Assembly: GCA_027492485.1 (NCBI GenBank)
Contig: JAPUER010000009.1
Location: 51,508-115,507 of the forward strand
Direction: 5' to 3'
Length of the DNA stretch: 64,000 bases
Origin: Betaproteobacteria bacterium
Lineage (GTDB): Bacteria > Pseudomonadota > Gammaproteobacteria > Burkholderiales > Casimicrobiaceae
Made by a program: the position numbers and the translations under genes. Of the stretch, positions 1 to 64,000 are shown piece after piece (positions within the stretch are counted from its first letter, which is position 1; each line of letters opens with the position of its first letter). The notes beneath the pieces were generated by a model. That model ran no database searches. It was not told the DNA's origin and was given only the letters and a program-made list of their open reading frames with translations.

Positions 1-12
1 TGACGAAGGGCT

Positions 13-33
13 CCCTCCCCCAGCGGGGGAGGG
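13..33. repeat. short G/C palindrome at the left edge
   Basis: A perfect 9-bp stem, CCCTCCCCC and GGGGGAGGG, around a 3-nt loop (AGC). No T-tract follows on either strand, so it is not a typical intrinsic terminator. Similar short intergenic palindromes are common in high-GC proteobacteria. It lies just downstream of the minus-strand ABC ATPase gene. Confidence 0.5.
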
Positions 34-68
34 CTGGGGTGGGGGCAGTTGGCGATCCAGCGCGCCGC

Positions 69-998
69 TCATACCGCCACCGCCGCATTCGACTCGCGCG
101 AAGTCAGCTTGAGGAACGCCTGCTCAAGATCGGCTTCGCCGAGCTTCATCTCGCGCACGGCGATATTCGCCTCGCGGAACGCGGCCAGCAGGCTCTCCAG
201 CTCGGCGTAGCCGGACAATGTGAAGCCCCATGCACCGGACGCCTGCACGCTGCCGCGCATCTGCCATGTCGGCGGCAACGCTTCGGCCGACACCTGCACC
301 GTGATGCCCGACATGCCGCGCAGCAGGTTCGCCGTGGTATCGAGCGCGACGATTTCGCCGCCCTTCAGCATCGCCACGCGATTGCACAGCGCCTCGGCTT
401 CTTCCAGATAGTGCGTGGTCAGGATGATGGTGTGGCCTTCGCCGTTGAGGCGCTTGATGAAGGTCCACAGGTTCTGCCGCAGTTCGACGTCGACGCCCGC
501 CGTGGGCTCGTCGAGCACGATCACCGGCGGCTTGTGCACCAGCGCCTGCCCGACCAGCACGCGACGCTTCATGCCGCCGGAGAGCGCACGCATGTTGGTG
601 CCGGCCTTGCCGGTCAAATCCAGGTTGTGCAGTATCTCGTCGATCCAGGCATCGGCACCGGCGACGCCGTAATACCTGGCCTGCAGCGCCAGCGTCTCGC
701 GCACGGTGAAGAACGGGTCGAACACCAGCTCCTGCGGCACCACGCCAAGATTGCTGCGCGCCTCGCGATACTGGCTGACGGTGTCGTAGCCCATGATCGC
801 GGCGCGTCCGCTGTCGGCGCGGGTGAGGCCGGCGAGGATGCTGATCAAGGTGGTCTTGCCGGCACCGTTTGGTCCCAGCAGGGCAAAAAACTCACCCTGC
901 TCGACCCGCAACGATACGTGGTTGAGCGCGCGGACATTCGGGAATGACTTGCAGACGTCGACGACTTCGACGGCTGCGCAGGCGGAAGCGTTGGTCAC
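69..998 (-). CDS. ABC transporter ATP-binding protein (ABC-2 exporter type)
   Basis: A 309-residue ATPase of an ABC exporter, acting on the cytoplasmic face of the inner membrane. Visible motifs are Walker A GPNGAGKTT at residues 42-50, the signature LSGGMKRR at 139-146, Walker B VIVLDEPT at about 159-166, and the H-loop in ILTTHYLEEAEAL. The sequence resembles the CcmA/YadG group, whose partner is an ABC-2 membrane permease. No permease is visible, so it would have to lie off the left edge. The gene reads in the same direction as the mla operon and follows mlaB after 66 bp, so it may be co-transcribed. The substrate cannot be read from the sequence. Confidence 0.85.
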   Translation of the reverse strand: MTNASACAAVEVVDVCKSFPNVRALNHVSLRVEQGEFFALLGPNGAGKTTLISILAGLTRADSGRAAIMGYDTVSQYREARSNLGVVPQELVFDPFFTVRETLALQARYYGVAGADAWIDEILHNLDLTGKAGTNMRALSGGMKRRVLVGQALVHKPPVIVLDEPTAGVDVELRQNLWTFIKRLNGEGHTIILTTHYLEEAEALCNRVAMLKGGEIVALDTTANLLRGMSGITVQVSAEALPPTWQMRGSVQASGAWGFTLSGYAELESLLAAFREANIAVREMKLGEADLEQAFLKLTSRESNAAVAV

Positions 999-1064
999 GG
1001 CACGGGTTCTCTGGACAGCCGGTGATTTTATCCGGCGGCACCAGACCGGCCGCCGGTGCTGTCG

Positions 1065-1301
1065 TCAGAACAGGGATTCCACGTCGTAGGCGGCGGCCAG
1101 CGCGGCCAGCTTGGAGGTCAGGCCAACCACGCGGCACTGCGGCCCCGCCCGCCGCTTGAGGGCAAGAATCAGCGCCAGACCAGCGGAGTCGACCCGGGTG
1201 ACGCCCGACACGTCGATGCAGTCGACGCCTTTGGCATCCACCGAAAAGCTGTCCCACAGCGTGTGGGCGTTGGCGAAGCTGAGTTCTCCGACGAGCTGCA
1301 T
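1065..1301 (-). CDS. mlaB: STAS-domain protein MlaB
   Basis: A 78-residue single STAS domain, the small cytoplasmic subunit that stabilises the MlaFE ATPase complex. The family core is present (GVDCIDVSGVTRVDSAG, with the helix-capping DSAG), and the position at the end of the mlaFEDAC genes fits. It is slightly shorter than usual at the N terminus: the ORF enters the domain at strand one (LVGELSF). The ATG at 1301 follows the mlaC stop by 14 bp. The assignment rests on context as much as on sequence, because lone STAS domains are alike. Confidence 0.8.
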   Translation of the reverse strand: MQLVGELSFANAHTLWDSFSVDAKGVDCIDVSGVTRVDSAGLALILALKRRAGPQCRVVGLTSKLAALAAAYDVESLF

Positions 1302-1315
1302 GGCAATGGCGCGGG

Positions 1316-1909
1316 CTATTTGTTCTTGGCCTGCAACTGCTTGACCAGCGCATCCACGCCCTGATCGCGCACGACGGTGTTGAACTCTTCGCGGTAATTG
1401 GTCACCAGACTGACGCCGGCCACCACGACGTCATAGGCGCGCCATTTGCCGTCGGCGCCCTTTTCCATCGAGTAGTCGATCGGAATGCCCTGCCCGTTGG
1501 GCTGATTGACCACGGTCTTGACCGTGACATCGGTCTCGGCCGGCTGCATGCGCAGCGGACGATAGTCGATCGCGTTGTTGCGGAAGTTGGCCAGCGCGCC
1601 GGAGTAGGTGCGCACCAGCAGCGTCTGGAACTCGCGGGTCAGCGCGGCCTGCTGCTCGGGCGAGGCTTTCGCCCAGTTGCGGCCCATCGCCAGCTGCGTC
1701 ATGTGGCCGAAGTTGAAGTTGGGCAACAACTTCGATTCGATCAGTTCCTTGAGTTTGCCGGCGTTGCCGAGCACCGAGGGGTCGTTCTTGAGCACATTGG
1801 TGACATCGGTCGCCACTGCCTTGACCAGCGCGTCGGGCGCGGTTTCGCCCTGCGCGCTCGCCAGCGAGGACACTGCGAGCAGCGCCAGTAGCCATTTCGG
1901 GAACTTCAT
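1316..1909 (-). CDS. mlaC: periplasmic phospholipid-binding protein MlaC
   Basis: A 197-residue periplasmic shuttle that carries phospholipid between MlaA at the outer membrane and MlaFEDB at the inner membrane. Residues 1-20 form a signal peptide (LLALLAVSSLASA). The rest matches the MlaC/Ttg2D family: FNFGHMTQLAMGRNWAKASP, then TREFQTLLVRTYSGALANF, then a C-terminal VVNQPNG...DYSM...WRAYDVVVAGVSLVTNYR segment. The length is normal. It sits between mlaA (13 bp upstream) and mlaB. Confidence 0.92.
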   Translation of the reverse strand: MKFPKWLLALLAVSSLASAQGETAPDALVKAVATDVTNVLKNDPSVLGNAGKLKELIESKLLPNFNFGHMTQLAMGRNWAKASPEQQAALTREFQTLLVRTYSGALANFRNNAIDYRPLRMQPAETDVTVKTVVNQPNGQGIPIDYSMEKGADGKWRAYDVVVAGVSLVTNYREEFNTVVRDQGVDALVKQLQAKNK

Positions 1910-1922
1910 TGCGATTTACTTC

Positions 1923-2612
1923 CTATTCATCTTTCGGACGCTTGCCGTCCAGCACCAGGCCCTGCCGGCGTTGCAGGTAGGCCGAGCGCATGAACGTGTA
2001 GCGGTCGAGCGCCGCCTGATTCATCAGCGCCTCCGCCGGGAACAGGCCGACCCGGGTGTCGACCACCCGCGCGCCCATCAACGAATTGCGCAGCGGCACG
2101 GATGACACCAGCGCCACCGGATCGATCAGGCCATCGGCGTAACGGCCGACCGCGTCGCGCGCCGACGACGGCCCGAGGAACGGGATCACGATGTACGGCC
2201 CGGCACCGATGCCCCAGTAGCCGAGCGTCTGGCCGAAGTCTTCGTTGCCGCGCTCGATGCCCATCGGCGTGGCGAGGTCGAAGATGCCGCCGAGGCCAAA
2301 AGTGGTGTTGAGCATCACCCGGCCCAGATCGTCACCCAGCTTGCCGCCCTTCAACTGCAGCGCGTCGCTGACCACCGACTGCGCGTCGGCGGCGTTCTGG
2401 AAGACGTTGCTGACGCCGCGCTTTACCGGGTTGGGCACGGCAGCGTCGTAGCCCTTCGCGATCGGCTTGAACAGATAGTGATCGAAGGTGCTGTTGAACG
2501 AATAGATGCCGCGGTTGACCGGCTCCAGCGGGTCGCCCGGCGCGGCGTTGCGGAACGACGCGCAGCCAGTCAGGGCGAGCGCACAAAGGGACAGCGCGAG
2601 AACGGTCTTCAT
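1923..2612 (-). CDS. mlaA: outer-membrane lipoprotein MlaA (VacJ)
   Basis: A 229-residue outer-membrane lipoprotein of the Mla retrograde phospholipid pathway. The signal peptide ends in a lipobox LTGC with the lipidated cysteine at residue 17. Family landmarks are DPLEPVNRGIYSFN near the N terminus, and NTTFGLGGIFDLATPMGI followed by EDFGQTLGYWGIGAGPYIVIP in the middle. Its ATG overlaps the mlaD stop codon (ATGA), indicating translational coupling. In E. coli mlaA is unlinked from the mla operon; its place inside the operon here is a common betaproteobacterial arrangement. Confidence 0.95.
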   Translation of the reverse strand: MKTVLALSLCALALTGCASFRNAAPGDPLEPVNRGIYSFNSTFDHYLFKPIAKGYDAAVPNPVKRGVSNVFQNAADAQSVVSDALQLKGGKLGDDLGRVMLNTTFGLGGIFDLATPMGIERGNEDFGQTLGYWGIGAGPYIVIPFLGPSSARDAVGRYADGLIDPVALVSSVPLRNSLMGARVVDTRVGLFPAEALMNQAALDRYTFMRSAYLQRRQGLVLDGKRPKDE

Positions 2613-3151
2613 GGTTTGGCTCCGGGAACGGCGGCAGGCGCCGGTGCGGGCGCGGCGGCAGGCGCCGGCGAGGACGCGGGCGCCGGGGCAGGCGTGTCCT
2701 GCGCCTTGCTGAACATGAACTGCGAGATCAGTTTTTCGAGCTGCACGGCGGATTGCGTCTTCCTGATCCGCTCTTCGTCCTTCAGCATCACGCTGTCGCC
2801 GCCGGCTTCGAGCCCGACGAATTGCTCGCCGAGCAGGCCGGAGGTGAAGATCGCGGCGATGGTGTCGCGCGGGAACTGGTAGTGCGAATAGATGTGCAGG
2901 CGTGCCACGCCTTCGTAGGTCTTGTCGTCGAGCCGGATCGATTCCACGCGGCCGACCACCACACCGGCGCTCTTGACCGGTGCCCGCGGCTTCAGGTTGC
3001 CGATGTTGTCGAAGCGCGCTTCGATCTGGTAGCCGGTGCGCTCTTCGCTGGTGGTCAGCAGGTTGCCCACTTTCAGCGCCAGAAAGAGCAGCGCCGCCAG
3101 GCCGATGGCGACGAAGATGCCAACCCAGAGATCAATGATTTTTCGGTTCAT
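2609..3151 (-). CDS. mlaD: MCE-domain protein MlaD
   Basis: A 180-residue protein anchored in the inner membrane by one N-terminal helix (VGIFVAIGLAALLFLALKV, about residues 10-28), with a periplasmic MCE domain at about 38-117 (GLKPRAPVKSAGVVVGRV-like region and FTSGLLGEQFVGLE). MlaD hexamers hold phospholipid and bind MlaFE. The last 25-30 residues are a low-complexity Ala/Pro tail absent from E. coli MlaD, probably a flexible extension. It overlaps mlaA by 4 bp and follows mlaE by 25 bp. Confidence 0.94.
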   Translation of the reverse strand: MNRKIIDLWVGIFVAIGLAALLFLALKVGNLLTTSEERTGYQIEARFDNIGNLKPRAPVKSAGVVVGRVESIRLDDKTYEGVARLHIYSHYQFPRDTIAAIFTSGLLGEQFVGLEAGGDSVMLKDEERIRKTQSAVQLEKLISQFMFSKAQDTPAPAPASSPAPAAAPAPAPAAVPGAKP

Positions 3152-3176
3152 ATCAGCAGTGCCAGTGGGCTCCGGG

Positions 3177-3974
3177 CTAGCTCGCGCCGCCGCGGAACAT
3201 GAAGATGGTCAGGATCAGATCGAGGGCAAGGATGGCCAGCGCGGAAATGACGACCGTGCGCGTCGTCGCGGCGGAAACGCCCTCGGCGGTCGGATTGGCA
3301 TCATACCCTTCGAACACGGCGATCAGGCTGACGGCGAAGGCGAACACGATGCTCTTGATGACGCCGTTCATGACGTCGTAGCGCCAGTCCACCGAGGACT
3401 GCATCTGGCCCCAGAAGGCGCCGGCATCGATGCCGATCAGCCGCACGCCGACCAGATAGCCGCCGTAAACGCCGAGCATCGAAAACAGCGCTGCCAGCAA
3501 CGGCAGCGAGATGACGCCACCCCAGAAACGCGGCGCCACGACGCGCGCGATCGGGTCGACCGCCATCACTTCCATCGCCGAGAGCTGCTCGGTGGTTTTC
3601 ATCAGACCGATCTCGGCCGTCATTGCCGAGCCGGCGCGGCTGGCGAACAGCAGCGCGGCGACCACCGGCCCCAGCTCGCGCACCAGCGACAGCGCCACCA
3701 GCACCCCCATCGATTCGGTGGCGCCGAAGCGCGCCAGCGTTTCATAGCCCTGCAGCGCCAGCACCATGCCGATGAACATGCCGCTCATCAGCACGATGAT
3801 CAGCGACAACACGCCGGCCTGATAAATCTCCTTGACCACCAGTTGCGGGCGCACCACCGAGGTGCCGCTCTGGCGCAGGATGGCCAGGAAAAAACGGCTG
3901 GCAAAGCCCAGCCGCTCGACGCCGCCGGTGGTCGCCCGACCGAGGCGCGACAACAGCCGCAGCAGGCCTTTCAT
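3177..3974 (-). CDS. mlaE: phospholipid ABC transporter permease MlaE
   Basis: A 265-residue polytopic inner-membrane permease of the MlaE/YrbE family. Several hydrophobic helices are visible, with the conserved central stretch LVRELGPVVAALLFASRAGS and the MKTTEQLSAMEVMAVDPI segment that contacts the ATPase. Its ATG overlaps the mlaF stop codon (ATGA), so the ATPase and permease are translationally coupled. Length and order match known mla operons. Confidence 0.95.
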   Translation of the reverse strand: MKGLLRLLSRLGRATTGGVERLGFASRFFLAILRQSGTSVVRPQLVVKEIYQAGVLSLIIVLMSGMFIGMVLALQGYETLARFGATESMGVLVALSLVRELGPVVAALLFASRAGSAMTAEIGLMKTTEQLSAMEVMAVDPIARVVAPRFWGGVISLPLLAALFSMLGVYGGYLVGVRLIGIDAGAFWGQMQSSVDWRYDVMNGVIKSIVFAFAVSLIAVFEGYDANPTAEGVSAATTRTVVISALAILALDLILTIFMFRGGAS

Positions 3975-4861
3975 GCGAAGTCCTCGGCCAGGCTTCGCGC
4001 CGGGTAGTGAAAGCGCACCGGGCCGTCCGGCTCGCCGTCGACAAACTGGCGGACGAAAGGATCCTGGCTCGCCTTGATGCTCGCCACGTCGCCGTGGGCC
4101 ACGACCTTGCCCTCGGAGATGAAATAGATGTAGTCGACGATCTTCAGCGATTCCGCGATGTCGTGGGTGACGAGGATGGACGTCATGCCGAGCGCGTCGT
4201 TGAGGCGGCGGATCAACTGCCCGACCACCGACAGCGAAATGGGATCGAGGCCGGCGAACGGCTCGTCGTAGAGCGCGATCTGCGGGTCGAGCGCGATCGC
4301 CCGCGCCAGCGCCACGCGACGCGCCATGCCGCCGGAAAGCTCGCTCGGTTTCAGGCTCGCGGTGCCGCGCAGCCCGACCGCGTTGAGCTTCATCAGCACC
4401 AGATCGCGGATGATTTCATCGGGCAGATCGGTGTGTTCGTGCATCGGGAAGGCGATGTTGTCGAACACCGTCATGTCGGTGAACAACGCACCAAACTGGA
4501 ACAGCATGCCAAGCCGGCGGCGATGCGCGTACATCTCGTCGCGCGTCATGGTCGCCACCGATTTGCCGTCGACCAGCACCGCGCCCGAGCCGGCGCGGAT
4601 TTGCCCGCAGAGCAGGCGCAGCACGGTGGTCTTGCCGCAGCCGGACCCGCCCATCACCGCCACCAGCTTGCCGCGCGGCACCGTCAGCGTGACGCCGGAG
4701 AGGATCTGGCGGTCCTTGGTGTAGCCGAAATTGACGTCTCTCAGCTCGACCAGCGCGTCGCCCGCCGCGCAGGGCTGCGCCGGCGCCCCGGAGGCTGGCC
4801 CGTCGGAGGCGGCGGACGCGGCGGGCGCGGCGGAAGAAAGGGAGGCGTCTGCCACAGTCAT
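3971..4861 (-). CDS. mlaF: phospholipid ABC transporter ATP-binding protein MlaF
   Basis: The ATPase of the Mla complex, first gene of the operon. Walker A is GGSGCGKTT, the signature is LSGGMARRVALARAI, Walker B is IALYDEPFAGLDP and the switch region is ILVTHDIAES. The ATG at 4861 gives 296 residues, including an Ala/Ser/Pro-rich leader of about 35 residues before the conserved domain. An in-frame ATG at 4945 would add 28 residues, but they resemble no family member and run into the intergenic repeat, so the inner start is preferred. MlaFEDACB reads as one unit from here to 1065. Confidence 0.93.
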   Translation of the reverse strand: MTVADASLSSAAPAASAASDGPASGAPAQPCAAGDALVELRDVNFGYTKDRQILSGVTLTVPRGKLVAVMGGSGCGKTTVLRLLCGQIRAGSGAVLVDGKSVATMTRDEMYAHRRRLGMLFQFGALFTDMTVFDNIAFPMHEHTDLPDEIIRDLVLMKLNAVGLRGTASLKPSELSGGMARRVALARAIALDPQIALYDEPFAGLDPISLSVVGQLIRRLNDALGMTSILVTHDIAESLKIVDYIYFISEGKVVAHGDVASIKASQDPFVRQFVDGEPDGPVRFHYPARSLAEDFA

Positions 4862-4896
4862 GCGGACGATTGTATCGGGCTTGGCGGGGGTTTCGT

Positions 4897-4912
4897 TGCA
4901 CTGCACAGTGCA
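4897..4912. promoter_or_regulatory. 16-bp palindrome upstream of mlaF
   Basis: TGCACTG and CAGTGCA are perfect inverted arms separated by CA, 36 bp upstream of the preferred mlaF ATG and immediately before the 115-bp repeat. The size and position suit an operator or an mRNA leader hairpin. No factor can be assigned. Confidence 0.35.
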
Positions 4913-4915
4913 CTC

Positions 4916-5030
4916 AGCTTTTTGGCTGGCGCGCTTATTAATCAATGGTGTCGTGCGTTTTTTTCTAGAAGTCGACTTTTTTGATTTTCGGCATCTAGCC
5001 CATATTTAACTATCGTTTCAGCGAAAAGCT
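4916..5030. repeat. dispersed 115-bp palindromic element, copy 1
   Basis: One of seven related elements in this window. Ends are AGCTTTTTGGC on the left and GCGAAAAGCT on the right, which are inverted copies of each other. The centre is AAGTCGACTT, with GTCGAC at 4971-4976; the midpoint of the element is 4973. It fills the gap between mlaF and the stop codon of rsmI (5032-5034), its right end lying 1 bp from that stop. As both genes are leftward, the element may end up in the rsmI transcript as a long hairpin. Confidence 0.85.
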
Positions 5031-5031
5031 G

Positions 5032-5961
5032 CTAGCGGGATTTCAGCGTTTCCGCCAGCGCGTAAAGCGCGTCGCGATCCTCGCCGCTGAGCCGGGCGGC
5101 CAGTTTGACGGCGCGGGCCGGCGGCAGTTCCGGCAGCAGCGCCTTGAGCAGCGTGCGCCCGTCGATGCCCGCGCTGCGCACGGCTTGCGCGGCGCCGGCG
5201 ACGACGACAACGAACTCGCCGCGCAGCCGCGTCGCGTTGCCGTGCAGCCAGTCGCCGATTTCGCCGGCGGTCAGCGCCGACACCGTTTCGAACTTCTTGG
5301 TCAGTTCGCGGCCAATGACGACGCGGCGATCGGCCGCCAGCCCGGCGGCCAGCGCCGCGAGCGTTTTCTCGATGCGGTGCGGTGACTCGAAGAAAACGCT
5401 GGTTTCGGTGCGCGCCGCGATCGCCTCGACAAACGCCGTCAGTTCGCCCTTCGCCGTCGGCGCAAAACCGATGAAGGTGAACGCCGTCGATTCCAGTCCG
5501 GCCACCGACAGCGCCGCCGTCACCGCGCTGACGCCGGGAATCGGAATTGTCGGAAACCCGGCGGCGCGAACGCTGGCGACCAGCCGCGCGCCGGGGTCCG
5601 AGATCGCCGGCGTACCGGCATCGCTGACGTAGGCCACCGCGTCGCCGGCGGCGATGCGCGCAACCACGCCGGACGCGGCCTCCCGCTCGTTGTGTTCGCG
5701 CACCGAGACGAGCGCCGGCGCCGCGATGCCGAGCAGGCGCAGCAGCTCGCGCGTCATCCGCGTGTCCTCGCAGGCAATGCAGGCGACGCCCGCCAGCACG
5801 CGCTGCGCGCGCAAAGTGATGTCGCCGAGATTCCCCAGCGGCGTCGCCACTACATACAATCCCGCCTGCAAGGCCTCCAGCGGCGACTGTTTCCGCCCGC
5901 CCGGCTCGCCCGCTTCGTCCCGTCCATCCTGCCCGTCCTGCACTGGCGTCACGCGCCACAC
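5032..5961 (-). CDS. rsmI: 16S rRNA (cytidine1402-2'-O)-methyltransferase RsmI
   Basis: A 309-residue SAM-dependent methyltransferase that 2'-O-methylates C1402 of 16S rRNA. It shows the tetrapyrrole-methylase-like fold signatures of RsmI: LYVVATPLGNLGDITLRA, CEDTRMTRELL, AYVSDAGTPAISDPGARLV and FESPHRIEKTL. About 33 residues precede the usual start of the fold and are unlike the family; a later start is possible, but there is no nearby ATG. It is divergent from the lpoA-like gene with 22 bp between the chosen starts, the same arrangement as rsmI and lpoA in E. coli. Confidence 0.93.
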   Translation of the reverse strand: MWRVTPVQDGQDGRDEAGEPGGRKQSPLEALQAGLYVVATPLGNLGDITLRAQRVLAGVACIACEDTRMTRELLRLLGIAAPALVSVREHNEREAASGVVARIAAGDAVAYVSDAGTPAISDPGARLVASVRAAGFPTIPIPGVSAVTAALSVAGLESTAFTFIGFAPTAKGELTAFVEAIAARTETSVFFESPHRIEKTLAALAAGLAADRRVVIGRELTKKFETVSALTAGEIGDWLHGNATRLRGEFVVVVAGAAQAVRSAGIDGRTLLKALLPELPPARAVKLAARLSGEDRDALYALAETLKSR

Positions 5962-5983
5962 TCCTCTCTCTGCACCCTGATCG

Positions 5984-7219
5984 ATGTCTGCCCGAATCCA
6001 CCCGTCGACACTGCCGCCACCTGGCCCGCCGGATCGCCGGCGGCCGCGCCGCCGCTACCTGACGGCGGCCGCGCTGGCCGGCGCGACCCTCGCGTTGACC
6101 GCCGCGGCGCAAACGGCGTCGCCCGCGCCCAACGCGGTGCAACCCAATCCGGCCGCCGCGACAAACCAGGCACCTGCCATTTTGGCGCAACCACCTGCGA
6201 AGGACGGGGCGGCGACCGCTGGCGCCACGGCAAGCGCCGCGCCGCCCGCGAGCAACCTGCTGCGCGTCGTGCTGCTGCTGCCGACCGAGCAGCCGCTGCT
6301 GCGTCGCGCCGCCGGCAGCGTGCGCGACGGTGCGCTCGCGGTGCTGGGCAGTCGCAAACGGGAGGTGGCGGTGATCGACTGTCCCTATGCGGTCGACGCC
6401 GTGGTCGCGAGCTACAGCCGCTGTGTCGACGACAGCGTGGATTGGGTGATCGGTCCGCTGAGCCGCGCCGATGTCGCCGCGCTTGCCGCGGCGCGGCTGC
6501 CGGCGTTGCGCCCCACGCTGATGCTGTCGCCGCTCGGCGCGGCACCGGCGGCGCCAATGGCCGTGCTGGCGCCGGACCTGGAATCGGAGGCGGAGGCCAT
6601 CGTCCAGCAGGCCGGCGAAGACGCCTGCCGCAAACCGCTGGTGGTCGAAGCCGCCGGGCCGATCGCCAATCGGGTGGCGGTCGCGATGAACACCGCGTGG
6701 CGCGAGCGCAACGCCATCGCCATCCAGCAAACGCGGCTAGGCAGCCGTGAAAGCTGGCGCAAGGCGGCCGACGGCTGGCGGCGCGAGCACGTCGATTGCG
6801 TCCTGTTCGCCGGTGGCGGCGCCGCGCTCACCGAACTCCGCCCCTATCTGCGCGACATCGCGGTCTACGCCACCAGCGCTGCCTACGAAAGCTCGCTCGA
6901 CCGCACGATGGACTGGACCGGCGTGCGCGTGGCCGACGCGCCGTGGCTGATCGACGCCGATCGCGCCGAATTTGCCGGCCTGGCGCCAGCCCCGGCCGCC
7001 GGCGCAGCGTTCGATGCGGCGGCCGTTTCGCCGACGCTGGCACGCCTCTACGCGCTGGGGTTGGACGCGGCGCGACTGGCACTGGCCGCCGGGCGCGACG
7101 CCCTGCCCGCTTCGTTCGACGGCGCGATCGGCCGGCTGACGCTCAAGGAGGGCCAGTATCGCCGGATGCCGATGGTGGGCGAGTTCCGCGAACGCAGTCT
7201 GGTCAAAATCGGGCCCTGA
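5984..7219 (+). CDS. LppC/LpoA-like periplasmic protein
   Basis: A 411-residue exported protein in the position of lpoA (divergent from rsmI, upstream of yraN). LpoA activates penicillin-binding protein 1A. The N terminus has an RRRYLTAAALAG signal sequence resembling a twin-arginine or Sec signal, followed by an Ala/Pro-rich linker to about residue 85. The rest resembles a periplasmic-binding-protein fold (VVLLLPTEQPLLRRAAGSVRDG; later DRTMDWTGVRVADAPWLI). No lipobox cysteine is visible, unlike E. coli LpoA, and the N-terminal TPR-like half of LpoA is missing. The homology is inferred mainly from context and the C-terminal fold. Confidence 0.65.
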   Translation: MSARIHPSTLPPPGPPDRRRPRRRYLTAAALAGATLALTAAAQTASPAPNAVQPNPAAATNQAPAILAQPPAKDGAATAGATASAAPPASNLLRVVLLLPTEQPLLRRAAGSVRDGALAVLGSRKREVAVIDCPYAVDAVVASYSRCVDDSVDWVIGPLSRADVAALAAARLPALRPTLMLSPLGAAPAAPMAVLAPDLESEAEAIVQQAGEDACRKPLVVEAAGPIANRVAVAMNTAWRERNAIAIQQTRLGSRESWRKAADGWRREHVDCVLFAGGGAALTELRPYLRDIAVYATSAAYESSLDRTMDWTGVRVADAPWLIDADRAEFAGLAPAPAAGAAFDAAAVSPTLARLYALGLDAARLALAAGRDALPASFDGAIGRLTLKEGQYRRMPMVGEFRERSLVKIGP

Positions 7220-7222
7220 ATT

Positions 7223-7588
7223 TTGACCGCGAACCCGACCCGCGCCGCACACCTTGACGTCGGCGAGCGCTTCGAGCGCGATGCCGAAGCCTTTCTTGTC
7301 CGGCAGGGATTGACGGCGGTCGAACGCAACTGGCATTGCCGCATGGGCGAAATCGATCTCGTCATGCGCGACGGCGAAACGCTGGTCTTTGTCGAGGTCC
7401 GCAAGCGCGATGGTCAGCGCTTCGGCGGTGCCGCCGCCAGCATCGGACGGCAGAAACGGGAACGGCTGGAGCGCGCCATCGGGCTCTACCTGAGCGGACT
7501 GCCGCGGACACCGGCCTGTCGCGTCGATGCCGTATTGTTCGACGGTTCGCGCCACCCGCAGTGGCTGCGCAACATTTTTGGAGATTGA
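7223..7588 (+). CDS. yraN: YraN/UPF0102 family nuclease-like protein
   Basis: A 121-residue member of the UPF0102 family, which has a restriction-endonuclease-like fold. Visible landmarks are GERFERDAEAFLVRQGL, ERNWHCRMGEIDLVMRDG and LVFVEVRKR; the E-I-D-L and V-E-V-R pieces form the E...D...ExK-like active-site pattern, with R in place of K. The start is the TTG at 7223, 3 bp after the preceding stop; no ATG precedes the conserved domain. The cellular role is not established. Confidence 0.88.
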   Translation: MTANPTRAAHLDVGERFERDAEAFLVRQGLTAVERNWHCRMGEIDLVMRDGETLVFVEVRKRDGQRFGGAAASIGRQKRERLERAIGLYLSGLPRTPACRVDAVLFDGSRHPQWLRNIFGD

Positions 7589-7593
7589 CGGCG

Positions 7594-8253
7594 ATGAGGG
7601 TCCGTGACGCCTCCGGCCGGCCGGCCAACGAGCTGGCGAGCGCTGCCGCCGACCCGGCACATGCCGCCAGCGTTGCCGTGGTGGCGGAGCACTTCCACGA
7701 TGCCGCGCAGGCCGCAGCAACCGCGGCTGCCGGCAATGCCGACGCCATCGCTGCCGCCGCGCAGGCGATCGTGCGGGCCTTCATGGGCAATCACCGCCTG
7801 TTTGCCTGCGGCAACGGCGGCTCCGCGTCCGACGCCGAACATCTGGTCGCCGAGCTGGTCGGCCGTCTCGAACAGGAACGCCCCGGCCTGCCGGCAATCG
7901 CGCTGTCGGCCAACAGCAGCACCGTCACCGCGATCGGCAACGACTACGGCTTCGGCGACGTGTTCGCGCGGCAGGTGCGCGCGCTCGGCGGCGCCGGCGA
8001 CGTGCTGATCGCGTTTTCGGCCAGCGGCAACTCGGACAACGTGATCGCTGCCATCACCGCGTCGCACGAGCGCGAAATGCCGGTCATCGCCTTCACCGGC
8101 GAGGACGGTGGCCGGCTGCGGGAACATCTGGGCGCCAGCGACCATCTCATCAACGTACCGGCTACCCGCATAATGCGCGTACAGGAACTGCACCGCGTCG
8201 GCATTCATGCGCTGTGTGACGTCATTGATCGAATCTTGCTTGGAGGCTTGTGA
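7594..8253 (+). CDS. diaA: SIS-domain protein DiaA / phosphoheptose isomerase family
   Basis: A 219-residue SIS-fold protein. The core is FACGNGGSASDAEHLVAELVGR, then LSANSSTVTAIGNDYGF, then LIAFSASGNSDNVIAAI, as in GmhA and DiaA. Synteny (lpoA-yraN-diaA-dolP) points to DiaA, the DnaA-binding initiation factor in E. coli. The residues that separate the isomerase GmhA from DiaA cannot be settled by eye, so a sedoheptulose-7-phosphate isomerase role remains possible. The ATG at 7594 follows yraN by 5 bp. The stop overlaps the next ATG by one base (TGATG). Confidence 0.82.
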   Translation: MRVRDASGRPANELASAAADPAHAASVAVVAEHFHDAAQAAATAAAGNADAIAAAAQAIVRAFMGNHRLFACGNGGSASDAEHLVAELVGRLEQERPGLPAIALSANSSTVTAIGNDYGFGDVFARQVRALGGAGDVLIAFSASGNSDNVIAAITASHEREMPVIAFTGEDGGRLREHLGASDHLINVPATRIMRVQELHRVGIHALCDVIDRILLGGL

Positions 8254-8855
8254 TGAAGCAGCGTGTGAATCCCCGAATGGCGGCGCGAAGCCTGATCGTT
8301 GCCGGCGCCGCCGCGACGATGGCGATGACCTTGTTGACCGGCTGCGCACCGCTGGTGATCGGCGGCGCCGCCACCGCCGTTGCAATGGCCGAAGACCGCC
8401 GCAGCACCGGGGTGTTCGTCGACGACGAGAACATCGAGAACCGCGCGCTGCTCAAGGTCAAGTCGCGCTTCGGCGACCAGGTGCACGTCAACATCACCAG
8501 CTACAACCGACAGGTGCTGATCAGCGGCGAAGCGCCGAATGAAACGGTCAAGCAAGGCGTGGAGGAGGAAGTTGGCACCGTAGCCGGCGTCAAGCGCATC
8601 TTCAACGAAATGGCGATCGGTCCGCAGGCCGGCGTATTGGCGGTCAGCAACGACACCCGTCTGACCACCATCGTCAAGACGCGCTTCCTGGAGGCCAACC
8701 GCTTCCAGTCCAATCACGTGAAAGTCGTCACCGAAGCAGGGGTTGTCTACCTGATGGGCATCGTCAAACGCAGCGAAGCGGATACCGCAGCCCAGCTTGC
8801 CAGCACCACGGCAGGGGTGAGTCGCGTGGTGCGACTGTTCGAGTACCTCGACTAA
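8253..8855 (+). CDS. dolP: BON-domain outer-membrane lipoprotein DolP (YraP)
   Basis: A 200-residue lipoprotein with a lipobox LTGC (cysteine at residue 31) and two BON domains, the first around RALLKVKSRFGDQVHVNI...GEAPNETVKQGV and the second around TTIVKTRFLEANRFQSNHVKV...GIVKRSEADTAAQLA. DolP maintains outer-membrane integrity in E. coli. A GGAGG at 8242-8246, 6 bp before the ATG at 8253, favours this start over the GTG at 8250. Final gene of the lpoA-yraN-diaA-dolP set. Confidence 0.92.
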   Translation: MKQRVNPRMAARSLIVAGAAATMAMTLLTGCAPLVIGGAATAVAMAEDRRSTGVFVDDENIENRALLKVKSRFGDQVHVNITSYNRQVLISGEAPNETVKQGVEEEVGTVAGVKRIFNEMAIGPQAGVLAVSNDTRLTTIVKTRFLEANRFQSNHVKVVTEAGVVYLMGIVKRSEADTAAQLASTTAGVSRVVRLFEYLD

Positions 8856-8956
8856 AATCCAATGCCGGTCGCACAGGGGGTGCGGCGGGATTCGCATAGA
8901 GCAACGCGCAACGCGCCGTCCGTTGGCCGCTGGCGCGCTGTTCCGGGACCACCGAT

Positions 8957-9196
8957 ATGAGCTCATCAGTTACTGTTGATCGTGAAGTCGACGCACGCGG
9001 CCTGAATTGCCCGCTGCCGATCCTGCGCACCAAGAAGGCGCTCAACGACATGTCGAGCGGGCAGGTGCTGAAGGTGACCGCAACGGACCCGGCGTCGCAG
9101 CGCGATTTCGAGGCGTTCTCCCGGCAAACCGGCAACACCCTGATCGAGCAATCGGCAGCCAACGGCGAATTCGTCTTCCTGTTGCGCCGGAAGTAA
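8957..9196 (+). CDS. tusA: TusA-family sulfurtransferase
   Basis: A 79-residue single-domain sulfur carrier. The defining motif NCPLPILRTKKAL carries the CPxP cysteine at residue 18, which receives persulfide sulfur. Members serve 2-thiouridine synthesis on tRNA or other sulfur relays, and which partner it uses cannot be told from this context. The gene stands alone, about 100 bp after dolP and convergent with the following minus-strand gene. Confidence 0.88.
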   Translation: MSSSVTVDREVDARGLNCPLPILRTKKALNDMSSGQVLKVTATDPASQRDFEAFSRQTGNTLIEQSAANGEFVFLLRRK

Positions 9197-9225
9197 CGCC
9201 GCGGCAGCACGCAGCGCGCGGCCAA

Positions 9226-10998
9226 CTACGGCCGCAGAATGCGCAGGATCGCCGCCTCGACCTGGGAATCGTTCGGCTCCAGCTTGAGCGCCTGCCGCAA
9301 CGCCGGCAGCGCATCGCGGCCGGCGCCGTTCTGGAACTGTGCCAGCCCATAGCAGCGCCATGCCTCGGCGCTGCCCGGCTGCTCCTGTGTCCACTGCCGA
9401 CAAGCGCCCAGCAGCATGCCGTAGTCGCCGCTTCGATGCGCGGCATCGGCCTGGCGGGCGAAGGCGTCGATGCGCAGACGGCGGGCATGCGCCGCATCCG
9501 CCTGTTTCGCCATTTCCGATTCGGTCAGCGACGGTGGTGGGGGTTGCGTCACTGCAACCGCCGCCGGCGGCAGTGACGCCGCTGGCGCGACCGTCGGCGG
9601 CGCTGCGACGACAGCGGCTTGCGGCCTCGCTGCGTCGACCAGAGACGGCTCGCGGTCGCCGCCGATCGGTCCGGACAGGCCGCTGCCGGCATGGGTCGCA
9701 GCCGCCGCAAGCGGCAGCCAGACGGTTTGCACGTCGCGATACCAGGCGCCACCCAACATGAGGGCGGTCGCGGTGAGCAACATCATCGCAGTGGCGACCG
9801 CCGCGACCGCGAGCGGACGCATCATCACAATCGAGTCGCCGCTCGCGTCCCAGACGGTCTCGCGATCGCGCGCTGCGCGCAGGTTGCCGGCGGCGCGCGC
9901 CAGGGTCACCGGCCAAAGGCCAAGCGAGGCGCCGGCCCACGCCGCCCGCAGCGAGCGAGCCCACGAGAGTTGCGCCGTTCCGGGCTGCACCTGATCCGCC
10001 GGTCGTGAGGCGCCAAGCACCACCACCATGCTCAACAACCACTTGCCCGGTGTGCTGCGCCAGGTGCGCAGCATCGTCGCCTCGATCGGCACCGCCAGCA
10101 GGACGACGATCATCGGGAACAACAGCGGCGAGCGCAACGCGGCAAACCAGATGTCGTTCACCGGGAGCCAAGCCTCCACGAGGGCGATAACGCCGTACAG
10201 CAGCAGCGCCAGCAGCGAGTAGTCGACCAGACGGGCCAGCAGACGCCGCCATGGATTGATCGCAGTAACGAAACCGGCCGCACTGCGTGTGAGCTCCATC
10301 AGGCGCAGCTTGAAAATCCATGCCGTGTCGTGCTGCGGTGGCGGCAATCCGATGAAGATCGAGCCCTCGCGGCGCCACTTGATGATCGCCAGCCGCGACA
10401 GGCTCGCGACCGGCGCGGCGGGCTCGCGCACACGTCCAAGCCAAAGCGCGACAGCGAACAACCCGACCGCCAGCGCCAGCGATGCGACCAGCGATGGCAT
10501 CAGGTCCCAGTGCGCGCCATCGACCAGCACTCGCACGCAAGCAAAGCCGAGCAGCAGCAACGCCAATGCAACGGCCAGCCAGAGCAATGGCGACTGCCAG
10601 CCCTTGCCATCGGGCAGCGGCGCGGCCAACGCGTCGACGCCCGGCAGTGCGCCGGGCACCGTGGCATCGACGGAGAGCTGTGAAACATCGGCGCTTTCGC
10701 CGAGTTCGCGCGAATGAGTGCTGCCGTCGCCGCCGGCGGTGTCGCGGCCGCCGATCGGCAGGCGCCAGGGGCCGCTGCCGACGCCCGGATTGAGCGCAAC
10801 ATCGTAGTCCTTACGGCGCGTTGTATTGCCGAGAATCGCGGCTGCCAGGGCGGCAAAGCGAACCGCCTCCTCGGAGTCGCCCGAGGCGTCGCGCGGTACC
10901 GCCCAGAAGCGGCGTACCACGGCGCGCACTGCCGCCTGCATTGTCGCGACAGAACTCGATGCACCGATCTCAAGCGCGTCGTAAATGCTGTTGCGCAT
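9226..10998 (-). CDS. membrane protein with degenerate J-like domain, RDD domain and TPR
   Basis: A 590-residue protein, function unknown. Residues 4-67 look like a J domain (IYDALEIGASSSVATMQAAV ... RRKDYDVAL), but the HPD tripeptide that activates DnaK is absent. Hydrophobic helices follow in the middle. An RDD domain has RLLARLVDYSLLALLLYG and a later STPGKWLLSMVVV segment. The last 60 residues are TPR-like (AEAWRCYGLAQFQNG...ALPALRQALKLEPND), after an Ala/Pro linker and a final membrane helix (VATAMMLLTATALMLGGAW). The ATG at 10998 begins the J-like domain. A longer ORF continues upstream through the terminator at 11.09 kb, so it was trimmed. Confidence 0.7.
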   Translation of the reverse strand: MRNSIYDALEIGASSSVATMQAAVRAVVRRFWAVPRDASGDSEEAVRFAALAAAILGNTTRRKDYDVALNPGVGSGPWRLPIGGRDTAGGDGSTHSRELGESADVSQLSVDATVPGALPGVDALAAPLPDGKGWQSPLLWLAVALALLLLGFACVRVLVDGAHWDLMPSLVASLALAVGLFAVALWLGRVREPAAPVASLSRLAIIKWRREGSIFIGLPPPQHDTAWIFKLRLMELTRSAAGFVTAINPWRRLLARLVDYSLLALLLYGVIALVEAWLPVNDIWFAALRSPLLFPMIVVLLAVPIEATMLRTWRSTPGKWLLSMVVVLGASRPADQVQPGTAQLSWARSLRAAWAGASLGLWPVTLARAAGNLRAARDRETVWDASGDSIVMMRPLAVAAVATAMMLLTATALMLGGAWYRDVQTVWLPLAAAATHAGSGLSGPIGGDREPSLVDAARPQAAVVAAPPTVAPAASLPPAAVAVTQPPPPSLTESEMAKQADAAHARRLRIDAFARQADAAHRSGDYGMLLGACRQWTQEQPGSAEAWRCYGLAQFQNGAGRDALPALRQALKLEPNDSQVEAAILRILRP

Positions 10999-11081
10999 GC
11001 CCGTAGTCGTGAAAACGATACCGCGATAATAGCCGCTGCATTGGCGCCGCTCGAACTTTGACGGCGCCGCGCCGACAGTGA

Positions 11082-11110
11082 CAAAAACGGCCCCGAAGGG
11101 CCGTTTTTTC
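11082..11110 (-). terminator. intrinsic terminator of the rpsP-rimM-trmD-rplS operon
   Basis: On the minus strand ACGGCCC, a TTCG tetraloop and GGGCCGT (11104-11087) are followed by a T-run, 46 bp after the rplS stop. The other strand also ends in a T-run (11104-11109), so it could work in both directions. Confidence 0.9.
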
Positions 11111-11155
11111 TTGCGACGCAGCAGATCCGCTGCGTCGGTGCGGGGCGCGCGGAAA

Positions 11156-11560
11156 CTACGCGGCAGCCGGCTTGCTGGTTTCGAGCTTCTCGCGGATACG
11201 GGCCGATTTGCCCGAACGATCGCGCAGGTAGTAGAGCTTGGCGCGGCGCACGGCACCACGGCGCTTGAGTTCGATCGACGCGATCAGCGGCGAGTACATC
11301 TGAAACGTACGCTCGACGCCTTCGCCATTGGAGATTTTGCGCACGATGAAGGAGCTGTTGAGGCCCTTGTTGCGCTTGGCGATCACCACGCCTTCATAGG
11401 CCTGCACGCGCTTGCGTTCGCCTTCAACGACGTTGACGTTGACGATCACGGTGTCGCCCGGCGCAAAGGCGGGGACGGTTTTGTTGAGACGGGCGATTTC
11501 TTCCTGTTCGAGCGTTGCGATCAGGGACTTGGTGGCGCCGCCACGAGCGGTTTTCGACAT
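11156..11560 (-). CDS. rplS: 50S ribosomal protein L19
   Basis: A 134-residue L19 protein at the 30S-50S interface. Family landmarks are [50 protein letters not shown] and [19 protein letters not shown]. Of the possible starts, the ATG at 11560 (MSKTARGG) is chosen; the longer frame to 11632 adds 24 unrelated residues. Last gene of its operon, followed by a strong terminator. Confidence 0.97.
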
Positions 11561-11739
11561 GTTGATTTTCCTGTGGTTGTTTTCAGAGTCCGAGAGGTGT
11601 GCGGCGGGAATCCCCGTCTGCGACGCCGACATTGCGGCGCGCTGAACACACGTCGGGTTCCGTGCGCGGCCATTTGCGGCATTGCTGCCGAAGATTCGAA
11701 ATGGCTCGACGCGCTGGAAATCAGTGCAGAAATTCTGCG

Positions 11740-12489
11740 CTAAGCCTTTGATTCTAACGCAATTTCGTCGATCAATGCACGCTCTTCGAAGGACAATTCG
11801 GCACGCGCCAGCAAATCGGGACGGCGACGCCAGGTGCGGGCCAGCGCCTGTTTCAGCCGCCAGCGCTGGATTGCCGCGTGATCGCCCCCCGAAAGCCCCG
11901 CTGGCAAAGGCTCATCGCCGCCAGTGAGCGCATACTGCGGCCAGTCGAGCCGGCCACCCTGCTCGTCGGCGAACGACTCGAATGCCGTCGATTCGTCGTC
12001 GCCCAACGCGCCCGGCAGCAGGCGCACGCAGGCGTCGATGACGACCGCCGCCGCCAGCTCGCCACCCGACAGCACGTAGTCGCCCAGCGAGACGACGGCG
12101 TCGACGTTGCCGTCGATCCAGCGCTGGTCGATGCCTTCATAGCGGCCGGCGACGAAAGTGAGATGCCGGCACTGGGCAAAGTCCCGCACGCGCGACTGCG
12201 TCAGCGGCGCGCCGTCCGGGCTCAGAAAAACCACCGTCGGCGCTGCGTCGCCGTGCCAGTCGTGCGCCGCCGCCAGCGCGCGGTCCAGCGGCGCCGGCAT
12301 CAGCACCATGCCCGGGCCCCCGGCGGCGGGGCGGGCGTCGATCGACTTGCGGGCATCGCTGGCGAAATCGTGCAGACCGAAGCCGCGCCAGCGCCAGAGC
12401 CCGCGCTCGCGTGCGCGGCCGGTCACGCCATAGTCCAGCGCGTGCTCGACGAGTTCGGGAAAGGCGGCCAGCAGGGAGACGGAGAGCAT
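11740..12489 (-). CDS. trmD: tRNA (guanine37-N1)-methyltransferase TrmD
   Basis: A 249-residue SPOUT-fold enzyme that methylates G37 of tRNAs reading CNN codons. The trefoil-knot motifs are intact: [15 protein letters not shown] and [31 protein letters not shown] near residue 60 and [12 protein letters not shown] late in the protein are also typical. It is followed by rplS after 179 bp and preceded by rimM with 24 bp between them. Confidence 0.96.
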
Positions 12490-12513
12490 GTGAGTGTTCG
12501 CTCTCTTCGACAG

Positions 12514-13119
12514 CTAGTCGAGACCGGCCCAGTCGACATCGACCCGCCGCGCCGCCAGATCGACCGAGCGCACGATGGCATCGACGAAGGGAATCAGCTC
12601 ATCCTCGCCGGCCCGCACCTCCGGCGGCGCCAGACGCACGCGCAGGATCGGATGGGCGCCGGCTTCGAAGATTTCAGTGATTTCACCGAACACGCGGTCG
12701 CCGTTGGTGCAGGTCAGGCCAAGCAGATCGATCCAGTAGAACTCGCCGTCGGGCAAGGGCGCGAAGGCGGCACGGTCGGCGAACACTTCCTTGTTGGTGA
12801 GTTTGGCGGCGACTTCGGGCGAATCGATGCCGGTCAACTGCGCGACGATGCTGTCGCCGTGCCGGCGCGAGCGCGCGACCTGGAATTCGCTGCTGCCGAT
12901 GGTGAGCGCTTTCGCCTTCAGCAGCGTCTGCGCGTCGGCGGAATAGGGATACAAATGCAGCGCGCCGGTCAATCCATAGGGACGACCGACTTTGGCGAGT
13001 GCAACGAGATGGCCGCGCGCAGCGGCACCGGCCACGTCCGCATCGCCTTGCGCGACGCGGGCTGCCGCCGGGCCAATGGCCGGCGACGACGGGGCGGAAT
13101 CAGCGGTGATGTTGCTCAT
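12514..13119 (-). CDS. rimM: 16S rRNA processing protein RimM
   Basis: A 201-residue 30S assembly factor that binds ribosomal protein S19. The N-terminal RimM barrel begins LVALAKVGRPYGLTGALHLY; the C-terminal PRC-barrel contains GEFYWIDLLGLTC and the ILRV...DELIPFVDAIV end. About 30 Ala-rich residues precede the domain. The ATG at 13119 (MSNITAD) is preferred to a TTG at 13140. Second gene of the rpsP operon. Confidence 0.95.
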   Translation of the reverse strand: MSNITADSAPSSPAIGPAAARVAQGDADVAGAAARGHLVALAKVGRPYGLTGALHLYPYSADAQTLLKAKALTIGSSEFQVARSRRHGDSIVAQLTGIDSPEVAAKLTNKEVFADRAAFAPLPDGEFYWIDLLGLTCTNGDRVFGEITEIFEAGAHPILRVRLAPPEVRAGEDELIPFVDAIVRSVDLAARRVDVDWAGLD

Positions 13120-13158
13120 GCCGCGCCTGCGCGGTGGCAATCACCACCCGGCTTGCAA

Positions 13159-13428
13159 TTAGGCCGCGGCGGGAGCCGCGGGTGCAGCTTTGGCCGCAAC
13201 CTTGACCAGACGGGCCACGGTGTCGGACATTTGCGCGCCCTTGCCGACCCAGTGCGTCAGGCGGTCGGAGGCGACGCGGAAGTTCTCGGCGCCTTCCTTG
13301 CCGACCGGGTTGTAGAAACCCAGACGCTCGATGAAGCGGCCATCGCGACGGTTGCGCGAATCGCTGACGACGATGTTGTAGAACGGGGCGCCTTTGGAGC
13401 CGCCACGGGACAGACGGATAACAACCAT
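13159..13428 (-). CDS. rpsP: 30S ribosomal protein S16
   Basis: An 89-residue S16 protein starting [20 protein letters not shown], with [18 protein letters not shown] and the C-terminal [20 protein letters not shown]. The C terminus adds a short Ala/Lys tail. First gene of the operon, which has a recognisable sigma-70-type promoter about 90 bp upstream. Confidence 0.97.
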
Positions 13429-13518
13429 GAGTATTCTCTATGGACGCCCTGCACGGGCATCGGATCTGAACGCCGACGAATCAGTGACGAGCGCCGGGCT
13501 GAATTACATTAGCCTAAT

Positions 13519-13548
13519 ATTATAGCGCGGTTACGGAACATTTCTCAA
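13519..13548 (-). promoter_or_regulatory. promoter of the rpsP operon
   Basis: On the minus strand TTGAGA (13548-13543), an 18-bp spacer and a consensus TATAAT (13524-13519), ending about 90 bp upstream of the rpsP ATG. The leader of about 80 nt has no obvious gene. The 125 bp between this promoter and the next gene holds nothing recognisable. Confidence 0.7.
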
Positions 13549-13673
13549 GGCGTGATCGGTAACGGCTCAGCCCCGTCGGCAACGACTTGGCCTTACCGCA
13601 CCAGGCGCACGAACCGGTCGCGATGACCGACACCTCGTATCGCCACGACCCACTAGGACTTTCGCGGCGATCG

Positions 13674-16600
13674 TTACGGCAGGTTGATGCCGCAATGAGT
13701 CGTCAGCCATTGCCGCAACGCGCTACCGGTATTCCTGCTCGACCCCGTCAGCGACAAACCGTCGGTGAGTGCGGTATCGCGGAACCCGAGCAACGCCCTC
13801 AGCACGATCAACGCGTCTTTGCGGTCAACCACGTTGTCGCCATCAACGTCGACGAAGAGTCCGTTACGCATCGCCTCCACCGCCGCCTGAATGGCACTGG
13901 CCGTCACCGTACTTGACGGATTTTTTGCATTGGCTGTCAGGTCAACATTGGCAATCGTGTTGCCGATGTAGCGCAGCAGCAACAGCGCATCGGTGTGCGC
14001 CAGGACGACGCCGTCGTCATCAAGGTCGAGCGAGCAGGCAAGCCGGTTGCGAAGCAGGAAGACGGCAGACTGCAGTCCGACCGTGGCCGTCGCTTGATAG
14101 CTGCCGGCAATGCCATTGGCCGTCAATGCGGTGCTCGTGGCGACGCCATTGCCATCGCTGAACACGGCGTTTGCGCCGGCAAAACTGGCAGAAGCACCCG
14201 ACGCCGGCGCGGCAAACGTCACCGGCGCCGTCGCCACCGGCACTCCGGCGCCGTCCCTCACCAATACCGCGAGCGGCGACGGGAAGGTGGTATTGACGGT
14301 CGCCGATTGCGGCGTACCGGCCTGCGGCGTGACGCTGTAGCAGGCCCCGGCGTGCGCCACGATGACATCGAACGGTCTGTTCGTGATGTTGGAGAACGCG
14401 ATGTCGTCGACCTCCCAGCCCGCTCCACTGCCGCCGGTGTCGGTACCCAGTGCGAAGCGGATCAGTACGGTTTTTCCGGCATAGGTCGTCCCGAGATTGA
14501 CGCTCACCGTTTCCAGCGCGGGATAGGTCGAACTTTGCTTTACATAGCCGGACAACCCTTTGAGCGGGTTAGTGCTGCCGGTGACGAACACTGTACCGTT
14601 GTACGCCGGCGTCGCCGCGGCACCGATGTCCGTCCAGGTGCTGCCGTTGTTGATGCTGATTTGAATTTGCCCGCCGTCGTAATTGCCGCTGGCATCGAAT
14701 TCAAAGCTGAATCGATGCCGGAAAGTGAAGGAAAAATTGCCGCTGGTCGCGACAACGAGCGGCGGCGATTGCAGCCAGGTGAGTTGTGAGGTGGCGCGGT
14801 CCGGACCAACCCAGCGGTGGTCGACGCCGCTGATCGCGGTGCGCTGCCACAGCATGTCCGGCGCCGGATTGCTCAGGCTACTACCGGTGCTCCAGGCCGT
14901 GTGGCTGCTTTCGATATCGTCGCTGGACAGCTGATTGGCCTTTTGATCGGCGTTGATGCGAAACAGCGCGTGGCTGACGACAGGTCGCGTCGTGGCCAGC
15001 TGGGGGTCATCGATCGCCACGGCGATATCCGCGGTTTCAACGCCAACCGCGCCGGTGACCCGCACCGGCACCGTGACGGTGAGCGACTGTCCGGGCGCGC
15101 TGGGCGCGAACGCCACTGCCGCACCCGCGGGAAAGCCGACATGCGGGTTACTCGAACTGACGGTGCCAGTGGTCGACGACAGGTTCACCGTACCGACATT
15201 TCGCAACGCAATGCTCAGCGTTCCCGTTTCCCCGTTGTCCAGAATGTTGTCGGCATCGCAGAACGCCGGTGCGTCGGTCAGCGTCACGCTCGCCACCGAC
15301 AGCGCGCCCCCGATGACGCTGCTTTCAACCACGCCCGCGTTGGTCGACGAATAGCGGTCCGGCGACACGGCGCCCAAGCCGGCGCCACGTTTGGCGAAGC
15401 CCTCGAAGCAACGCGCGTAATCGGTCTGATCCTGCGACAGCATGGCCGCCAGCAGCGCGTCACGCGCTTCGATCATGGTTGGCGTAACCGGCGTAAGTTT
15501 GTAGCCGGCGACCAGATAGCGCTTCATGCGATCTTGCGCCTGCGCGAAACTCAGGCGCGGGCTGGCGCCCAACGTGTCGTTGAGAATATTGCTGTAGCAC
15601 TCCCAAAGCATGCTGCCCCACACTTCACCGGTGTTGTGCACTTCCGAGTTGCTCGCGCCGTCGGCGTCGAACGCCGGCGCGGGCGAGGCGGGCAGCGCCA
15701 CACCGTCGGCGATGTGCCGGAAACTCAAGGGGTTTTTACTCAGGTCGCGGGAGTAAGGATAGCGACGGATACCGTCGTAGTAACCGTTGTTCACGGCGTC
15801 TGGCGGCAAATCGGGCCCCCCGGAAAGGTAACCCGCCAACGAATAGGTGCCGGCAAAGCCGGCGTTATTCGGCAGGTTCGCGTCACTGCCCTTGACCAGC
15901 AGCAACAACGCGTGAAAATCCGCCCAGCCTTCGCCCATGCCGCTCGCCAGTTTGGTCGAAAGACCGTTGGCATTGCCCACCAAGCGGTTGCTGATGTAGT
16001 GGCCCCACTCGTGCGCGATGACGCCGTTGTCTACGGTGCCGTCGCGGTTGACGCCGACGGTGCGAGCCATCCTCGCCGTGACCGCCGTCGACGCTGCCAG
16101 CTGGCCCTTGATGGCCGCGCCGTCGCTTTGCGAAATCATCTGCGCGGCAATCGTGATCGTCGCATCCGTACCGCTCATCCCACCCGGCGAACCCGCAGCA
16201 TTATTGACAATCAGCACCGCGATCGCGCCCGCGTTTTGCGCGTTCTTTACCTTGACGACGAACGTGCAAGTGCCGCGATCGATCAGCGCAATCTTGTCGC
16301 GAACCGCATTGGCATTGCTGATCGCTGCGCAGCCGTCGGTCAGGTTGCCGGACGAGAGCGCAACAACGACGTCGGCGGACCGATCGTACGCCTGCGCGCC
16401 GAACTGCGCCATGCCGGCGGTCTTCACGCCTGCAATCGTCGCGGGAGTGAGCACTTTGGTCACCTGCGCCCCGACACCGTTCCACACATACATGCGCATG
16501 CGCGGCCGGCCGCCGTCCGCCGGCGTCGTCATGTTGGCGTTGTTGGTGCTAGCGAAATCCTGTGCCTCGGCGAATATCGGGTCGTTGCCAGCGCCGCCGC

Positions 16601-17954
16601 GACCGAAGTTGTCGCTTTGCGCATTGCCGGCGCTTTCGTTGAATCCGGCGTCGTAGTACCAATCGTGCAAATAGTTGTTCATGTAGAACAAGTTGGTCAC
16701 CGACGCCATGATCTGATCGTTCGACGCGTTGGGCAGCGACGCCGTGTCGTAGCTGCGATCAAAGGCAAGCGGCCCGGTGAGCGTGGGTCGCACATCGCCA
16801 GCCTGATAGTCGTCCGGCGACACGATGTCGGCAAACGCGTCCACGTTGTTGCCGGTGGTGGTGGTCGCGTTCGCCGGCAGCCACGGGTCATTCATGCTGA
16901 ACGGCAAGTTCTGCAACGTGATGAGGTTCGGCGTGACAAATGGCCCCTGATAGCCATCGGGTACACCGGTCGGGTGCGGGAACCCATTGCGGCCGCTGGG
17001 CGACGGCAGCGGCAGATTGCCAGCGCCCGTCTCTGCGAAAACGCGATAACTGAACGCCACGTCTGCCGTCTGATTGTTGCGAAACAGTACGCTCAAGTCC
17101 TCGGCCGACACCACGTAGGCGTAGCTGTCCAGTCCATGCGGAACAAGGCCATCGCGCACCTGGGCTTCGATGTAGTAGGCAGGTACCAGCCGCTCAGGCA
17201 AGCGGAAGAACACCGGCTTGGTGCGTAGCGCATTCGCAAGCTGCGAGCCGTCGGCACTGGATGTGTTCGATGGCAGGGTGTAATGCTGATAGCCGTCGCG
17301 ATTCTCGGTCGCGATCAGCAAATTGCCCGTGCCCGCAGCAAACGACCAATCGGCGAGTGCCGTCTCGACTGCCGACTCGGCGGAGCGTTGAAACGGCATA
17401 CTGCCGTCACCGCTAAGCACGGCGCCGCCAATGGCGACCAGGCTATTGTCTGCGCCCAGCAGCACGGTCGCATCTTCGCGGAAAACCTCAACGTCGCTGA
17501 CCCGATTGCGAAACTTGACGAGGGTGGCGCCGTTGGCCATTTTCTGCACCAACAGCGGCGGCAGCTGCGCTGCGTCCGCAGGTGCCAAGCGGTACTGCTC
17601 GCCCAAGCCCGACAGATAGGCGCGCGCAAGCGCCACCGGGTCGGATGCAGGCGCGGCAGCCGGCACGCTGGCTTTGATACGCTGCGCCTCGACACTGTCA
17701 CGTCCCCAAACAAAGGTGGGCACGCCCAGCCGGGAGTCGAAATGCGCCACACCGGACGCGCTGGCCGTCTTGGCCAGCTCACGCTGCGCTTTGCCTCCGG
17801 CAAACGGCGCGGCATCGCGAAGCGCATCGATGCCGGGCAAGCTGCGCGCGATGGCGACCGAACTCGTCGCCAAAACAAGCATCGCGAGCAATGCGCCAGA
17901 CCGCGCTCTGGAGGCGTGAAATCGACCGCGCCACTGGAAGCTTGGGTTCAGCAT
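13674..17954 (-). CDS. secreted M36 (fungalysin-type) metallopeptidase with PA domain and C-terminal dockerin-like module
   Basis: A 1426-residue exported zinc protease. A signal peptide (ALLAMLVLATSSVAIA) precedes a propeptide region. The catalytic HEWGH is at about 648-652, with the third ligand in GEGWADF (glutamate at about 675), as in M36. A PA domain is inserted before it (about 510-620; KIALIDRGTCTFVVKVKNAQ). The C-terminal part holds Ig-like/CARDB-like and MAM/jelly-roll-like stretches (GAGWEVDDIAFSN), then about 120 residues with two EF-hand-like loops, DLDDDGVVLAHTD and DVDGDNVVDRKD, ending HCGINLP. The ATG at 17954 has GGAG upstream; the longer frame to 18032 lacks a signal sequence. 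Probably a nutrient-scavenging exoprotease. Confidence 0.88.
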   Translation of the reverse strand: MLNPSFQWRGRFHASRARSGALLAMLVLATSSVAIARSLPGIDALRDAAPFAGGKAQRELAKTASASGVAHFDSRLGVPTFVWGRDSVEAQRIKASVPAAAPASDPVALARAYLSGLGEQYRLAPADAAQLPPLLVQKMANGATLVKFRNRVSDVEVFREDATVLLGADNSLVAIGGAVLSGDGSMPFQRSAESAVETALADWSFAAGTGNLLIATENRDGYQHYTLPSNTSSADGSQLANALRTKPVFFRLPERLVPAYYIEAQVRDGLVPHGLDSYAYVVSAEDLSVLFRNNQTADVAFSYRVFAETGAGNLPLPSPSGRNGFPHPTGVPDGYQGPFVTPNLITLQNLPFSMNDPWLPANATTTTGNNVDAFADIVSPDDYQAGDVRPTLTGPLAFDRSYDTASLPNASNDQIMASVTNLFYMNNYLHDWYYDAGFNESAGNAQSDNFGRGGAGNDPIFAEAQDFASTNNANMTTPADGGRPRMRMYVWNGVGAQVTKVLTPATIAGVKTAGMAQFGAQAYDRSADVVVALSSGNLTDGCAAISNANAVRDKIALIDRGTCTFVVKVKNAQNAGAIAVLIVNNAAGSPGGMSGTDATITIAAQMISQSDGAAIKGQLAASTAVTARMARTVGVNRDGTVDNGVIAHEWGHYISNRLVGNANGLSTKLASGMGEGWADFHALLLLVKGSDANLPNNAGFAGTYSLAGYLSGGPDLPPDAVNNGYYDGIRRYPYSRDLSKNPLSFRHIADGVALPASPAPAFDADGASNSEVHNTGEVWGSMLWECYSNILNDTLGASPRLSFAQAQDRMKRYLVAGYKLTPVTPTMIEARDALLAAMLSQDQTDYARCFEGFAKRGAGLGAVSPDRYSSTNAGVVESSVIGGALSVASVTLTDAPAFCDADNILDNGETGTLSIALRNVGTVNLSSTTGTVSSSNPHVGFPAGAAVAFAPSAPGQSLTVTVPVRVTGAVGVETADIAVAIDDPQLATTRPVVSHALFRINADQKANQLSSDDIESSHTAWSTGSSLSNPAPDMLWQRTAISGVDHRWVGPDRATSQLTWLQSPPLVVATSGNFSFTFRHRFSFEFDASGNYDGGQIQISINNGSTWTDIGAAATPAYNGTVFVTGSTNPLKGLSGYVKQSSTYPALETVSVNLGTTYAGKTVLIRFALGTDTGGSGAGWEVDDIAFSNITNRPFDVIVAHAGACYSVTPQAGTPQSATVNTTFPSPLAVLVRDGAGVPVATAPVTFAAPASGASASFAGANAVFSDGNGVATSTALTANGIAGSYQATATVGLQSAVFLLRNRLACSLDLDDDGVVLAHTDALLLLRYIGNTIANVDLTANAKNPSSTVTASAIQAAVEAMRNGLFVDVDGDNVVDRKDALIVLRALLGFRDTALTDGLSLTGSSRNTGSALRQWLTTHCGINLP

Positions 17955-18053
17955 GGAGACTCCTTTTGCCGCAGCATGCCGGAGCGGCGCGCCGAGCGCG
18001 CGATTGTGGCAAATCGGACACCTCCGATGCAACTATTGTGAAATTCCGGAAGC

Positions 18054-18168
18054 AACTTTTCGCCTCAAGCGCCACTGCATATTGGCGTAAACGTGAAATG
18101 CCGCGAAGTCGACTTTCGATAAAAATGCGCACTGAACCAAGCAGCAACGCGCATAAATCGGAAAAGCT
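18054..18168. repeat. dispersed 115-bp palindromic element, copy 2
   Basis: Left end AACTTTTCGCC (one base off the AGCTTTT consensus), right end GGAAAAGCT, centre AAGTCGACTT with GTCGAC at 18108-18113; the element midpoint is 18111. It lies 100 bp upstream of the M36 protease start, so on the minus strand it may sit in that gene's leader or promoter region. Confidence 0.8.
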
Positions 18169-18286
18169 GTTGTCGCACGATACCCGCTGTCGCAATTCAG
18201 CGACGCATTTGTGACGCTGCTACAACAGACCCGGAGCAGTGTCGTTTTGCCTTTCGGCGGGCTTTTTTTGCGGAAAACCCTGTGGC

Positions 18287-18410
18287 TATAATCGTCTGGT
18301 CAAATCAGGGGTTATGACGTGCGAGAGACCCTCGCCCGGTATAGTTTCTGGGGTGACTTAGTTAGAATCAACAGCAATTTGAGGCCGGGGCAAAACCCCG
18401 GCTTTTTTTT
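18287..18410 (+). ncRNA. candidate small RNA with promoter and intrinsic terminator
   Basis: A consensus -10 TATAAT (18287-18292) has a weak T-rich -35 17 bp upstream. Transcription starting near 18299 would give an RNA of about 110 nt, ending in a textbook terminator: stem GCCGGGG/CCCCGGC (18384-18402) and eight Ts. No open frame with a ribosome-binding site lies inside. It sits in a 640-bp gap between two minus-strand genes and is antisense to neither. It does not match 4.5S, tmRNA, 6S or RNase P RNA as far as I can tell. The family is unknown. Confidence 0.55.
18384..18410 (+). terminator. intrinsic terminator of the candidate small RNA
   Basis: A 7-bp G/C stem (18384-18390 with 18396-18402), a CAAAA loop and T8 (18403-18410) on the plus strand. 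No T-run follows on the minus strand, so it terminates rightward transcription only. No protein gene ends just upstream on the plus strand, which is why an RNA gene is inferred. Confidence 0.85.
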
Positions 18411-18438
18411 GCCTGAAGAATAAAAAGCTCTTTATAAT
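18409..18438 (+). promoter_or_regulatory. second candidate promoter just after the terminator
   Basis: TTGCCT (18409-18414), an 18-bp spacer and TATAAT (18433-18438). It would fire rightwards into the 3' flank of rlmD. No gene follows on this strand before tsaB at 20.08 kb, so it would make either an antisense RNA to rlmD or a short RNA. Confidence 0.35.
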
Positions 18439-18485
18439 CAACGAGTTACGGCCATTTCTCGAATGTCGAGGCCGCCGCCGGATTG

Positions 18486-18510
18486 GGCTCGAACGACCGC
18501 CGTTCGAGCC
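18486..18510. other. perfect 10-bp hairpin downstream of rlmD
   Basis: GGCTCGAACG, loop ACCGC, CGTTCGAGCC. It lies 87 bp past the rlmD stop (minus strand) and has no T-run on either side. It resembles a tRNA T-arm in sequence, but no tRNA cloverleaf can be folded around it. Confidence 0.4.
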
Positions 18511-18596
18511 TCCCGCAGACGGTCAAAAAATCGCACCCTGCCCCGTCATTTCACCCGCGTTCGACAACGCTCTCCAGCGCCATCGCCGGCCGGGTT

Positions 18597-19901
18597 TCAG
18601 GGCACAAACAGCGCGATGGATTCGACGTGCGCCGTGTGCGGAAACATATTGGCAACGCCGGCACTCGCCAGGCGATAGCCTTTTTCATGAATCAAAATCG
18701 CGGCGTCGCGCGCCAGCGTGGACGGGCTGCAGCTGACGTAGACCAGTCGCTGCAAACGCCCGCTGGCCGCCGGCGGCAGCGCCTTCACCACAGCCAGGGC
18801 GCCGTCGCGCGGCGGATCGATCAGCAGTTTGTTCAACTGCGGCAGCGTGTCGAACCAGTCCTCCGCGATCTCGAACAGATTGCCGACGGCAAAGTCCACG
18901 CGGTCCGCCAGGCCGTTGCTGGCGGCGTTTTGCCGGGCGCGGGCGATCAGCGGCGCCGAGCCCTCGATGCCATAGGTAAACGCCGCCTGCCGGGCGATCG
19001 GCAGCGTGAAATTGCCGAGGCCGCAGAACAGGTCGCCGACGCGATCGTGCGGCCCGAGTTCGAGCAGGCGCATCGCGCGGCGCACCAGCATCGCGTTGAT
19101 GTGCGGGTTGACCTGGGTGAACTCGGTTGGCTGAAAGCTGTAGCGCAAGCCGAATTCGGTGAGCGCGTAGCCCAGCGTATGCGCCTCACCCGGTAGCGGA
19201 TGCGCCGTCTCCGGGCCTTTGGGTTGCAAATACCATTGCACGCCATGCCTCGCCGCGAATGCGCGCAGCGCGGCGAGATCGGCCTCGCCGACCGGCTCCA
19301 GATGCCGCAACACGAGCATCGGCACGCCGTCGCCCTGCGCATACTCGATCTGCGGTGCCCGGTCGCGGATGGCCAGACCGGCCACCAGCGAGCGCAGCGG
19401 GACCAGCAGACCGGAAACGGCGGGCGGCAGCACGCGGCACTCGCGCATGTCGGCAACATAGCTCGACCGCTTCTCGTGAAAGCCGACCAGCACGCCGCCC
19501 TTCTTCTCGACGTGGCGCACCGACAGCCGTGCGCGCTGGCGATAGCCCCAGTGCGGCCCCTCAATCGGCGGCAGCATCTGGTCGGCCCTGACGTTGCCGA
19601 TGTGCTGCAGATTGTCCTCCAGCACGCGCTGCTTGGCCGCGACCTGCGCGCGGGCATCGAGATGCTGCATGCTGCAACCGCCGCAGACGCCAAAGTGCGG
19701 GCACGCCGGCGCCACACGAAACGGGCTCGGCCGCAGCACCTGCTCCACCGCCGCCTTGTCGTAGTTCGGCTTCGAGCGCGTGATGCAGGCGAGCACGGTC
19801 TCGCCGGTCAGCGCACCGTCGACGAAGACGGTCTTGCCGTCGTTGCGGGCGATACCCTGGCCTTCGTGGTCGGTGGATTCGATGCGGAGCGTGACAGACA
19901 T
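18597..19901 (-). CDS. rlmD: 23S rRNA (uracil1939-C5)-methyltransferase RlmD
   Basis: A 434-residue TRAM-domain, iron-sulfur RNA methyltransferase that makes m5U1939 in 23S rRNA. The N-terminal TRAM domain (LRIESTDHEGQGIARNDGKTVFV) is followed by the 4Fe-4S cysteine set starting ACPHFGVCGGCSMQHL. The SAM site is VGDLFCGLGNFTLPIA. IDPPRDGAL and the catalytic cysteine in VYVSCSPSTLARD close the domain. The ATG at 19901 (MSVTLRI) gives the family's normal length; the frame continues to 20066 without resemblance. Confidence 0.95.
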   Translation of the reverse strand: MSVTLRIESTDHEGQGIARNDGKTVFVDGALTGETVLACITRSKPNYDKAAVEQVLRPSPFRVAPACPHFGVCGGCSMQHLDARAQVAAKQRVLEDNLQHIGNVRADQMLPPIEGPHWGYRQRARLSVRHVEKKGGVLVGFHEKRSSYVADMRECRVLPPAVSGLLVPLRSLVAGLAIRDRAPQIEYAQGDGVPMLVLRHLEPVGEADLAALRAFAARHGVQWYLQPKGPETAHPLPGEAHTLGYALTEFGLRYSFQPTEFTQVNPHINAMLVRRAMRLLELGPHDRVGDLFCGLGNFTLPIARQAAFTYGIEGSAPLIARARQNAASNGLADRVDFAVGNLFEIAEDWFDTLPQLNKLLIDPPRDGALAVVKALPPAASGRLQRLVYVSCSPSTLARDAAILIHEKGYRLASAGVANMFPHTAHVESIALFVP

Positions 19902-20080
19902 GGCGTGGCAATGGACGGACGGCGAAGCGCGGCAATCGAATGCTCGAATCGCCGCGTGGAATGGCGGGAGGCTGGCATCTGCGGGATGCCTGCCGAAGCG
20001 GATCGACGCCGATTTTAGGCTGCGGGCAATCGCCGCCTTGCAACGCGGGCAAACCAGCCGCCGCACCTAAAATGCCCGCC

Positions 20081-20842
20081 ATGCCCGTCGTTCTCGCCAT
20101 CGAAACCTCCGCCCACATCGGCGCCGTCGCGCTGCTCGACAGCGCGCGACCGGAAGCTGCGATCGGCGAGGTCGTCGGCGACGACCACAAGCTCGCCGGC
20201 TGGCTGTTGCCGGCCATTGGCCGCCTGCTGCAACGCGCCGGGCCGTCCGCGCCGGCAATCGATGCCATTGCCTTCGGCGCCGGACCGGGCTCGTTCACCG
20301 GCGTGCGCACTGCCTGTGCCACGGCGCAAGCGCTCGCCTTCGGCTGGCAGAAGCCGCTGCTCGCCGTCGACTCGCTGCAGGCGCTGGCGATGCAGGCCGC
20401 AGGCGACGCCGCGCACGCGACGATCGCCGTGGCGCTGGATGCCCGCATGGGCGAGGTCTACGTCGCCAGCTTCGCGGCCGACGGGACAAGCGGTGCGGCC
20501 TCGCTGCAACGACTGTCGGCGACCACGGTGCAGCGCCCCGATGCCGTGCGCTTGCCCGAGGCCGCTCTGCTGGTCGGGTCGGGCGCGCGGTTGATCGCAG
20601 CCGCGCAACCCGGCCTGAAAACGGCCATCGCCGACGATGCGCGCACCGTCGCCAGCGAACGCGAATGGGCCATCGGTGTCGCCCGCGTCGCCGCGGCCAT
20701 GCTCGCCCGCGGCGAGACGGTCGACCCCCGCACGGCGGAGCCGATTTACGTGCGCAACAAGGTCGCCCTGACCGAGGCCGAACGCGCCTTGCAACGTGGC
20801 GCTCCGAATGCCGCGGCGGCAACGGCGGCAGCGACGGCATGA
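20081..20842 (+). CDS. tsaB: tRNA threonylcarbamoyladenosine synthesis protein TsaB
   Basis: A 253-residue ASKHA-fold partner of TsaD in t6A37 formation. It starts VVLAIETSAHIGAVALLD and has AIAFGAGPGSFTGVRTACATAQALAFG, the conserved TsaB core, and ALDARMGEVYVASF. An in-frame ATG at 20072 adds three residues. The stop overlaps the rimI ATG (ATGA), the usual tsaB-rimI pairing. Confidence 0.94.
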   Translation: MPVVLAIETSAHIGAVALLDSARPEAAIGEVVGDDHKLAGWLLPAIGRLLQRAGPSAPAIDAIAFGAGPGSFTGVRTACATAQALAFGWQKPLLAVDSLQALAMQAAGDAAHATIAVALDARMGEVYVASFAADGTSGAASLQRLSATTVQRPDAVRLPEAALLVGSGARLIAAAQPGLKTAIADDARTVASEREWAIGVARVAAAMLARGETVDPRTAEPIYVRNKVALTEAERALQRGAPNAAAATAAATA

Positions 20843-21375
20843 TGCTGACCACGGCGAGCACGCTCAGCTTTTCCGCCGCCAGCGTCGCCCTGATGCGCGA
20901 CGACGATTTGCCGGCGGTGCTCGACATCGAGCGGCGGTCCAACTCGCACCCGTGGTCGGAGCGCAACTTTCAGGATGCGCTGGCATCGGGCTATTTGTGC
21001 CTCACGGCGACCGAACAGGGCCACATCTGCGGCTTCGTCGTCGCGCGGTTGCTGCTCGACGAGGCGGAACTGCTGCTGATCGCCGTGGCGCCGGCAGCGC
21101 GCCGTCAGGGGGTCGCCGCACTGCTGTGCAACGAGCTGGCGCAACGCCTGTACGAGAGCGGCGCACGCAAGCTGCACCTGGAGGTGCGCGCGTCCAACCA
21201 CGGTGCGCAGGCGTTTTACGCCTCGCGCGGCTTCGTGCCGTGCGGCCTGCGTCGCAAGTATTACCCGAGCGGCAGCCACGACGGCGAGCGCGAGGATGCC
21301 TTGCTGCTGCAGGTGGCGCTCGCGGTACGCCCGCCGGCGCCGCACGACGACCGCGATGCGGCGGAGGCGGCATGA
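20839..21375 (+). CDS. rimI: ribosomal protein S18-alanine N-acetyltransferase RimI
   Basis: A 178-residue GNAT enzyme that acetylates the N-terminal alanine of S18. Present are LDIERRSNSHPWSERNFQDAL, IAVAPAARRQGVAALL (acetyl-CoA loop, RRQGVA) and LEVRASNHGAQAFYASRGFVPCGLRRKYY, the signature of RimI. Coupled by ATGA overlaps to tsaB upstream and the glycosylase gene downstream. Confidence 0.93.
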   Translation: MMLTTASTLSFSAASVALMRDDDLPAVLDIERRSNSHPWSERNFQDALASGYLCLTATEQGHICGFVVARLLLDEAELLLIAVAPAARRQGVAALLCNELAQRLYESGARKLHLEVRASNHGAQAFYASRGFVPCGLRRKYYPSGSHDGEREDALLLQVALAVRPPAPHDDRDAAEAA

Positions 21376-22088
21376 GCGCACGCGACGTGATCCTGCGCGA
21401 AATGGGCCTGACTCCGGTCTGGAAGCACCGTTCGCCGGCGCCCCCTGTCGCGGCCGATGCATCGCCGCAGGACACCGCAGCCGAAGCGATCGGCGGCGCG
21501 GCGGCCACCAACGGCGTTGATCGTGTGGCGGCCATCGCCGCGATGTCGTGGGACGAACTGACGGCGAGCATTGCCCAATGCACCGCCTGCAAGCTGTGCA
21601 CGACGAGAACCCACACCGTGCCCGGCGTCGGCGATCGCCAGCCGTCGTGGATGGTGGTGGGCGAGGCGCCGGGCGAGCAGGAGGACCGGCGCGGCGAGCC
21701 CTTCGTCGGCAAGGCCGGGCAGTTGCTCGACGCCATGCTGGCCGCCATCGGCAAAAAACGCGGCGACGGCGTCTACATCGCCAACGTCATCAAATGCCGC
21801 CCGCCCGGCAATCGCAACCCCGAGCCCGACGAGATCGCGGCCTGCGCGCCCTATCTGAAGCGACAAGTCGCGCTGGCGCAGCCGAAGTTGCTGCTCGCCG
21901 CCGGAAAATTCTCGGCCCAGACTTTGCTGAATCGCGACGATAGCGTTGGCGCCATGCGCGCGAGCGGCGGGCGCTATGAATCGATTCCGGTGGTGGTGAC
22001 CTATCACCCGTCCTATCTGCTGCGCACGCCCGGTGAAAAGGCAAAGGCCTGGGACGACCTGATGAAAGCCTGCGCGCTGGTGCCTTGA
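21372..22088 (+). CDS. uracil-DNA glycosylase, family 4 (4Fe-4S)
   Basis: A 238-residue DNA repair enzyme that removes uracil from DNA. The iron-sulfur cysteines are visible with family spacing: C73, C76, C142 and C158. The catalytic/uracil-pocket motif is VVGEAPGEQEDRRGEPFVGKAGQLLD, and the C-terminal histidine motif is VVTYHPSYLLRTP. The first 55 residues are a low-complexity extension. The ATG at 21372 overlaps the rimI stop. Third gene of a tsaB-rimI-udg unit. Confidence 0.93.
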   Translation: MSARDVILREMGLTPVWKHRSPAPPVAADASPQDTAAEAIGGAAATNGVDRVAAIAAMSWDELTASIAQCTACKLCTTRTHTVPGVGDRQPSWMVVGEAPGEQEDRRGEPFVGKAGQLLDAMLAAIGKKRGDGVYIANVIKCRPPGNRNPEPDEIAACAPYLKRQVALAQPKLLLAAGKFSAQTLLNRDDSVGAMRASGGRYESIPVVVTYHPSYLLRTPGEKAKAWDDLMKACALVP

Positions 22089-22151
22089 CCCGCGACTGGT
22101 CATCGCCGTCGTCGTTTCGTGGCGCGGCGCCGCGGCCGATCGCGTCTTGGC

Positions 22152-22180
22152 TTGAAAATCACCCGCACTGCGGGCATATT
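22152..22180 (+). promoter_or_regulatory. candidate promoter of lemA
   Basis: TTGAAA (22152-22157), a 17-bp spacer and CATATT (22175-22180), 62 bp upstream of the lemA ATG and downstream of the glycosylase stop. Confidence 0.5.
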
Positions 22181-22242
22181 GCGGGCATCGTGAATTTTGC
22201 GCTCTTCCATCTACGCTGTGAGCGCCAGCGGAGGAACCTCTG

Positions 22243-22869
22243 ATGAAACGAATCATTCTCGCGTTTGCCGCCATCATCGCAGCCGTCGGCCTCTCGGGTT
22301 GCGGCTACAACGACATGGCGCAGGGCGATCAGTCGATCAAGGCCGCATGGTCGGAAGTGCTCAACCAGTACCAGCGCCGCGCCGACCTGATTCCGAATCT
22401 GGTCAGCACCGTGAAGGGCTACGCCGCACAGGAGCAGGACACGCTGACCAAGGTCGTCGAGGCGCGCGCCAAGGCCACCGGCATCCAGGCCACGCCGGAG
22501 CTGGTCAACGACCCGGTCGCCTTCAAGAATTTCATCGCCGCGCAGGGCCAGTTGCAGGGCGCCTTGAGCCGCCTGCTCGCGGTCGCCGAGAACTATCCCA
22601 ACCTCAAGAGCGACGCGCTGTTCCGCGATCTGACCGCGCAGCTCGAAGGCACCGAAAACCGCATCGCCGTGGCCCGCAATCGCTACATCAAGTCGATCCA
22701 GGGCTACAACAACGCGGTGGTGTCGTTCCCGACCAACCTCGTCGCGATGGTGTTCGGCTTCAAGGAAAAGCCGCAATTCACGGTCGAAAACGAAGCCGAA
22801 ATCAAGACCACGCCGAAGGTCGATTTCAGCAAACCGGCACCGGCCGCGCCGGCACCGGCGAAGCCGTAA
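22243..22869 (+). CDS. lemA: LemA family lipoprotein
   Basis: A 208-residue LemA protein, normally membrane-anchored with a coiled-coil body. Here the N terminus has a lipobox LSGC (cysteine at 20). Family motifs are AWSEVLNQYQRRADLIPNLV, LSRLLAVAENYPNLKSD and IAVARNRYIKSIQGYNNAV. The C terminus ends in an Ala/Pro repeat. A GGAGG-like site precedes the ATG. LemA genes are usually next to TPM-domain genes, as here; the biochemical role is not established. Confidence 0.9.
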   Translation: MKRIILAFAAIIAAVGLSGCGYNDMAQGDQSIKAAWSEVLNQYQRRADLIPNLVSTVKGYAAQEQDTLTKVVEARAKATGIQATPELVNDPVAFKNFIAAQGQLQGALSRLLAVAENYPNLKSDALFRDLTAQLEGTENRIAVARNRYIKSIQGYNNAVVSFPTNLVAMVFGFKEKPQFTVENEAEIKTTPKVDFSKPAPAAPAPAKP

Positions 22870-22921
22870 GCCAACGCCAACTGCTGCTTTAGCACCGACC
22901 AGCGTGTCGTTCGTCACGCCC

Positions 22922-23908
22922 ATGTTTGCGCGCCTGCACGGTCGCGTTGCGGCGCGCCGTCCGCTAGCCGCGTGGCTCGGCGCCGCGCTGCTCTGGCTGC
23001 TCGCGGCCGGCGCGGCGGCGCAGGAGCTGGCCCCGGTACCTGCTCTGTCGTCTCGCGTGACCGACGCAGCCGGCATTCTTGGCGTCTCGGCGAAGCAGGA
23101 ACTGGAAACCCGACTCGCGGCATTCGAGCAGGCGACCGGCGGCCAGCTCGCGGTGCTGATCGTGAAGACCGCCGAGCCGGAGACGATCGAGCAGTACGGC
23201 ATCCGCGTCGGCGATGCCTGGAAAATCGGCAAGAAGGGCAAGGACAACGGCGCCATCCTGCTGATCGCGATGCAGGAGAAAAAGCTGCGCATCGAGGTCG
23301 GCTATGGCTGGGAAGGCGCGCTGCCCGACGTGGAAGCCAAGCGCATCGTCCGCGAAGTGATCACGCCGTACTTCAAGAAGGCGCAGTTCGCCCAGGGCAT
23401 CGACGCCGGCATCGACAAAATCCAGCTTGCGGTGGCCAAGGAGAACAAGGCCGCCAGCAACACCGTCGACGACAAGGGGCAGTGGACGCAGAGCCACAAC
23501 GCGACCGCCACCGACGCCACGGTGGAATCCCTGATGGGCATGGCGCCGGTGTTGCTGGGCGTGCTGGCCGTGCTCTCGTTCATCCTGCCGTCGCTGCTCG
23601 TCGGCGGTATCGCGGCGGTCGGCACCTTCTTCTTCACCAGTTCGGCGCCGGCCGCCGGTGTCGCCGGCTTCATTGGCTTCGTCGTCGCCAGCATCCTGCG
23701 CGGCATCTTCGGCTCGATCCGGCGCTCGCCGCTGGGCGGCCGTCGCGTGTACGGCAACTCCGGCTGGGGCGGCGGCGGTGGCTGGTCCTCCGGTGGCGGC
23801 GGCTGGTCGTCGGGCGGCGGTGGCGGCAGTAACTGGGGCGGCGGTGGCGGCGGCTTCGGCGGCGGCGGTGCCTCCGGTGGCTGGGGCGATGGCGGAGGCA
23901 GCGAATGA
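22922..23908 (+). CDS. TPM-domain membrane protein with glycine-rich tail (YgcG type)
   Basis: A 328-residue protein. The signal peptide (LGAALLWLLAAGAAA) is followed by a TPM domain (VTDAAGILGVSAKQELETRL, then DNGAILLIAMQEKKLRIEVGYGWEGALPD), two hydrophobic segments (about 200-260), and a 60-residue Gly/Ser/Trp tail. TPM domains occur on the outer face of bacterial membranes and on plant thylakoid lumen proteins of PSII repair. A GTG at 22904 would add six residues. The stop overlaps the next ATG (ATGA). Confidence 0.85.
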   Translation: MFARLHGRVAARRPLAAWLGAALLWLLAAGAAAQELAPVPALSSRVTDAAGILGVSAKQELETRLAAFEQATGGQLAVLIVKTAEPETIEQYGIRVGDAWKIGKKGKDNGAILLIAMQEKKLRIEVGYGWEGALPDVEAKRIVREVITPYFKKAQFAQGIDAGIDKIQLAVAKENKAASNTVDDKGQWTQSHNATATDATVESLMGMAPVLLGVLAVLSFILPSLLVGGIAAVGTFFFTSSAPAAGVAGFIGFVVASILRGIFGSIRRSPLGGRRVYGNSGWGGGGGWSSGGGGWSSGGGGGSNWGGGGGGFGGGGASGGWGDGGGSE

Positions 23909-24393
23909 AAAATCGCCTGCTCGCGCATTCCGTCACCACGCGTCGCACGGTGCGGCGTGCGCTGCCGAAAGCCAGCATGGATGCGCTGGAAAAGGCGATC
24001 GGCATGGCCGAGCGCGGCTCCAGCGGGCAGATCCGGCTGGTGATCGAAGCCAACTGGCCGCTCTTGCTGGTCAAGCGCATGGACCCGCGCTCGCGGGCGC
24101 TGGAATGGTTCTCGCAGCTCCGCGTGTGGGACACCGAGCACAACAACGGCGTGCTGATCTATCTGCTGTTTGCCGAGCGCGACGTCGAAATCCTCGCCGA
24201 TCGCGGCGTCAATGCCTGCGTCACCGCCGCGCAGTGGGAGTCGATCTGCCGCAGCATGGAGGCGCGCTTCGTCAAGGGCGAATTCGAGGCCGGGCTCATC
24301 GAGGGCATCAACCTGATCGGCGAACTGCTGCGCGAACACTTCGCGGCCGACATGGGCAAAAACGAGCAGCCGGATCGTCCAGTGCTGGCGTGA
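23905..24393 (+). CDS. second TPM-domain protein
   Basis: A 162-residue soluble TPM domain without signal peptide or membrane helix: SSGQIRLVIEANWP, TEHNNGVLIYLLFAERDVEILADRGV and FEAGLIEGINLIGELL. Translationally coupled to the preceding TPM gene. The lemA-TPM-TPM order is common in betaproteobacteria; function unknown. Confidence 0.82.
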   Translation: MKNRLLAHSVTTRRTVRRALPKASMDALEKAIGMAERGSSGQIRLVIEANWPLLLVKRMDPRSRALEWFSQLRVWDTEHNNGVLIYLLFAERDVEILADRGVNACVTAAQWESICRSMEARFVKGEFEAGLIEGINLIGELLREHFAADMGKNEQPDRPVLA

Positions 24394-24481
24394 TGCTGCG
24401 GCCAAGGCTGCGGCTGCGGCGGCGGGCAAACGTCTGCTGCACCAGTGATCGCGGCGAGACACGGCAAATCGGCCCGCCAGT

Positions 24482-24595
24482 AGCTTTTCGCCTTGATGCG
24501 CGGTTGAATGGGCATCAAGGTCGATTTTCGCCTTTGTCGACTTCAGCGATATTTTGCCGCAAGCCTATATCCAATAGCGCTTTCAGCAAAAAGCT
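24482..24595. repeat. dispersed 114-bp palindromic element, copy 3
   Basis: Left AGCTTTTCGCC, right CAGCAAAAAGCT, centre GTCGAC at 24536-24541, exactly at the element midpoint. It takes up a third of the 306-bp gap between the TPM gene and the antitoxin gene; the rest of the gap holds the operator-like site below and nothing else that I can see. Confidence 0.85.
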
Positions 24596-24631
24596 ATAGC
24601 CTCCGGGTCGCCGACATCGTCATTTGTGGCA

Positions 24632-24647
24632 CAATTTACACAAATTG
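24632..24647. promoter_or_regulatory. operator-like inverted repeat upstream of the antitoxin gene
   Basis: CAATTT, ACAC, AAATTG, 52 bp upstream of the antitoxin ATG in an AT-rich patch. Type II antitoxins commonly autorepress at such palindromes. Confidence 0.45.
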
Positions 24648-24699
24648 ACACATTGCGGCATCGCACAAAACCTGTGCGACGGCCGTCACCACAAACTCC

Positions 24700-24936
24700 A
24701 TGCGCACGCTAGGCATCCGCGAAGTCCGCCAACGCTACGAAATCCTCAAGGAAACGCTCGACGCCGAGGGCGAGGTGATCCTGACCCATCACGGCAAGCC
24801 GTTTGCGCGCGTGCTGCCGATCGAGCCGGCCAAGCCGCGCAAGCGCTGGAAGCCGCACCCGGAGCTGGCCGACATCCCGTTCCAGCAGGTGCCGAGCGAG
24901 GTGTACATCGCTGAGGAACGCGAGCGTGACATTTGA
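24700..24936 (+). CDS. Phd/YefM-type antitoxin
   Basis: A 78-residue antitoxin. The N terminus GIREVRQRYEILKETLDAEG and EVILTHHGKPFARVLPIEP matches the DNA-binding half of Phd/YefM/VapB proteins. The C terminus, which would wrap the toxin, is basic and short. The stop overlaps the start of the PIN toxin by 4 bp. Confidence 0.82.
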   Translation: MRTLGIREVRQRYEILKETLDAEGEVILTHHGKPFARVLPIEPAKPRKRWKPHPELADIPFQQVPSEVYIAEERERDI

Positions 24937-25382
24937 TCTACCTCGATACCAGCGCGCTCGCCAAAGCCTACATCAGCGAAACCGGTAGCAACGAAGTACG
25001 AGAACTGCTCTCGCTTAATGCCGATCCCATTTGTGTCAGTACGTTATCGCTGGTTGAATTTCGCTGTGCCATTGCGCGGAGAACCCGTGCACGCTCACTA
25101 ACGGAGCTTGAAGGTCAACGAATCTTGTCAAGCTTCGACGATGATATTGAAACGGGTGTCTTTGATGTGCTGGCGATTGAGAATGTAGACCACATCAGCG
25201 CACGCCGCCTCATTGACACAGTTGCACCGCTGCCGCTTAAGGCGCTCGATGCGCTCCATCTGGCCGTTATACGACGCACGCGCGAAACCAAAGAAACAGG
25301 CTTCGTCACTTCGGACGCGCAGCAAGCCGCTGCGGCCAGAGCGCTTGGCATCTCCACACAAACTGTCGCCTTAAAAATCTAA
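24933..25382 (+). CDS. PIN-domain toxin (VapC type)
   Basis: A 149-residue PIN-fold ribonuclease toxin. The acidic active site can be traced: IYLDTSALAK (D5), LVEFRCAI (glutamate), LDALHLAV (aspartate) and FVTSDAQ (aspartate). The start is the TTG at 24933, overlapping the antitoxin stop. The 3' half is less G/C-rich than the surrounding housekeeping genes, consistent with acquisition. It lies just upstream of lysS. Confidence 0.85.
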   Translation: MIYLDTSALAKAYISETGSNEVRELLSLNADPICVSTLSLVEFRCAIARRTRARSLTELEGQRILSSFDDDIETGVFDVLAIENVDHISARRLIDTVAPLPLKALDALHLAVIRRTRETKETGFVTSDAQQAAAARALGISTQTVALKI

Positions 25383-25418
25383 GTTCGTTCCTGCTGATCG
25401 GACGCTAAAGTACACGCC

Positions 25419-26924
<1,506 letters not shown>

Positions 26925-26938
26925 GCGGGTCTTCGTTC

Positions 26939-27454
26939 ATGCAAGCCGCACTTCGCGCACTCAACCAACTCGTTGCCGATGGCGTAATCACGAAATACGC
27001 CATCGGCGGCGCAATTGGCGCGTCGTTCTACATCGACGCGGTACAAACCGAAGACGTTGACGCGTTCGTTTTCATGGCACCGTCAGCTAGCGGCCTGCTA
27101 ACGCTCGCGCCCATTTACGAGGCGCTCACCAAGTTGGGCGGCGTGGTCGAACACGAGTACATTCGTTTCGCCGAATGGCCAGTGCAGATTCTTCCCGACG
27201 CCAATGACCTCGTACGCGAAGCGATTGCCAATGCAACAAAAACAGAATTCGACGGCATCCCGACCTTCGTTTTTTCCGCTGAACACCTTTGCGCTGTGGC
27301 ACTGCAAACCGGTCGCACCAAGGACTATTTGCGCGTGGTGATGTTTCTGGAGGCGAAAGCGGTTGACCGCATGTCACTTGAATCGATACTGGAACGGTAC
27401 AACCTTGGTGGCACAATGGCGCGCGTCAACGCGATGAGAGAAGCGCTACGATGA
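26939..27454 (+). CDS. nucleotidyltransferase-like protein (AbiEii/MNT type)
   Basis: A 171-residue protein with a nucleotidyltransferase-like start: KYAIGGAIGASFYIDAVQTE followed by DVDAFVF, that is GG...(T)xDxD. Such folds occur in AbiEii-type toxins and MntA antitoxins. The stop overlaps the next small gene (ATGA), a two-gene layout like a toxin-antitoxin pair. The gene is poorer in G+C than lysS and lies between lysS and a decayed lysS 3' copy, so it is probably acquired cargo. The start is the ATG at 26939; the frame runs open far into lysS, which is a shadow. Confidence 0.65.
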   Translation: MQAALRALNQLVADGVITKYAIGGAIGASFYIDAVQTEDVDAFVFMAPSASGLLTLAPIYEALTKLGGVVEHEYIRFAEWPVQILPDANDLVREAIANATKTEFDGIPTFVFSAEHLCAVALQTGRTKDYLRVVMFLEAKAVDRMSLESILERYNLGGTMARVNAMREALR

Positions 27455-27645
27455 ACCTGCCAACCGATGCCGACCGTCTGGCGCTCATTGTGAGCGCCAA
27501 AGAGTCTTTCCGTGAGGCCCAGCGCACACGCACCTGGGAGCAACGCGTAGCAGCCATTGCGCGCATGAATGCAGCCAACAAGATCGCGAACAAAAAACTG
27601 CTTGCGGGCGAAGGGCTATATCGCGCCTACCTCAAAAAAAAATAA
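27451..27645 (+). CDS. small partner protein of the nucleotidyltransferase gene
   Basis: A 64-residue, basic, largely helical protein ([21 protein letters not shown] ending in a lysine run). Not recognised. Coupling to the preceding gene by ATGA overlap suggests a functional pair, with this protein as partner or antitoxin. Whether it is stable or toxic cannot be seen. Confidence 0.55.
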
Positions 27646-27649
27646 CGCT

Positions 27650-27868
27650 AACAGCGAACGCGATCTCATTGTTCGAGCGCAGTACGAAACAAAGGTTGCT
27701 GGCGTCGAACAAACGATGTTCTACGACACCGACTACATCAAGGTGCTCGAATACGGCGTGCCTCCACGGCTGGCGAAGGGATTGGTATTGACCGGTTAGC
27801 GATGCTGTATGCCAATTCACCTACTATTCGCGACGTGATTTGTTTCCGCAACTGAGGAAGGAGTAGTG
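27650..27868 (+). pseudogene. decayed second copy of the lysS 3' end
   Basis: The region reads like the last 70 codons of lys[18 protein letters not shown] against [17 protein letters not shown] in the intact gene, then after a frameshift [18 protein letters not shown] against [18 protein letters not shown], ending in nearly identical bases including GGAAGGAGTAG. There is a frameshift near 27770 and no start codon, so it cannot be expressed as a synthetase. It is diverged from the intact lysS rather than a recent copy. Confidence 0.85.
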
Positions 27869-27870
27869 AC

Positions 27871-29565
27871 ATGATCGCAGTCGGCCGAGCGGCGCGAAGG
27901 ACGAGGAAACTCTTCGCAGTTGCGCTGTTGTGGTTGTCTGGCCTCGTTCTGACCGGGTTTGCAGTTGCCGAGACGCCAGGCGCAATGCCAAAATTGGATG
28001 CGACCTGGGCGTCTGCGGGGGTTTCCCCATTTGGAGTCAGCGCTGCTCGCAAGGTTCTACTTCTACCAAATGGCGGTGCCATTTTTGTGGGCCAGTCGTG
28101 CACTGGACCCGCGGCAAGTTGTACCGAGATACGAAAGCTCACGCCGAGCGGCACCACGGACCCAGTGTTTCGCGGCGGTGATACTTTGGTTTTTCCAGCC
28201 ATTGCGTATGGCAGCAACTATCCGATTGACGCTTTTCTATGTGATTCGAATCAAAATGTGCTGCTCGTCGGCGGCTCAAGCGGCAGACTATTCTTGGCGA
28301 AGTTTTCCGCGACGACGGGACAACTCGTCCCAACCTTCGCATCATCTGGCACTGCGACTCACGCTCTTGGCGGGCTAAGCACAACTACAACTCCCGTCGC
28401 AGCGATGTTGACAAAGGACGAAACGGCGGTAGTCGTGTCGGGCAATGTGAGCGCCGCTACCGGCGCTATTGCCTTGCAGTTCCTGGTAAGAATAGACGCG
28501 ACCAGCGGTTTGGTCGACCTTGCATTTGGCGATCAGGGATTTGCGCAAACTCACGGCGCCATTTATGCACTGTCGCCCGTTGGAGCAGACAAAAAATTTG
28601 TGGCAGGCGGCTCCGCTGGAGCTTTCGCCGCCATCTACCAATTTAGCGAAGTTTCCGGGAAGCTCGATACCTTGTTCGGAACTGGCGGTATGACTACGTT
28701 TCGATTGGGTACAGACACGGCCGCGGGTCGCTCAGACCGAATCGTCGATATCGTCGAGATTCCCAACGACTCTCGTCTCGCGGTGGCGACGATTCGAACA
28801 AACCCGCTTAGCGTTGTCGGTTTCACATTATTCACCAACGTAGTTCGACTGGCATTGTTCGACCGCACCTCAAATTCGATTCAGTCGTCATTTGCTGTCG
28901 GGGCCGGATTTGTCGAGCCCGCCAACTTCACTGAGACTGGGCTCGATATCGCTGCACCGCACCCGCATATCGTCGTCAATGCACAGACCGGCCGCCTGTA
29001 TCTATCCGCAGACGTAGACGGGTACGTGCGGTACGCGGGGTTTAATCTCGACGGAACCACCGATATTGAGTTTGGAAACGCCGGGGCGCTCGATGCATAC
29101 TTGATCAGCCAGATGAGCCCTCCCTCCAATCCGTCATCCACAAGTTGGCCTCTCGCGGTCAACGCGAATTCAATGACGATTGGTGGCGTCCGTCCCGTTC
29201 GTCTTCGACTCGCAACGTGCGATGCCGACATTGACGGTGACGGCCTCATCGCTGCCACGACCGACGGCGTTAGTCTTTTGGGGGCAATGTTGACGCTGCC
29301 GATAGGCCTGGATCGGGTCGGTGCCGCGCGGCCTACGGCGAAGGCCCAGCGAGACTACGCAAGATTGCTAGTTGGCAGTAATGTGTTGGATGTGGACGGT
29401 GACGGAACAGTCAATGCGGAGACTGACGGTTTGCTGGTATTGAGAAAGCTTCTTGGGTTTAAAGGTCCGGCCATCACCAATGGCATATCTTTTCCTCCAA
29501 ACGCCATCAGGCGTTCGCCCGTCGACATAGAAAACTTTCTGGCTAGCGCGTGCGCTCTGCCTTGA
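27871..29565 (+). CDS. secreted delta-60-repeat protein with C-terminal dockerin-like module
   Basis: A 564-residue exported protein. The signal peptide (LFAVALLWLSGLVLTGFAVA) is followed by several delta-60-type repeats, recognised by LDATWASAGV, LPNGGAIFVGQS, VDLAFGDQGFAQ and LDTLFGTGGMTTFRLG, which probably form a beta-propeller-like body. Residues 450-564 hold two EF-hand-like loops, DIDGDGLIAATTD and DVDGDGTVNAETD, then LLVLRKLLGF and an end CALP. The same module ends the M36 protease at 13.7 kb. Lower G+C than neighbouring housekeeping genes. Function unknown; probably extracellular. Confidence 0.75.
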   Translation: MIAVGRAARRTRKLFAVALLWLSGLVLTGFAVAETPGAMPKLDATWASAGVSPFGVSAARKVLLLPNGGAIFVGQSCTGPAASCTEIRKLTPSGTTDPVFRGGDTLVFPAIAYGSNYPIDAFLCDSNQNVLLVGGSSGRLFLAKFSATTGQLVPTFASSGTATHALGGLSTTTTPVAAMLTKDETAVVVSGNVSAATGAIALQFLVRIDATSGLVDLAFGDQGFAQTHGAIYALSPVGADKKFVAGGSAGAFAAIYQFSEVSGKLDTLFGTGGMTTFRLGTDTAAGRSDRIVDIVEIPNDSRLAVATIRTNPLSVVGFTLFTNVVRLALFDRTSNSIQSSFAVGAGFVEPANFTETGLDIAAPHPHIVVNAQTGRLYLSADVDGYVRYAGFNLDGTTDIEFGNAGALDAYLISQMSPPSNPSSTSWPLAVNANSMTIGGVRPVRLRLATCDADIDGDGLIAATTDGVSLLGAMLTLPIGLDRVGAARPTAKAQRDYARLLVGSNVLDVDGDGTVNAETDGLLVLRKLLGFKGPAITNGISFPPNAIRRSPVDIENFLASACALP

Positions 29566-29620
29566 CCGTCGAGCAAGAAAGCCAAGGCGAGACTATCGCA
29601 AAATCAAAAGGGGCCAGCGT

Positions 29621-29647
29621 CCCGTGTCGCTACCTTAGCGACATGGG
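29621..29647. other. strong hairpin after the delta-60 gene
   Basis: TGTCGCTA, loop CCT, TAGCGACA (29625-29643), extended by flanking CCC/GGG pairs to about 12 bp. It lies about 60 bp past the delta-60 gene and on the other side of the minus-strand PIN gene end, so it may act as a transcript end for both. No clean T-run is present. Confidence 0.45.
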
Positions 29648-29689
29648 GGCCCGCGTCAATTTTTCCCGCGACTGCAATAGGCTTATCAG

Positions 29690-30136
29690 TTAGCTTGAAA
29701 GCACTCTAGCCAGCAACGGATGCGCCTTTGCCGCAAATGGATTGACCACCGTCATCCCTTGCCAGACGAATCCATCGTTCAAGTCTTCGGTCAGCAAAAC
29801 CCGACACTGCTGGCGCACAGCGACCGACACGATCAGTGCATCCCAGAATTGCAACTGATGTGCCGCGGCCAGATCGCAGGCGGCTGCGACTGCATCGCGC
29901 GTGGAATCGGCTACGTCGAACGCGTCACTCCACGACAGCACCGCATCGCGTGCCTGTTCCGCACTTCGCCCGGCCTTCTTGGTCAGCACATTGAACAGTT
30001 CGCCCAGCACCTGTGCGGGCAAGACGACGTTGTTCACATCAAGCGCAGCGACCACACCTGCCGCGCGCTTGCGGCGTTTGGCGTCGCCCACGCCCTCGGC
30101 GTAGGCAAGTACGTTGGTATCAATGGCGACTCTCAT
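29690..30136 (-). CDS. PIN-domain toxin (VapC type)
   Basis: A 148-residue PIN protein: VAIDTNVLAYAEG (first aspartate), VLGELFNVLTKK (glutamate), LQFWDALIVSVA (aspartate) and VLLTEDLNDGF (aspartate) give the complete metal-binding set. It follows the Phd-type antitoxin gene by 13 bp on the minus strand. Confidence 0.87.
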   Translation of the reverse strand: MRVAIDTNVLAYAEGVGDAKRRKRAAGVVAALDVNNVVLPAQVLGELFNVLTKKAGRSAEQARDAVLSWSDAFDVADSTRDAVAAACDLAAAHQLQFWDALIVSVAVRQQCRVLLTEDLNDGFVWQGMTVVNPFAAKAHPLLARVLSS

Positions 30137-30149
30137 TGCCAGCTACCGG

Positions 30150-30383
30150 CTATTCGTACAGATCGCCGCGCTTCCAGTTGCGCGCACCAGTTGCAGGTTG
30201 TGTGCGAAGGCGTTTCAGCAACGCAGCTTTGGCCGAAAGGCGCGTTTGGTCGCCCGCCTGAACGCCAATAATTTTCGCCACCGGTTTACCGCGAGAGACG
30301 ACCACGACCTCCTCGCCCGCGCTCACGTCGCGCAGCACCGCAGAGAAGTGGCGATTGGCGTCGGCTGAAGAGATTGCTTTCAT
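30150..30383 (-). CDS. Phd/YefM-type antitoxin
   Basis: A 77-residue antitoxin with the classical N terminus MKAISSADANRHFSAVLRDV and EEVVVVSRGKPVAKIIG. The C-terminal half would bind the PIN toxin encoded just downstream. A near-perfect 27-bp palindrome begins 8 bp upstream of the ATG and is the likely autoregulatory operator. Confidence 0.88.
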   Translation of the reverse strand: MKAISSADANRHFSAVLRDVSAGEEVVVVSRGKPVAKIIGVQAGDQTRLSAKAALLKRLRTQPATGARNWKRGDLYE

Positions 30384-30390
30384 TGATACC

Positions 30391-30417
30391 CAATAGTAGT
30401 GTTGAACACTACTATTG
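30391..30417. promoter_or_regulatory. 27-bp perfect palindrome, likely antitoxin operator
   Basis: Two 13-nt arms (CAATAGTAGTGTT and its exact complement AACACTACTATTG) flank a single central base at 30404. It is AT-rich in a G/C-rich neighbourhood and lies immediately upstream of the Phd-type antitoxin start, where binding would cover the promoter. Confidence 0.8.
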
Positions 30418-30456
30418 TAACCGCCATGCCGAGCTTCGCATGCAATCTTTCGGTCT

Positions 30457-30504
30457 GGATTCCCGCTCCTTCGACAGGCTCAGGACATGCTTCGCGGGAA
30501 TGAC
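30457..30504. repeat. intergenic GGATTCCCGC...GCGGGAATGAC repeat
   Basis: ATTCCCGC and GCGGGAAT arms enclose about 27 nt. The ends match those of the 101-bp tandem unit at 51.5 kb and resemble the common intergenic repeat of many beta- and gammaproteobacteria. It separates two toxin-antitoxin pairs. Confidence 0.6.
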
Positions 30505-30511
30505 ATGAGCG

Positions 30512-30967
30512 CTAATTGCCAATCTCATCCAACGCCTGTCGCGGCGTGACGATCCGCAACTCCGTACCCTCGATTGGGTCGAGGCAGAGCAAATCGTCAT
30601 CGCCCGTCACCAGCCGCTGCGCGCCCGCAGCGAGTGCTGCGTGAATGAACGCATCGTCCGTCGCATCGCGCGAGTAACGAGCACTTGCGATTTGCGCCGG
30701 GATGTCAACCCAGTGCGCGACGGCGTTGAAATCGTGCAGCAGACTGTGCCTGCGCTCCATCGTGATGTAGCGATCAAACTTGGGTTTCCAGATGCGCGAT
30801 TTCAGTTCGGTGAACGTCTGCTCCGAGAAGACGATTTGGGCTTGTGCCAGCAGCCGGTCAACGAGTTGCGCCGGCGCGCCGCCAGGTACCAATGCGGCGC
30901 TCAGCAGAACGTTAGTGTCGATTACAACCCGAGCGTAAGCCTGCGCAAGCGACGTCAACGCCTCCAT
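30512..30967 (-). CDS. PIN-domain toxin (PIN_3/COG1569 type)
   Basis: A 151-residue PIN protein of a different subfamily from the other two: RVVIDTNVLLSAALVPGGAP, then FSEQTFTELKSRIWKPKFDRY, then SRDATDDAFIHAALAAGAQ and LVTGDDDLL. All four acidic positions are present. Its ATG overlaps the antitoxin stop (ATGA). Confidence 0.87.
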   Translation of the reverse strand: MEALTSLAQAYARVVIDTNVLLSAALVPGGAPAQLVDRLLAQAQIVFSEQTFTELKSRIWKPKFDRYITMERRHSLLHDFNAVAHWVDIPAQIASARYSRDATDDAFIHAALAAGAQRLVTGDDDLLCLDPIEGTELRIVTPRQALDEIGN

Positions 30968-31218
30968 CAGCTTTCATCGGCGAGTAGTGCAGTCAGACCG
31001 TTGTCCGTGAGCCCGTTCTTCGCCGCCTCGGTAGCGCTCGCGCGCAGGTTGGTGCGCAGGCGATCTGCGTAGAAGGCACGCATGGCTTCATAGTCCTGGG
31101 CGCTGACCATCACGCCGACCACGCGCTCGTGCCGCATCACGCGCACGGGTTCGCGCTGCGCCAGATCGATGAATTCACCGAATCGGGTTTTGGCTTCGTT
31201 GGCGGTGTAGGTTTGCAT
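30967..31218 (-). CDS. Phd/YefM-type antitoxin
   Basis: An 83-residue antitoxin: MQTYTANEAKTRFGEFIDLA and REPVRVMRHERVVGVMVSAQ are the YefM/Phd fold; the C-terminal helix contains ADRLRTNLRASATEAA. The ATG at 31218 is chosen because the fold starts there; the longer frame to 31716 lies under ppk2. Coupled to the downstream PIN_3 toxin. Confidence 0.86.
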   Translation of the reverse strand: MQTYTANEAKTRFGEFIDLAQREPVRVMRHERVVGVMVSAQDYEAMRAFYADRLRTNLRASATEAAKNGLTDNGLTALLADES

Positions 31219-31264
31219 GTTGTGCCGGAATTTGAGGAATTGCGCAATTTTAAACGTTTCAGCC

Positions 31265-31278
31265 GAATCGTTCGATTC
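31265..31278. promoter_or_regulatory. 14-bp palindrome between antitoxin and ppk2
   Basis: GAATCG, TT, CGATTC, 46 bp upstream of the antitoxin ATG and 121 bp upstream of ppk2. Candidate operator of the toxin-antitoxin unit. Confidence 0.4.
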
Positions 31279-31399
31279 GTGCGAATAATTTGTACGTAGT
31301 GAAGGACGCCTCGCTCCCGGCGACCGGACTTGATACTTCATCGTTCTGGCTGCAGCAAACCGCACGGGATAATGCAACCGTTCACCGCAGGAAACCGCC

Positions 31400-32236
31400 A
31401 TGCCCAAATCCAGAGCCAAGGCCAAAGCCGCCGACCCGTTCAAGCCCTTCCGCGTCAAGGGCAAATTCAAGCTCAAGGATTTCGACCCCGAGGCGACGCC
31501 GTTTGCGCGCGGCGACGAGGCGGCGCAGCGCTTGCGGCTGGATGCGCTGGCGAGCGGGCTGGACGAACTGCAGGACCGTCTGCATGCGGGCGGCGAACGC
31601 AAGCTGCTGCTGGTGCTGCAGGGCATGGACACCAGCGGCAAGGACGGCACTATCCGCTGGGTGTTCTCGAAAACCTCGCCGCTTGGCGTGCGCGTGGCGG
31701 CGTTCAAGGTGCCCACCGAGGAGGAGCGCGCGCATGACTTTCTGTGGCGCTGCCATGCCGTGGTGCCGCGTGCGGGCGAGCTGATGGTGTGGAACCGCAG
31801 CCACTATGAGGACGTGCTGGTACCGCCGGTCAACGGCTGGATCGACCGCGACGAAACCGCGCGCCGCTACGAACACATTGTCGCCTTCGAGCGGCTGCTG
31901 GCCGACACCGGGACGCAGATCGTGAAGTGCTTTCTGCACATCGGCCCCGACGAGCAGCGCAAGCGTCTGCAGGCGCGGGTGGACGACCCCGCGAAGCACT
32001 GGAAGTTCAGCATGGGCGACCTCGACGTGCGCAGGCAATGGCCGCAATACCAGCGCGCCTACGAACGCGCGCTGGCGGCAACCTCAACCGGCATCGCGCC
32101 GTGGTACGTTATCCCCGCCAACGACAAGCTGCACCGCAACCTGATGATCGCCGAATTGCTGGTGCGCGCGCTGCGCGGGATGAAACTGGCGCCGCCGAAG
32201 GCAAACCCGGCGCTCGCCGGCCTGCGCGTGGAGTAA
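31400..32236 (+). CDS. ppk2: polyphosphate kinase 2 family protein
   Basis: A 278-residue PPK2 enzyme that moves phosphate between polyphosphate and nucleoside mono- or diphosphates. The P-loop is LQGMDTSGKDGTIRWVF. Lid and catalytic segments follow: HDFLWRCHAVVPRAGEL, WNRSHYEDVLVPPVNGWID and KCFLHIGPDEQRKRLQARVDD. The GMD(T/A)SGKDG form is that of the one-domain polyphosphate:nucleotide phosphotransferases. Whether AMP, ADP or GDP is preferred cannot be read. It is divergent from the toxin-antitoxin pair. Confidence 0.92.
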   Translation: MPKSRAKAKAADPFKPFRVKGKFKLKDFDPEATPFARGDEAAQRLRLDALASGLDELQDRLHAGGERKLLLVLQGMDTSGKDGTIRWVFSKTSPLGVRVAAFKVPTEEERAHDFLWRCHAVVPRAGELMVWNRSHYEDVLVPPVNGWIDRDETARRYEHIVAFERLLADTGTQIVKCFLHIGPDEQRKRLQARVDDPAKHWKFSMGDLDVRRQWPQYQRAYERALAATSTGIAPWYVIPANDKLHRNLMIAELLVRALRGMKLAPPKANPALAGLRVE

Positions 32237-32292
32237 GCGGTGCCAACCGTCGGGCGCCGGCGCGCGACCGTGGCTAGCCGGTGCGCAGTGCC

Positions 32293-33102
32293 ATGATCGC
32301 AGCGACGGACTCGGTGGCGATCCTGCGGCGCGATCCGCTGCGCCACATCACGCCGCTGAAGATGCTTGGCCTGTATGGCGATGCGATGCGGGCGATTGCG
32401 TTGCCGGCGCCGGACGCACTGATCCTCATTGCGCCGCGCGCTGTCAGCCAGTATGACCAGACGCATTACGGCGAAGTGCAGTGGGTGGCGTACCCGGCAT
32501 TGCCGGCCGAGGCAAGGGCGGCGCTGGTCGGCATGTGTGCCGACGCGATTCTCGCCGCGACGGGCGGCGCGCCGCTGGTATTGAAGACGATCGAGCCGGC
32601 GCTGGTGGCCGCGCTGCATGACCGGCTGGGCGGCCGTCGTGCTCCCGTCTACCGGCGCGCGCTGTGCACGTTCGGGCGGTCCGATGGCGGCATGGCCAGG
32701 GCGCCATCCGATGTGACGGTGACCCCTGTCGTGCCGGACGACGCGTGGCCGCTGCTGCGCACGCATGGCGTGTATGCGGACGCCGAACTCGCCGCGCTGC
32801 TCGCCGATGGCAGTGCGCGTTGCCACGTTCGCCGCGTGGCAGGCGAGGCTCTGGGCGTGTTGCTGACATTTGCCAACGCGCCAGCCATCCACGAAATCGG
32901 CTCCCTGCATGTCCGTGCCGACGTCCGTCGTGCCGGACATGCGCGGGCGCTGCTTGCGTCCGCCCTCGCCGACCTGCATGCGCGTGGGCTCAACGCCCGC
33001 TACGTGGTCGACGCCACCAACGAGGCATCTATCGCACTGGCAAAGGCCGCCGGACTCAGCGAGTGCTTTCGGCTGGCGCATTGGGTCATCCAGGCGGGCT
33101 GA
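32293..33102 (+). CDS. GNAT family N-acetyltransferase
   Basis: A 269-residue protein with an FR47-like GNAT domain in the C-terminal half: EIGSLHVRADVRRAGHARALLASALADL contains the acetyl-CoA loop, and ARYVVDATNEASIALAKAAGL is the last helix. The N-terminal half (residues 1-130) is divergent, perhaps a second degenerate GNAT fold. A GTG at 32281 would add four residues. Substrate unknown. Confidence 0.75.
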   Translation: MIAATDSVAILRRDPLRHITPLKMLGLYGDAMRAIALPAPDALILIAPRAVSQYDQTHYGEVQWVAYPALPAEARAALVGMCADAILAATGGAPLVLKTIEPALVAALHDRLGGRRAPVYRRALCTFGRSDGGMARAPSDVTVTPVVPDDAWPLLRTHGVYADAELAALLADGSARCHVRRVAGEALGVLLTFANAPAIHEIGSLHVRADVRRAGHARALLASALADLHARGLNARYVVDATNEASIALAKAAGLSECFRLAHWVIQAG

Positions 33103-33151
33103 GACAATCGCGTCGACACCCGCCGTAGCCACTGCACCTCTTTCCGCCATC

Positions 33152-33481
33152 ATGTCGCACTGCCAATCCTGCGGCGCCTGCTGCGCCAGCTTTCGCGTCG
33201 ATTTCTCGGTTACCGAACTGCTGGCGAACGGCGGTACGGTGCCCGATGGTCTGGCCGATGTCATCAACGATCACACGGCACGCCTGCGCGGCACCGATTA
33301 CGCGCAGCCACGCTGCGCGGCGCTGGGCGGCAAGATCGGCGAGCGCGTGCATTGCAATATCTACGAGTGGCGGCCGGGGCCATGCCGCGAATTTCGCGAA
33401 GGGGACGATGCCTGCGAGCGGGCACGCGCCCGGCATGGGCTGGCGCCGCTGGTGGCGACGGCGCCGCGGCTGCGCCATTGA
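33152..33481 (+). CDS. YkgJ family cysteine-cluster protein
   Basis: A 109-residue protein with the Cys pattern of the CxxCxxCC family: CQSCGACCASFRVDF at the N terminus and later CAALGG, HCNIYEWRPGPCREF and a cysteine at DACERA. The cysteines probably bind zinc or an iron-sulfur cluster. Function unknown. The ATG at 33152 opens the motif; the longer frame upstream overlaps the GNAT gene. Confidence 0.83.
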   Translation: MSHCQSCGACCASFRVDFSVTELLANGGTVPDGLADVINDHTARLRGTDYAQPRCAALGGKIGERVHCNIYEWRPGPCREFREGDDACERARARHGLAPLVATAPRLRH

Positions 33482-33555
33482 GGTCGCCGCATTTCGCAAC
33501 TTCCGCTGTCCCGTTCATCCCCGGCCTCGGCTGGTGGCAAACGGCGGTCGAGGTC

Positions 33556-33632
33556 GCTAATTTGCCAAAACTCAGTGACCGAAACGCCCGCGCATCGCCA
33601 AGCCCGAAAGGGGCGGGCACCGGGTCCAGCGA
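33556..33632 (-). pseudogene. remnant of a methyltransferase 3' end
   Basis: About 77 bp closely resemble 41060-41137, the last 20 codons of the methyltransferase gene plus 15 bp beyond its stop. Shared blocks include AAAACTCA, CGAAACGCCCGCGCATCGC, GCACCG and GTCCAG. A 2-nt loss shifts the frame. Same orientation as the gene at 41 kb; the giant surface-protein gene lies between them. Confidence 0.7.
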
Positions 33633-33695
33633 CTGGCTCTAACGGCGAGCGAACGTCGCCTCGTGCCGCAAACATCCCACTGGCGGATGGTTATC

Positions 33696-33811
33696 AGCTT
33701 TTTACTGTAACGCGCAGTCGAATGGGGCTTTGACGCGTATATGTGCGTAACTCGACTACTGGCGAAACATGCGTTCTAGCCGCATTCCACTGACGTTTTA
33801 GCCAGAAAGCT
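33696..33811. repeat. dispersed 116-bp palindromic element, copy 4
   Basis: Left AGCTTTTTACTG, right GCCAGAAAGCT, centre CTCGAC at 33751-33756, exactly at the midpoint. It lies in the 480-bp gap before the giant surface-protein gene; that gap also holds the methyltransferase remnant and a terminator, and no gene. Closest relative in the window is the copy at 42.2 kb. Confidence 0.85.
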
Positions 33812-33865
33812 GCATGGCATTTGCCCTGAGCCACTTTGTCGCCCCCAACCGCTGCATGAGGACGT

Positions 33866-33899
33866 AAAAAAAGGCAACGATTTAGATCGTTGCCTTTTT
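33866..33899. terminator. bidirectional intrinsic terminator
   Basis: GGCAACGA, loop TTTAGA, TCGTTGCC (33873-33894), with an A-run before and a T-run after. It ends leftward transcription of the giant surface-protein gene, 65 bp past its stop, and could also stop rightward read-through. Confidence 0.9.
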
Positions 33900-33963
33900 G
33901 TGACTACTGTCGTCAGCCCGCGGCGGCGGGTGCTACCGCTGCGGTGATCAGGGGCCGCCGCCG

Positions 33964-36900
33964 TTATTGCTGCGAGCGCCCCCGTTGGCGCCGCATCGCG
34001 GCGAGGCCGACCAGCACGAGCATCAGTACCAGCAGGTTACGCATGTTTTCCGCGAGCGTCGGGACAGCCGCGGCCGGATAGAAACCGGCGTCCAATTGCG
34101 GGTTGTTGTCGCCCGCCGCGACCGTGACCGTCTGGCTACGGCCAACTCGCGCGTCGCGTGCCGGTTGGCTGTCGTTGGTGTCCGGTCCGGTGCCGGTGGT
34201 GATCGAGGGCGTACCCGGTACCGTCGTCAGCCAGGCTCCGTCGGGCAGGAAAGTGACGTAGTAGCTGCCCGGGATCAGGTTGTCGAACTGGTAGAAGCCC
34301 GGGGCGTTGCCGGTCGGGTTGTTGCGGGTCAACTGGCGTGCGACTTCGGTGCCATTGCCATCGTAGAGGATGACTGACACGTTGTTGAGCCCCACTTCGC
34401 CCGGATCGGCACGACCGTTATGGTTGCTGTCGTTCCAGACGAAGTTGCCGAGCTTGGCGGGCAGGAAAACACCAAACTCCGCGGTGAGCACATCGAATGC
34501 GTCTCCATTCGGGCCATTCGCACCAGCGCCCGTCGCGCCGGCATCGGCGTCCCCGGTGACGATATTGCCGGGGCCGACAACAATCACACCGGTACGGATC
34601 GTGGTCGGCGTGGTTTGCGTCCCGTGATCGCGACCGTTGGTTGCCGCGCCGCTGCCGGCGAGGCCAGGCTCGTAGGGGCCAGTGGCACTGCCATTCGTTC
34701 CCGTTGAACTGACGTAGTCGACACCGTTGACCGCGCCGGGGACGATTTCGACGATGTAGTTACCCGCAGGTAGGCCGTCGAAGCGGTAGTAGCCGTTGCT
34801 GTCGGTCGTCTGGTTGGCGACGCCCGGTACCGGGTTGCCATTGGCGTCAAGCAAACGCACGGTGACATTGGCAAGGCCGAGCTCGCCACTGTCCATGACG
34901 CCGTTGTTGTTGGCGTCCACCCAGACGCGGTTACCGAGGCTGTAGCCCGGCGCGAAGCCGAAGTCCAGGTTCGGCTGGTTGGTGGTGCCGGTGGCGTTGT
35001 TGGCGACGCTGTTGGCGCCGGCGCTGGTGCCAGCGCCCAGCGTGAAGCTGGCGCTGCTGGTGACACCCGCACTGGCGGCGGCGATGCCGACACCGCTGTC
35101 GTCATTGGCCGCACCCAGAGGCGTGGTTTCGCTGGCACCACTGGCGGCGGAGCTCGCGAGATTGATCAGCGCCGTATTGACCGTGGCGGTAGCTTGCGGG
35201 ATGCGCACCTGATAGGCGTTACCTGGCACGAGCGGCAGACCGTTGGCCACGCCGTTGGCGTCGGTGCCTTGGTTGAAGGTGTAAACGCCGCCGGCGCCGG
35301 TAGTGGTAACGGCGACGAGGGTTGCGCCGTTGTAGAGCTCGACGCGCACCCCCGGGATACCTTGTTCGCCAGCGTCGAACACACCGTTGTTGATGTTGGC
35401 AGGCGTGGCGGCATTGTTGCCGTCGTCTTTCCACACCGCAGCGCTGACGCTGAGGCGGTAGAAGCCGAGATCGAGCGTGGTGTCCGACTGGTTGTCCGGG
35501 TAGGACGGGGCGCCGCTCGGCAGCGCGCCGTCGGCTTCCGCCGTCGGGGCGCCGGTGCCGGCGAAGGTACGCGTGGCGGAAAGGATGCCGCCGGCGGTGC
35601 CGGAGCTGCCTGCCACCGGCGAGGTGCCAACGCCGTTGTCGGCATTGTTACCCGCACCGTCGGGGCTGCTGAGGTAGCCCGCAAGCGGGCCGCCTGCCGC
35701 AAACTGGTTGCCGGGCACGCGCACCGCGTAGGTGCCCGCGGGCAGATCGTTGAAGACGTAGAGACCTGCGCCGTCAGTGACCGTGGACATCAGCGTGCCG
35801 GCAGAGTTGGTGCTGACGCTGCCGTCGGCTTGACGGTAGAGGGCAGCGCCGGTGCCGTCGGTAAGCACGACGGTAACGCCGCTGGGGCCGCTGGTTTCCG
35901 CAGCGTCGCGGGTGCCGTTGCCGCTGGTGTCGAAGAACAGGCGGTTGCCGAGCTGGTAACGACGCTCAAGCGTGTTGGTGAAGCTTTCTGCCTGCGCTGC
36001 CGGTGCGCCGGTGAGGCCGACGGTGATCGACTTGGTGGCCGGCAGCGCGCTGGTCCAGACGAAGCCGGTCGGGGCAGCCGGACGCGCGATTTCGTTCAAC
36101 GTGCAGGTGGCACCGATCTGTACGTTGGCGAACGTGAGCGGCGTGGATGCCGCCACTTGCGCAGCGGTCAGGTCTTGCTGCGCGTAGCTGGCAGGCCCCG
36201 AGCTACAGGCGGTGAGCGTGAACGAGTAGGTGCCGGTGGCCGGCGCACCATCGGTGGCGCCGGCGATCACCTTGGTCACGGTGACCGAGCGCGTGTCGGG
36301 CTCCATCACATTGGTGAAGGTGACGACGTTCGGGTCCGGTGCATTGGTGGTGGTGAAGGAGGCACTGAGCGGCGAACTGGCGGCCCAGCGGTAGCCGGAC
36401 GGCGCGGCCGGACGAGTAGTTTCGGTCAGCGTGCAACTGGCGCCGACGCTCACGTTGGTGATCGTTTGCGATTGACCGGCGGTGAGGTTGAAGGTGGTCG
36501 GGCTGGGCGACTCCGTACCACAGGCGATCGAGAAGGCGTAAGTGGCAGTGAAGCCCGCCGGCGCGCCGGTCACTTGTTTGGTGATGGAGATGTCGCGTGC
36601 CGAGCGCGTGACAGTGTTGGTGAAGGCATACGCCGGGGTGCTGGAACCGACGGTTTGTGTGATCGGTGCCGGCGTTGCGCCCCAGCTGAAGGCGGCCGGC
36701 GTCAGCGTCGGCAGCGGTGTCAGTTCGGTGACGGTGCAGGAGGCGCCGTCGACGACGTTAGTGATGCCGAGCGGCGTGCCGGCCGCCACCGCAAAGCTGG
36801 CTGCGGTCCCGTTCGCGGGCGTCGGCGTGAGGCCGTTGTTGGCGGTACAGCTAATCGAGAAGTTGAAGGCGTTGGTGTACGTCGGCGACGGCGGCGGGGT

Positions 36901-39900
36901 AGCCGGCAGCGTCACTGCCTTGGTCACCGATATCGTACGCAGTGCTATCTCGCCGAAGTCGTAGCCGGTGGCCGCTTGCCCAACCGTCAGTTCGATGGCG
37001 CTGATGGTGTCGTTGGCCGCAGTTACGGTGCCGGGGGTGGCGCCGTTACCCGCCTTGTCGCCGGTGGTGACGTAGCCCGACGGTTGCGTTTCCACGACGG
37101 AGTAATCGTTACCGGCCAACAGGTCGCAGAAGAGGTATTGACCAACGGCCAGCCCCGTTGCCGGCACCGGGCAGACACCGGGGCCGTAGGTGGCGGTACC
37201 GGCGCCGGTGGCGGGGTTGTAGTACTGGCCGGCAGGGATGGCGGCGGAAGCCGTACGCGCCACGCCGACCGGGGTGCTGCCTTTTTGCAGGGTGACGGTA
37301 ACGCCGCCCAAGCCGGTGTCGGTGCCCGGCTCATAGCCCGCTGCCGCGCCGTTCAAGTTCGGATCGACAAACACGGTGCCCTGGATCGAGGCCGCCACCT
37401 TGCGGGTGGTGACGTCGTTGGTGAGTTGATAGAACTCGACCGTCGTATTCGATACGAACGCGTTGTTCGAGTAACGGTCGCCGGCACGGTTGCCCGCAGT
37501 GGTGAAATCCATGACGAACTGTCGAGACGGATCGGCGGGCGCCATCGAATTGGCATCGCGCACGAGGATGGCGGTGGTGCCGGCCGGGAAGCCGCTCCAG
37601 ATTGTTGCGGCCTGCGTCGCGAGCGTCCAGTTGGGCGTGCCGCCCGAACAGCCGGAACCGGTGCCCACTGCGCCTGTCCAGGCGCCGACCGGTGCCGCCA
37701 GATTGGATGGACATTTTGGATCGTCATCGATGGCCGAGACTGCCGCGGTGCTGTAGTAAACGTAGTAGCCAGTGGCCGACGGCACAGTCACCTGCGTCAG
37801 AGGGCGCGTACCGCTGAAACGCGATTGGTCGTTGACCGCGGACGGGTCACCGCGCAAATCATTGTTGTAGGGCAGCTTGTCGATGGCGCGGTTTTCCGTC
37901 ACCGGGTTTGAACCTGCATTTTTGTAGCGCACCGCCATCTGGAATGGCGTCAGTATCTGATCGACTGCAGGGGTTACCGTTTTCGTGGCGATCAGCGCAC
38001 CTGACGTACCCAGAATGACGCTGCGATCGGCGGAGCGCTCGGCCAACGCCTGGAACGCATTGAAGTCGTTACAGGTGATCGCCCCTGCCGCCGACACGGT
38101 CGCGCCCGGCGCGCAGGCGCGTACCTGCGTGACGTTCTTGAGAACAGTGTTGGGCGTATTGGCCGGATTATCGAGATCAACCTGAGCATCGAATTCGATC
38201 ACCGGCAATTTCACCTGTGTCAAGCCGGAGGCAAGTTGATTTGGAATCAACCAAGTCACGGTCGTCTGCCCCGTCGCTGGAGAGTTGGCAACAATCGCAG
38301 CCGGCGTCACCGGCGTACCGCCAATCGTGGCGTTACCCAAATAAAGCATGCCATTGGGCAGCGTGTCGACCACGATCACGTCGCCGGTGATCGGCGCGGA
38401 GGGGGCATAGACGTTCAGCGTCGGCCACAACTGGAAGCGATGGGTGCGGCCCAACTTCGACGATTCGGCCGTCGGCGTGACCAAGGGCCCGTCGACCGGG
38501 TCGACACCTTTCAGACCCTTGCGGATCTTGGGCTCCATGGTGGTCAAACGCAGGCGGCGCCCCGGATTTTCCGCTCCACAATACTTGAGCGGATCTGGCT
38601 CCGGCGTCGCCGTGCAAGACGTCGTGAACACGGCTTGCGGATCGGTGCCGGGGTGGTAGTACGGCGTGACCCAGACGTCATGCTGATAATTGTTCGGCTG
38701 GTTTGTGCCGGTCCACTTGATGGAGCCCCAGTTCGGGATGATTGTTCCGATCGGCCATACCGTCGGGCCGCCAAAGGGGTTGCCTGCCAGCACCTGCAAG
38801 TGCGGGTTGATCGATGCGTAAACCCCCGGCGGCAAGGTGATGTCGCGGAAACGCACCGCGTTGATGTACGGCGCCCACGATGGGTTCGTCTTCAACTGCG
38901 CGTGGGTAATCCACGGCGCTGTCGGGCCCACGCCAAGCGTGCCCAGGATCGAATCGCTATCCTCGCACCCAGAAGCCGACAAGCTGTCGTCGGTGAAGCT
39001 GGCGCCACCGACGCGACCGAATTCGTAATCGCTTCCCGCCGGGAATGTCGATAACGTGCTGTAAGGATAGGAATGCGCGAAACCGACCGCAAGCGGAGCC
39101 AGCGAGTTGTTCGGGCCCGCGTAGTAAGCCGCGTTGCCGTTGGGCGAATAGACCGGCCCGGTGCCGGCGTGCGTTTTGACGGTAGCGGGGTCAACGGTAA
39201 TCAAGCCCAGCTTGCGGTTATCCCATTTGTCGCAAAGGGAGGCTGTCACCGGCAGGGCGCCGGTGTTGCCGGCGACGACGAATGAATCCAGTTTGTCGCC
39301 GGGGCCAATCCAGTCGTTGGTCAGGTAGGGATAGTCCCCCCCGTTTGTCACCGTGGTCGCAAATGTTTGCGATGTCTGCTGGTAGTACTTACCGAAGTCC
39401 CCTCTCCCGAGAACGATGGGGCCCCACGCCGCCTGATTGGTCACGTTAGCTGGCGACAAATTGGTTGCGCAGTAATCCGGCTCCACGGTGTCCGCGTCCG
39501 CCGCCGACAACGGGCAACTCGGCAGCGTGCCCACCGTCCCGCCGAAATTGGAAACCCCGGAAACGCTTACCGGGTCGAAATCGCGCAGCATGTTTTTGCC
39601 GGCGACCGATCCTCCGTTGTCCTGAATCGCTGCAACCGGCACCCATACGCGCGCCCAGCCGCCGATAACCGTGTTGGTGTTGGCGCCGACCGAGAATGGG
39701 TAGGTGCCGGACGTGTCGGCGTTAGTGACGGTGATGGTGGCAGCGCCGGAAACACCATTGACCACCGGCGCGGTCTGCGTCCAGCTCCAGGTGCCGTTGA
39801 AATCGGCCGCCGCGCCCGCCGCAATTGCGGCGCTGGTGTCGCCGGGAATCATGCGACTGAGTGGATAGATGTCGGCAATGCAGGAGCCGGTCGGGAAGCC

Positions 39901-40731
39901 GCTCAGGTCGTCGGTGAAGGTGATCGTGTTGCCGAGTCGCTCATGTCCCTTTAGCTGCGTCGCGTTGCCGCCAATGCGAAATGCCACCAGAACGCCTTGG
40001 GCGCCAACCGTGCCGGCGCACAAGGGCGAGCCCGACTTGACGTCGTTGACCGCAGCATTGTTGGCCGTGAAGGTGCTATAGGTCGGTCGCAGGATGCCGA
40101 AATAAGTGCTGTACAGAAGCTTGTACGCGTCCACGCGCGGCTGCGCGATGACCGTCACCCCGAGCGCGGTATCCGACTTGACGCCGCCCGCAGTGGCGGG
40201 AGAGTCTTCGTCGTTATTCAGGTTGAACGTGACGTCGGCAAACGAGCTTCCGTTTTGCGCGGTTTTGTCGGTGGTTACATCGAAGTCGAGCGCGCCGGAC
40301 ACCAGTCCCGAGGTCGCGACCACGCAGGTCAGGCTCTTGCCATCCGCAGAGATACGGCTGGCGGCTGAATTGAGGCAGGAGCCCATGCCGGGGGCATTTT
40401 TCGACCAGCGGAAATCTGCGGGCAGTGGCCCGGCCGTAATGGTCAGATTAGTGCTTGGCGCCGGGCCGATCGCCTGATACTGCACGCGGTAACGGGCGAT
40501 GTCGTTGGTGCAGATTTGATTATTGTTCTGACCGCCAAGCCCACCATCCAACGGACAGGAGCCGTCGCCATCGATGAGCGGCGGTGAGGGGGTCGTCCCC
40601 GGCGTGCCGACATTGATGTTCAGGCTGGCGGCGTGTGCCGCCGTCGCAGCAAAACCCAGCGCCGCCACGGCAGCGACGGCAACGGGGAGCACGGAGCTGC
40701 GAACGCGCAGCACCAATGACCGGATGTTCAT
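33964..40731 (-). CDS. giant exported surface protein with DUF11-like, DUF5979-like and SdrD B-like repeats and an IPTL-CTERM-like end
   Basis: A 2255-residue protein. A signal peptide (VAVAAVAALGFAATAAHA, about 15-35) precedes a mature N terminus. Residues up to about 1110 hold DUF11-like beta-sandwich regions (DTLPNGMLYLGNATIGG). At about 1114-1275 is an SdrD B-like domain with GYDFGEI. At about 1275-1590 are three DUF5979-like repeats (SVTKAVTLP, DISITKQVTGAP, SVTVTKVIAGA, each followed by CTVTE/CTLTE/CTLNE). At about 1592-2180 are four more SdrD B-like repeats (LGNRLFFDTSGNGTRDAAE; LGNRVWVDANNNGVMDSGE). The C-terminal VPTLAENMRNLLVLM, hydrophobic helix and RRQRGR resemble the IPTL-CTERM sorting signal. 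The ATG at 40731 fits the signal peptide. Confidence 0.88.
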   Translation of the reverse strand: MNIRSLVLRVRSSVLPVAVAAVAALGFAATAAHAASLNINVGTPGTTPSPPLIDGDGSCPLDGGLGGQNNNQICTNDIARYRVQYQAIGPAPSTNLTITAGPLPADFRWSKNAPGMGSCLNSAASRISADGKSLTCVVATSGLVSGALDFDVTTDKTAQNGSSFADVTFNLNNDEDSPATAGGVKSDTALGVTVIAQPRVDAYKLLYSTYFGILRPTYSTFTANNAAVNDVKSGSPLCAGTVGAQGVLVAFRIGGNATQLKGHERLGNTITFTDDLSGFPTGSCIADIYPLSRMIPGDTSAAIAAGAAADFNGTWSWTQTAPVVNGVSGAATITVTNADTSGTYPFSVGANTNTVIGGWARVWVPVAAIQDNGGSVAGKNMLRDFDPVSVSGVSNFGGTVGTLPSCPLSAADADTVEPDYCATNLSPANVTNQAAWGPIVLGRGDFGKYYQQTSQTFATTVTNGGDYPYLTNDWIGPGDKLDSFVVAGNTGALPVTASLCDKWDNRKLGLITVDPATVKTHAGTGPVYSPNGNAAYYAGPNNSLAPLAVGFAHSYPYSTLSTFPAGSDYEFGRVGGASFTDDSLSASGCEDSDSILGTLGVGPTAPWITHAQLKTNPSWAPYINAVRFRDITLPPGVYASINPHLQVLAGNPFGGPTVWPIGTIIPNWGSIKWTGTNQPNNYQHDVWVTPYYHPGTDPQAVFTTSCTATPEPDPLKYCGAENPGRRLRLTTMEPKIRKGLKGVDPVDGPLVTPTAESSKLGRTHRFQLWPTLNVYAPSAPITGDVIVVDTLPNGMLYLGNATIGGTPVTPAAIVANSPATGQTTVTWLIPNQLASGLTQVKLPVIEFDAQVDLDNPANTPNTVLKNVTQVRACAPGATVSAAGAITCNDFNAFQALAERSADRSVILGTSGALIATKTVTPAVDQILTPFQMAVRYKNAGSNPVTENRAIDKLPYNNDLRGDPSAVNDQSRFSGTRPLTQVTVPSATGYYVYYSTAAVSAIDDDPKCPSNLAAPVGAWTGAVGTGSGCSGGTPNWTLATQAATIWSGFPAGTTAILVRDANSMAPADPSRQFVMDFTTAGNRAGDRYSNNAFVSNTTVEFYQLTNDVTTRKVAASIQGTVFVDPNLNGAAAGYEPGTDTGLGGVTVTLQKGSTPVGVARTASAAIPAGQYYNPATGAGTATYGPGVCPVPATGLAVGQYLFCDLLAGNDYSVVETQPSGYVTTGDKAGNGATPGTVTAANDTISAIELTVGQAATGYDFGEIALRTISVTKAVTLPATPPPSPTYTNAFNFSISCTANNGLTPTPANGTAASFAVAAGTPLGITNVVDGASCTVTELTPLPTLTPAAFSWGATPAPITQTVGSSTPAYAFTNTVTRSARDISITKQVTGAPAGFTATYAFSIACGTESPSPTTFNLTAGQSQTITNVSVGASCTLTETTRPAAPSGYRWAASSPLSASFTTTNAPDPNVVTFTNVMEPDTRSVTVTKVIAGATDGAPATGTYSFTLTACSSGPASYAQQDLTAAQVAASTPLTFANVQIGATCTLNEIARPAAPTGFVWTSALPATKSITVGLTGAPAAQAESFTNTLERRYQLGNRLFFDTSGNGTRDAAETSGPSGVTVVLTDGTGAALYRQADGSVSTNSAGTLMSTVTDGAGLYVFNDLPAGTYAVRVPGNQFAAGGPLAGYLSSPDGAGNNADNGVGTSPVAGSSGTAGGILSATRTFAGTGAPTAEADGALPSGAPSYPDNQSDTTLDLGFYRLSVSAAVWKDDGNNAATPANINNGVFDAGEQGIPGVRVELYNGATLVAVTTTGAGGVYTFNQGTDANGVANGLPLVPGNAYQVRIPQATATVNTALINLASSAASGASETTPLGAANDDSGVGIAAASAGVTSSASFTLGAGTSAGANSVANNATGTTNQPNLDFGFAPGYSLGNRVWVDANNNGVMDSGELGLANVTVRLLDANGNPVPGVANQTTDSNGYYRFDGLPAGNYIVEIVPGAVNGVDYVSSTGTNGSATGPYEPGLAGSGAATNGRDHGTQTTPTTIRTGVIVVGPGNIVTGDADAGATGAGANGPNGDAFDVLTAEFGVFLPAKLGNFVWNDSNHNGRADPGEVGLNNVSVILYDGNGTEVARQLTRNNPTGNAPGFYQFDNLIPGSYYVTFLPDGAWLTTVPGTPSITTGTGPDTNDSQPARDARVGRSQTVTVAAGDNNPQLDAGFYPAAAVPTLAENMRNLLVLMLVLVGLAAMRRQRGRSQQ

Positions 40732-41075
40732 ATCGGTGATTCCTAGAAATTTCAACGTATTTCCAACCCGAGACGCTGGATGGCCCAAACCGCCAGACCC
40801 GCCCGACCCGCTTTGGCGCTCGCGTGCCTGCAACGCAAAGCCCTGCTTGGGAGTCTGGTTATTTAATTAATATAGCAACAAAACTTGGCGGTGGCGTCAC
40901 TTCCACGCCGTCACAGATTGCTCATTCGTCTGATTTGCAACACACGAGCCGGCAACGCCTGCGTCATGGCTGCAAATCAATGCCGTCGTCATTTTCGGCC
41001 GCTCGAAGGCGGCCCGATAAGGCATCCCGTTGCAGGCGCGGGCTCGACCGCGCCCGGCCGCCAATCTAGCAAAAC
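40732..41075. other. gene-free upstream region of the giant surface-protein gene
   Basis: A 344-bp gap. It holds an unusually AT-rich patch at about 40859-40881, including TTAATTAA, about 130 bp upstream of the start codon and the likely promoter area, but no -35/-10 pair that I would defend. Positions 41060-41075 are the part of the duplicated methyltransferase 3' flank that lies past the stop. Confidence 0.4.
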
Positions 41076-41938
41076 TCAATCGGCGAAACGCCCGCGCATC
41101 GCGCCGAGTCCGAAGGTGTCGAGCACCGCGTCCAGCCGCGCCTGCGCCGGCGCTCGCGGGCGGTTCTTGTACTGAGCGACGATCAGTTCGTTCTTCATCG
41201 AATGCTCCCAGCCGACCAGTTCGGTCACGTTGACCTGATAGCCGGCCGCTTCCAGCCGCAGCCCGCGCAGTACGTTGGTCACCTGCGCCCCGAATTCACG
41301 CGCCTGGATGGGATGCCGCCACAGCTCGGCCACCGTTGCCTCGCTGCGCGACTGGTCGCGGTCGTTACGCAGGAACGCGGCGACCTCGGCCTGACAGCAA
41401 GGCACCAGCACGACGAACTTTGCCTGTTTCGCCAGCGCAAAGGTGATGGCGTCGTCGGTCGCGGTGTCGCAGGCGTGCAGTGCGGTCACGATGTCGACGG
41501 GCACTGCGAGCTCGGGCGCGTGCGCCGCTTCGGCCACGCTCAGGTTCAGGAAGCTCATGTCGCCGAAGCCAAGCCGCGCGGCCAGCGCCTGCGAGCTTGC
41601 CACCAGCGCGGCGCGCGTCTCGATGCCGTAGACGTGATGCGGTTTGTCCAGCGCTTTCAGCAACAGATCGTGCAGCATGAAGCCGAGGTAGGACTTGCCG
41701 GCGCCGTGATCGACGAGGTTGACGCGACCGCGCTCGGCCAGCGTCTGCGTCACCAGCGGCTCGATGAATTGCACCAGGTGATTGACCTGCTTGAGCTTGC
41801 GGCGCGAATCCTGATTGATGCGGCCGTCGGCGGTCAGGAGTGCAGCGCCTTCAACAGTTCGAGCGACTGTCCGGGGCGCAGATCGAGCGGTTGCGCGCCG
41901 CCGATGGCGGCGGTGGTTGGTTTGGCAGTCTTCGGCAC
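41076..41938 (-). pseudogene. SAM-dependent methyltransferase gene broken by a frameshift
   Basis: The 3' part (GTG 41774 to stop 41076, 232 residues) has a Rossmann methyltransferase core: LVDHGAGKSYLGFML, VYGIETRAALV, DIVTALHACDTATDDAI and FVVLVPCCQAEVA. Reading further upstream in that frame gives TADGRINQDSRRKLKQVNHL, typical of the family's N terminus. The preceding piece, QPLDLRPGQSLELLKALH, is in another frame that hits a stop at 41834. One missing base near 41835 restores LLKALH-x-LTADGRINQ. The likely original start is a GTG at 41938. It may be a true pseudogene or a sequence error; the catalytic part could still be made from the GTG at 41774. Confidence 0.75.
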
Positions 41939-42003
41939 GTGCGATGAGGTTGGTCTGACAATGAATGAAGTATGACCGCGTTCGCCCCGCCCTTGGCTTT
42001 GCT

Positions 42004-42162
42004 GGCCCCTGTAGGAGCGGCTTGCCGCGACCGGCGTTGCGGGTGGCCCTTGTAGGAGCGGTTTGCCGCGACCGGCATTACAGGTGGCCCTTGTAGGAGC
42101 GGCTTGCGCGACCGGCGCTGCGGGTGGCCCCGGTGAGTCGCGGCAAGCCGCTCCTACGGCGG
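42004..42162. repeat. REP-like cluster (three direct units and one inverted)
   Basis: Three units of about 40 bp share TGTAGGAGCGG, TTGC(C)GCGACCGGC and GGTGGCCC, starting near 42009, 42051 and 42091. A fourth partial unit, GTCGCGGCAAGCCGCTCCTAC (42137 on), is inverted. The core is that of REP sequences known from Pseudomonas and Xanthomonas relatives. It fills the gap between the methyltransferase and copy 5 of the palindromic element. No RAYT transposase gene is in the window. Confidence 0.85.
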
Positions 42163-42174
42163 GCAAGGGTTATC

Positions 42175-42290
42175 ATCTTTTTACTGAAATGCGCATCCAG
42201 ATAGGGCTACGACGCGTTATTCTTTACAACTCGACTATAAGCAAAATATGACTTCTTGCCCAATTGGAATGGGCCTTTCGCCAAAAAGCT
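42175..42290. repeat. dispersed 116-bp palindromic element, copy 5
   Basis: Left ATCTTTTTACTG (one base off AGCTTTT), right CGCCAAAAAGCT, centre CTCGAC at 42230-42235, exactly at the midpoint. The right end lies 17 bp from the hutF stop codon. Confidence 0.85.
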
Positions 42291-42307
42291 GCTTGCCGTT
42301 TTCAGAA

Positions 42308-43723
42308 CTACTTTTCCGCCCACAACCCCTGCATCGCGGCGCGGAATGCCGTGGCGATTTCGTTCTCGCGGGGATGCCGGCCTGCGCGCAACGCCCAGCG
42401 GCCGGCGACCAGCACGTCGTCGAAGGCGCGGCCCGGGCTGCTGAACACGGCCGCGTCGAGCAGCCGCGACGGCGGTACGCCAAGCAGCGCCGGCTCGTCG
42501 CTGTCGAGCACCAGCGCATCGGCGCGAGCGCCGGCCACCAGGCCCCAGTCCGGCTGCCCAGCCGCGGCCGCGCTGCCCGTGGTCACCCGCGCGAACAGCC
42601 GCTCTGCCGTCGCCGTCTGGCCGGTCGCGGGCGCGGCCGCAATGTTGCGCGCCCGGCGTTGCAGCCGCTGGCCATATTCCAGCAACCGCAGTTCCTCGCG
42701 CCAGTCGCGCGTGACGTGGCTGTCGGAGCCGATCGCGATGGCAGTGCCGGTGTCCAGCCAGGCCGCGACGTCGGTCAGGCCATCACCCAGGTTCGCCTCG
42801 GTGCTCGGGCAGATCAGCGCGCAGGCGCCGGCCCGCGCGACACCCTCGATCTCGGCCGGCGTCACGTGCGTCGCGTGCACCAGTTGCCAGCGGCGATCCA
42901 GCGCATGCTGCCGCAGCAGCCATGCGACCGGGCGCTCGCCGGTGGCCTTCAGGCAGTCGTCGACTTCGGCGGTCTGCTCGGCGACGTGGATGTGGATCGG
43001 ACCCTGCGCCTGCTGCACCAGCGTCGCGATGGCGGTGGGTGTCGCTGCCCGCAGCGAATGGATCGCCACCCCGGCATTGAGGCGTGCGCCCGGCTCGCCG
43101 CGCACGCTGTCGGCAATGCGCCGTTCGGCGGCGAGCACCCAGCGGGCATCGGTCGCGAAGCGGCGCTGGTCGTCGCGCAGCGCCGGCGCCGCGAAGCCGG
43201 CGCGTTGGTAGAGCACGGGCAGCAGCGTGAGGCCGATCCCAGCGCCATCGGCGGCGTCGGCCAGCGTCCATGCCATGCGCAGCGGATCCTCGTACTCGCT
43301 GCCATCGACGGCGTGGTGCAGGTAGTGAAATTCGCAGACCTGCGTGTAGCCGCCGCGCAGCAGTTCCACATATAGCTGCGCCGCGATCGCGCCCAGTGCC
43401 TCGGGCGACACCGCGAGCGCGACGCGATACATGCGGTCGCGCCAGCTCCAGAAGTCGTCGTGCTCGTTCTCGCGGCGCTCGGCAAGCCCCGCGAATGCGC
43501 GCTGGAAGGCGTGACTGTGAGCGTCGATGACGCCCGGCAACAGCGCGCCGTCGACGATGTCGGCATGACGACGGCGCGCGTCTTCGCGCGTGACGCCCGT
43601 GCTGACCTGCGCCCAGCGGCCATTGCCGTCGATTTCGAGCAGCACGTCGCGCGCCCATCCCTGCGCGTGGCCACCGCCGATCCACGCCTGCGGCGCCCAC
43701 AGCGCGGACGGCCGGCTGCTCAT
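42308..43723 (-). CDS. hutF: formimidoylglutamate deiminase HutF
   Basis: A 471-residue amidohydrolase that converts N-formimidoyl-L-glutamate to N-formyl-L-glutamate and ammonia. Metal-binding motifs are LPGVIDAHSHAFQRAFAG (HxH), HIHVAEQ and LVHATHV, with ICPSTEANLGDG and IGSDSHVTRDW after them. The ATG at 43723 overlaps the hutG stop (ATGA), fixing the start. HutF with HutG marks the five-step hut pathway instead of HutG-type formiminoglutamase. Confidence 0.95.
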   Translation of the reverse strand: MSSRPSALWAPQAWIGGGHAQGWARDVLLEIDGNGRWAQVSTGVTREDARRRHADIVDGALLPGVIDAHSHAFQRAFAGLAERRENEHDDFWSWRDRMYRVALAVSPEALGAIAAQLYVELLRGGYTQVCEFHYLHHAVDGSEYEDPLRMAWTLADAADGAGIGLTLLPVLYQRAGFAAPALRDDQRRFATDARWVLAAERRIADSVRGEPGARLNAGVAIHSLRAATPTAIATLVQQAQGPIHIHVAEQTAEVDDCLKATGERPVAWLLRQHALDRRWQLVHATHVTPAEIEGVARAGACALICPSTEANLGDGLTDVAAWLDTGTAIAIGSDSHVTRDWREELRLLEYGQRLQRRARNIAAAPATGQTATAERLFARVTTGSAAAAGQPDWGLVAGARADALVLDSDEPALLGVPPSRLLDAAVFSSPGRAFDDVLVAGRWALRAGRHPRENEIATAFRAAMQGLWAEK

Positions 43724-44523
43724 TGCGGCGTCCATGCCAGCATGCTCGCCAGCATTCGCCACAGCAGCGGCTGCACGCGTGCCGCCGGTTCCGGCAGATA
43801 GGCGAACGGCAGCGCCTCCTGCATGTAGAGCGACTGACACATTTCCATCTGCATCGCGTGAATGCGTTGCGCCGGGCGACCGTAGTGGCGCGTGATGTAA
43901 CCGCCCTTGAAACGGCCGTCCACAGCGTGGGTGAACGGCGAATCGCCCATCAGCGTTGCCAGCCGTTCGCGCAACGCGGCGTCGCAACTGGCGCCGCTCG
44001 CAGTGCCGAGATTGAGGTCGGGCAGCTTGCCCTCGAACAGCCACGGAATTTCGGAGCGGATGCTGTGCCCATCCCACAGCAGCGCATAGCCGTGGCGCTC
44101 GCGTGCCGCATCCAGTGCGTTACGCAGCACATCGTGATAGGGCTGCCAGTACCGTTCTCGCCGTTGCGCAACTGCGGCCGCGTCGGGTGCCATGCCATCG
44201 CGATAGAGCGGTTCGCCGTTGAAAAATCGCGTCGGGCACAGCTCGGTATTGGACGCACCCGGATACATCGGTGTGTCGTCCGGCGGACGGTTGAGATCGA
44301 TCACATAGCGCGAATAACGCGGCACCAGCACCGTCGCGCCAAGCCCGGCGGCGAAGTCATACAGCCGGTCGAGATGCCAGTCGGTGTCTTCGACCTGCAA
44401 CGCGCGTTCGACGTAGTGCGCGCGCAGCGCTTGCGGGATCGCGGTGCCGACGTGCGGCAGGCTCAACAGCATTGGCGTATTGCCCGGTGTCAGCGAGAAC
44501 ACGGTTTCATTCAATGGCGACAC
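43720..44523 (-). CDS. hutG: N-formylglutamate deformylase HutG
   Basis: A 267-residue N-formylglutamate amidohydrolase giving glutamate and formate, the last hut step. Family landmarks: [51 protein letters not shown] and [10 protein letters not shown]. The GTG at 44523 is preferred because GGGAGG lies 5-6 bp upstream. It overlaps hutI by 17 bp. A TTG at 44538 would lengthen it by five residues. Confidence 0.93.
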
Positions 44524-45724
44524 GTTCGCCTCCCGCAATCAATTGCCGCAGCGGATGATGACCGAAGCGATAGACCAGATCGCGCGGGTGGTCGCCGTCC
44601 CAGACCGCGAAGTCCGCGCGCGAACCGGCGCACAACACACCGTAACCGTCGGCCAAACCCAGCGCCCGCGCGGCGTTCACCGTGAAGCCGCGCCACGCCT
44701 CCTCCGGCGTCATGCGAAACAGCGTGCAGGCCATGTTCATCATCAAGAGCGGCGACAGCGTCGGTGACGAGCCCGGATTGTGATCGGTGGCGAGCGCGAT
44801 GGCGACGCCGGCCCCGCGCAACGCGGCGACCGGCGGCAACTGCGTTTCGCGCAGAAAGTAGTAGGCGCCTGGCAACAGCACGGCCACCGTGCCCGCCTTC
44901 GCCATCGCCGCGATGCCGTCGGCGCCGAGGTATTCGAGATGATCGCAACTCAGCGCGGCAAATTCGGCGGCGAGCGCGGCGCCGTGCTGGTCGCTCAGTT
45001 GTTCGGCATGCAGCTTGACCGGCAGCCCGAGCGCGCGGGCGCGTTCGAACACGCGGCGCGTCTGGGCAACGCTGAAGCCGATGCGCTCGCAGAAGGCATC
45101 GACGGCATCGATCAGCCCTTCGGCATGCAGGCGCGGCATCCAGTCGCAGACGGCATCGACGTAGTCGTCGGCGCGGCCATCGAACTCCGGCGCAATCGCG
45201 TGGGCGCCAAGAAACGTCGTGCGCACCGTGAGCGGCAGCGCCTCGCCGACCCCCCGCGCGACGCGCAGGCTGCGCGCCTCGTCGGACTCGCGCAAGCCGT
45301 ACCCGGACTTGATCTCGACTGCCGTCACGCCCTCGCGCATGAGCGCCCTGGCACGCGCGACCGCGAGCGCGAGCAACTGGTCGTCGGAGGCGGCACGCGT
45401 TGCTGCCACCGTCGAGCGGATGCCGCCACCGGCGCGCGCGATCTCCTCGTAGGTGGCGCCGGTCAGCCGCAGCTCGAACTCGCGCGCGCGATTGCCGGCG
45501 TAAACGAGGTGGGTGTGGCAATCGATCAGCCCCGGCGTCACGCAGGCGCCGCCGACATCGTGCTCGATTGCGGCAGCGAATTCGCGCGGCAGCTCGCGAT
45601 CCGGGCCGATCCAGACGACGTGGTCGCCGTCGGTCACGATGCTGGCATCGGCGAGCCAACCATAAGGCGCGGCGCCGGCAAAGGTGGCAACGTTCGCGTT
45701 GCGCCAGGCGATGACGCCACTCAT
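44507..45724 (-). CDS. hutI: imidazolonepropionase HutI
   Basis: A 405-residue amidohydrolase that opens 4-imidazolone-5-propanoate to N-formimidoylglutamate. Metal site [19 protein letters not shown], then [38 protein letters not shown] and [15 protein letters not shown]. Length is normal. The ATG at 45724 overlaps the hutD stop (ATGA). Confidence 0.96.
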
Positions 45725-46329
45725 ATTTTGTTTTCTCCCGCCACGCCGATGACGCAGCCAAACTCGAAATTGCCGGCATCGGCGCTGCCGGGCGCAAACA
45801 CGGCGGCGTCCATCGCCGCGCCACCAACGTGCCACGCGAGTGACATGGCGGGCAGCACGACGTGTTCGGTGCCCACAGTCAATTGCCCGCCGCCGACCGT
45901 GAACACGCCGCATAGCGCGGCGGCGGCAGGCGCAAGGTCGGCGTGGTGCAATGGCGCTACGGCAGGCGGCAGGCGCCGCATCCAGCCCGATGCCGCATCG
46001 CGCCGGACCATCAGGTTGAGGTCACGCGTCTCGCCATCGATCAGGCAGCATGCTGGCGCCGATTCGCCGGCAAAACGCAGCACTTCGTCACCGCGCTGCA
46101 CGCTGCGGGCAGGCTCGCCCAGCAACACGCCGGCGCCGGTCAACACGGCGAACCAGCGCTCGACATCATCGAATGCCGAGAACGGGCCGTCGCGCACGAT
46201 GTCGGCAACCGAGACACGGGCGATCCAGCTGCCACCCGGCGGCCACGCCAGCAATTCGCGGGTGACGCCGCCACCGTTACGCCAGGGCTGGGCGGCCACA
46301 GCGTCGAAGCGCACGACGGTCCAGCTCAT
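45721..46329 (-). CDS. hutD: HutD family protein
   Basis: A 202-residue cupin-like protein: [45 protein letters not shown], and [18 protein letters not shown] are the HutD signature. HutD is needed for normal growth on histidine in Pseudomonas and is thought to limit hut expression; its chemistry is unknown. The ATG at 46329 overlaps the hutC stop; the longer frame upstream lies under hutC. Confidence 0.92.
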
Positions 46330-47111
46330 GGCTTGAACACGCCTTCGATCTGATAGTGGCCGGCCGGATGCACCAGCCGCGCCTGCGTGATCGGCACGCC
46401 GCGGTTGCTGGTGCGGCGGGCGACGATCAGGCAGGGGTCGCTCGTCTTCAGACCCAGCAGTTTTGCCTCGCGTGCGCTCGGCAGCCCGGCCTGCACCGAA
46501 AAGTGCGCCTCCCACAACGGCGCCACGTCGAGCAGGTAATGCGTTGGCGTCACCTGCGTGAAATCGACCGACAGGTAGTCCGGCGCGCATTGCGGATTGA
46601 CGTAGCGATCCTCGCACTGCAGCGCGACGCCGTTCTCGTAGTGCACGATGAGCGTGTGGAACACGCGCGCGCCCACCGCGACACCCAGCCGTTGCGCCGC
46701 CTGGGCGCCCGCCTGCTCCTCGCGCGCCAAATGCACGGTGGCGTGATGCCTGTGTTCGCGGGCGACGATCTCGTCGTGAATGTCGCGAATCGTGAGCGAA
46801 GACGATACGCGGTGCAACTGCGCGGCGAAGGTGCCGACGCCCTGCACGCGATCGACCAGACCTTCCGTTTGCAGCTCGCGCAGCGCGCGGTTGACCGTCA
46901 TGCGGCTGACGCCGAAGTGCTGCACCAGATCGGCCTCGGACGGCATCAGCGCGCCCGGCGTCCATTCGCCGGCAGCCAGACGCGATTTCAGGTACTGCTT
47001 CACCTGCTCGAACGGCGCCGGCGCGCTGGCCCTGTGCGAGACCTGCCCTGTCGTCGCCGGCCTGGCCGTCCTTGCCGCCCGTGTTGTCCTGGCCCGTGGC
47101 ACCGTTTTCAT
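46326..47111 (-). CDS. hutC: histidine utilisation repressor HutC (GntR family)
   Basis: A 261-residue repressor. After a basic leader of about 33 residues, a GntR winged helix (PFEQVKQYLKSRLAAGEW; PSEADLVQHFGVSRMTVNRAL) is followed by a UTRA ligand domain (about 110-255), which binds urocanate in known HutC proteins. It heads the leftward hutCDIGF operon and is divergent from hutU across its own operator. Confidence 0.94.
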   Translation of the reverse strand: MKTVPRARTTRAARTARPATTGQVSHRASAPAPFEQVKQYLKSRLAAGEWTPGALMPSEADLVQHFGVSRMTVNRALRELQTEGLVDRVQGVGTFAAQLHRVSSSLTIRDIHDEIVAREHRHHATVHLAREEQAGAQAAQRLGVAVGARVFHTLIVHYENGVALQCEDRYVNPQCAPDYLSVDFTQVTPTHYLLDVAPLWEAHFSVQAGLPSAREAKLLGLKTSDPCLIVARRTSNRGVPITQARLVHPAGHYQIEGVFKP

Positions 47112-47140
47112 GCCGCAATGCTAACGCAGGTTTTCCCGGC

Positions 47141-47169
47141 TTGCACAAACTTGTCTAGACAAGTATAGT
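47141..47169 (+). promoter_or_regulatory. hutU promoter with HutC operator in the spacer
   Basis: -35 TTGCAC (47141-47146), a 17-bp spacer and -10 TATAGT (47164-47169). The perfect 16-bp palindrome ACTTGTCTAGACAAGT (47149-47164) fills the spacer and touches the -10, so repressor binding would block polymerase. CTTGTNTANACAAG is the form of known HutC sites. The same site lies 38 bp upstream of the hutC start, so both directions are probably repressed. Confidence 0.85.
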
Positions 47170-47234
47170 TCGCCAACTTTTCCGGGCCCGGCCGACGCCG
47201 CGGCAACGATCCATCACCCCCAGGGAGCACAGCC

Positions 47235-48938
47235 ATGACGCACCCCAATCACCCACCCGTCCATGCGCTGCCGCGCACTGTGCGCGCGCCGCGCGGTTCG
47301 ACGCTGACCTGCAGGAACTGGCTCATCGAGGCCGCCTACCGCATGGTGCAGAACAACCTCGACCCCGAAGTCGCCGAGAACCCCGATGCGCTGGTCGTCT
47401 ATGGCGGCATCGGCAAGGCGGCGCGCAACTGGGATTGCTTCGAAGCGATCCTGAAATCGCTGCGCGAACTCAATGAAGACGAGTCGCTGCTGATCCAGTC
47501 GGGCAAACCGGTCGGCGTGTTCAAGACACATCCCGATGCGCCGCGCGTGCTGCTCGCCAATTCGAATCTGGTGCCGAAGTGGGCCACCTGGGAGCACTTC
47601 AACGAACTCGACCGCAAGGGCCTGATGATGTACGGCCAGATGACGGCGGGATCGTGGATCTATATCGGCAGTCAGGGCATCGTGCAGGGCACCTACGAAA
47701 CCTTCGTCGAAGCCGGCCGCCAGCACTTTGGCGGCAGTCTCGCGGGCAAGTGGATTTTGACCGCGGGTCTGGGCGGCATGGGCGGCGCGCAACCGTTGGC
47801 GGCGACCTTCGCCGGCGCCTGCTCGCTCAACATCGAATGCCAGCAGTCGCGCATCGACTTCCGTCTGAAGACGCGCTACCTGGACGAACAGGCGCACGAC
47901 CTCAACGATGCACTCGCCCGCCTCGCGAAGTACACGGCGGAGAAACGCGCCGTGTCGATCGGCCTGCTCGGCAACGCCGCCGAGTTGCTGCCGGAGATCG
48001 CGCGTCGCGCCCGGGCCGGCGGCCTGCAGCCCGATCTGGTGACCGACCAGACGTCGGCGCACGACCTGATCAACGGCTATCTGCCCGCCGGCTGGACCTT
48101 GCAGCAGTGGCAGGATGCGCGTGTCGATCCAGCGCAGCACGCCGCTCTGCGCGACGCGGCGGCGGCGTCCTGCGCGGTGCACGTGCAGGCGATGCTCGAT
48201 TTCGCGGCGATGGGCATCCCGACCGTGGACTACGGCAACAACATCCGTCAGGTTGCCTACGATCATGGCGTCAAAAACGCGTTCGACTTTCCGGGCTTCG
48301 TGCCGGCCTATATCCGGCCGCTGTTCTGCCGCGGCAAAGGTCCGTTCCGCTGGGTCGCGCTGTCGGGCGATCCCGAAGACATCGCGAAGACCGATGCCAA
48401 GATGAAGGAACTGTTCCCCGAGGACAAGCATCTGCACCGCTGGCTCGACATGGCCGGCGAGCGCATCGCGTTCCAGGGCTTGCCGGCACGCATTTGCTGG
48501 ATCGGCCTCGGTGAGCGTCACCGTGCCGGCCTTGCCTTCAACGAAATGGTCAAGCGCGGCGAACTGAAGGCGCCGATCGTGATCGGTCGCGATCATCTCG
48601 ACTCGGGCTCGGTCGCCTCACCCAATCGCGAAACCGAAGCGATGATGGACGGCAGCGACGCGGTGTCGGACTGGCCGCTGCTCAATGCCCTGCTCAACAC
48701 GGCCGGTGGTGCAACCTGGGTGTCGTTGCACCACGGCGGCGGCGTCGGCATGGGCTACTCGCAGCACTCGGGCGTGGTGATCGTTTGCGATGGCAGCGAC
48801 GCCGCAGCAAAGCGCATTGAGCGCGTGCTCTGGAACGATCCGGCGACCGGCGTCATGCGCCATGCCGACGCCGGCTACGACATCGCGAAGCAATGCGCCC
48901 GCGAATGGGAACTGAAACTGCCGATGCTATCGGCGTAA
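47235..48938 (+). CDS. hutU: urocanate hydratase HutU
   Basis: A 567-residue urocanase converting urocanate to 4-imidazolone-5-propanoate with tightly bound NAD+. Landmarks: [55 protein letters not shown], the NAD site [15 protein letters not shown], and [13 protein letters not shown] near the active-site region. The length is right for the family. First gene of the rightward hut transcript, downstream of the HutC operator. Confidence 0.97.
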
Positions 48939-48962
48939 CGCGGTGCGGACAGCGGAAATTAC

Positions 48963-50531
48963 GTGAGCAAACCCTTTCTCCTCAATGTCGGCGCGCTGGC
49001 GCTCGACGACCTGCAAACGCTGCACACCGGCGGCGTCGCCCTGACGCTGCCAACGTCCGCCCGTGAGGCGATTCGCCAGAGCCATGCCGTTGTCGCCGCG
49101 GCGGCGGCGGGCGATGCGCCGGTGTACGGCGTCAATACCGGCTTTGGCAAACTCGCCAATCAGCGCATCGGCGCGGCCGATCTCGATACCTTGCAACTGA
49201 ACCTGATCCGTTCGCACTCGGTCGGCGTCGGCGAACCGCTGGCGCCGCCGGTCGTGCGCCTGATGCTCGCGCTCAAGGCGGCCAGCCTGGCGCGCGGCTT
49301 CTCCGGTGTGCGTGAGGTGGTGGTCGACACCCTGCTCGCCGTTTACAACGCCGGGCTGGTGCCCTATGTGCCCAGTCAGGGTTCGGTCGGCGCCTCCGGC
49401 GATCTGGCGCCGCTGTCGCATATGACGCTGGCGCTGCTCGGCGAGGGCGAGATGCTCGACGACGGGCGCCAGGTGCCAGCCGCCGAAGCGCTTGCCAAAG
49501 CCGGCATTGCGCCGCTGCATCTGGCCGCCAAGGAAGGCCTCGCGCTGATCAACGGCACCCAGACCTCCACCGCGCTGGCGCTGCACGCGCTGTTGACCTT
49601 CGAGCCGGTGCTCGAATCCGCGCTGGTCGTCGGCGCCCTCACGGTCGACGCGGCACGCGGCAGCGACGGCCCGTTCGATCCGCGCATCCATGCGGTGCGC
49701 GGCCAGCCGGGCCAGATCGACGTCGCCCGCTACTACCGGGCACTGCTCGCCGGCAGCGAGATCCGCCATTCGCATCAAGAGAACGACGACCGCGTACAGG
49801 ACCCGTATTGCCTGCGCTGCCAGCCGCAGGTCATCGGCGCTTGCCTCGATCAACTGCGTCACGCGGCACTGGTGTTGTTGCGCGAAGCAAACGCCGTGAC
49901 CGATAACCCGCTGGTGTTCGGCGATACGCAGCAGATGATTTCCGGCGGCAACTTCCACGCCGAGCCGGTGGCGCTCGCCTGCGACGCGATGGCGGTGGCG
50001 ATTGCCGAAGTCGGCGCCATCGCCGAGCGGCGCATCGCGATGCTGATCGACACCGGTGTCTCGCGCCTGCCGCCCTTCCTGACGGCGGATGCGGGGCTCA
50101 ATTCCGGTTTCATGATCGCGCATGTGACGGCGGCCTCGCTGGCCAGCGAAAACAAGTCGCTGGCGCATCCGGCCAGCGTCGACAGCCTGCCGACCTCGGC
50201 CAATCAGGAGGATCACGTCTCGATGGCGACCTTTGCGGCGCGTCGCCTGCAGGCGATGATTGCCAACACCGCGCACATCCTGGGCATTGAGTTGCTGGCC
50301 GCCGCGCAGGGCATCGAGTTCCTGCGCCCGCTGCGGTCGTCCGCCGCGCTCGAGGAGGCACACGGATTGCTACGTGCACAATGCAAGTCCATCGAACGGG
50401 ATCGCTATCTGGCGCCGGAGATCGAACGTGCGACACTGCTGGTACGCAACGGCGCGCTGTCTGCCGTGTTTCGCGCACTGCCCGCGCTGGACGCCGGCGG
50501 CGGGCTGCCGGCACTGTGGATTGCCGTCTGA
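48963..50531 (+). CDS. hutH: histidine ammonia-lyase HutH
   Basis: A 522-residue lyase making urocanate from histidine. The MIO prosthetic group forms from the ASG triad in [20 protein letters not shown]. Also seen: [24 protein letters not shown] and [26 protein letters not shown]. The start is the GTG at 48963, 24 bp after hutU. Confidence 0.97.
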
Positions 50532-50573
50532 CCCTCATCTGAACCCGAATGTGAACGCTACGAAAGGAACATC

Positions 50574-51521
50574 GTGAACAAGACTCTCCTCGCCCTCGGC
50601 ATTGCTGCGCTGACCGCCACCTCCGCCTTCGCCCAGGACACCAAGGTTGCCATCGGCATTTCCGGTTGGACCGGCTTTGCGCCGCTGACGCTGGCGAAAG
50701 AAGCGGGCCTGTTCAAGAAGCATGGCCTGGACGTCAGCATCAAGAAGATTCCGCAGAAGGACCGCCATCTCGCGATCGCTTCCGGCGACGTGCAGTGCGC
50801 GGCGACCACCGTCGAAACCTGGGTCGGCTGGAATGCGGCCGGCGTGGCGACGACGCAAATCTTTCAACTCGACAAGAGCTACGGCGCCGACGGCATGGTG
50901 GTGAAACCCGGCATTGCGAAGATCGCCGACCTCAAGGGCAAGACGGTGGCGGCCAGTGCGCCAGGCACCTCGCCCTACTTCGCGCTGGCCTGGATGCTCA
51001 AGAAAAACGGCCTCTCGGTGAAAGACGTGAAGATCGTCAATCTCGAACCGCAGGCCGCTGCCAACGCCATTCTTGCCGGCAATGCCGACATCGACGCGGC
51101 GATGACTTACGAGCCCTATCTCTCCGGCGTGCGCAACGCCCCGGACAAGGGCAAGATCATCGCCACCACGCTCGACTACCCGATGGTGATGGACACCCTT
51201 GGCTGCACGCCGAAATTCCTCGCCGACAATCCGAAGGCGGCGCAGGCGCTCGCCAACGGCTATTTCGATGCGCTCGCGATGATCAAGGCCGACCCGAAGA
51301 AGAGCTTCGAAATCATGGGCGCCGACGTCAAGCAGACCGGTGAAGCGTTCGAGAAGAGCCAGGCGTTCCTGCGCTGGCAGGACAAGGCCGCGAACCAGAA
51401 ATTCTTCGCCGGCGAGCACGCCCAGTTCAGCAAGGAAGCCGCCGATCTGCTGCTTGAAGTAGGCATCATCAAGGCGATCCCGGATCTCTCGAAGCTCGCC
51501 GATACTCGCTTCATCAAATAG
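50574..51521 (+). CDS. ABC transporter substrate-binding protein (SsuA/TauA type)
   Basis: A 315-residue periplasmic binding protein. The signal peptide (LLALGIAALTATSAFA) ends at about residue 20. The body, GISGWTGFAPLTLAKEAGLFKKHGLDV and ASGDVQCAATTVETW, is of the NMT1/SsuA/TauA class. GTG start at 50574 with GGAAC upstream. It follows hutH by 42 bp, so a histidine, urocanate or related ligand is the simplest guess, but this binding-protein class covers many ligands. Confidence 0.83.
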   Translation: MNKTLLALGIAALTATSAFAQDTKVAIGISGWTGFAPLTLAKEAGLFKKHGLDVSIKKIPQKDRHLAIASGDVQCAATTVETWVGWNAAGVATTQIFQLDKSYGADGMVVKPGIAKIADLKGKTVAASAPGTSPYFALAWMLKKNGLSVKDVKIVNLEPQAAANAILAGNADIDAAMTYEPYLSGVRNAPDKGKIIATTLDYPMVMDTLGCTPKFLADNPKAAQALANGYFDALAMIKADPKKSFEIMGADVKQTGEAFEKSQAFLRWQDKAANQKFFAGEHAQFSKEAADLLLEVGIIKAIPDLSKLADTRFIK

Positions 51522-51547
51522 TCCTCCGTTCTGTCATTCCCGCCCCC

Positions 51548-51760
51548 GCCTTCGCGGGGGTAGACCTTCGGGCGGGAATCCAGACCGACTGTCGCCGTAT
51601 AGACAAATACAACTCGATGCTTCGCATGGGCTCACGTGCTGGATTCCCGCCTTCGCGGGGGTAGACCTTCGGGCGGGAATCCAGACCGACTGTCGCCGTA
51701 TAGACAAATACAACTCGATGCTTCGCATGGGCTCACGTGCTGGATTCCCGCCTTCGCGGG
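51548..51760. repeat. 101-bp tandem duplication
   Basis: Units begin at 51548 and 51649, with a third partial start at 51750: a period of 101 bp and two full copies that look identical. Each unit starts GCCTTCGCGGGGGTAGACC and includes GGCGGGAATCCAGACCGACT and the end GTGCTGGATTCCC. The G/C edges are the common intergenic repeat also seen at 30.46 kb. It sits inside the transporter operon, between the binding-protein and permease genes. Confidence 0.9.
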
Positions 51761-51773
51761 AACGACGAACAAA

Positions 51774-52553
51774 ATGAAACCGCTGACCCCTGTCTCGCCG
51801 TCTGCACGCATCGCGCTCGGCATTGCCTTCTTCGTGCTGTTCGTTGCGGTGTGGGCAGCTGCGACGCTGGGCGGCTTCGTATCGAAGACGTTTCTGGCCG
51901 ACCCGATCACGATGGTCAGGAGCGGCTACACGCTGCTCACCGAGATGGGATTCGGCAAAGACATCGGCATGACCGTCTGGCGCGTACTGGGCGGCTTTCT
52001 GATCGCCACCGTGCTGGCGCTGCCGCTCGGCGTGATGATGGGAGCCTACAAGCCGATTGAGGCCTTCTTCGAGCCCTTCGTCTCCTTCGCGCGCTACCTG
52101 CCGGCATCGGCCTTCATCCCGCTGCTGATCCTGTGGGCCGGTATCGGCGAGGCGCAGAAACTCGCGGTGATCTTCATCGGCTCGTTCTTCCAGCTGGTGC
52201 TGATGATCGCGGTGGCCGTCGGCAACACGCGGCGCGACCTCGTGGAAGCCGCCTACACGCTGGGCGCCACCGATTCCAGCCTGGTCAGGCGCGTGCTCAT
52301 TCCCGGCGCCGCGCCCGAGATCGCCGAGATCCTGCGCATGGTGCTCGGCTGGGCCTGGACCTATGTCATCGTGGCCGAACTGATCGGCGCCTCGAGCGGC
52401 ATCGGCCACATGATTACCGACAGCCAGGCGCTGCTGGCAACCGACCAGATCATCTTCGGCATCATCGTCATCGGCCTCATCGGACTGGCGAGCGATCTGC
52501 TGTTCAAGACCGTCAACCGCAAGGCCTTTCCGTGGGCCGCGCTCGGCAAGTAA
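51774..52553 (+). CDS. ABC transporter permease (SsuC/TauC type)
   Basis: A 259-residue inner-membrane permease with six hydrophobic segments; the EAA-like loop is EAAYTLGATDSSLVRRVLIP. Also FEPFVSFARYLPASAFIPLLILW, typical for SsuC/NtrB permeases. The ATG at 51774 is 14 bp after the tandem repeat. Partner of the binding protein upstream and the ATPase 11 bp downstream. Confidence 0.9.
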   Translation: MKPLTPVSPSARIALGIAFFVLFVAVWAAATLGGFVSKTFLADPITMVRSGYTLLTEMGFGKDIGMTVWRVLGGFLIATVLALPLGVMMGAYKPIEAFFEPFVSFARYLPASAFIPLLILWAGIGEAQKLAVIFIGSFFQLVLMIAVAVGNTRRDLVEAAYTLGATDSSLVRRVLIPGAAPEIAEILRMVLGWAWTYVIVAELIGASSGIGHMITDSQALLATDQIIFGIIVIGLIGLASDLLFKTVNRKAFPWAALGK

Positions 52554-52564
52554 CGGTGGCCACG

Positions 52565-53353
52565 ATGGGCAACATCCTCACCGTACGCGGCGTCTCGCGC
52601 ACCTTCGAGGTCGCCGGCCGCGCGCCCACCGTCGCGCTGCAGGCGACCGATCTCGATGTCGGCGAAAACGACTTCATCACCATCCTCGGCCCCTCCGGCT
52701 GCGGCAAGAGCACGCTGCTGCGCATCGTCGCCGGGCTCGACCGGCAATCCTCGGGCGAGGTGTTGCTCGACGGCCGGCGCATCGTCGGCCCCGGTGCCGA
52801 CCGCGGCATGGTGTTTCAGAGCTACACGCTGTTTCCGTGGCTGACCGTGCTGCAAAACGTTTGCTTCGGCCTGCGCGAGCGCAACCTGCCGCGCGCCGAA
52901 CAGCTCGAAATTGCCAATGCCTTCGTCGAGAAGGTCGGCCTGCGCGGCTTCGAAAGCCACTATCCGAAGCAGCTCTCGGGCGGCATGCAGCAGCGCACCG
53001 CGCTGGCGCGCGCGCTCGCCAACAACCCGCGCATGCTGCTGATGGACGAACCCTTCGGCGCGCTCGACCATCAGACGCGCGAACTGATGCAGGAGCTGCT
53101 GCTCGGCATCTGGGAAAAGGAACAGAAGACGGTGCTGTTCGTGACCCACGACATCGACGAGGCGGTGTTCATGGGCAGCCGCGTCGTCGTGATGAGTGCC
53201 CGACCCGGTCGCATCAAGCTGGACCGCCCGGTGCCAATGGCGCACCCGCGGCACTATTCGGTCAAGACGACGACGGCGTTCGCCGAACTGAAGGCAGAGC
53301 TGACCGAGCAGGTACGCGCCGAGGTAATCGCCAGCCAGAACGCGGTCGCCTGA
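52565..53353 (+). CDS. ABC transporter ATP-binding protein (SsuB/TauB type)
   Basis: A 262-residue ATPase: Walker A GPSGCGKSTLLRIVAG, Q-loop MVFQSYTLFPWLTV, signature LSGGMQQRTALARAL, Walker B MLLMDEPFGALD and H-loop FVTHDIDEAVFM. A GTG at 52556 would add three residues. Last gene of the hutUH-transporter run; the next gene is convergent. Confidence 0.92.
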   Translation: MGNILTVRGVSRTFEVAGRAPTVALQATDLDVGENDFITILGPSGCGKSTLLRIVAGLDRQSSGEVLLDGRRIVGPGADRGMVFQSYTLFPWLTVLQNVCFGLRERNLPRAEQLEIANAFVEKVGLRGFESHYPKQLSGGMQQRTALARALANNPRMLLMDEPFGALDHQTRELMQELLLGIWEKEQKTVLFVTHDIDEAVFMGSRVVVMSARPGRIKLDRPVPMAHPRHYSVKTTTAFAELKAELTEQVRAEVIASQNAVA

Positions 53354-53370
53354 ATCGCCGCCGGTGGCGA

Positions 53371-54567
53371 TCAGTCCGCCCGCGCGTCGCGCAGTTCACG
53401 GCGGTCGCGCAGCACCGCCGATACCGCCGCCATGCCGGTCGCTACGAAATGCGGGTGATACTGGCGAAGCTCGTCTCCACTCGCCGGCCGCCCCGTCCAG
53501 AAGCCCTGGATCAGGTCGAAGTTCATCTGCGCGCAGCAGGCCGCCTCGTCGCGCGTCTCCACCCCTTCGGCCAGCGCCGTCGAGCCGACGTCATGCACGA
53601 TGTTGACCAGTTGCGCGACCAATTGCTGCTTTTTCGCGCTGGCGCGGTCGAGGCCGCGAATCAGTCCCATGTCGAACTTGACGAAATGCGGTGGCACTTC
53701 GGCCAGCTCCAGAAGCCGCGCCTGACCGGCACCGAAATCGTCATAGGCGAACTGCACACCGTAACCGGCGAGGCGATCCGCCATCGCGCGCACGTCGTCG
53801 ATCTGCGTCACTGCGCTTTCGTGCACCTCGACCACCAGACGCGCGGTCGGCAGCATCGCCCGCAACAGCGCGATGGAGCGGTAGAACGCCTCCTGAAACA
53901 TCTCCTTCGGGTGCGCATTGACGAACAATGTCGCCTCCGGCGCCAGCGAGGCCGCCGCGGTGAGCCCGGCCCAGCGGAAAGCCTCGCTCAGCTCCACCTC
54001 CTTGCCCAGCCGCATCGCGAGGCCGAACAGGCCCATCGGCGACTGCGGCAAGCCGTCGGCCTGACCGCGCCCGAGCACCTCGAAGGCGCGCAGCCGCCCG
54101 TCGGTCACGCGCACGATCGGTTGCAGCGCCGCGGCGACGTTGCGCGCCTGCAGCATCTGGGTGAATGCCCGTTCCTCGACCAGAAAATGCTCGCTCAGCG
54201 CCGGGCTGCGCCCCACGATCACCGTCTTCAAATCCTCGGCCGGCGCCACCAGCGGGAGCAGCCGCTCGTCGATGCGGCGCAGGCGATATTCGGTCACCCC
54301 GAAGTGCAGCACGTCGCCGTCGTGGATCAATGCCGAGCCGTGGATCGGCGCGCGGTTGACGAAGGTGCCGTTGCCGCTATTGAGGTCGGTCAGCCGCAAC
54401 AGTCCGCCGATGTCCTGCTCGATGCGGGCATGCTGGCGCGAGGTTTCGGCCGACGCGATGGCCAGGTCGCAGGACGCATCGCGTCCGACCACGAACGGAA
54501 ACCGCGTCATCGGCAGCATTGTGCTGTCGCCGTTCGCGGTCACGCCTTCGAGACACCAGCCGTCCAT
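53371..54567 (-). CDS. FHA-EAL protein (putative cyclic-di-GMP phosphodiesterase)
   Basis: A 398-residue cytoplasmic protein. An FHA domain (about 25-95: VVGRDASCDLAIAS, SRQHARIE, NSGNGTFVNRAPI) would bind a phosphothreonine partner. Residues 135-390 form an EAL domain: FEVLGRG (E-x-L-x-R), FVNAHPKEMF, VVEVHES, YDDFGAG, VKFD, LAEGVET and QGFWTGRP. The metal-binding residues appear intact, so activity is plausible. No GGDEF or membrane segment. Neighbours give no clue to the input. Confidence 0.87.
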   Translation of the reverse strand: MDGWCLEGVTANGDSTMLPMTRFPFVVGRDASCDLAIASAETSRQHARIEQDIGGLLRLTDLNSGNGTFVNRAPIHGSALIHDGDVLHFGVTEYRLRRIDERLLPLVAPAEDLKTVIVGRSPALSEHFLVEERAFTQMLQARNVAAALQPIVRVTDGRLRAFEVLGRGQADGLPQSPMGLFGLAMRLGKEVELSEAFRWAGLTAAASLAPEATLFVNAHPKEMFQEAFYRSIALLRAMLPTARLVVEVHESAVTQIDDVRAMADRLAGYGVQFAYDDFGAGQARLLELAEVPPHFVKFDMGLIRGLDRASAKKQQLVAQLVNIVHDVGSTALAEGVETRDEAACCAQMNFDLIQGFWTGRPASGDELRQYHPHFVATGMAAVSAVLRDRRELRDARAD

Positions 54568-54678
54568 CCTGTCGCCCCCGGGTCATGCGTCGGGGCGGCG
54601 CGACCGCCGCCCGTCACCATTGTAGGAACGCGCTAACGCCGGAGACTGCGCCATCGCATTCGGCGCCGACACTTATAC

Positions 54679-54793
54679 AGCTTTTGGCGAAGAACCCAAT
54701 AACAATTGGCCAGAATCCACAAATTTTATAAAGTCGACTTCAATAGATTCGAGCCTCTGTTCCCCATAGAAAAGCCGTTCTACGCGTAAAGCT
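54679..54793. repeat. dispersed 115-bp palindromic element, copy 6
   Basis: Left AGCTTTTGGCGAAG, right CGCGTAAAGCT, centre AAGTCGACTT with GTCGAC at 54733-54738 (midpoint 54736). It lies in the 510-bp gap between the FHA-EAL gene and the second giant gene. The rest of that gap has only the hairpin below. Confidence 0.82.
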
Positions 54794-54885
54794 GTTGCGA
54801 ATGAGCGCCGCCGCAAGCAGGGCATCGCTCGATCCAAGCGGGAACGGGAACCCATACCGGTACGGTTCGCGCAACCAAGCTGCAG

Positions 54886-54903
54886 GCGCGGGCTTGCCCG
54901 CGC
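54886..54903. other. 8-bp G/C hairpin, REP-like
   Basis: GCGCGGGC, TT, GCCCGCGC, about 180 bp past the end of the second giant gene (minus strand). No T-run follows on either strand. It could end that transcript or be a REP-like unit. Confidence 0.4.
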
Positions 54904-55079
54904 TCGCCCGGGTCATCAAGCGCAGTCGCGCGAGCGCCGGCAGACTGCCGATGCTCACCGCGCAGTTTTTTCCACTGCCATGCGACGGATCGGAAATATC
55001 ATCGCCCCGCAATATCGAGAATCAAGTTCGGTGACACCCGATCAACAATCCGGCGCTGAAAAGTTCGCACGCGGCGCAA

Positions 55080-58000
55080 TTAGCCGCGTGTCCGGTTTCG
55101 TCGATAGGCGCCGGCTGCCGCGCAAACCAACAGAACGGACAGCAGCAACAACAACCGCGCATCGATCACAGGCACCGCCTGTGTCGGCAAACCGAGGATC
55201 GTAATAGGCTTCGTTGCCGTATCGCATGCCTGGTCTTGCGGCGCGGCGAGTCCGGTAGCGGTGCATATTTGGTACGTCACGGTGTAGGTGCCCGGTGGCG
55301 TATTGTTCGGGACGACCAAGCTTCCCGTGGCGTCAATGCTCGCTCCGGTAATGCCGCCGTTGTTTTGCAGCGTGACCGCGACTTGTCCAGCTGCGGTGCC
55401 GACCGTCGGATTGCTGGTGGTGCCCAGCTGATCGTTGCCCAGCAGCGGGTAGCTGGTACTGCCTGTGGCGCTGTACTGCTGCGTGGCCGGCGCGTCATTG
55501 ACCGCGTCAATCACCGGTCTGCTCAGGACAACCTGGTTGTTGCCACCCGTTCCGATGCCGCCATTGCTGTCGTTGACAGCGCCGGTTGTGCCTACCAAGG
55601 CCACCGTTTGTGTCGGGCTGTCGACGCCGCCCGCCATATCCGGCGCCTTGTAGCTGAACGTGCACGCAATGCTGTTGTTGGGCGCCGTTGCGCCAACCGT
55701 CGCCGGTGCGCTCGGTGTGCAGTTGACGGCGCTTACCGTTGCGCCAGTGGTGGTGGTGCTTGGCACGCAGCTGCCCGCCACTGCGGCGCCGGGTCCATTG
55801 TTGGTGCATGTCAGCGTCAGCCCGGTGTAGGACGCCCCCGGTGCCACCGCTGCCGGAATGTTGCTGAAAGTCGGCACCATGTCGGCACTTTGCTCGGCAA
55901 AATTGTTGCCCGTGCTGCCCGCTGCCGGTACCGTCAACGTGATCGTGCTGTTACTGGAGCTGCCGGCCGTGCCGCCGGAGTCGCTCGTGCCGCCCGTGCC
56001 CGGCGTGTTGTAGGCGTTGGTGTAGCCTGCAGGTTGCGTCTCAGTGATCGTGCAGTTCGCCCCTGCCGGTACGTTGGAGAACGTGTAGCTGCCGTCGGCG
56101 GCGGTGTTCATCGGAGTCATACCCGTGTACGCCGGTGTGCAGCTGATCGCCACCTGCGTCACGAGGCCCGGATCGTTTGCGTTGCCGTTGTCCGTCGTGT
56201 TGGCCGGGTTGCTGGCTTCGACATAGACGCGACCCGACACCGTGGTGGCGCCAATTTCTCCGAAATCGTAACCGGTGGCGCTGGCGTTCGTCCCCAACGT
56301 GATGTTGGTTATCGATTCGGTCGCACCACCAAGGGCGCCAACCGTCCCGCCGGCGCTACCCGCCTTGTTACCCGTGGTCACGTAGCCACTGGGCTGTGTC
56401 TCGACGACACTGTACGTCCCCGGCGGCAGGTCACAGAAATAGTAGCCACCAACCGCTATCTCCATGCCAACCGGTACGATGCATTGCACCGTGGTGCTAC
56501 CCACCACGTTGGGGAAGGTGAGTACGCCGTTGCCCGTGATTTGCGTCGCCGAGGTCACCGCAGTGGCGGCCTTGCCGCCGCTGATCGCGACGGCGACACC
56601 CGGCAGGCCGACATCCTCTGCGGAGAGATAACCCGTCACGCCGCCGTTGGCGTTTGCATCGCGGAACACCGTGCCGGCAATCGAGGTCAGGAAAACGCGC
56701 ACCGTGGTGGGGTTGGACAGCGCCGGGAGTGCGATGCCTTGCCCTTTGGCACCGGTCACGTTGGTGTACAGGTTGCCCGAGGTGTTGCCGGAGCTCGTCA
56801 TGTTCAGCGTCAGCGTTCGGCTGGTGTTCGACGGCAGCGACGCGCCGTCGATGAACCGCACTGCAGTGGCTTGCGCGAGCGTGAAACCGCATGTGCCTGC
56901 CGGCCCCGCAACGGTACCCGCGCACCACGTTGCGTTGGGCAAGGCATTGGCATTGACGCCCGAGGTGGGATCCGAGCTCAGGGTTGCCGGCGCTGCATTC
57001 GAGAAGTACCAGGTCGCCGTCACGGTCGAGGCCGCCACGCCGGCCAGCGCCGATGTGCCCGCGAACGCCGATGGTGGCGTGCGCGATGGATCGTTCGAAT
57101 CGCCATTGAAAGGCAGGATGTCGATGATGTCCATCCCGGCGATCGGGCTGGTTGTCGCGTTAAGGTAGGTCACCGTGTACTGAAACGCGCCGTTGGTTGG
57201 CACCTGCGGCGTGGAGGTCGTTTTCGACACGCTCAATTCCTGGGGCACGGTCACCGTGAGTGTTTTCGCGCCGGTACGGTCGGCGAGTGTCGACGCATCG
57301 CTTGGCGATGAGGCCACCGCCACATTGAGCAAGCTCGATCCGTTGGCGGGCAAGGCATTCGTTCTGGCCTGATACTTGACCTGCGGCACGGCAACCGCGG
57401 TGTTCTGCACTCCGAGATTCCAGGTCAACAGCGTCTGGCCGGCTGCGGTGCAGCGTGCGTCCGGCGTCGCAGCGCCCGTGCAGGGGATGATCGTCGGCTC
57501 GGTCGGTGTGTTGCCGACCGCCGCGCTGCCCGCAACGTAGTCAAGCCCAAGCGGCAAGAGGTCGTACACCGCCACCACATCGGTAATGGTCGGCAAACCG
57601 CTGACGGGAGCCACGAGTGTCGGCGTCAGAACGAAATTGGCAACGCCGTTGGGCGCCGCTATCGAGGTCTGCGACGTCGGGTTGGTGTCCTTGGTCATGC
57701 GCACAACCGCATTCGCGAAGCGGACAACGCCGGTTCCGCCCCAGGCCCTCGTGTACGCCGCGGCGTCGGCCACCGGGTCGAACGCCCCGGCCGAATAGCT
57801 GGTTGCGCTGCCGGTTCTGTCAAACACTGCCTGATTCGGCAACAACGTCCCCGTCGTCAGCCCCGGCGCCGGGGTGTACGTAAAGTAAAAAACCGGGAAG
57901 TACCCCGCCGGCACACCGCCCGTGGTGGCGCGAATACGCAGCTTGGTGACTGCGGCCATGCCGCCCGGCACGGCCGTCGGATCGGCGTACCATCCCGTGG

Positions 58001-59723
58001 CCGCATTGCACTCGGCGTTGGTCGCCGTCACCGCCGGGTAACTGGCGGGTGGCCACGACCCCGAAGTCGCCGCTCCGTACTCCACAACAAACGTGGGCGA
58101 GGGCGTAGGCAAGATGCCGTACTCCTGGAAAAAATAGTGCGGATGCGCTGCCTGCGCAAACGGATTGGTGGTGAGTTGCGTCTTGCTGTTGTCCCAGATG
58201 TCGCAAACCGACACCTGACCGGCCGTAAACGGCTGCGTCCCCGAGTTGCCCATGACGATGCGCGACGAAAGTTGCCCACCCGCACTCACCACGCCCTTGG
58301 TATCGATCACTGTCACCGCGCCCGGCAGCGGGACGGCAGCGTTCGCCGACTTCGTCCAGTACTTGTCGAAGTAACCCTGAGACGCCGGAATCGAGGACGA
58401 CACCGAATCGTCAGCCGTGTTCTGGTTGAAGTTCGCCTGCCCGGAAAGAGAGGTCCAGTTCGTCGGCTGTGCCGTGTTCGTGTATGGGATGGTGCCGGCA
58501 GGGCCGGGGGCCGGAAATGCTGCCGGATCGAGGTCGACATACAGCACCGCAGCAAGCGCGACTTTGGCGTCCACGTACGGCACGGCGAGCGGCGAATTGG
58601 CGCCAAACGTCGGCCAGCGATCCAGCGTTGTGTTGGCGTTGGCAAAATTGATCACGATATTGCTGCCGGCACCGCCCGGCTGCGTGCATGTCAAATGGCC
58701 GTCGCTAATCACGCTGCGCGAGTCGGTCGACGAGCCGGTGATCGTCCAGTTCGTCGTACTACCACTCACCGTCGCGCCGCCTCCGACCCCGCCATTTGGT
58801 GTTCCGTTGGCGCCTTGGGGGCTGCAGTCAAACAGCGTCGGATTGCCCGGCAGCCCGGAGGTGATGTCGGTCACCGTCACCGAGCTGTTCAGCGCCTCCG
58901 CACCCACCTCCGGCGCAAGCCCCGTTGGCAGCGACGTGACGCCCAGCGCGGCATTGGGTTGAATGCCCACGACGATCGAAAAGCTTTGTCGCCATACCGT
59001 CTGGTTGGACGCGTTCTTGACCAGACCCGGCGTCGCGGTGGTGTACTTCGCCAGATCGAAGCGCGGAGCGGCCGTGACCGCGACCGCAGACGGATTGCTC
59101 ACCGTCGAAGCGGTGCAGCCTGACGACGCCGGCAGCACGCTCATGGTCGGCGCCATGACAGCACCGTTGGCATTGCTCCCGCTGACCTTGAAGTCAGCCG
59201 TGAATGTCACCGACGCCGTCGAGACGACGTTCGCAACCACACATTGAAAACCGCTGCCATCGAGCGTCAAGGCCGACTGGGTCGCGCCCGGCGCGTTCGT
59301 TGCGGTCACCGGATTCTGGCAGGTGCCGGGTAGCGAAAATTGCCCGGTGCCCGCCGGCAGCTTCACGACAATGACCGGTTGCGCGGGCCCGGCAATCACG
59401 TTGTAGTTGATGCCGTAGCGAATCGTGTCGTGCGTGCGCACCACGCCGTTAAGCACGCCGCCGTTGGCGACGTCGCCCACCGCCCCATCGCACCCCGGCG
59501 CCGAGAGCGGGCTACACAAATTCACGCCATTCAATTTGTCACTTGCGGTGTTGGCCGGCAACAACCCGTCGGCAACGACTGAACCGACGAGATTGCACTG
59601 TGCGGCGAACACGCTGGCGGACAGCGTCACCAGCACAACACTGGCAATTGCGCTCCGTAGCAAATGGCCTGGCGACGGCGCGGCAGTGGCGTATTCGACT
59701 CGAGAGTAGATGCGGGAGGACAT
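55080..59723 (-). CDS. second giant exported surface protein, related to the one at 34-40.7 kb
   Basis: A 1547-residue protein. The signal sequence (SAIASVVLVTLSASVFA) ends near residue 41. A long DUF11-like beta-rich body (DVVAVYDLLPLGLDYVAGSA) reaches about residue 1000. An SdrD B-like domain follows at about 1011-1165 (TVFRDANANGG; VETQPSGYVTTG; GYDFGEI), then a second (VYVEASNPANTTDNG; CTITETQPAGYTN), then DUF11-like repeats. The C terminus has AVPVIDAR, a hydrophobic helix and YRRNRTRG, like a CTERM sorting signal. The segment SGYVTTG...GYDFGEI is shared with the other giant protein. Confidence 0.85.
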   Translation of the reverse strand: MSSRIYSRVEYATAAPSPGHLLRSAIASVVLVTLSASVFAAQCNLVGSVVADGLLPANTASDKLNGVNLCSPLSAPGCDGAVGDVANGGVLNGVVRTHDTIRYGINYNVIAGPAQPVIVVKLPAGTGQFSLPGTCQNPVTATNAPGATQSALTLDGSGFQCVVANVVSTASVTFTADFKVSGSNANGAVMAPTMSVLPASSGCTASTVSNPSAVAVTAAPRFDLAKYTTATPGLVKNASNQTVWRQSFSIVVGIQPNAALGVTSLPTGLAPEVGAEALNSSVTVTDITSGLPGNPTLFDCSPQGANGTPNGGVGGGATVSGSTTNWTITGSSTDSRSVISDGHLTCTQPGGAGSNIVINFANANTTLDRWPTFGANSPLAVPYVDAKVALAAVLYVDLDPAAFPAPGPAGTIPYTNTAQPTNWTSLSGQANFNQNTADDSVSSSIPASQGYFDKYWTKSANAAVPLPGAVTVIDTKGVVSAGGQLSSRIVMGNSGTQPFTAGQVSVCDIWDNSKTQLTTNPFAQAAHPHYFFQEYGILPTPSPTFVVEYGAATSGSWPPASYPAVTATNAECNAATGWYADPTAVPGGMAAVTKLRIRATTGGVPAGYFPVFYFTYTPAPGLTTGTLLPNQAVFDRTGSATSYSAGAFDPVADAAAYTRAWGGTGVVRFANAVVRMTKDTNPTSQTSIAAPNGVANFVLTPTLVAPVSGLPTITDVVAVYDLLPLGLDYVAGSAAVGNTPTEPTIIPCTGAATPDARCTAAGQTLLTWNLGVQNTAVAVPQVKYQARTNALPANGSSLLNVAVASSPSDASTLADRTGAKTLTVTVPQELSVSKTTSTPQVPTNGAFQYTVTYLNATTSPIAGMDIIDILPFNGDSNDPSRTPPSAFAGTSALAGVAASTVTATWYFSNAAPATLSSDPTSGVNANALPNATWCAGTVAGPAGTCGFTLAQATAVRFIDGASLPSNTSRTLTLNMTSSGNTSGNLYTNVTGAKGQGIALPALSNPTTVRVFLTSIAGTVFRDANANGGVTGYLSAEDVGLPGVAVAISGGKAATAVTSATQITGNGVLTFPNVVGSTTVQCIVPVGMEIAVGGYYFCDLPPGTYSVVETQPSGYVTTGNKAGSAGGTVGALGGATESITNITLGTNASATGYDFGEIGATTVSGRVYVEASNPANTTDNGNANDPGLVTQVAISCTPAYTGMTPMNTAADGSYTFSNVPAGANCTITETQPAGYTNAYNTPGTGGTSDSGGTAGSSSNSTITLTVPAAGSTGNNFAEQSADMVPTFSNIPAAVAPGASYTGLTLTCTNNGPGAAVAGSCVPSTTTTGATVSAVNCTPSAPATVGATAPNNSIACTFSYKAPDMAGGVDSPTQTVALVGTTGAVNDSNGGIGTGGNNQVVLSRPVIDAVNDAPATQQYSATGSTSYPLLGNDQLGTTSNPTVGTAAGQVAVTLQNNGGITGASIDATGSLVVPNNTPPGTYTVTYQICTATGLAAPQDQACDTATKPITILGLPTQAVPVIDARLLLLLSVLLVCAAAGAYRRNRTRG

Positions 59724-59835
59724 AACGGTTGCGTATTGCCTTGATGAATCTGAATTGAAAACGGAAGGAACTGTCCGCGGCGTTAATCCAACATTTCATG
59801 CGGCAATTAGCATGACAGGGGAATGAATGCTGAGA

Positions 59836-59866
59836 CTTGATTTTTATTTCACATAAATAAATCAAG
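59836..59866. promoter_or_regulatory. AT-rich hairpin upstream of the second giant gene
   Basis: CTTGATTT and AAATCAAG are inverted around an AT-rich loop, with further pairing inside. It lies about 113 bp upstream of the surface-protein start, in a 390-bp gap with no other recognisable element. Candidate regulatory site. Confidence 0.4.
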
Positions 59867-60112
59867 TGTTGCACATTTACAACAAGCGCTGTCGACCTGC
59901 GCCGCTACCCGGAACTTATCCGCAAATGGATTAGCTATCCATCCGAATCGCATGTAGTGCCATGTGGATCGAGACCGCGACGAAGCCCGTTGAATCGTGG
60001 GTGGTAGCGGATGAATTCCGGCAATCGGCGCGACCGCTGATCCCGCGCCGCACGGCCGCGGGCAAGGTCAATGCGCCCAGCCACCGGCGCCGCTGGCCGA
60101 TCGGGTTTGCGC

Positions 60113-61783
60113 TTAGCGTCCGCCAGCCGGCGTACCCGCGATGGCCGTGGCGACAGCTTCGGCAACGCGAATGCCGTCGATGCCCGCCGACATGATGCCG
60201 CCGGCATAGCCTGCGCCTTCGCCCGCCGGGTAGAGGCCGGCCACGTTCAGGCTTTGCAAGTCGTCGTCGCGCCGCTTGATGCGAACCGGCGAGCTGGTGC
60301 GCGTTTCCACGGCGGTGAGCACGGCGTCGGCCATGAAGAAGCCGGGGATCTGCTTGTCGAACGCGGGTAGCGCCTCGCGCATCGCTGCCACCGCATAGTC
60401 GGGCAGCGCGGTCGCCAGGTCGGTCAGTTGCACGCCGGGCTTGAAGCTCGGCTCGACGCTGCCGAACGCCGTCGACGGCCGGCCGGCGACGAAATCGCCG
60501 ACCAGTTGCGCCGGCGCGTTGTAGTTGCCGCCACCGAGTTCGAACGCGCGGCTTTCCCAGTGCCGCTGGAAATCGATGCCGCCGAGCGGATGTTGCATGT
60601 CGGCCGGGAAGTCGACGGGCTCGATGCCGACCACAATGCCGGCGTTGGCGTTGCGCTCATTGCGCGAATACTGGCTCATGCCGTTGGTGACGACGCGGCC
60701 CGCTTCCGACGTCGCCGCGACCACGGTGCCGCCCGGACACATGCAGAAGCTGTAGACCGAGCGACCGTTGCTGGCGTGATGCACCAGCTTGTAGTCGGCG
60801 GCGCCCAGGATCGCGTTGCCGGCATTCGGGCCGAAGCGCGCGCGGTCGATCAGGCCCTGCGGATGCTCGATGCGGAAACCGATCGAGAACGGTTTCGGCT
60901 CGAGATAGACGCCGCGTTGGTGCAGCATCGCGAAGGTGTCGCGTGCGCTGTGGCCGATGGCGAGGATCACCTGATCGGCAGGCAGCGTTTCTCCGTTGTC
61001 GAGCAGCACGCCGCGAATGCGCTTGCTGCGTGCGGCATCGCCCTCGCCGCGACAATCTTCCAGCAGCAGATCGACCACGCGATTTTGAAAGCGGAATTCA
61101 CCGCCGAGCGCTTCGATCGTCGCCCGCATGTGCTCGACCATCTTCACCAGCCGGAACGTGCCGATGTGCGGCTTGCTGACGTAGAGGATTTCCGCCGGTG
61201 CGCCGGCCTTGACGAATTCTTCCAGCACCTTGCGGCCGTAGTGCTTCGGGTCTTTCACCTGCGTCCACAGCTTGCCGTCGCTGAAGGTGCCGGCGCCGCC
61301 TTCGCCGAACTGCACGTTGGATTCGGTGTTCAGTTCGCGCCGCCGCCAGAAGCCCCAGGTGTCCTGCGTGCGTTCGCGCACCACCTTGCCGCGTTCGAGG
61401 ATGATCGGCTTGAGACCCATCTGCGCCAGGATCAGCGCCGCGAGGATGCCGCAGGGGCCGCAGCCGATCACCACCGGACGCGGCGTGCCGGCGGCGAACG
61501 AACCCGGCGCGGCGACGTATCGGTACCTGGTGTCGGGCGTCGCCGCGATGTGGACGTCGCGCCGGAAACGCTTGCGCAGTGCGGCTTCCAGCGCGCCGGG
61601 CAACTCCACATCGACGGTGTAGACGAGCTGGATGTCGGCCTTCTTGCGCGAGTCGTAACCACGGCGGAAAACGAGATGGCGGATCAGCTCCCCTGGTTTG
61701 ATGCCGAGGCGGGCGACGATGGCGGCGGGCAGTGCTGCCTCGTCGTGATCGAGCGGCAGCTTGAGTTCGGTGATGCGCAGCAT
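60113..61783 (-). CDS. FAD-dependent dehydrogenase of the COG2509 type
   Basis: A 556-residue flavoprotein. About 95 N-terminal residues form the family-specific domain (IKPGELIRHLVFRRGYDSRKK). The dinucleotide site is VVIGCGPCGILAALILAQMG with ILERG at the end. Typical blocks follow: NVQFGEGGAGTFSDGKLWTQ, LAIGHSARDTF, SFCMCPGGTVVAA and a C-terminal YPAGEGAGYAGGI. The substrate is unknown for the family. Single gene; the 230 bp upstream hold palindromic element copy 7. Confidence 0.87.
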   Translation of the reverse strand: MLRITELKLPLDHDEAALPAAIVARLGIKPGELIRHLVFRRGYDSRKKADIQLVYTVDVELPGALEAALRKRFRRDVHIAATPDTRYRYVAAPGSFAAGTPRPVVIGCGPCGILAALILAQMGLKPIILERGKVVRERTQDTWGFWRRRELNTESNVQFGEGGAGTFSDGKLWTQVKDPKHYGRKVLEEFVKAGAPAEILYVSKPHIGTFRLVKMVEHMRATIEALGGEFRFQNRVVDLLLEDCRGEGDAARSKRIRGVLLDNGETLPADQVILAIGHSARDTFAMLHQRGVYLEPKPFSIGFRIEHPQGLIDRARFGPNAGNAILGAADYKLVHHASNGRSVYSFCMCPGGTVVAATSEAGRVVTNGMSQYSRNERNANAGIVVGIEPVDFPADMQHPLGGIDFQRHWESRAFELGGGNYNAPAQLVGDFVAGRPSTAFGSVEPSFKPGVQLTDLATALPDYAVAAMREALPAFDKQIPGFFMADAVLTAVETRTSSPVRIKRRDDDLQSLNVAGLYPAGEGAGYAGGIMSAGIDGIRVAEAVATAIAGTPAGGR

Positions 61784-61907
61784 CGTGCACTCCGTTGGGC
61801 GGAAAGTTAGTCCGCAATGGCTGGATGCTAGCGACCCCGGGCGTTAGCGCATGGGCCAATCGCGGCTGGCGACGCAAATTGCCGCACGGACGTCGCCGAG
61901 CAGATAC

Positions 61908-62023
61908 AGCTTTTCGATGAAAGCCTCATTCGCACTAGGCGTTGCGGCCAATTTTTTCATTTCTCGACTATTTGTATTTTGTAGATCTTTGCCCAATGCG
62001 AAAGCCACTTTCAGCAAAAAGCT
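61908..62023. repeat. dispersed 116-bp palindromic element, copy 7
   Basis: Left AGCTTTTCGATGAAAG, right CAGCAAAAAGCT, centre CTCGAC at 61963-61968, exactly at the midpoint. Its right end overlaps the stop codon of the winged-helix/TPR gene (62022-62024) by 2 bp, so the element supplies part of the stop codon. Confidence 0.88.
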
Positions 62024-63788
62024 ATTGGTGTCGCCAGCGCAAACCATGCCGCGCAAGCAGCGCCTGAAATGCGCCACTGGCGGCGAGCGGTGCCAGCATC
62101 GGATCGACCTGGCATTCGGCGAAACCGCCCTCGTGGGCGTCTGCTGCGCGGCCGAGCCAGGCGATGGCCTCGTCCGCTTCGCCGAGCTGGGCATAGACCG
62201 CCGCCAGCGCCGAGGGGTTAGTCTTCTCGATGTCGCCGCCGGCACGCACCGCGTTGACGATCTTCTTCGCCTGCCGCTTGTCGCCGTCGCGGGCGGTGAC
62301 GATGGCGAGCGACAGGCGCGCGCTGGCGTCGTCCGGGTCGTGCTCGATCACCGCGTTGAGCTCGTTGCGCGCCGCCTCGCCGGCCCCGGCGAGCGCAAGC
62401 GAATTGGCGAACGAAACGCGCGTCGAGGTGCGCTGCGGATACTCGGTGAGCAGTTCGAGAAACACCCGGTTCGCCTCGTCGTAGTGACTGCAGAAGTAGT
62501 ACGCCACGCCGCGATTGGCGCGGATGGCCGGGAACAGCGGGTCCACCTCCTGCGCGGCGTCGAGATGGTTCAGGGCGTCATCGAGTTCGCCGCAATACGA
62601 GGCCGCCGTGCCCATCAGCATGTGCACGCCGGGATGCCGCGGCGCCAGTTTGCGCGCCTGCAGCAGCAGCTCATGCGCCGCCGGAAAGTCGTACTCGTAA
62701 TAAATCTTGTCCGCCGCGAGGTTGAGATAGGCGCCGGGCTCGCGCGGATCGATCGCCAGCGCGCGCTGCGACGCGGCGCTGCCGACGCGCCAGGCCTCCG
62801 CGGGCGTCACCTGCTCGTACATCGACAGATTGCCCATGGTCGCGGCCAGCGCCGCGTGCGCCATCGCGAAATCCGGCGCGCTCGCGATGGCCAATTCCAG
62901 CAGCCGACGGGCCTCGCGATGCCCGTCCGCCGTGCCGAACGCGCTGGCGCGGCGCGACTGCACGAAGGCATCGGCCGCCTCGCGGGAAACGCCACCGAAG
63001 CCCTTGCGCTGCGGCGGCAGCGTGTACTCGCCCGGCAGCAGGTCGGCCAGCGCGCGCAGGCTATCCTCCCGAATCTGGCGGCTGACGCGGTCGATGAATT
63101 CGGCGTCGGATTGCTCGCCGTTTCGCGTGTAGCGCTTGCTCGCCAGCATCTGCCCGTAAGGCGCCGAAAGCAGCATCGTATGCACATGCTGCGATTCGCC
63201 CTTGCCGTTGCCTTCGCTCAAGCGCACCAGACGCGACGACAGCACCGCCTGCGCATTCACACGACGGGCCGAATCGAGCGGCTCGTCGTCGGCCACGGCA
63301 CGCGCCGAACGCGAACCGAGCACCAGCACCTGCAGCATCGCCTGCAGCTCGCCGATGGTGGACTCGAACAGGAGCGTCGCCAGCGCATCGTCGCGGCCTT
63401 CGCTGACAAACGGCAGCACCAGAAAACGCGGCGCCGCGAGCTGCCGCGCGCCGATTTCGACGAACTCCGGCACATAGCGGCCTTTCGGCAGCTCGATGCG
63501 CACCTGCGGCGGCGCCTCGAACATTGCGTAATGCTTGACCAGCCGCTCGCGCAGCCGGCTCACGTTGACGCGCACGATCGGATCGCTCTTCGGGTCGTAG
63601 GTCGAGGGGTTGCGGTGGAACACCTCGATGCCGATCGACATTTCGCGCAGCGCGCCATCGTCGCCTGCGAGCCGCCGCTCGACTAGATAGCGCAACAGCC
63701 GCAAATGACTCGGCGAGCGGCGCAAAAAATCGCTCGCCAGCAGGCGCTCCAGTTCGTTGCGGATTAAGTTGCCGTCTTGTTGCATCAC
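62022..63788 (-). CDS. winged-helix / TPR regulator-like protein
   Basis: A 588-residue protein. The N terminus (SPSHLRLLRYLVERRLAGD; EMSIGIEVFHRNPSTYDPKSDPIVRV; SRLRERLVKHY) is the winged-helix-like domain common to large TPR regulators. A middle region of about 200 residues resembles the adenylate-cyclase-associated regulator middle domain without a known catalytic motif. TPR repeats fill about 270-570 (AYLNLAADKIYYEYDFPAAHELL; HPGVHMLMGTAASYCGELDDAL). No membrane helix is seen. Targets unknown. Start ATG at 63788 or two bases into MMQ; both give the same fold. Confidence 0.8.
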   Translation of the reverse strand: MMQQDGNLIRNELERLLASDFLRRSPSHLRLLRYLVERRLAGDDGALREMSIGIEVFHRNPSTYDPKSDPIVRVNVSRLRERLVKHYAMFEAPPQVRIELPKGRYVPEFVEIGARQLAAPRFLVLPFVSEGRDDALATLLFESTIGELQAMLQVLVLGSRSARAVADDEPLDSARRVNAQAVLSSRLVRLSEGNGKGESQHVHTMLLSAPYGQMLASKRYTRNGEQSDAEFIDRVSRQIREDSLRALADLLPGEYTLPPQRKGFGGVSREAADAFVQSRRASAFGTADGHREARRLLELAIASAPDFAMAHAALAATMGNLSMYEQVTPAEAWRVGSAASQRALAIDPREPGAYLNLAADKIYYEYDFPAAHELLLQARKLAPRHPGVHMLMGTAASYCGELDDALNHLDAAQEVDPLFPAIRANRGVAYYFCSHYDEANRVFLELLTEYPQRTSTRVSFANSLALAGAGEAARNELNAVIEHDPDDASARLSLAIVTARDGDKRQAKKIVNAVRAGGDIEKTNPSALAAVYAQLGEADEAIAWLGRAADAHEGGFAECQVDPMLAPLAASGAFQALLARHGLRWRHQ

Positions 63789-64000
63789 CCCGTCCCTGCC
63801 GCGTCACGTTGGTACGCGATGGACTTTAGCGCGGATCCGGGGGTTAGAAATGCTTCATGTAACAGCTTGTAACGCTCGCAGGCACAAGCGCAGCCAGATG
63901 CACGAAAAGGCGACCGCGCGGAAGTCCCCGCGGTCGGCGCGCCAAGCTAAGGCAACGCTGAACAAGTCCACGATCAGATGGTGAGAAGCGTTGTAGGTAG
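63789..64000. other. right-edge region without a recognisable gene
   Basis: These 212 bp lie upstream of the winged-helix/TPR gene. A short basic frame is open on the plus strand (from 63850, 44 codons) but has no ribosome-binding site and no resemblance to a known family, so no gene is called. The promoter of the regulator should be here; no clear -35/-10 pair was seen. Confidence 0.4.

What the first reader, a model, noticed from the sequence alone, without database searches (positions are those of the whole stretch)
4916..62023. A family of seven 114-116-bp palindromic intergenic elements centred on (G/C)TCGAC
Copies lie at 4916-5030, 18054-18168, 24482-24595, 33696-33811, 42175-42290, 54679-54793 and 61908-62023. 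All have AGCTTTT-type left ends and AAAGCT right ends that are inverted copies of each other. The GTCGAC or CTCGAC box falls within half a base of the exact midpoint in every copy, although the sequence between is quite diverged. Fixed length, fixed centre and intergenic position argue for selection on a long RNA or DNA hairpin, or for a non-autonomous mobile unit. In form it parallels ERIC (127 bp, palindromic, intergenic), but the sequence is different as far as I can tell.
Basis: seen in the sequence. Interest (0 to 1): 0.86.

Follow-up and report, generated by a model that had tools for sequence, protein, structure and literature searches.

The report
Evenly spaced symmetric chromosomal DNA sites
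A group of related bacteria carries hundreds of roughly 120-base, mirror-symmetric DNA sites between genes, spaced more evenly than chance and kept in the same places while most of their inner sequence changes, which points to an unrecognised system that organises the chromosome rather than to a hairpin or a jumping element.

Summary
The seven copies are real, and a profile finds no others in the window. They belong to a large family: 43 loci in 464 kb of the own genome, about 380 if scaled to 4.12 Mb. A model from four genomes matches 16 of 17 genomes of the genus and 0 of 63 others of the order.

The hairpin reading fails: the two halves of an element are barely more alike than halves of different elements, native elements fold no better than chimeras of halves, and a consensus fold keeps only 8 end pairs, or none.

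Present mobility is unsupported: no near-identical copies, and conserved gaps share elements (both/first/second/neither 13/1/0/53 and 10/1/1/34), even where the arm motif has switched.

Spacing is quasi-regular in four genomes (CV 0.47-0.59 against 0.86-0.95, p<=0.0006), and convergent gaps are favoured (OR 2.8).

Best reading: a dyad platform for a symmetric, DNA-bending or wrapping protein complex that organises chromosome topology, with gyrase or a co-evolving dedicated protein as binder. The binder is unknown and nothing was tested at the bench.

The parts
4916..5030 (.). element 1; central TCGA at 4972-4975; fills nearly all of the gap between the rsmI-like stop (5032, minus strand) and the called start of the ABC-transporter gene beside mlaE (4906)
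   Evidence: orthologous copies in G005 and G012
18054..18168 (.). element 2; central TCGA at 18109-18112
   Evidence: counterpart in G005
24482..24595 (.). element 3; central TCGA at 24537-24540
   Evidence: counterpart in G005
33696..33811 (.). element 4; central TCGA at 33752-33755; in syntenic G005 there is no copy and too little DNA for the neighbouring 2255-aa surface-protein gene
42175..42290 (.). element 5; central TCGA at 42231-42234
   Evidence: counterparts in G005 and G012
54679..54793 (.). element 6; central TCGA at 54734-54737
   Evidence: counterpart in G005
61908..62023 (.). element 7; central TCGA at 61964-61967; its last two bases are part of the TAG stop codon of the neighbouring TPR-protein gene (minus strand)
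   Evidence: counterparts in G005, G012, G006 and G013 seen downstream of the orthologous gene

Best explanation
Each copy is a double-stranded DNA docking site about 121 bp long, made of two half-sites facing a centre that is usually TCGA. Each half has an end box (WWCAGCTTTT), an arm with a short palindrome about 33 bp from the centre, an A/T-only patch about 12 bp from the centre, and half of the centre (AAGTC). A symmetric protein complex sits on it and bends or wraps the DNA. Hundreds of such sites at near-even distances (about 11-12 kb in three genomes, about 5 kb in G007), most often between convergent genes, organise the chromosome, most likely as topological anchors or supercoil-handling sites. 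Shown here by computation: the anatomy, the lack of strand pairing, the conservation of place, the even spacing, the preference for convergent gaps, and the different arm motif at the same sites in different lineages. Inferred: that a protein binds, that the DNA is wrapped, and that the role is topological. DNA gyrase is the best single candidate (about 0.3); a dedicated nucleoid protein co-evolving with the arm motif is the main alternative within this reading.
For: Spacing is more even than random choices of intergenic gaps weighted by gap type: normalised CV 0.55 vs 0.86 (G000), 0.59 vs 0.95 (G005), 0.47 vs 0.87 (G012), 0.51 vs 0.87 (G007); p=0.0006 for G000, none of 5000 draws for the others. 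Only 1 of 697 gaps of at least 125 bp holds two copies. Place is conserved: conserved gaps with an element in both / first only / second only / neither = 13/1/0/53 for G000-G005, 10/1/1/34 for G012-G005 and 3/0/0/15 for G012-G000, although arms are GCCCATT..AATGGGC-like in G000/G005 and ACGACC..GGTCGT-like in G012. In 19 G000-G005 pairs the CTTT, GGG and TCGA columns of the left half and centre are 0.68-1.00 identical, low-information columns 0.42-0.48 against 0.38-0.40 for unrelated pairs, and neighbouring non-coding DNA is itself nearly saturated, so retained boxes imply selection. No left-right pairing constraint. A/T-only columns where A and T interchange. A/T profile shared between the four genomes (r 0.55-0.95; 0.41-0.89 without same-base columns; flank control 0.04-0.58) with a 9.75-10 bp period, as expected for wrapped DNA. 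Convergent gaps occupied 42/92 against 138/605 for the rest, OR 2.84, p=1e-5. 9 of 11 partial copies end within 8 model positions of the centre.
Against: No binding protein was identified or tested. The 10-bp period is second to 7.75 bp in G000 and G005, and my column-permutation test ignores local correlation. The central TCGA is not universal: exact near the centre in 36 of 37 (G000), 50 of 61 (G005), 30 of 35 (G012) but 21 of 66 (G007). Preference for convergent gaps may only reflect avoidance of promoters. Partial copies may seem to end at the centre because local alignments stop at the informative central box; two of the nine are halves of one copy. Some local pairing excess inside the arm appeared in one alignment of the G000 set (z 7.2) but was not among the top three stretches for G000, G005 or G007 on re-alignment; in G012 a stretch inside the arm leads with only z 3.0, paired 0.39 vs 0.36 expected. 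Left-right excess is not exactly zero (z up to 2.5). By my gene caller 24 of 80 G007 copies and 2 of 35 G012 copies overlap called ORFs by more than 20%. Regularity is weaker in single tiles: G5b CV 0.70 vs 0.93, p=0.038; two of six G012 tiles p=0.06 and 0.11. High-information columns as a class are only 0.69 identical in ortholog pairs against 0.64 in unrelated pairs.
Confidence: 0.55

Rival explanations
1. The elements are strong DNA gyrase sites: gyrase cuts with a 4-bp stagger at the centre and wraps the two arms, so that torsion is managed about every 10 kb.
For: E. coli gyrase motif in PMC6379681 (passages read): 130 bp, symmetric, central part plus two flanks with 10.75-bp periodic G/C content, likened to nucleosomes. 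Element span about 121 bp, symmetric, 9.75-10 bp A/T phasing; convergent-gap preference; partial copies end near the centre. E. [quoted passage not shown]
Against: The gyrase motif is degenerate, while these boxes carry much information (85 bits over 129 model columns, an upper figure since both strands of related copies were counted), and the arm motif differs between lineages, which a conserved enzyme does not predict. The published weight matrix is in a supplement that I could not look up, so phase was not compared.
Confidence: 0.3
2. An old MITE/REPIN-like mobile family, spread by a transposase with target immunity (hence the spacing), then fixed and partly domesticated.
For: High copy number, genus restriction, intergenic position, inverted ends, half copies that resemble singlets; Y1 transposase-like genes in 15 of 17 genomes of the genus.
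Against: No near-identical copies: the most frequent 16-mer inside elements has 3 copies in G000, and the best long pairs (76-124 bp) listed for the four genomes are about 67-76% identical. Conserved places. No clean empty site among three places printed. Y1-type genes do not track the elements: none found in G009, which has elements. Retention of boxes in nearly saturated sequence needs present selection.
Confidence: 0.2
3. Operators of a global transcription regulator.
For: Dyad symmetry and box conservation are typical of operators; 34 of 171 divergent and 104 of 434 tandem gaps hold a copy.
Against: Convergent gaps are the most occupied class, 42 of 92; even spacing is not expected of a regulon; an estimated 300 or more sites per genome.
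Confidence: 0.08
4. An RNA or DNA hairpin (ERIC-like) that acts in mRNA stability or as a cruciform.
For: Inverted ends AGCTTTT/AAAAGCT; the seven copies fold at -21 to -42 kcal/mol on one strand or the other.
Against: Left-right identity excess only 0.4-1.9 points in four genomes (z 1.5, 1.4, 0.6, 2.5), z 0.6 in 63 G000 elements; RNAalifold keeps 8 outer pairs in A1 and none in A2; native energy equals chimera energy (-33.6 vs -33.9 in 63 G000 elements; -32.1 vs -32.7 in 33 G005 elements).
Confidence: 0.03

Closest known systems
BIME/REP elements of E. coli as gyrase sites and supercoil-domain barriers
   Same: Hundreds of intergenic palindromic elements per genome; BIME-2 carry gyrase cleavage sites, and BIMEs are proposed domain barriers (passages of PMC6379681 and PMC6907758)
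   Different: BIMEs combine short REPs (20-40 bp, abstract start of PMC3733652) in alternating orientation (abstract start of PMC2817692); here one 114-116 bp unit, no pairing constraint, almost never two per gap, near-even spacing, arm motif that differs by lineage
E. coli gyrase binding motif / strong gyrase site of phage Mu
   Same: About 120-130 bp, symmetric, central cut region with phased A/T-G/C arms (passages)
   Different: Elements have strongly conserved boxes, are discrete repeated units, and vary by lineage; phase to the gyrase motif not compared
REPINs (PMC3116915, passages)
   Same: Inverted half-units, hundreds of copies, intergenic, half units as singlets
   Different: REPINs have invariant 16-mers, compensatory changes across the hairpin, random distribution in extragenic space and a RAYT partner; the 16-mer and hairpin features were tested and are not met here
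ERIC/IRU (PMC2229807, passages)
   Same: Similar size (127 bp), inverted ends, intergenic
   Different: ERIC has TA ends, target duplication and a structured RNA; here no pairing constraint; sequences not compared directly
Distributed architectural sites such as matS or parS (recalled, not from a call)
   Same: Palindromic, genome-distributed sites for a chromosome-organising protein
   Different: Those are short (about 13-16 bp, recalled) and confined to one region (recalled); these are about 121 bp and occur in every stretch held of four genomes

Membership tests
REPIN / REP | A highly abundant, invariant short word (16-mer) in each half | tested here: not met
   Most frequent 16-mer within elements: 3 (G000), 3 (G005), 2 (G012, 400 kb), 2 (G007) copies
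REPIN / REP | Hairpin between the two halves with compensatory changes | tested here: not met
REPIN / REP | Associated RAYT (Y1) transposase | tested here: inconclusive
   PF01797 over cut-off in 15 of 17 genomes; none found in G009, which has elements, nor in G016, which has no match; adjacency to elements not tested
ERIC / bacterial MITE | Stable long stem-loop in the transcript | tested here: not met
   No consensus stem or pairing constraint; transcription itself not testable
ERIC / bacterial MITE | Target site duplication and filled/empty sites | tested here: inconclusive
   Three presence/absence places between G000 and G005 printed, one compared closely; no clean empty site
ERIC | ERIC consensus sequence | not tested
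   No ERIC sequence was fetched or compared
Gyrase binding motif | About 130 bp, symmetric, with 10-11 bp periodic G/C in the arms | tested here: inconclusive
   Span about 121 bp, symmetric; period 9.75-10 bp top in G012 and G007, second peak in G000 and G005
Gyrase binding motif | Binding and cleavage by gyrase at the centre | not testable with these tools
   Needs Topo-Seq or in vitro cleavage
BIME | Composed of several REP units in alternating orientation | tested here: not met
   Single fixed-length units; 1 of 697 gaps with two copies; lengths
Named Rfam families | Match at the curated gathering score | tested here: not met
   0 matches in the whole window; other stretches not searched

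The most novel reading that the evidence does not exclude
A genus-wide, chromatin-like positioning system: an estimated 300-800 nucleoprotein platforms of about 121 bp set at near-even intervals along a bacterial chromosome, each wrapping DNA around a symmetric complex, with a dedicated binder whose specificity has changed at least twice (three arm motifs seen), carrying the arm motif of all sites with it while the sites stayed in place.
Probability: 0.35. Interest if true: 0.93.

Novelty: categorically new. Interest (0 to 1): 0.82.

Why it matters
What sets topological domain boundaries in bacteria is open: the E. [quoted passage not shown] A genus with hundreds of evenly spaced, positionally conserved, sequence-identifiable sites would make the question directly testable (Hi-C, Topo-Seq, deletion of single sites). 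A coordinated difference of arm motif at fixed sites would also be a striking case of co-evolution between a DNA-binding protein and its whole set of targets.

Tried and rejected
Hairpin/cruciform: rejected by half-swap and covariation tests. Mobile unit active now: not supported, given positional conservation and lack of near-identical copies. RAYT partner by presence/absence: not discriminating. Bidirectional terminator: not favoured, since 34 of 171 divergent gaps hold a copy and A-runs rather than T-runs lead outwards. Hyper-fast turnover of element interiors: looked possible against fourfold sites (identity 0.60, chance 0.41; low-information element columns 0.42-0.48), but non-coding flanks are also nearly saturated, so not claimed. 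A TGTCATCC...ATGACA repeat as the cause of half copies: only 2 of its 6 exact core copies lie beside a half element. Deep positional conservation against G007: too little overlap of the stretches held (G007-G005 1/3/0/12). Genus name: my guess Casimicrobium is recalled and unconfirmed; seven papers name C. huifangae, only the listing was seen.

A mix-up of mine, found on checking: the '74 G000 elements' hold 11 from other genomes (loci L128-L143 of the scan). They entered the half profile, the first left-right test, the pairing scan, the nhmmer profile and information content and the first chimera test. One search repeats the key tests on the 63 true G000 elements, with the same outcome (left-right z 0.6; native -33.61 vs chimera -33.87); searches count elements in the G000 stretches only. 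My extraction also favoured lengths near 115; one search gives lengths without that.

Literature: five searches bear on whether the family is described; only the listed rows were seen (20 of 126, 12 of 17, 12 of 19, 8 of 4,455, 6 of 117), and none of those titles or abstract starts describes it; the library lacks most subscription journals.
Full report
OBSERVATION. The seven copies are present as described: 114-116 bp, ends AGCTTTT/AAAAGCT with one base off in four copies, and TCGA centred to within half a base. A sequence-only profile from 20 copies, these seven among them, matches exactly these seven places in the window and nothing else up to E=10. In 464 kb of the own genome none of 36 full copies has a called gene across its midpoint; one overlaps a called ORF by 20% of its length; 88-90% of that DNA is coding.

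EXTENT. The pattern with ends and centre occurs 56/50 times (forward/reverse) in the own genome and 0 times for the reversed control. nhmmer finds 43 loci (37 of at least 95 bp) in 464 kb of G000, 67 (62) in 800 kb of G005, 66 (66) in 795 kb of G012 and 80 (68) in 400 kb of G007; scaled up, roughly 380, 370, 315 and 820 per genome. With a model from 53 copies of four genomes, 16 of 17 genomes of the genus are positive (at most 43 candidates scored per genome, stricter filters), G016 is not, and 0 of 31 genomes of other genera of the family and 0 of 32 of other families of the order match. The narrower pattern with exact ends and centre matched 12 of 60 relatives, all in the genus; one of these (G011, 1 match) looks like chance. 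The genus name was not established.

ANATOMY. Halves of 74 elements (63 of G000, 11 of other genomes; see the mix-up under Tried and rejected) and of 33 G005 elements share: WWCAGCTTTT at the end, AAA about 44 bp from the centre, an arm (GCCCATT..AATGGGC-like) about 33 bp out, an A/T-only patch about 12 bp out in which AA and TT alternate and TA is rare, and AAGTC|GAC at the centre (patch repeated on the 63). Lengths are 114-116 bp in 60 of 63 and 33 of 33, under an extraction that favours 115; exact end pairs of 80-199 bp, without that preference, number 16, of which 15 are 114-116 bp. In G012 the arm is ACGACC..GGTCGT-like, in G007 GCCCAATT.AATTGGGC-like with a weaker centre (exact TCGA near the centre 36 of 37, 50 of 61, 30 of 35 and 21 of 66 in G000, G005, G012, G007). 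A/T profiles correlate between the four genomes (r 0.55-0.95; 0.41-0.89 after removing columns with the same consensus base; flanks 0.04-0.58), with 9.75-10 bp as the top period in G012 and G007 and as the second peak, after 7.75 bp, in G000 and G005.

NOT A HAIRPIN. If the two halves paired as strands, halves of one element should match each other better than halves of different elements. They hardly do: 0.473 vs 0.458, 0.468 vs 0.455, 0.501 vs 0.497, 0.412 vs 0.393 in G000, G005, G012, G007 (z 1.5, 1.4, 0.6, 2.5), and 0.497 vs 0.493 (z 0.6) in 63 G000 elements. Native elements fold at -33.6 (63 G000) and -32.1 (33 G005) kcal/mol on average, left/right chimeras at -33.9 and -32.7. RNAalifold keeps 8 end pairs in 20 copies and none in 53. 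A local signal inside the arm in one alignment (z 7.2) was not among the top stretches for G000, G005 or G007 on re-alignment; in G012 an arm stretch leads with z 3.0 only. The dyad is best read as two half-sites that each satisfy one binding consensus.

CONSERVED PLACE, CHANGED SEQUENCE. Six of the seven window elements have a G005 counterpart in the syntenic gap. Over all gaps of at least 100 bp flanked by the same reciprocal-best genes, G000-G005 counts are both 13, G000 only 1, G005 only 0, neither 53 (p=5.5e-13); G012-G005 10, 1, 1, 34 (p=2.9e-8) and G012-G000 3, 0, 0, 15 (p=1.2e-3). At most of the shared sites printed the G012 copy shows its own arm type. Downstream of rsmI, I read an element, or a related one with another centre, by eye in 11 of 16 genomes printed; one (G006) was unclear and four (G002, G007, G009, G016) showed none. 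In 19 G000-G005 pairs, high-information columns are 0.69 identical and low-information ones 0.42-0.48, against 0.64 and 0.38-0.40 for unrelated pairs. Non-coding flanks are also nearly saturated (10 of 25 above the 95th percentile of mismatched pairs; element interiors 6 of 38), while fourfold sites are 0.60 identical with 0.41 expected by composition. Boxes that persist at fixed places in otherwise nearly saturated DNA imply present selection; a lineage-wide difference of arm motif at shared sites suggests a trans-acting binder that changed its specificity.

SPACING. Against random draws of gaps of at least 100 bp weighted by gap type, normalised CVs are 0.55, 0.59, 0.47 and 0.51 (null 0.86, 0.95, 0.87, 0.87; p=0.0006, then none of 5000 draws for the other three), with mean distances of 11.2, 11.8, 12.1 and 4.9 kb (G000, G005, G012, G007). 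Single tiles vary: G5b alone p=0.038, G000 C79 alone about 0.01-0.02, two of six G012 tiles 0.06 and 0.11. Convergent gaps are occupied in 42 of 92, tandem in 104 of 434, divergent in 34 of 171 (OR 2.84 for convergent vs rest, p=1e-5; G012 by its first 400 kb).

CENTRE AS BREAK POINT. Of 11 partial copies (<95 bp) in G000 and G005 (none in the first 400 kb of G012), 9 end within 8 model positions of the centre; two of these are halves of one copy, split by about 190 bp that include another repeat, whose G005 counterpart is whole. This fits a centre that is cut or is an insertion target, but local alignments also tend to stop at the informative central box.

MECHANISM. The evidence fits a symmetric complex that bends or wraps about 121 bp and is needed at regular distances. 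Literature parallels (passages only): the E. coli gyrase motif (130 bp, symmetric, phased arms; PMC6379681), A/T facing the protein in the wrapped Mu site (PMC11626157), BIMEs as gyrase sites and supercoil barriers. Against gyrase alone: the strong, lineage-specific boxes. I put about 0.55 on a chromosome-topology or nucleoid platform of some kind, and 0.3 on gyrase itself.

NOVELTY. Five searches returned no description in the rows seen. Passages of seven papers were read: PMC6379681, PMC12393610, PMC11626157, PMC3116915, PMC6639932, PMC2229807, PMC6907758. Tested features of REPINs, BIMEs and ERIC-like MITEs are not met, save those marked inconclusive. I rate it categorically new because no described kind that I know combines this anatomy, even spacing and lineage-wide motif change; if gyrase proves to be the binder, it should be lowered to a new variant of strong gyrase sites.

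Noticed in passing
L284:1501-1526, and L285, L286, L287, L288, L289 (G000): A second intergenic repeat, TGTCATCCTGAGCRAAGCGAAGGATC ... ATGACA, 6 exact core copies in G000; the L284 copy runs into an ORF that reads like a GIY-YIG nuclease (by eye, not searched), and two copies (L285, L288) lie beside half elements.
   Followed up: partly
L153:16130-16316 (G000 C79:196130-196316): A repeat-like insert with CCTCCCC...GGGGAGG arms (about 185 bp) splits one element at its centre; the counterpart in G005 is whole.
   Followed up: partly
window 33964-40731 and 55080-59636, minus strand: Two giant surface-like proteins (2255 and 1518 aa) with SdrD_B and DUF5979 domains; the first has no room in the syntenic G005 region, where element 4 is also missing.
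   Followed up: no
window 24700-24936, plus strand: Small Phd/YefM antitoxin-like ORF (below Pfam cutoff) just right of element 3.
   Followed up: no
G000 and G005 stretches held: Other repeated words unrelated to the elements: GAGCGGCTTGCCGCGA (10 copies in 464 kb of G000) and GTCATTCACCGCGTCA (13 copies in 800 kb of G005).
   Followed up: no
L154:6054-6164 (G000 C79:206054) and G005 C1 about 1654476-1654600: In both genomes the right end of one element is merged with a conserved GCCCCGCTCCGGCGGGGC hairpin followed by TTTT, perhaps a terminator.
   Followed up: no
G002:C12:283440-283555, G007:C6:17240-17355, G011 and G014 hits: Elements with the same ends and length but other centres (for example TTTTCGAAAA-like in G011 and G014), so the centre also differs between lineages (read by eye).
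   Followed up: partly
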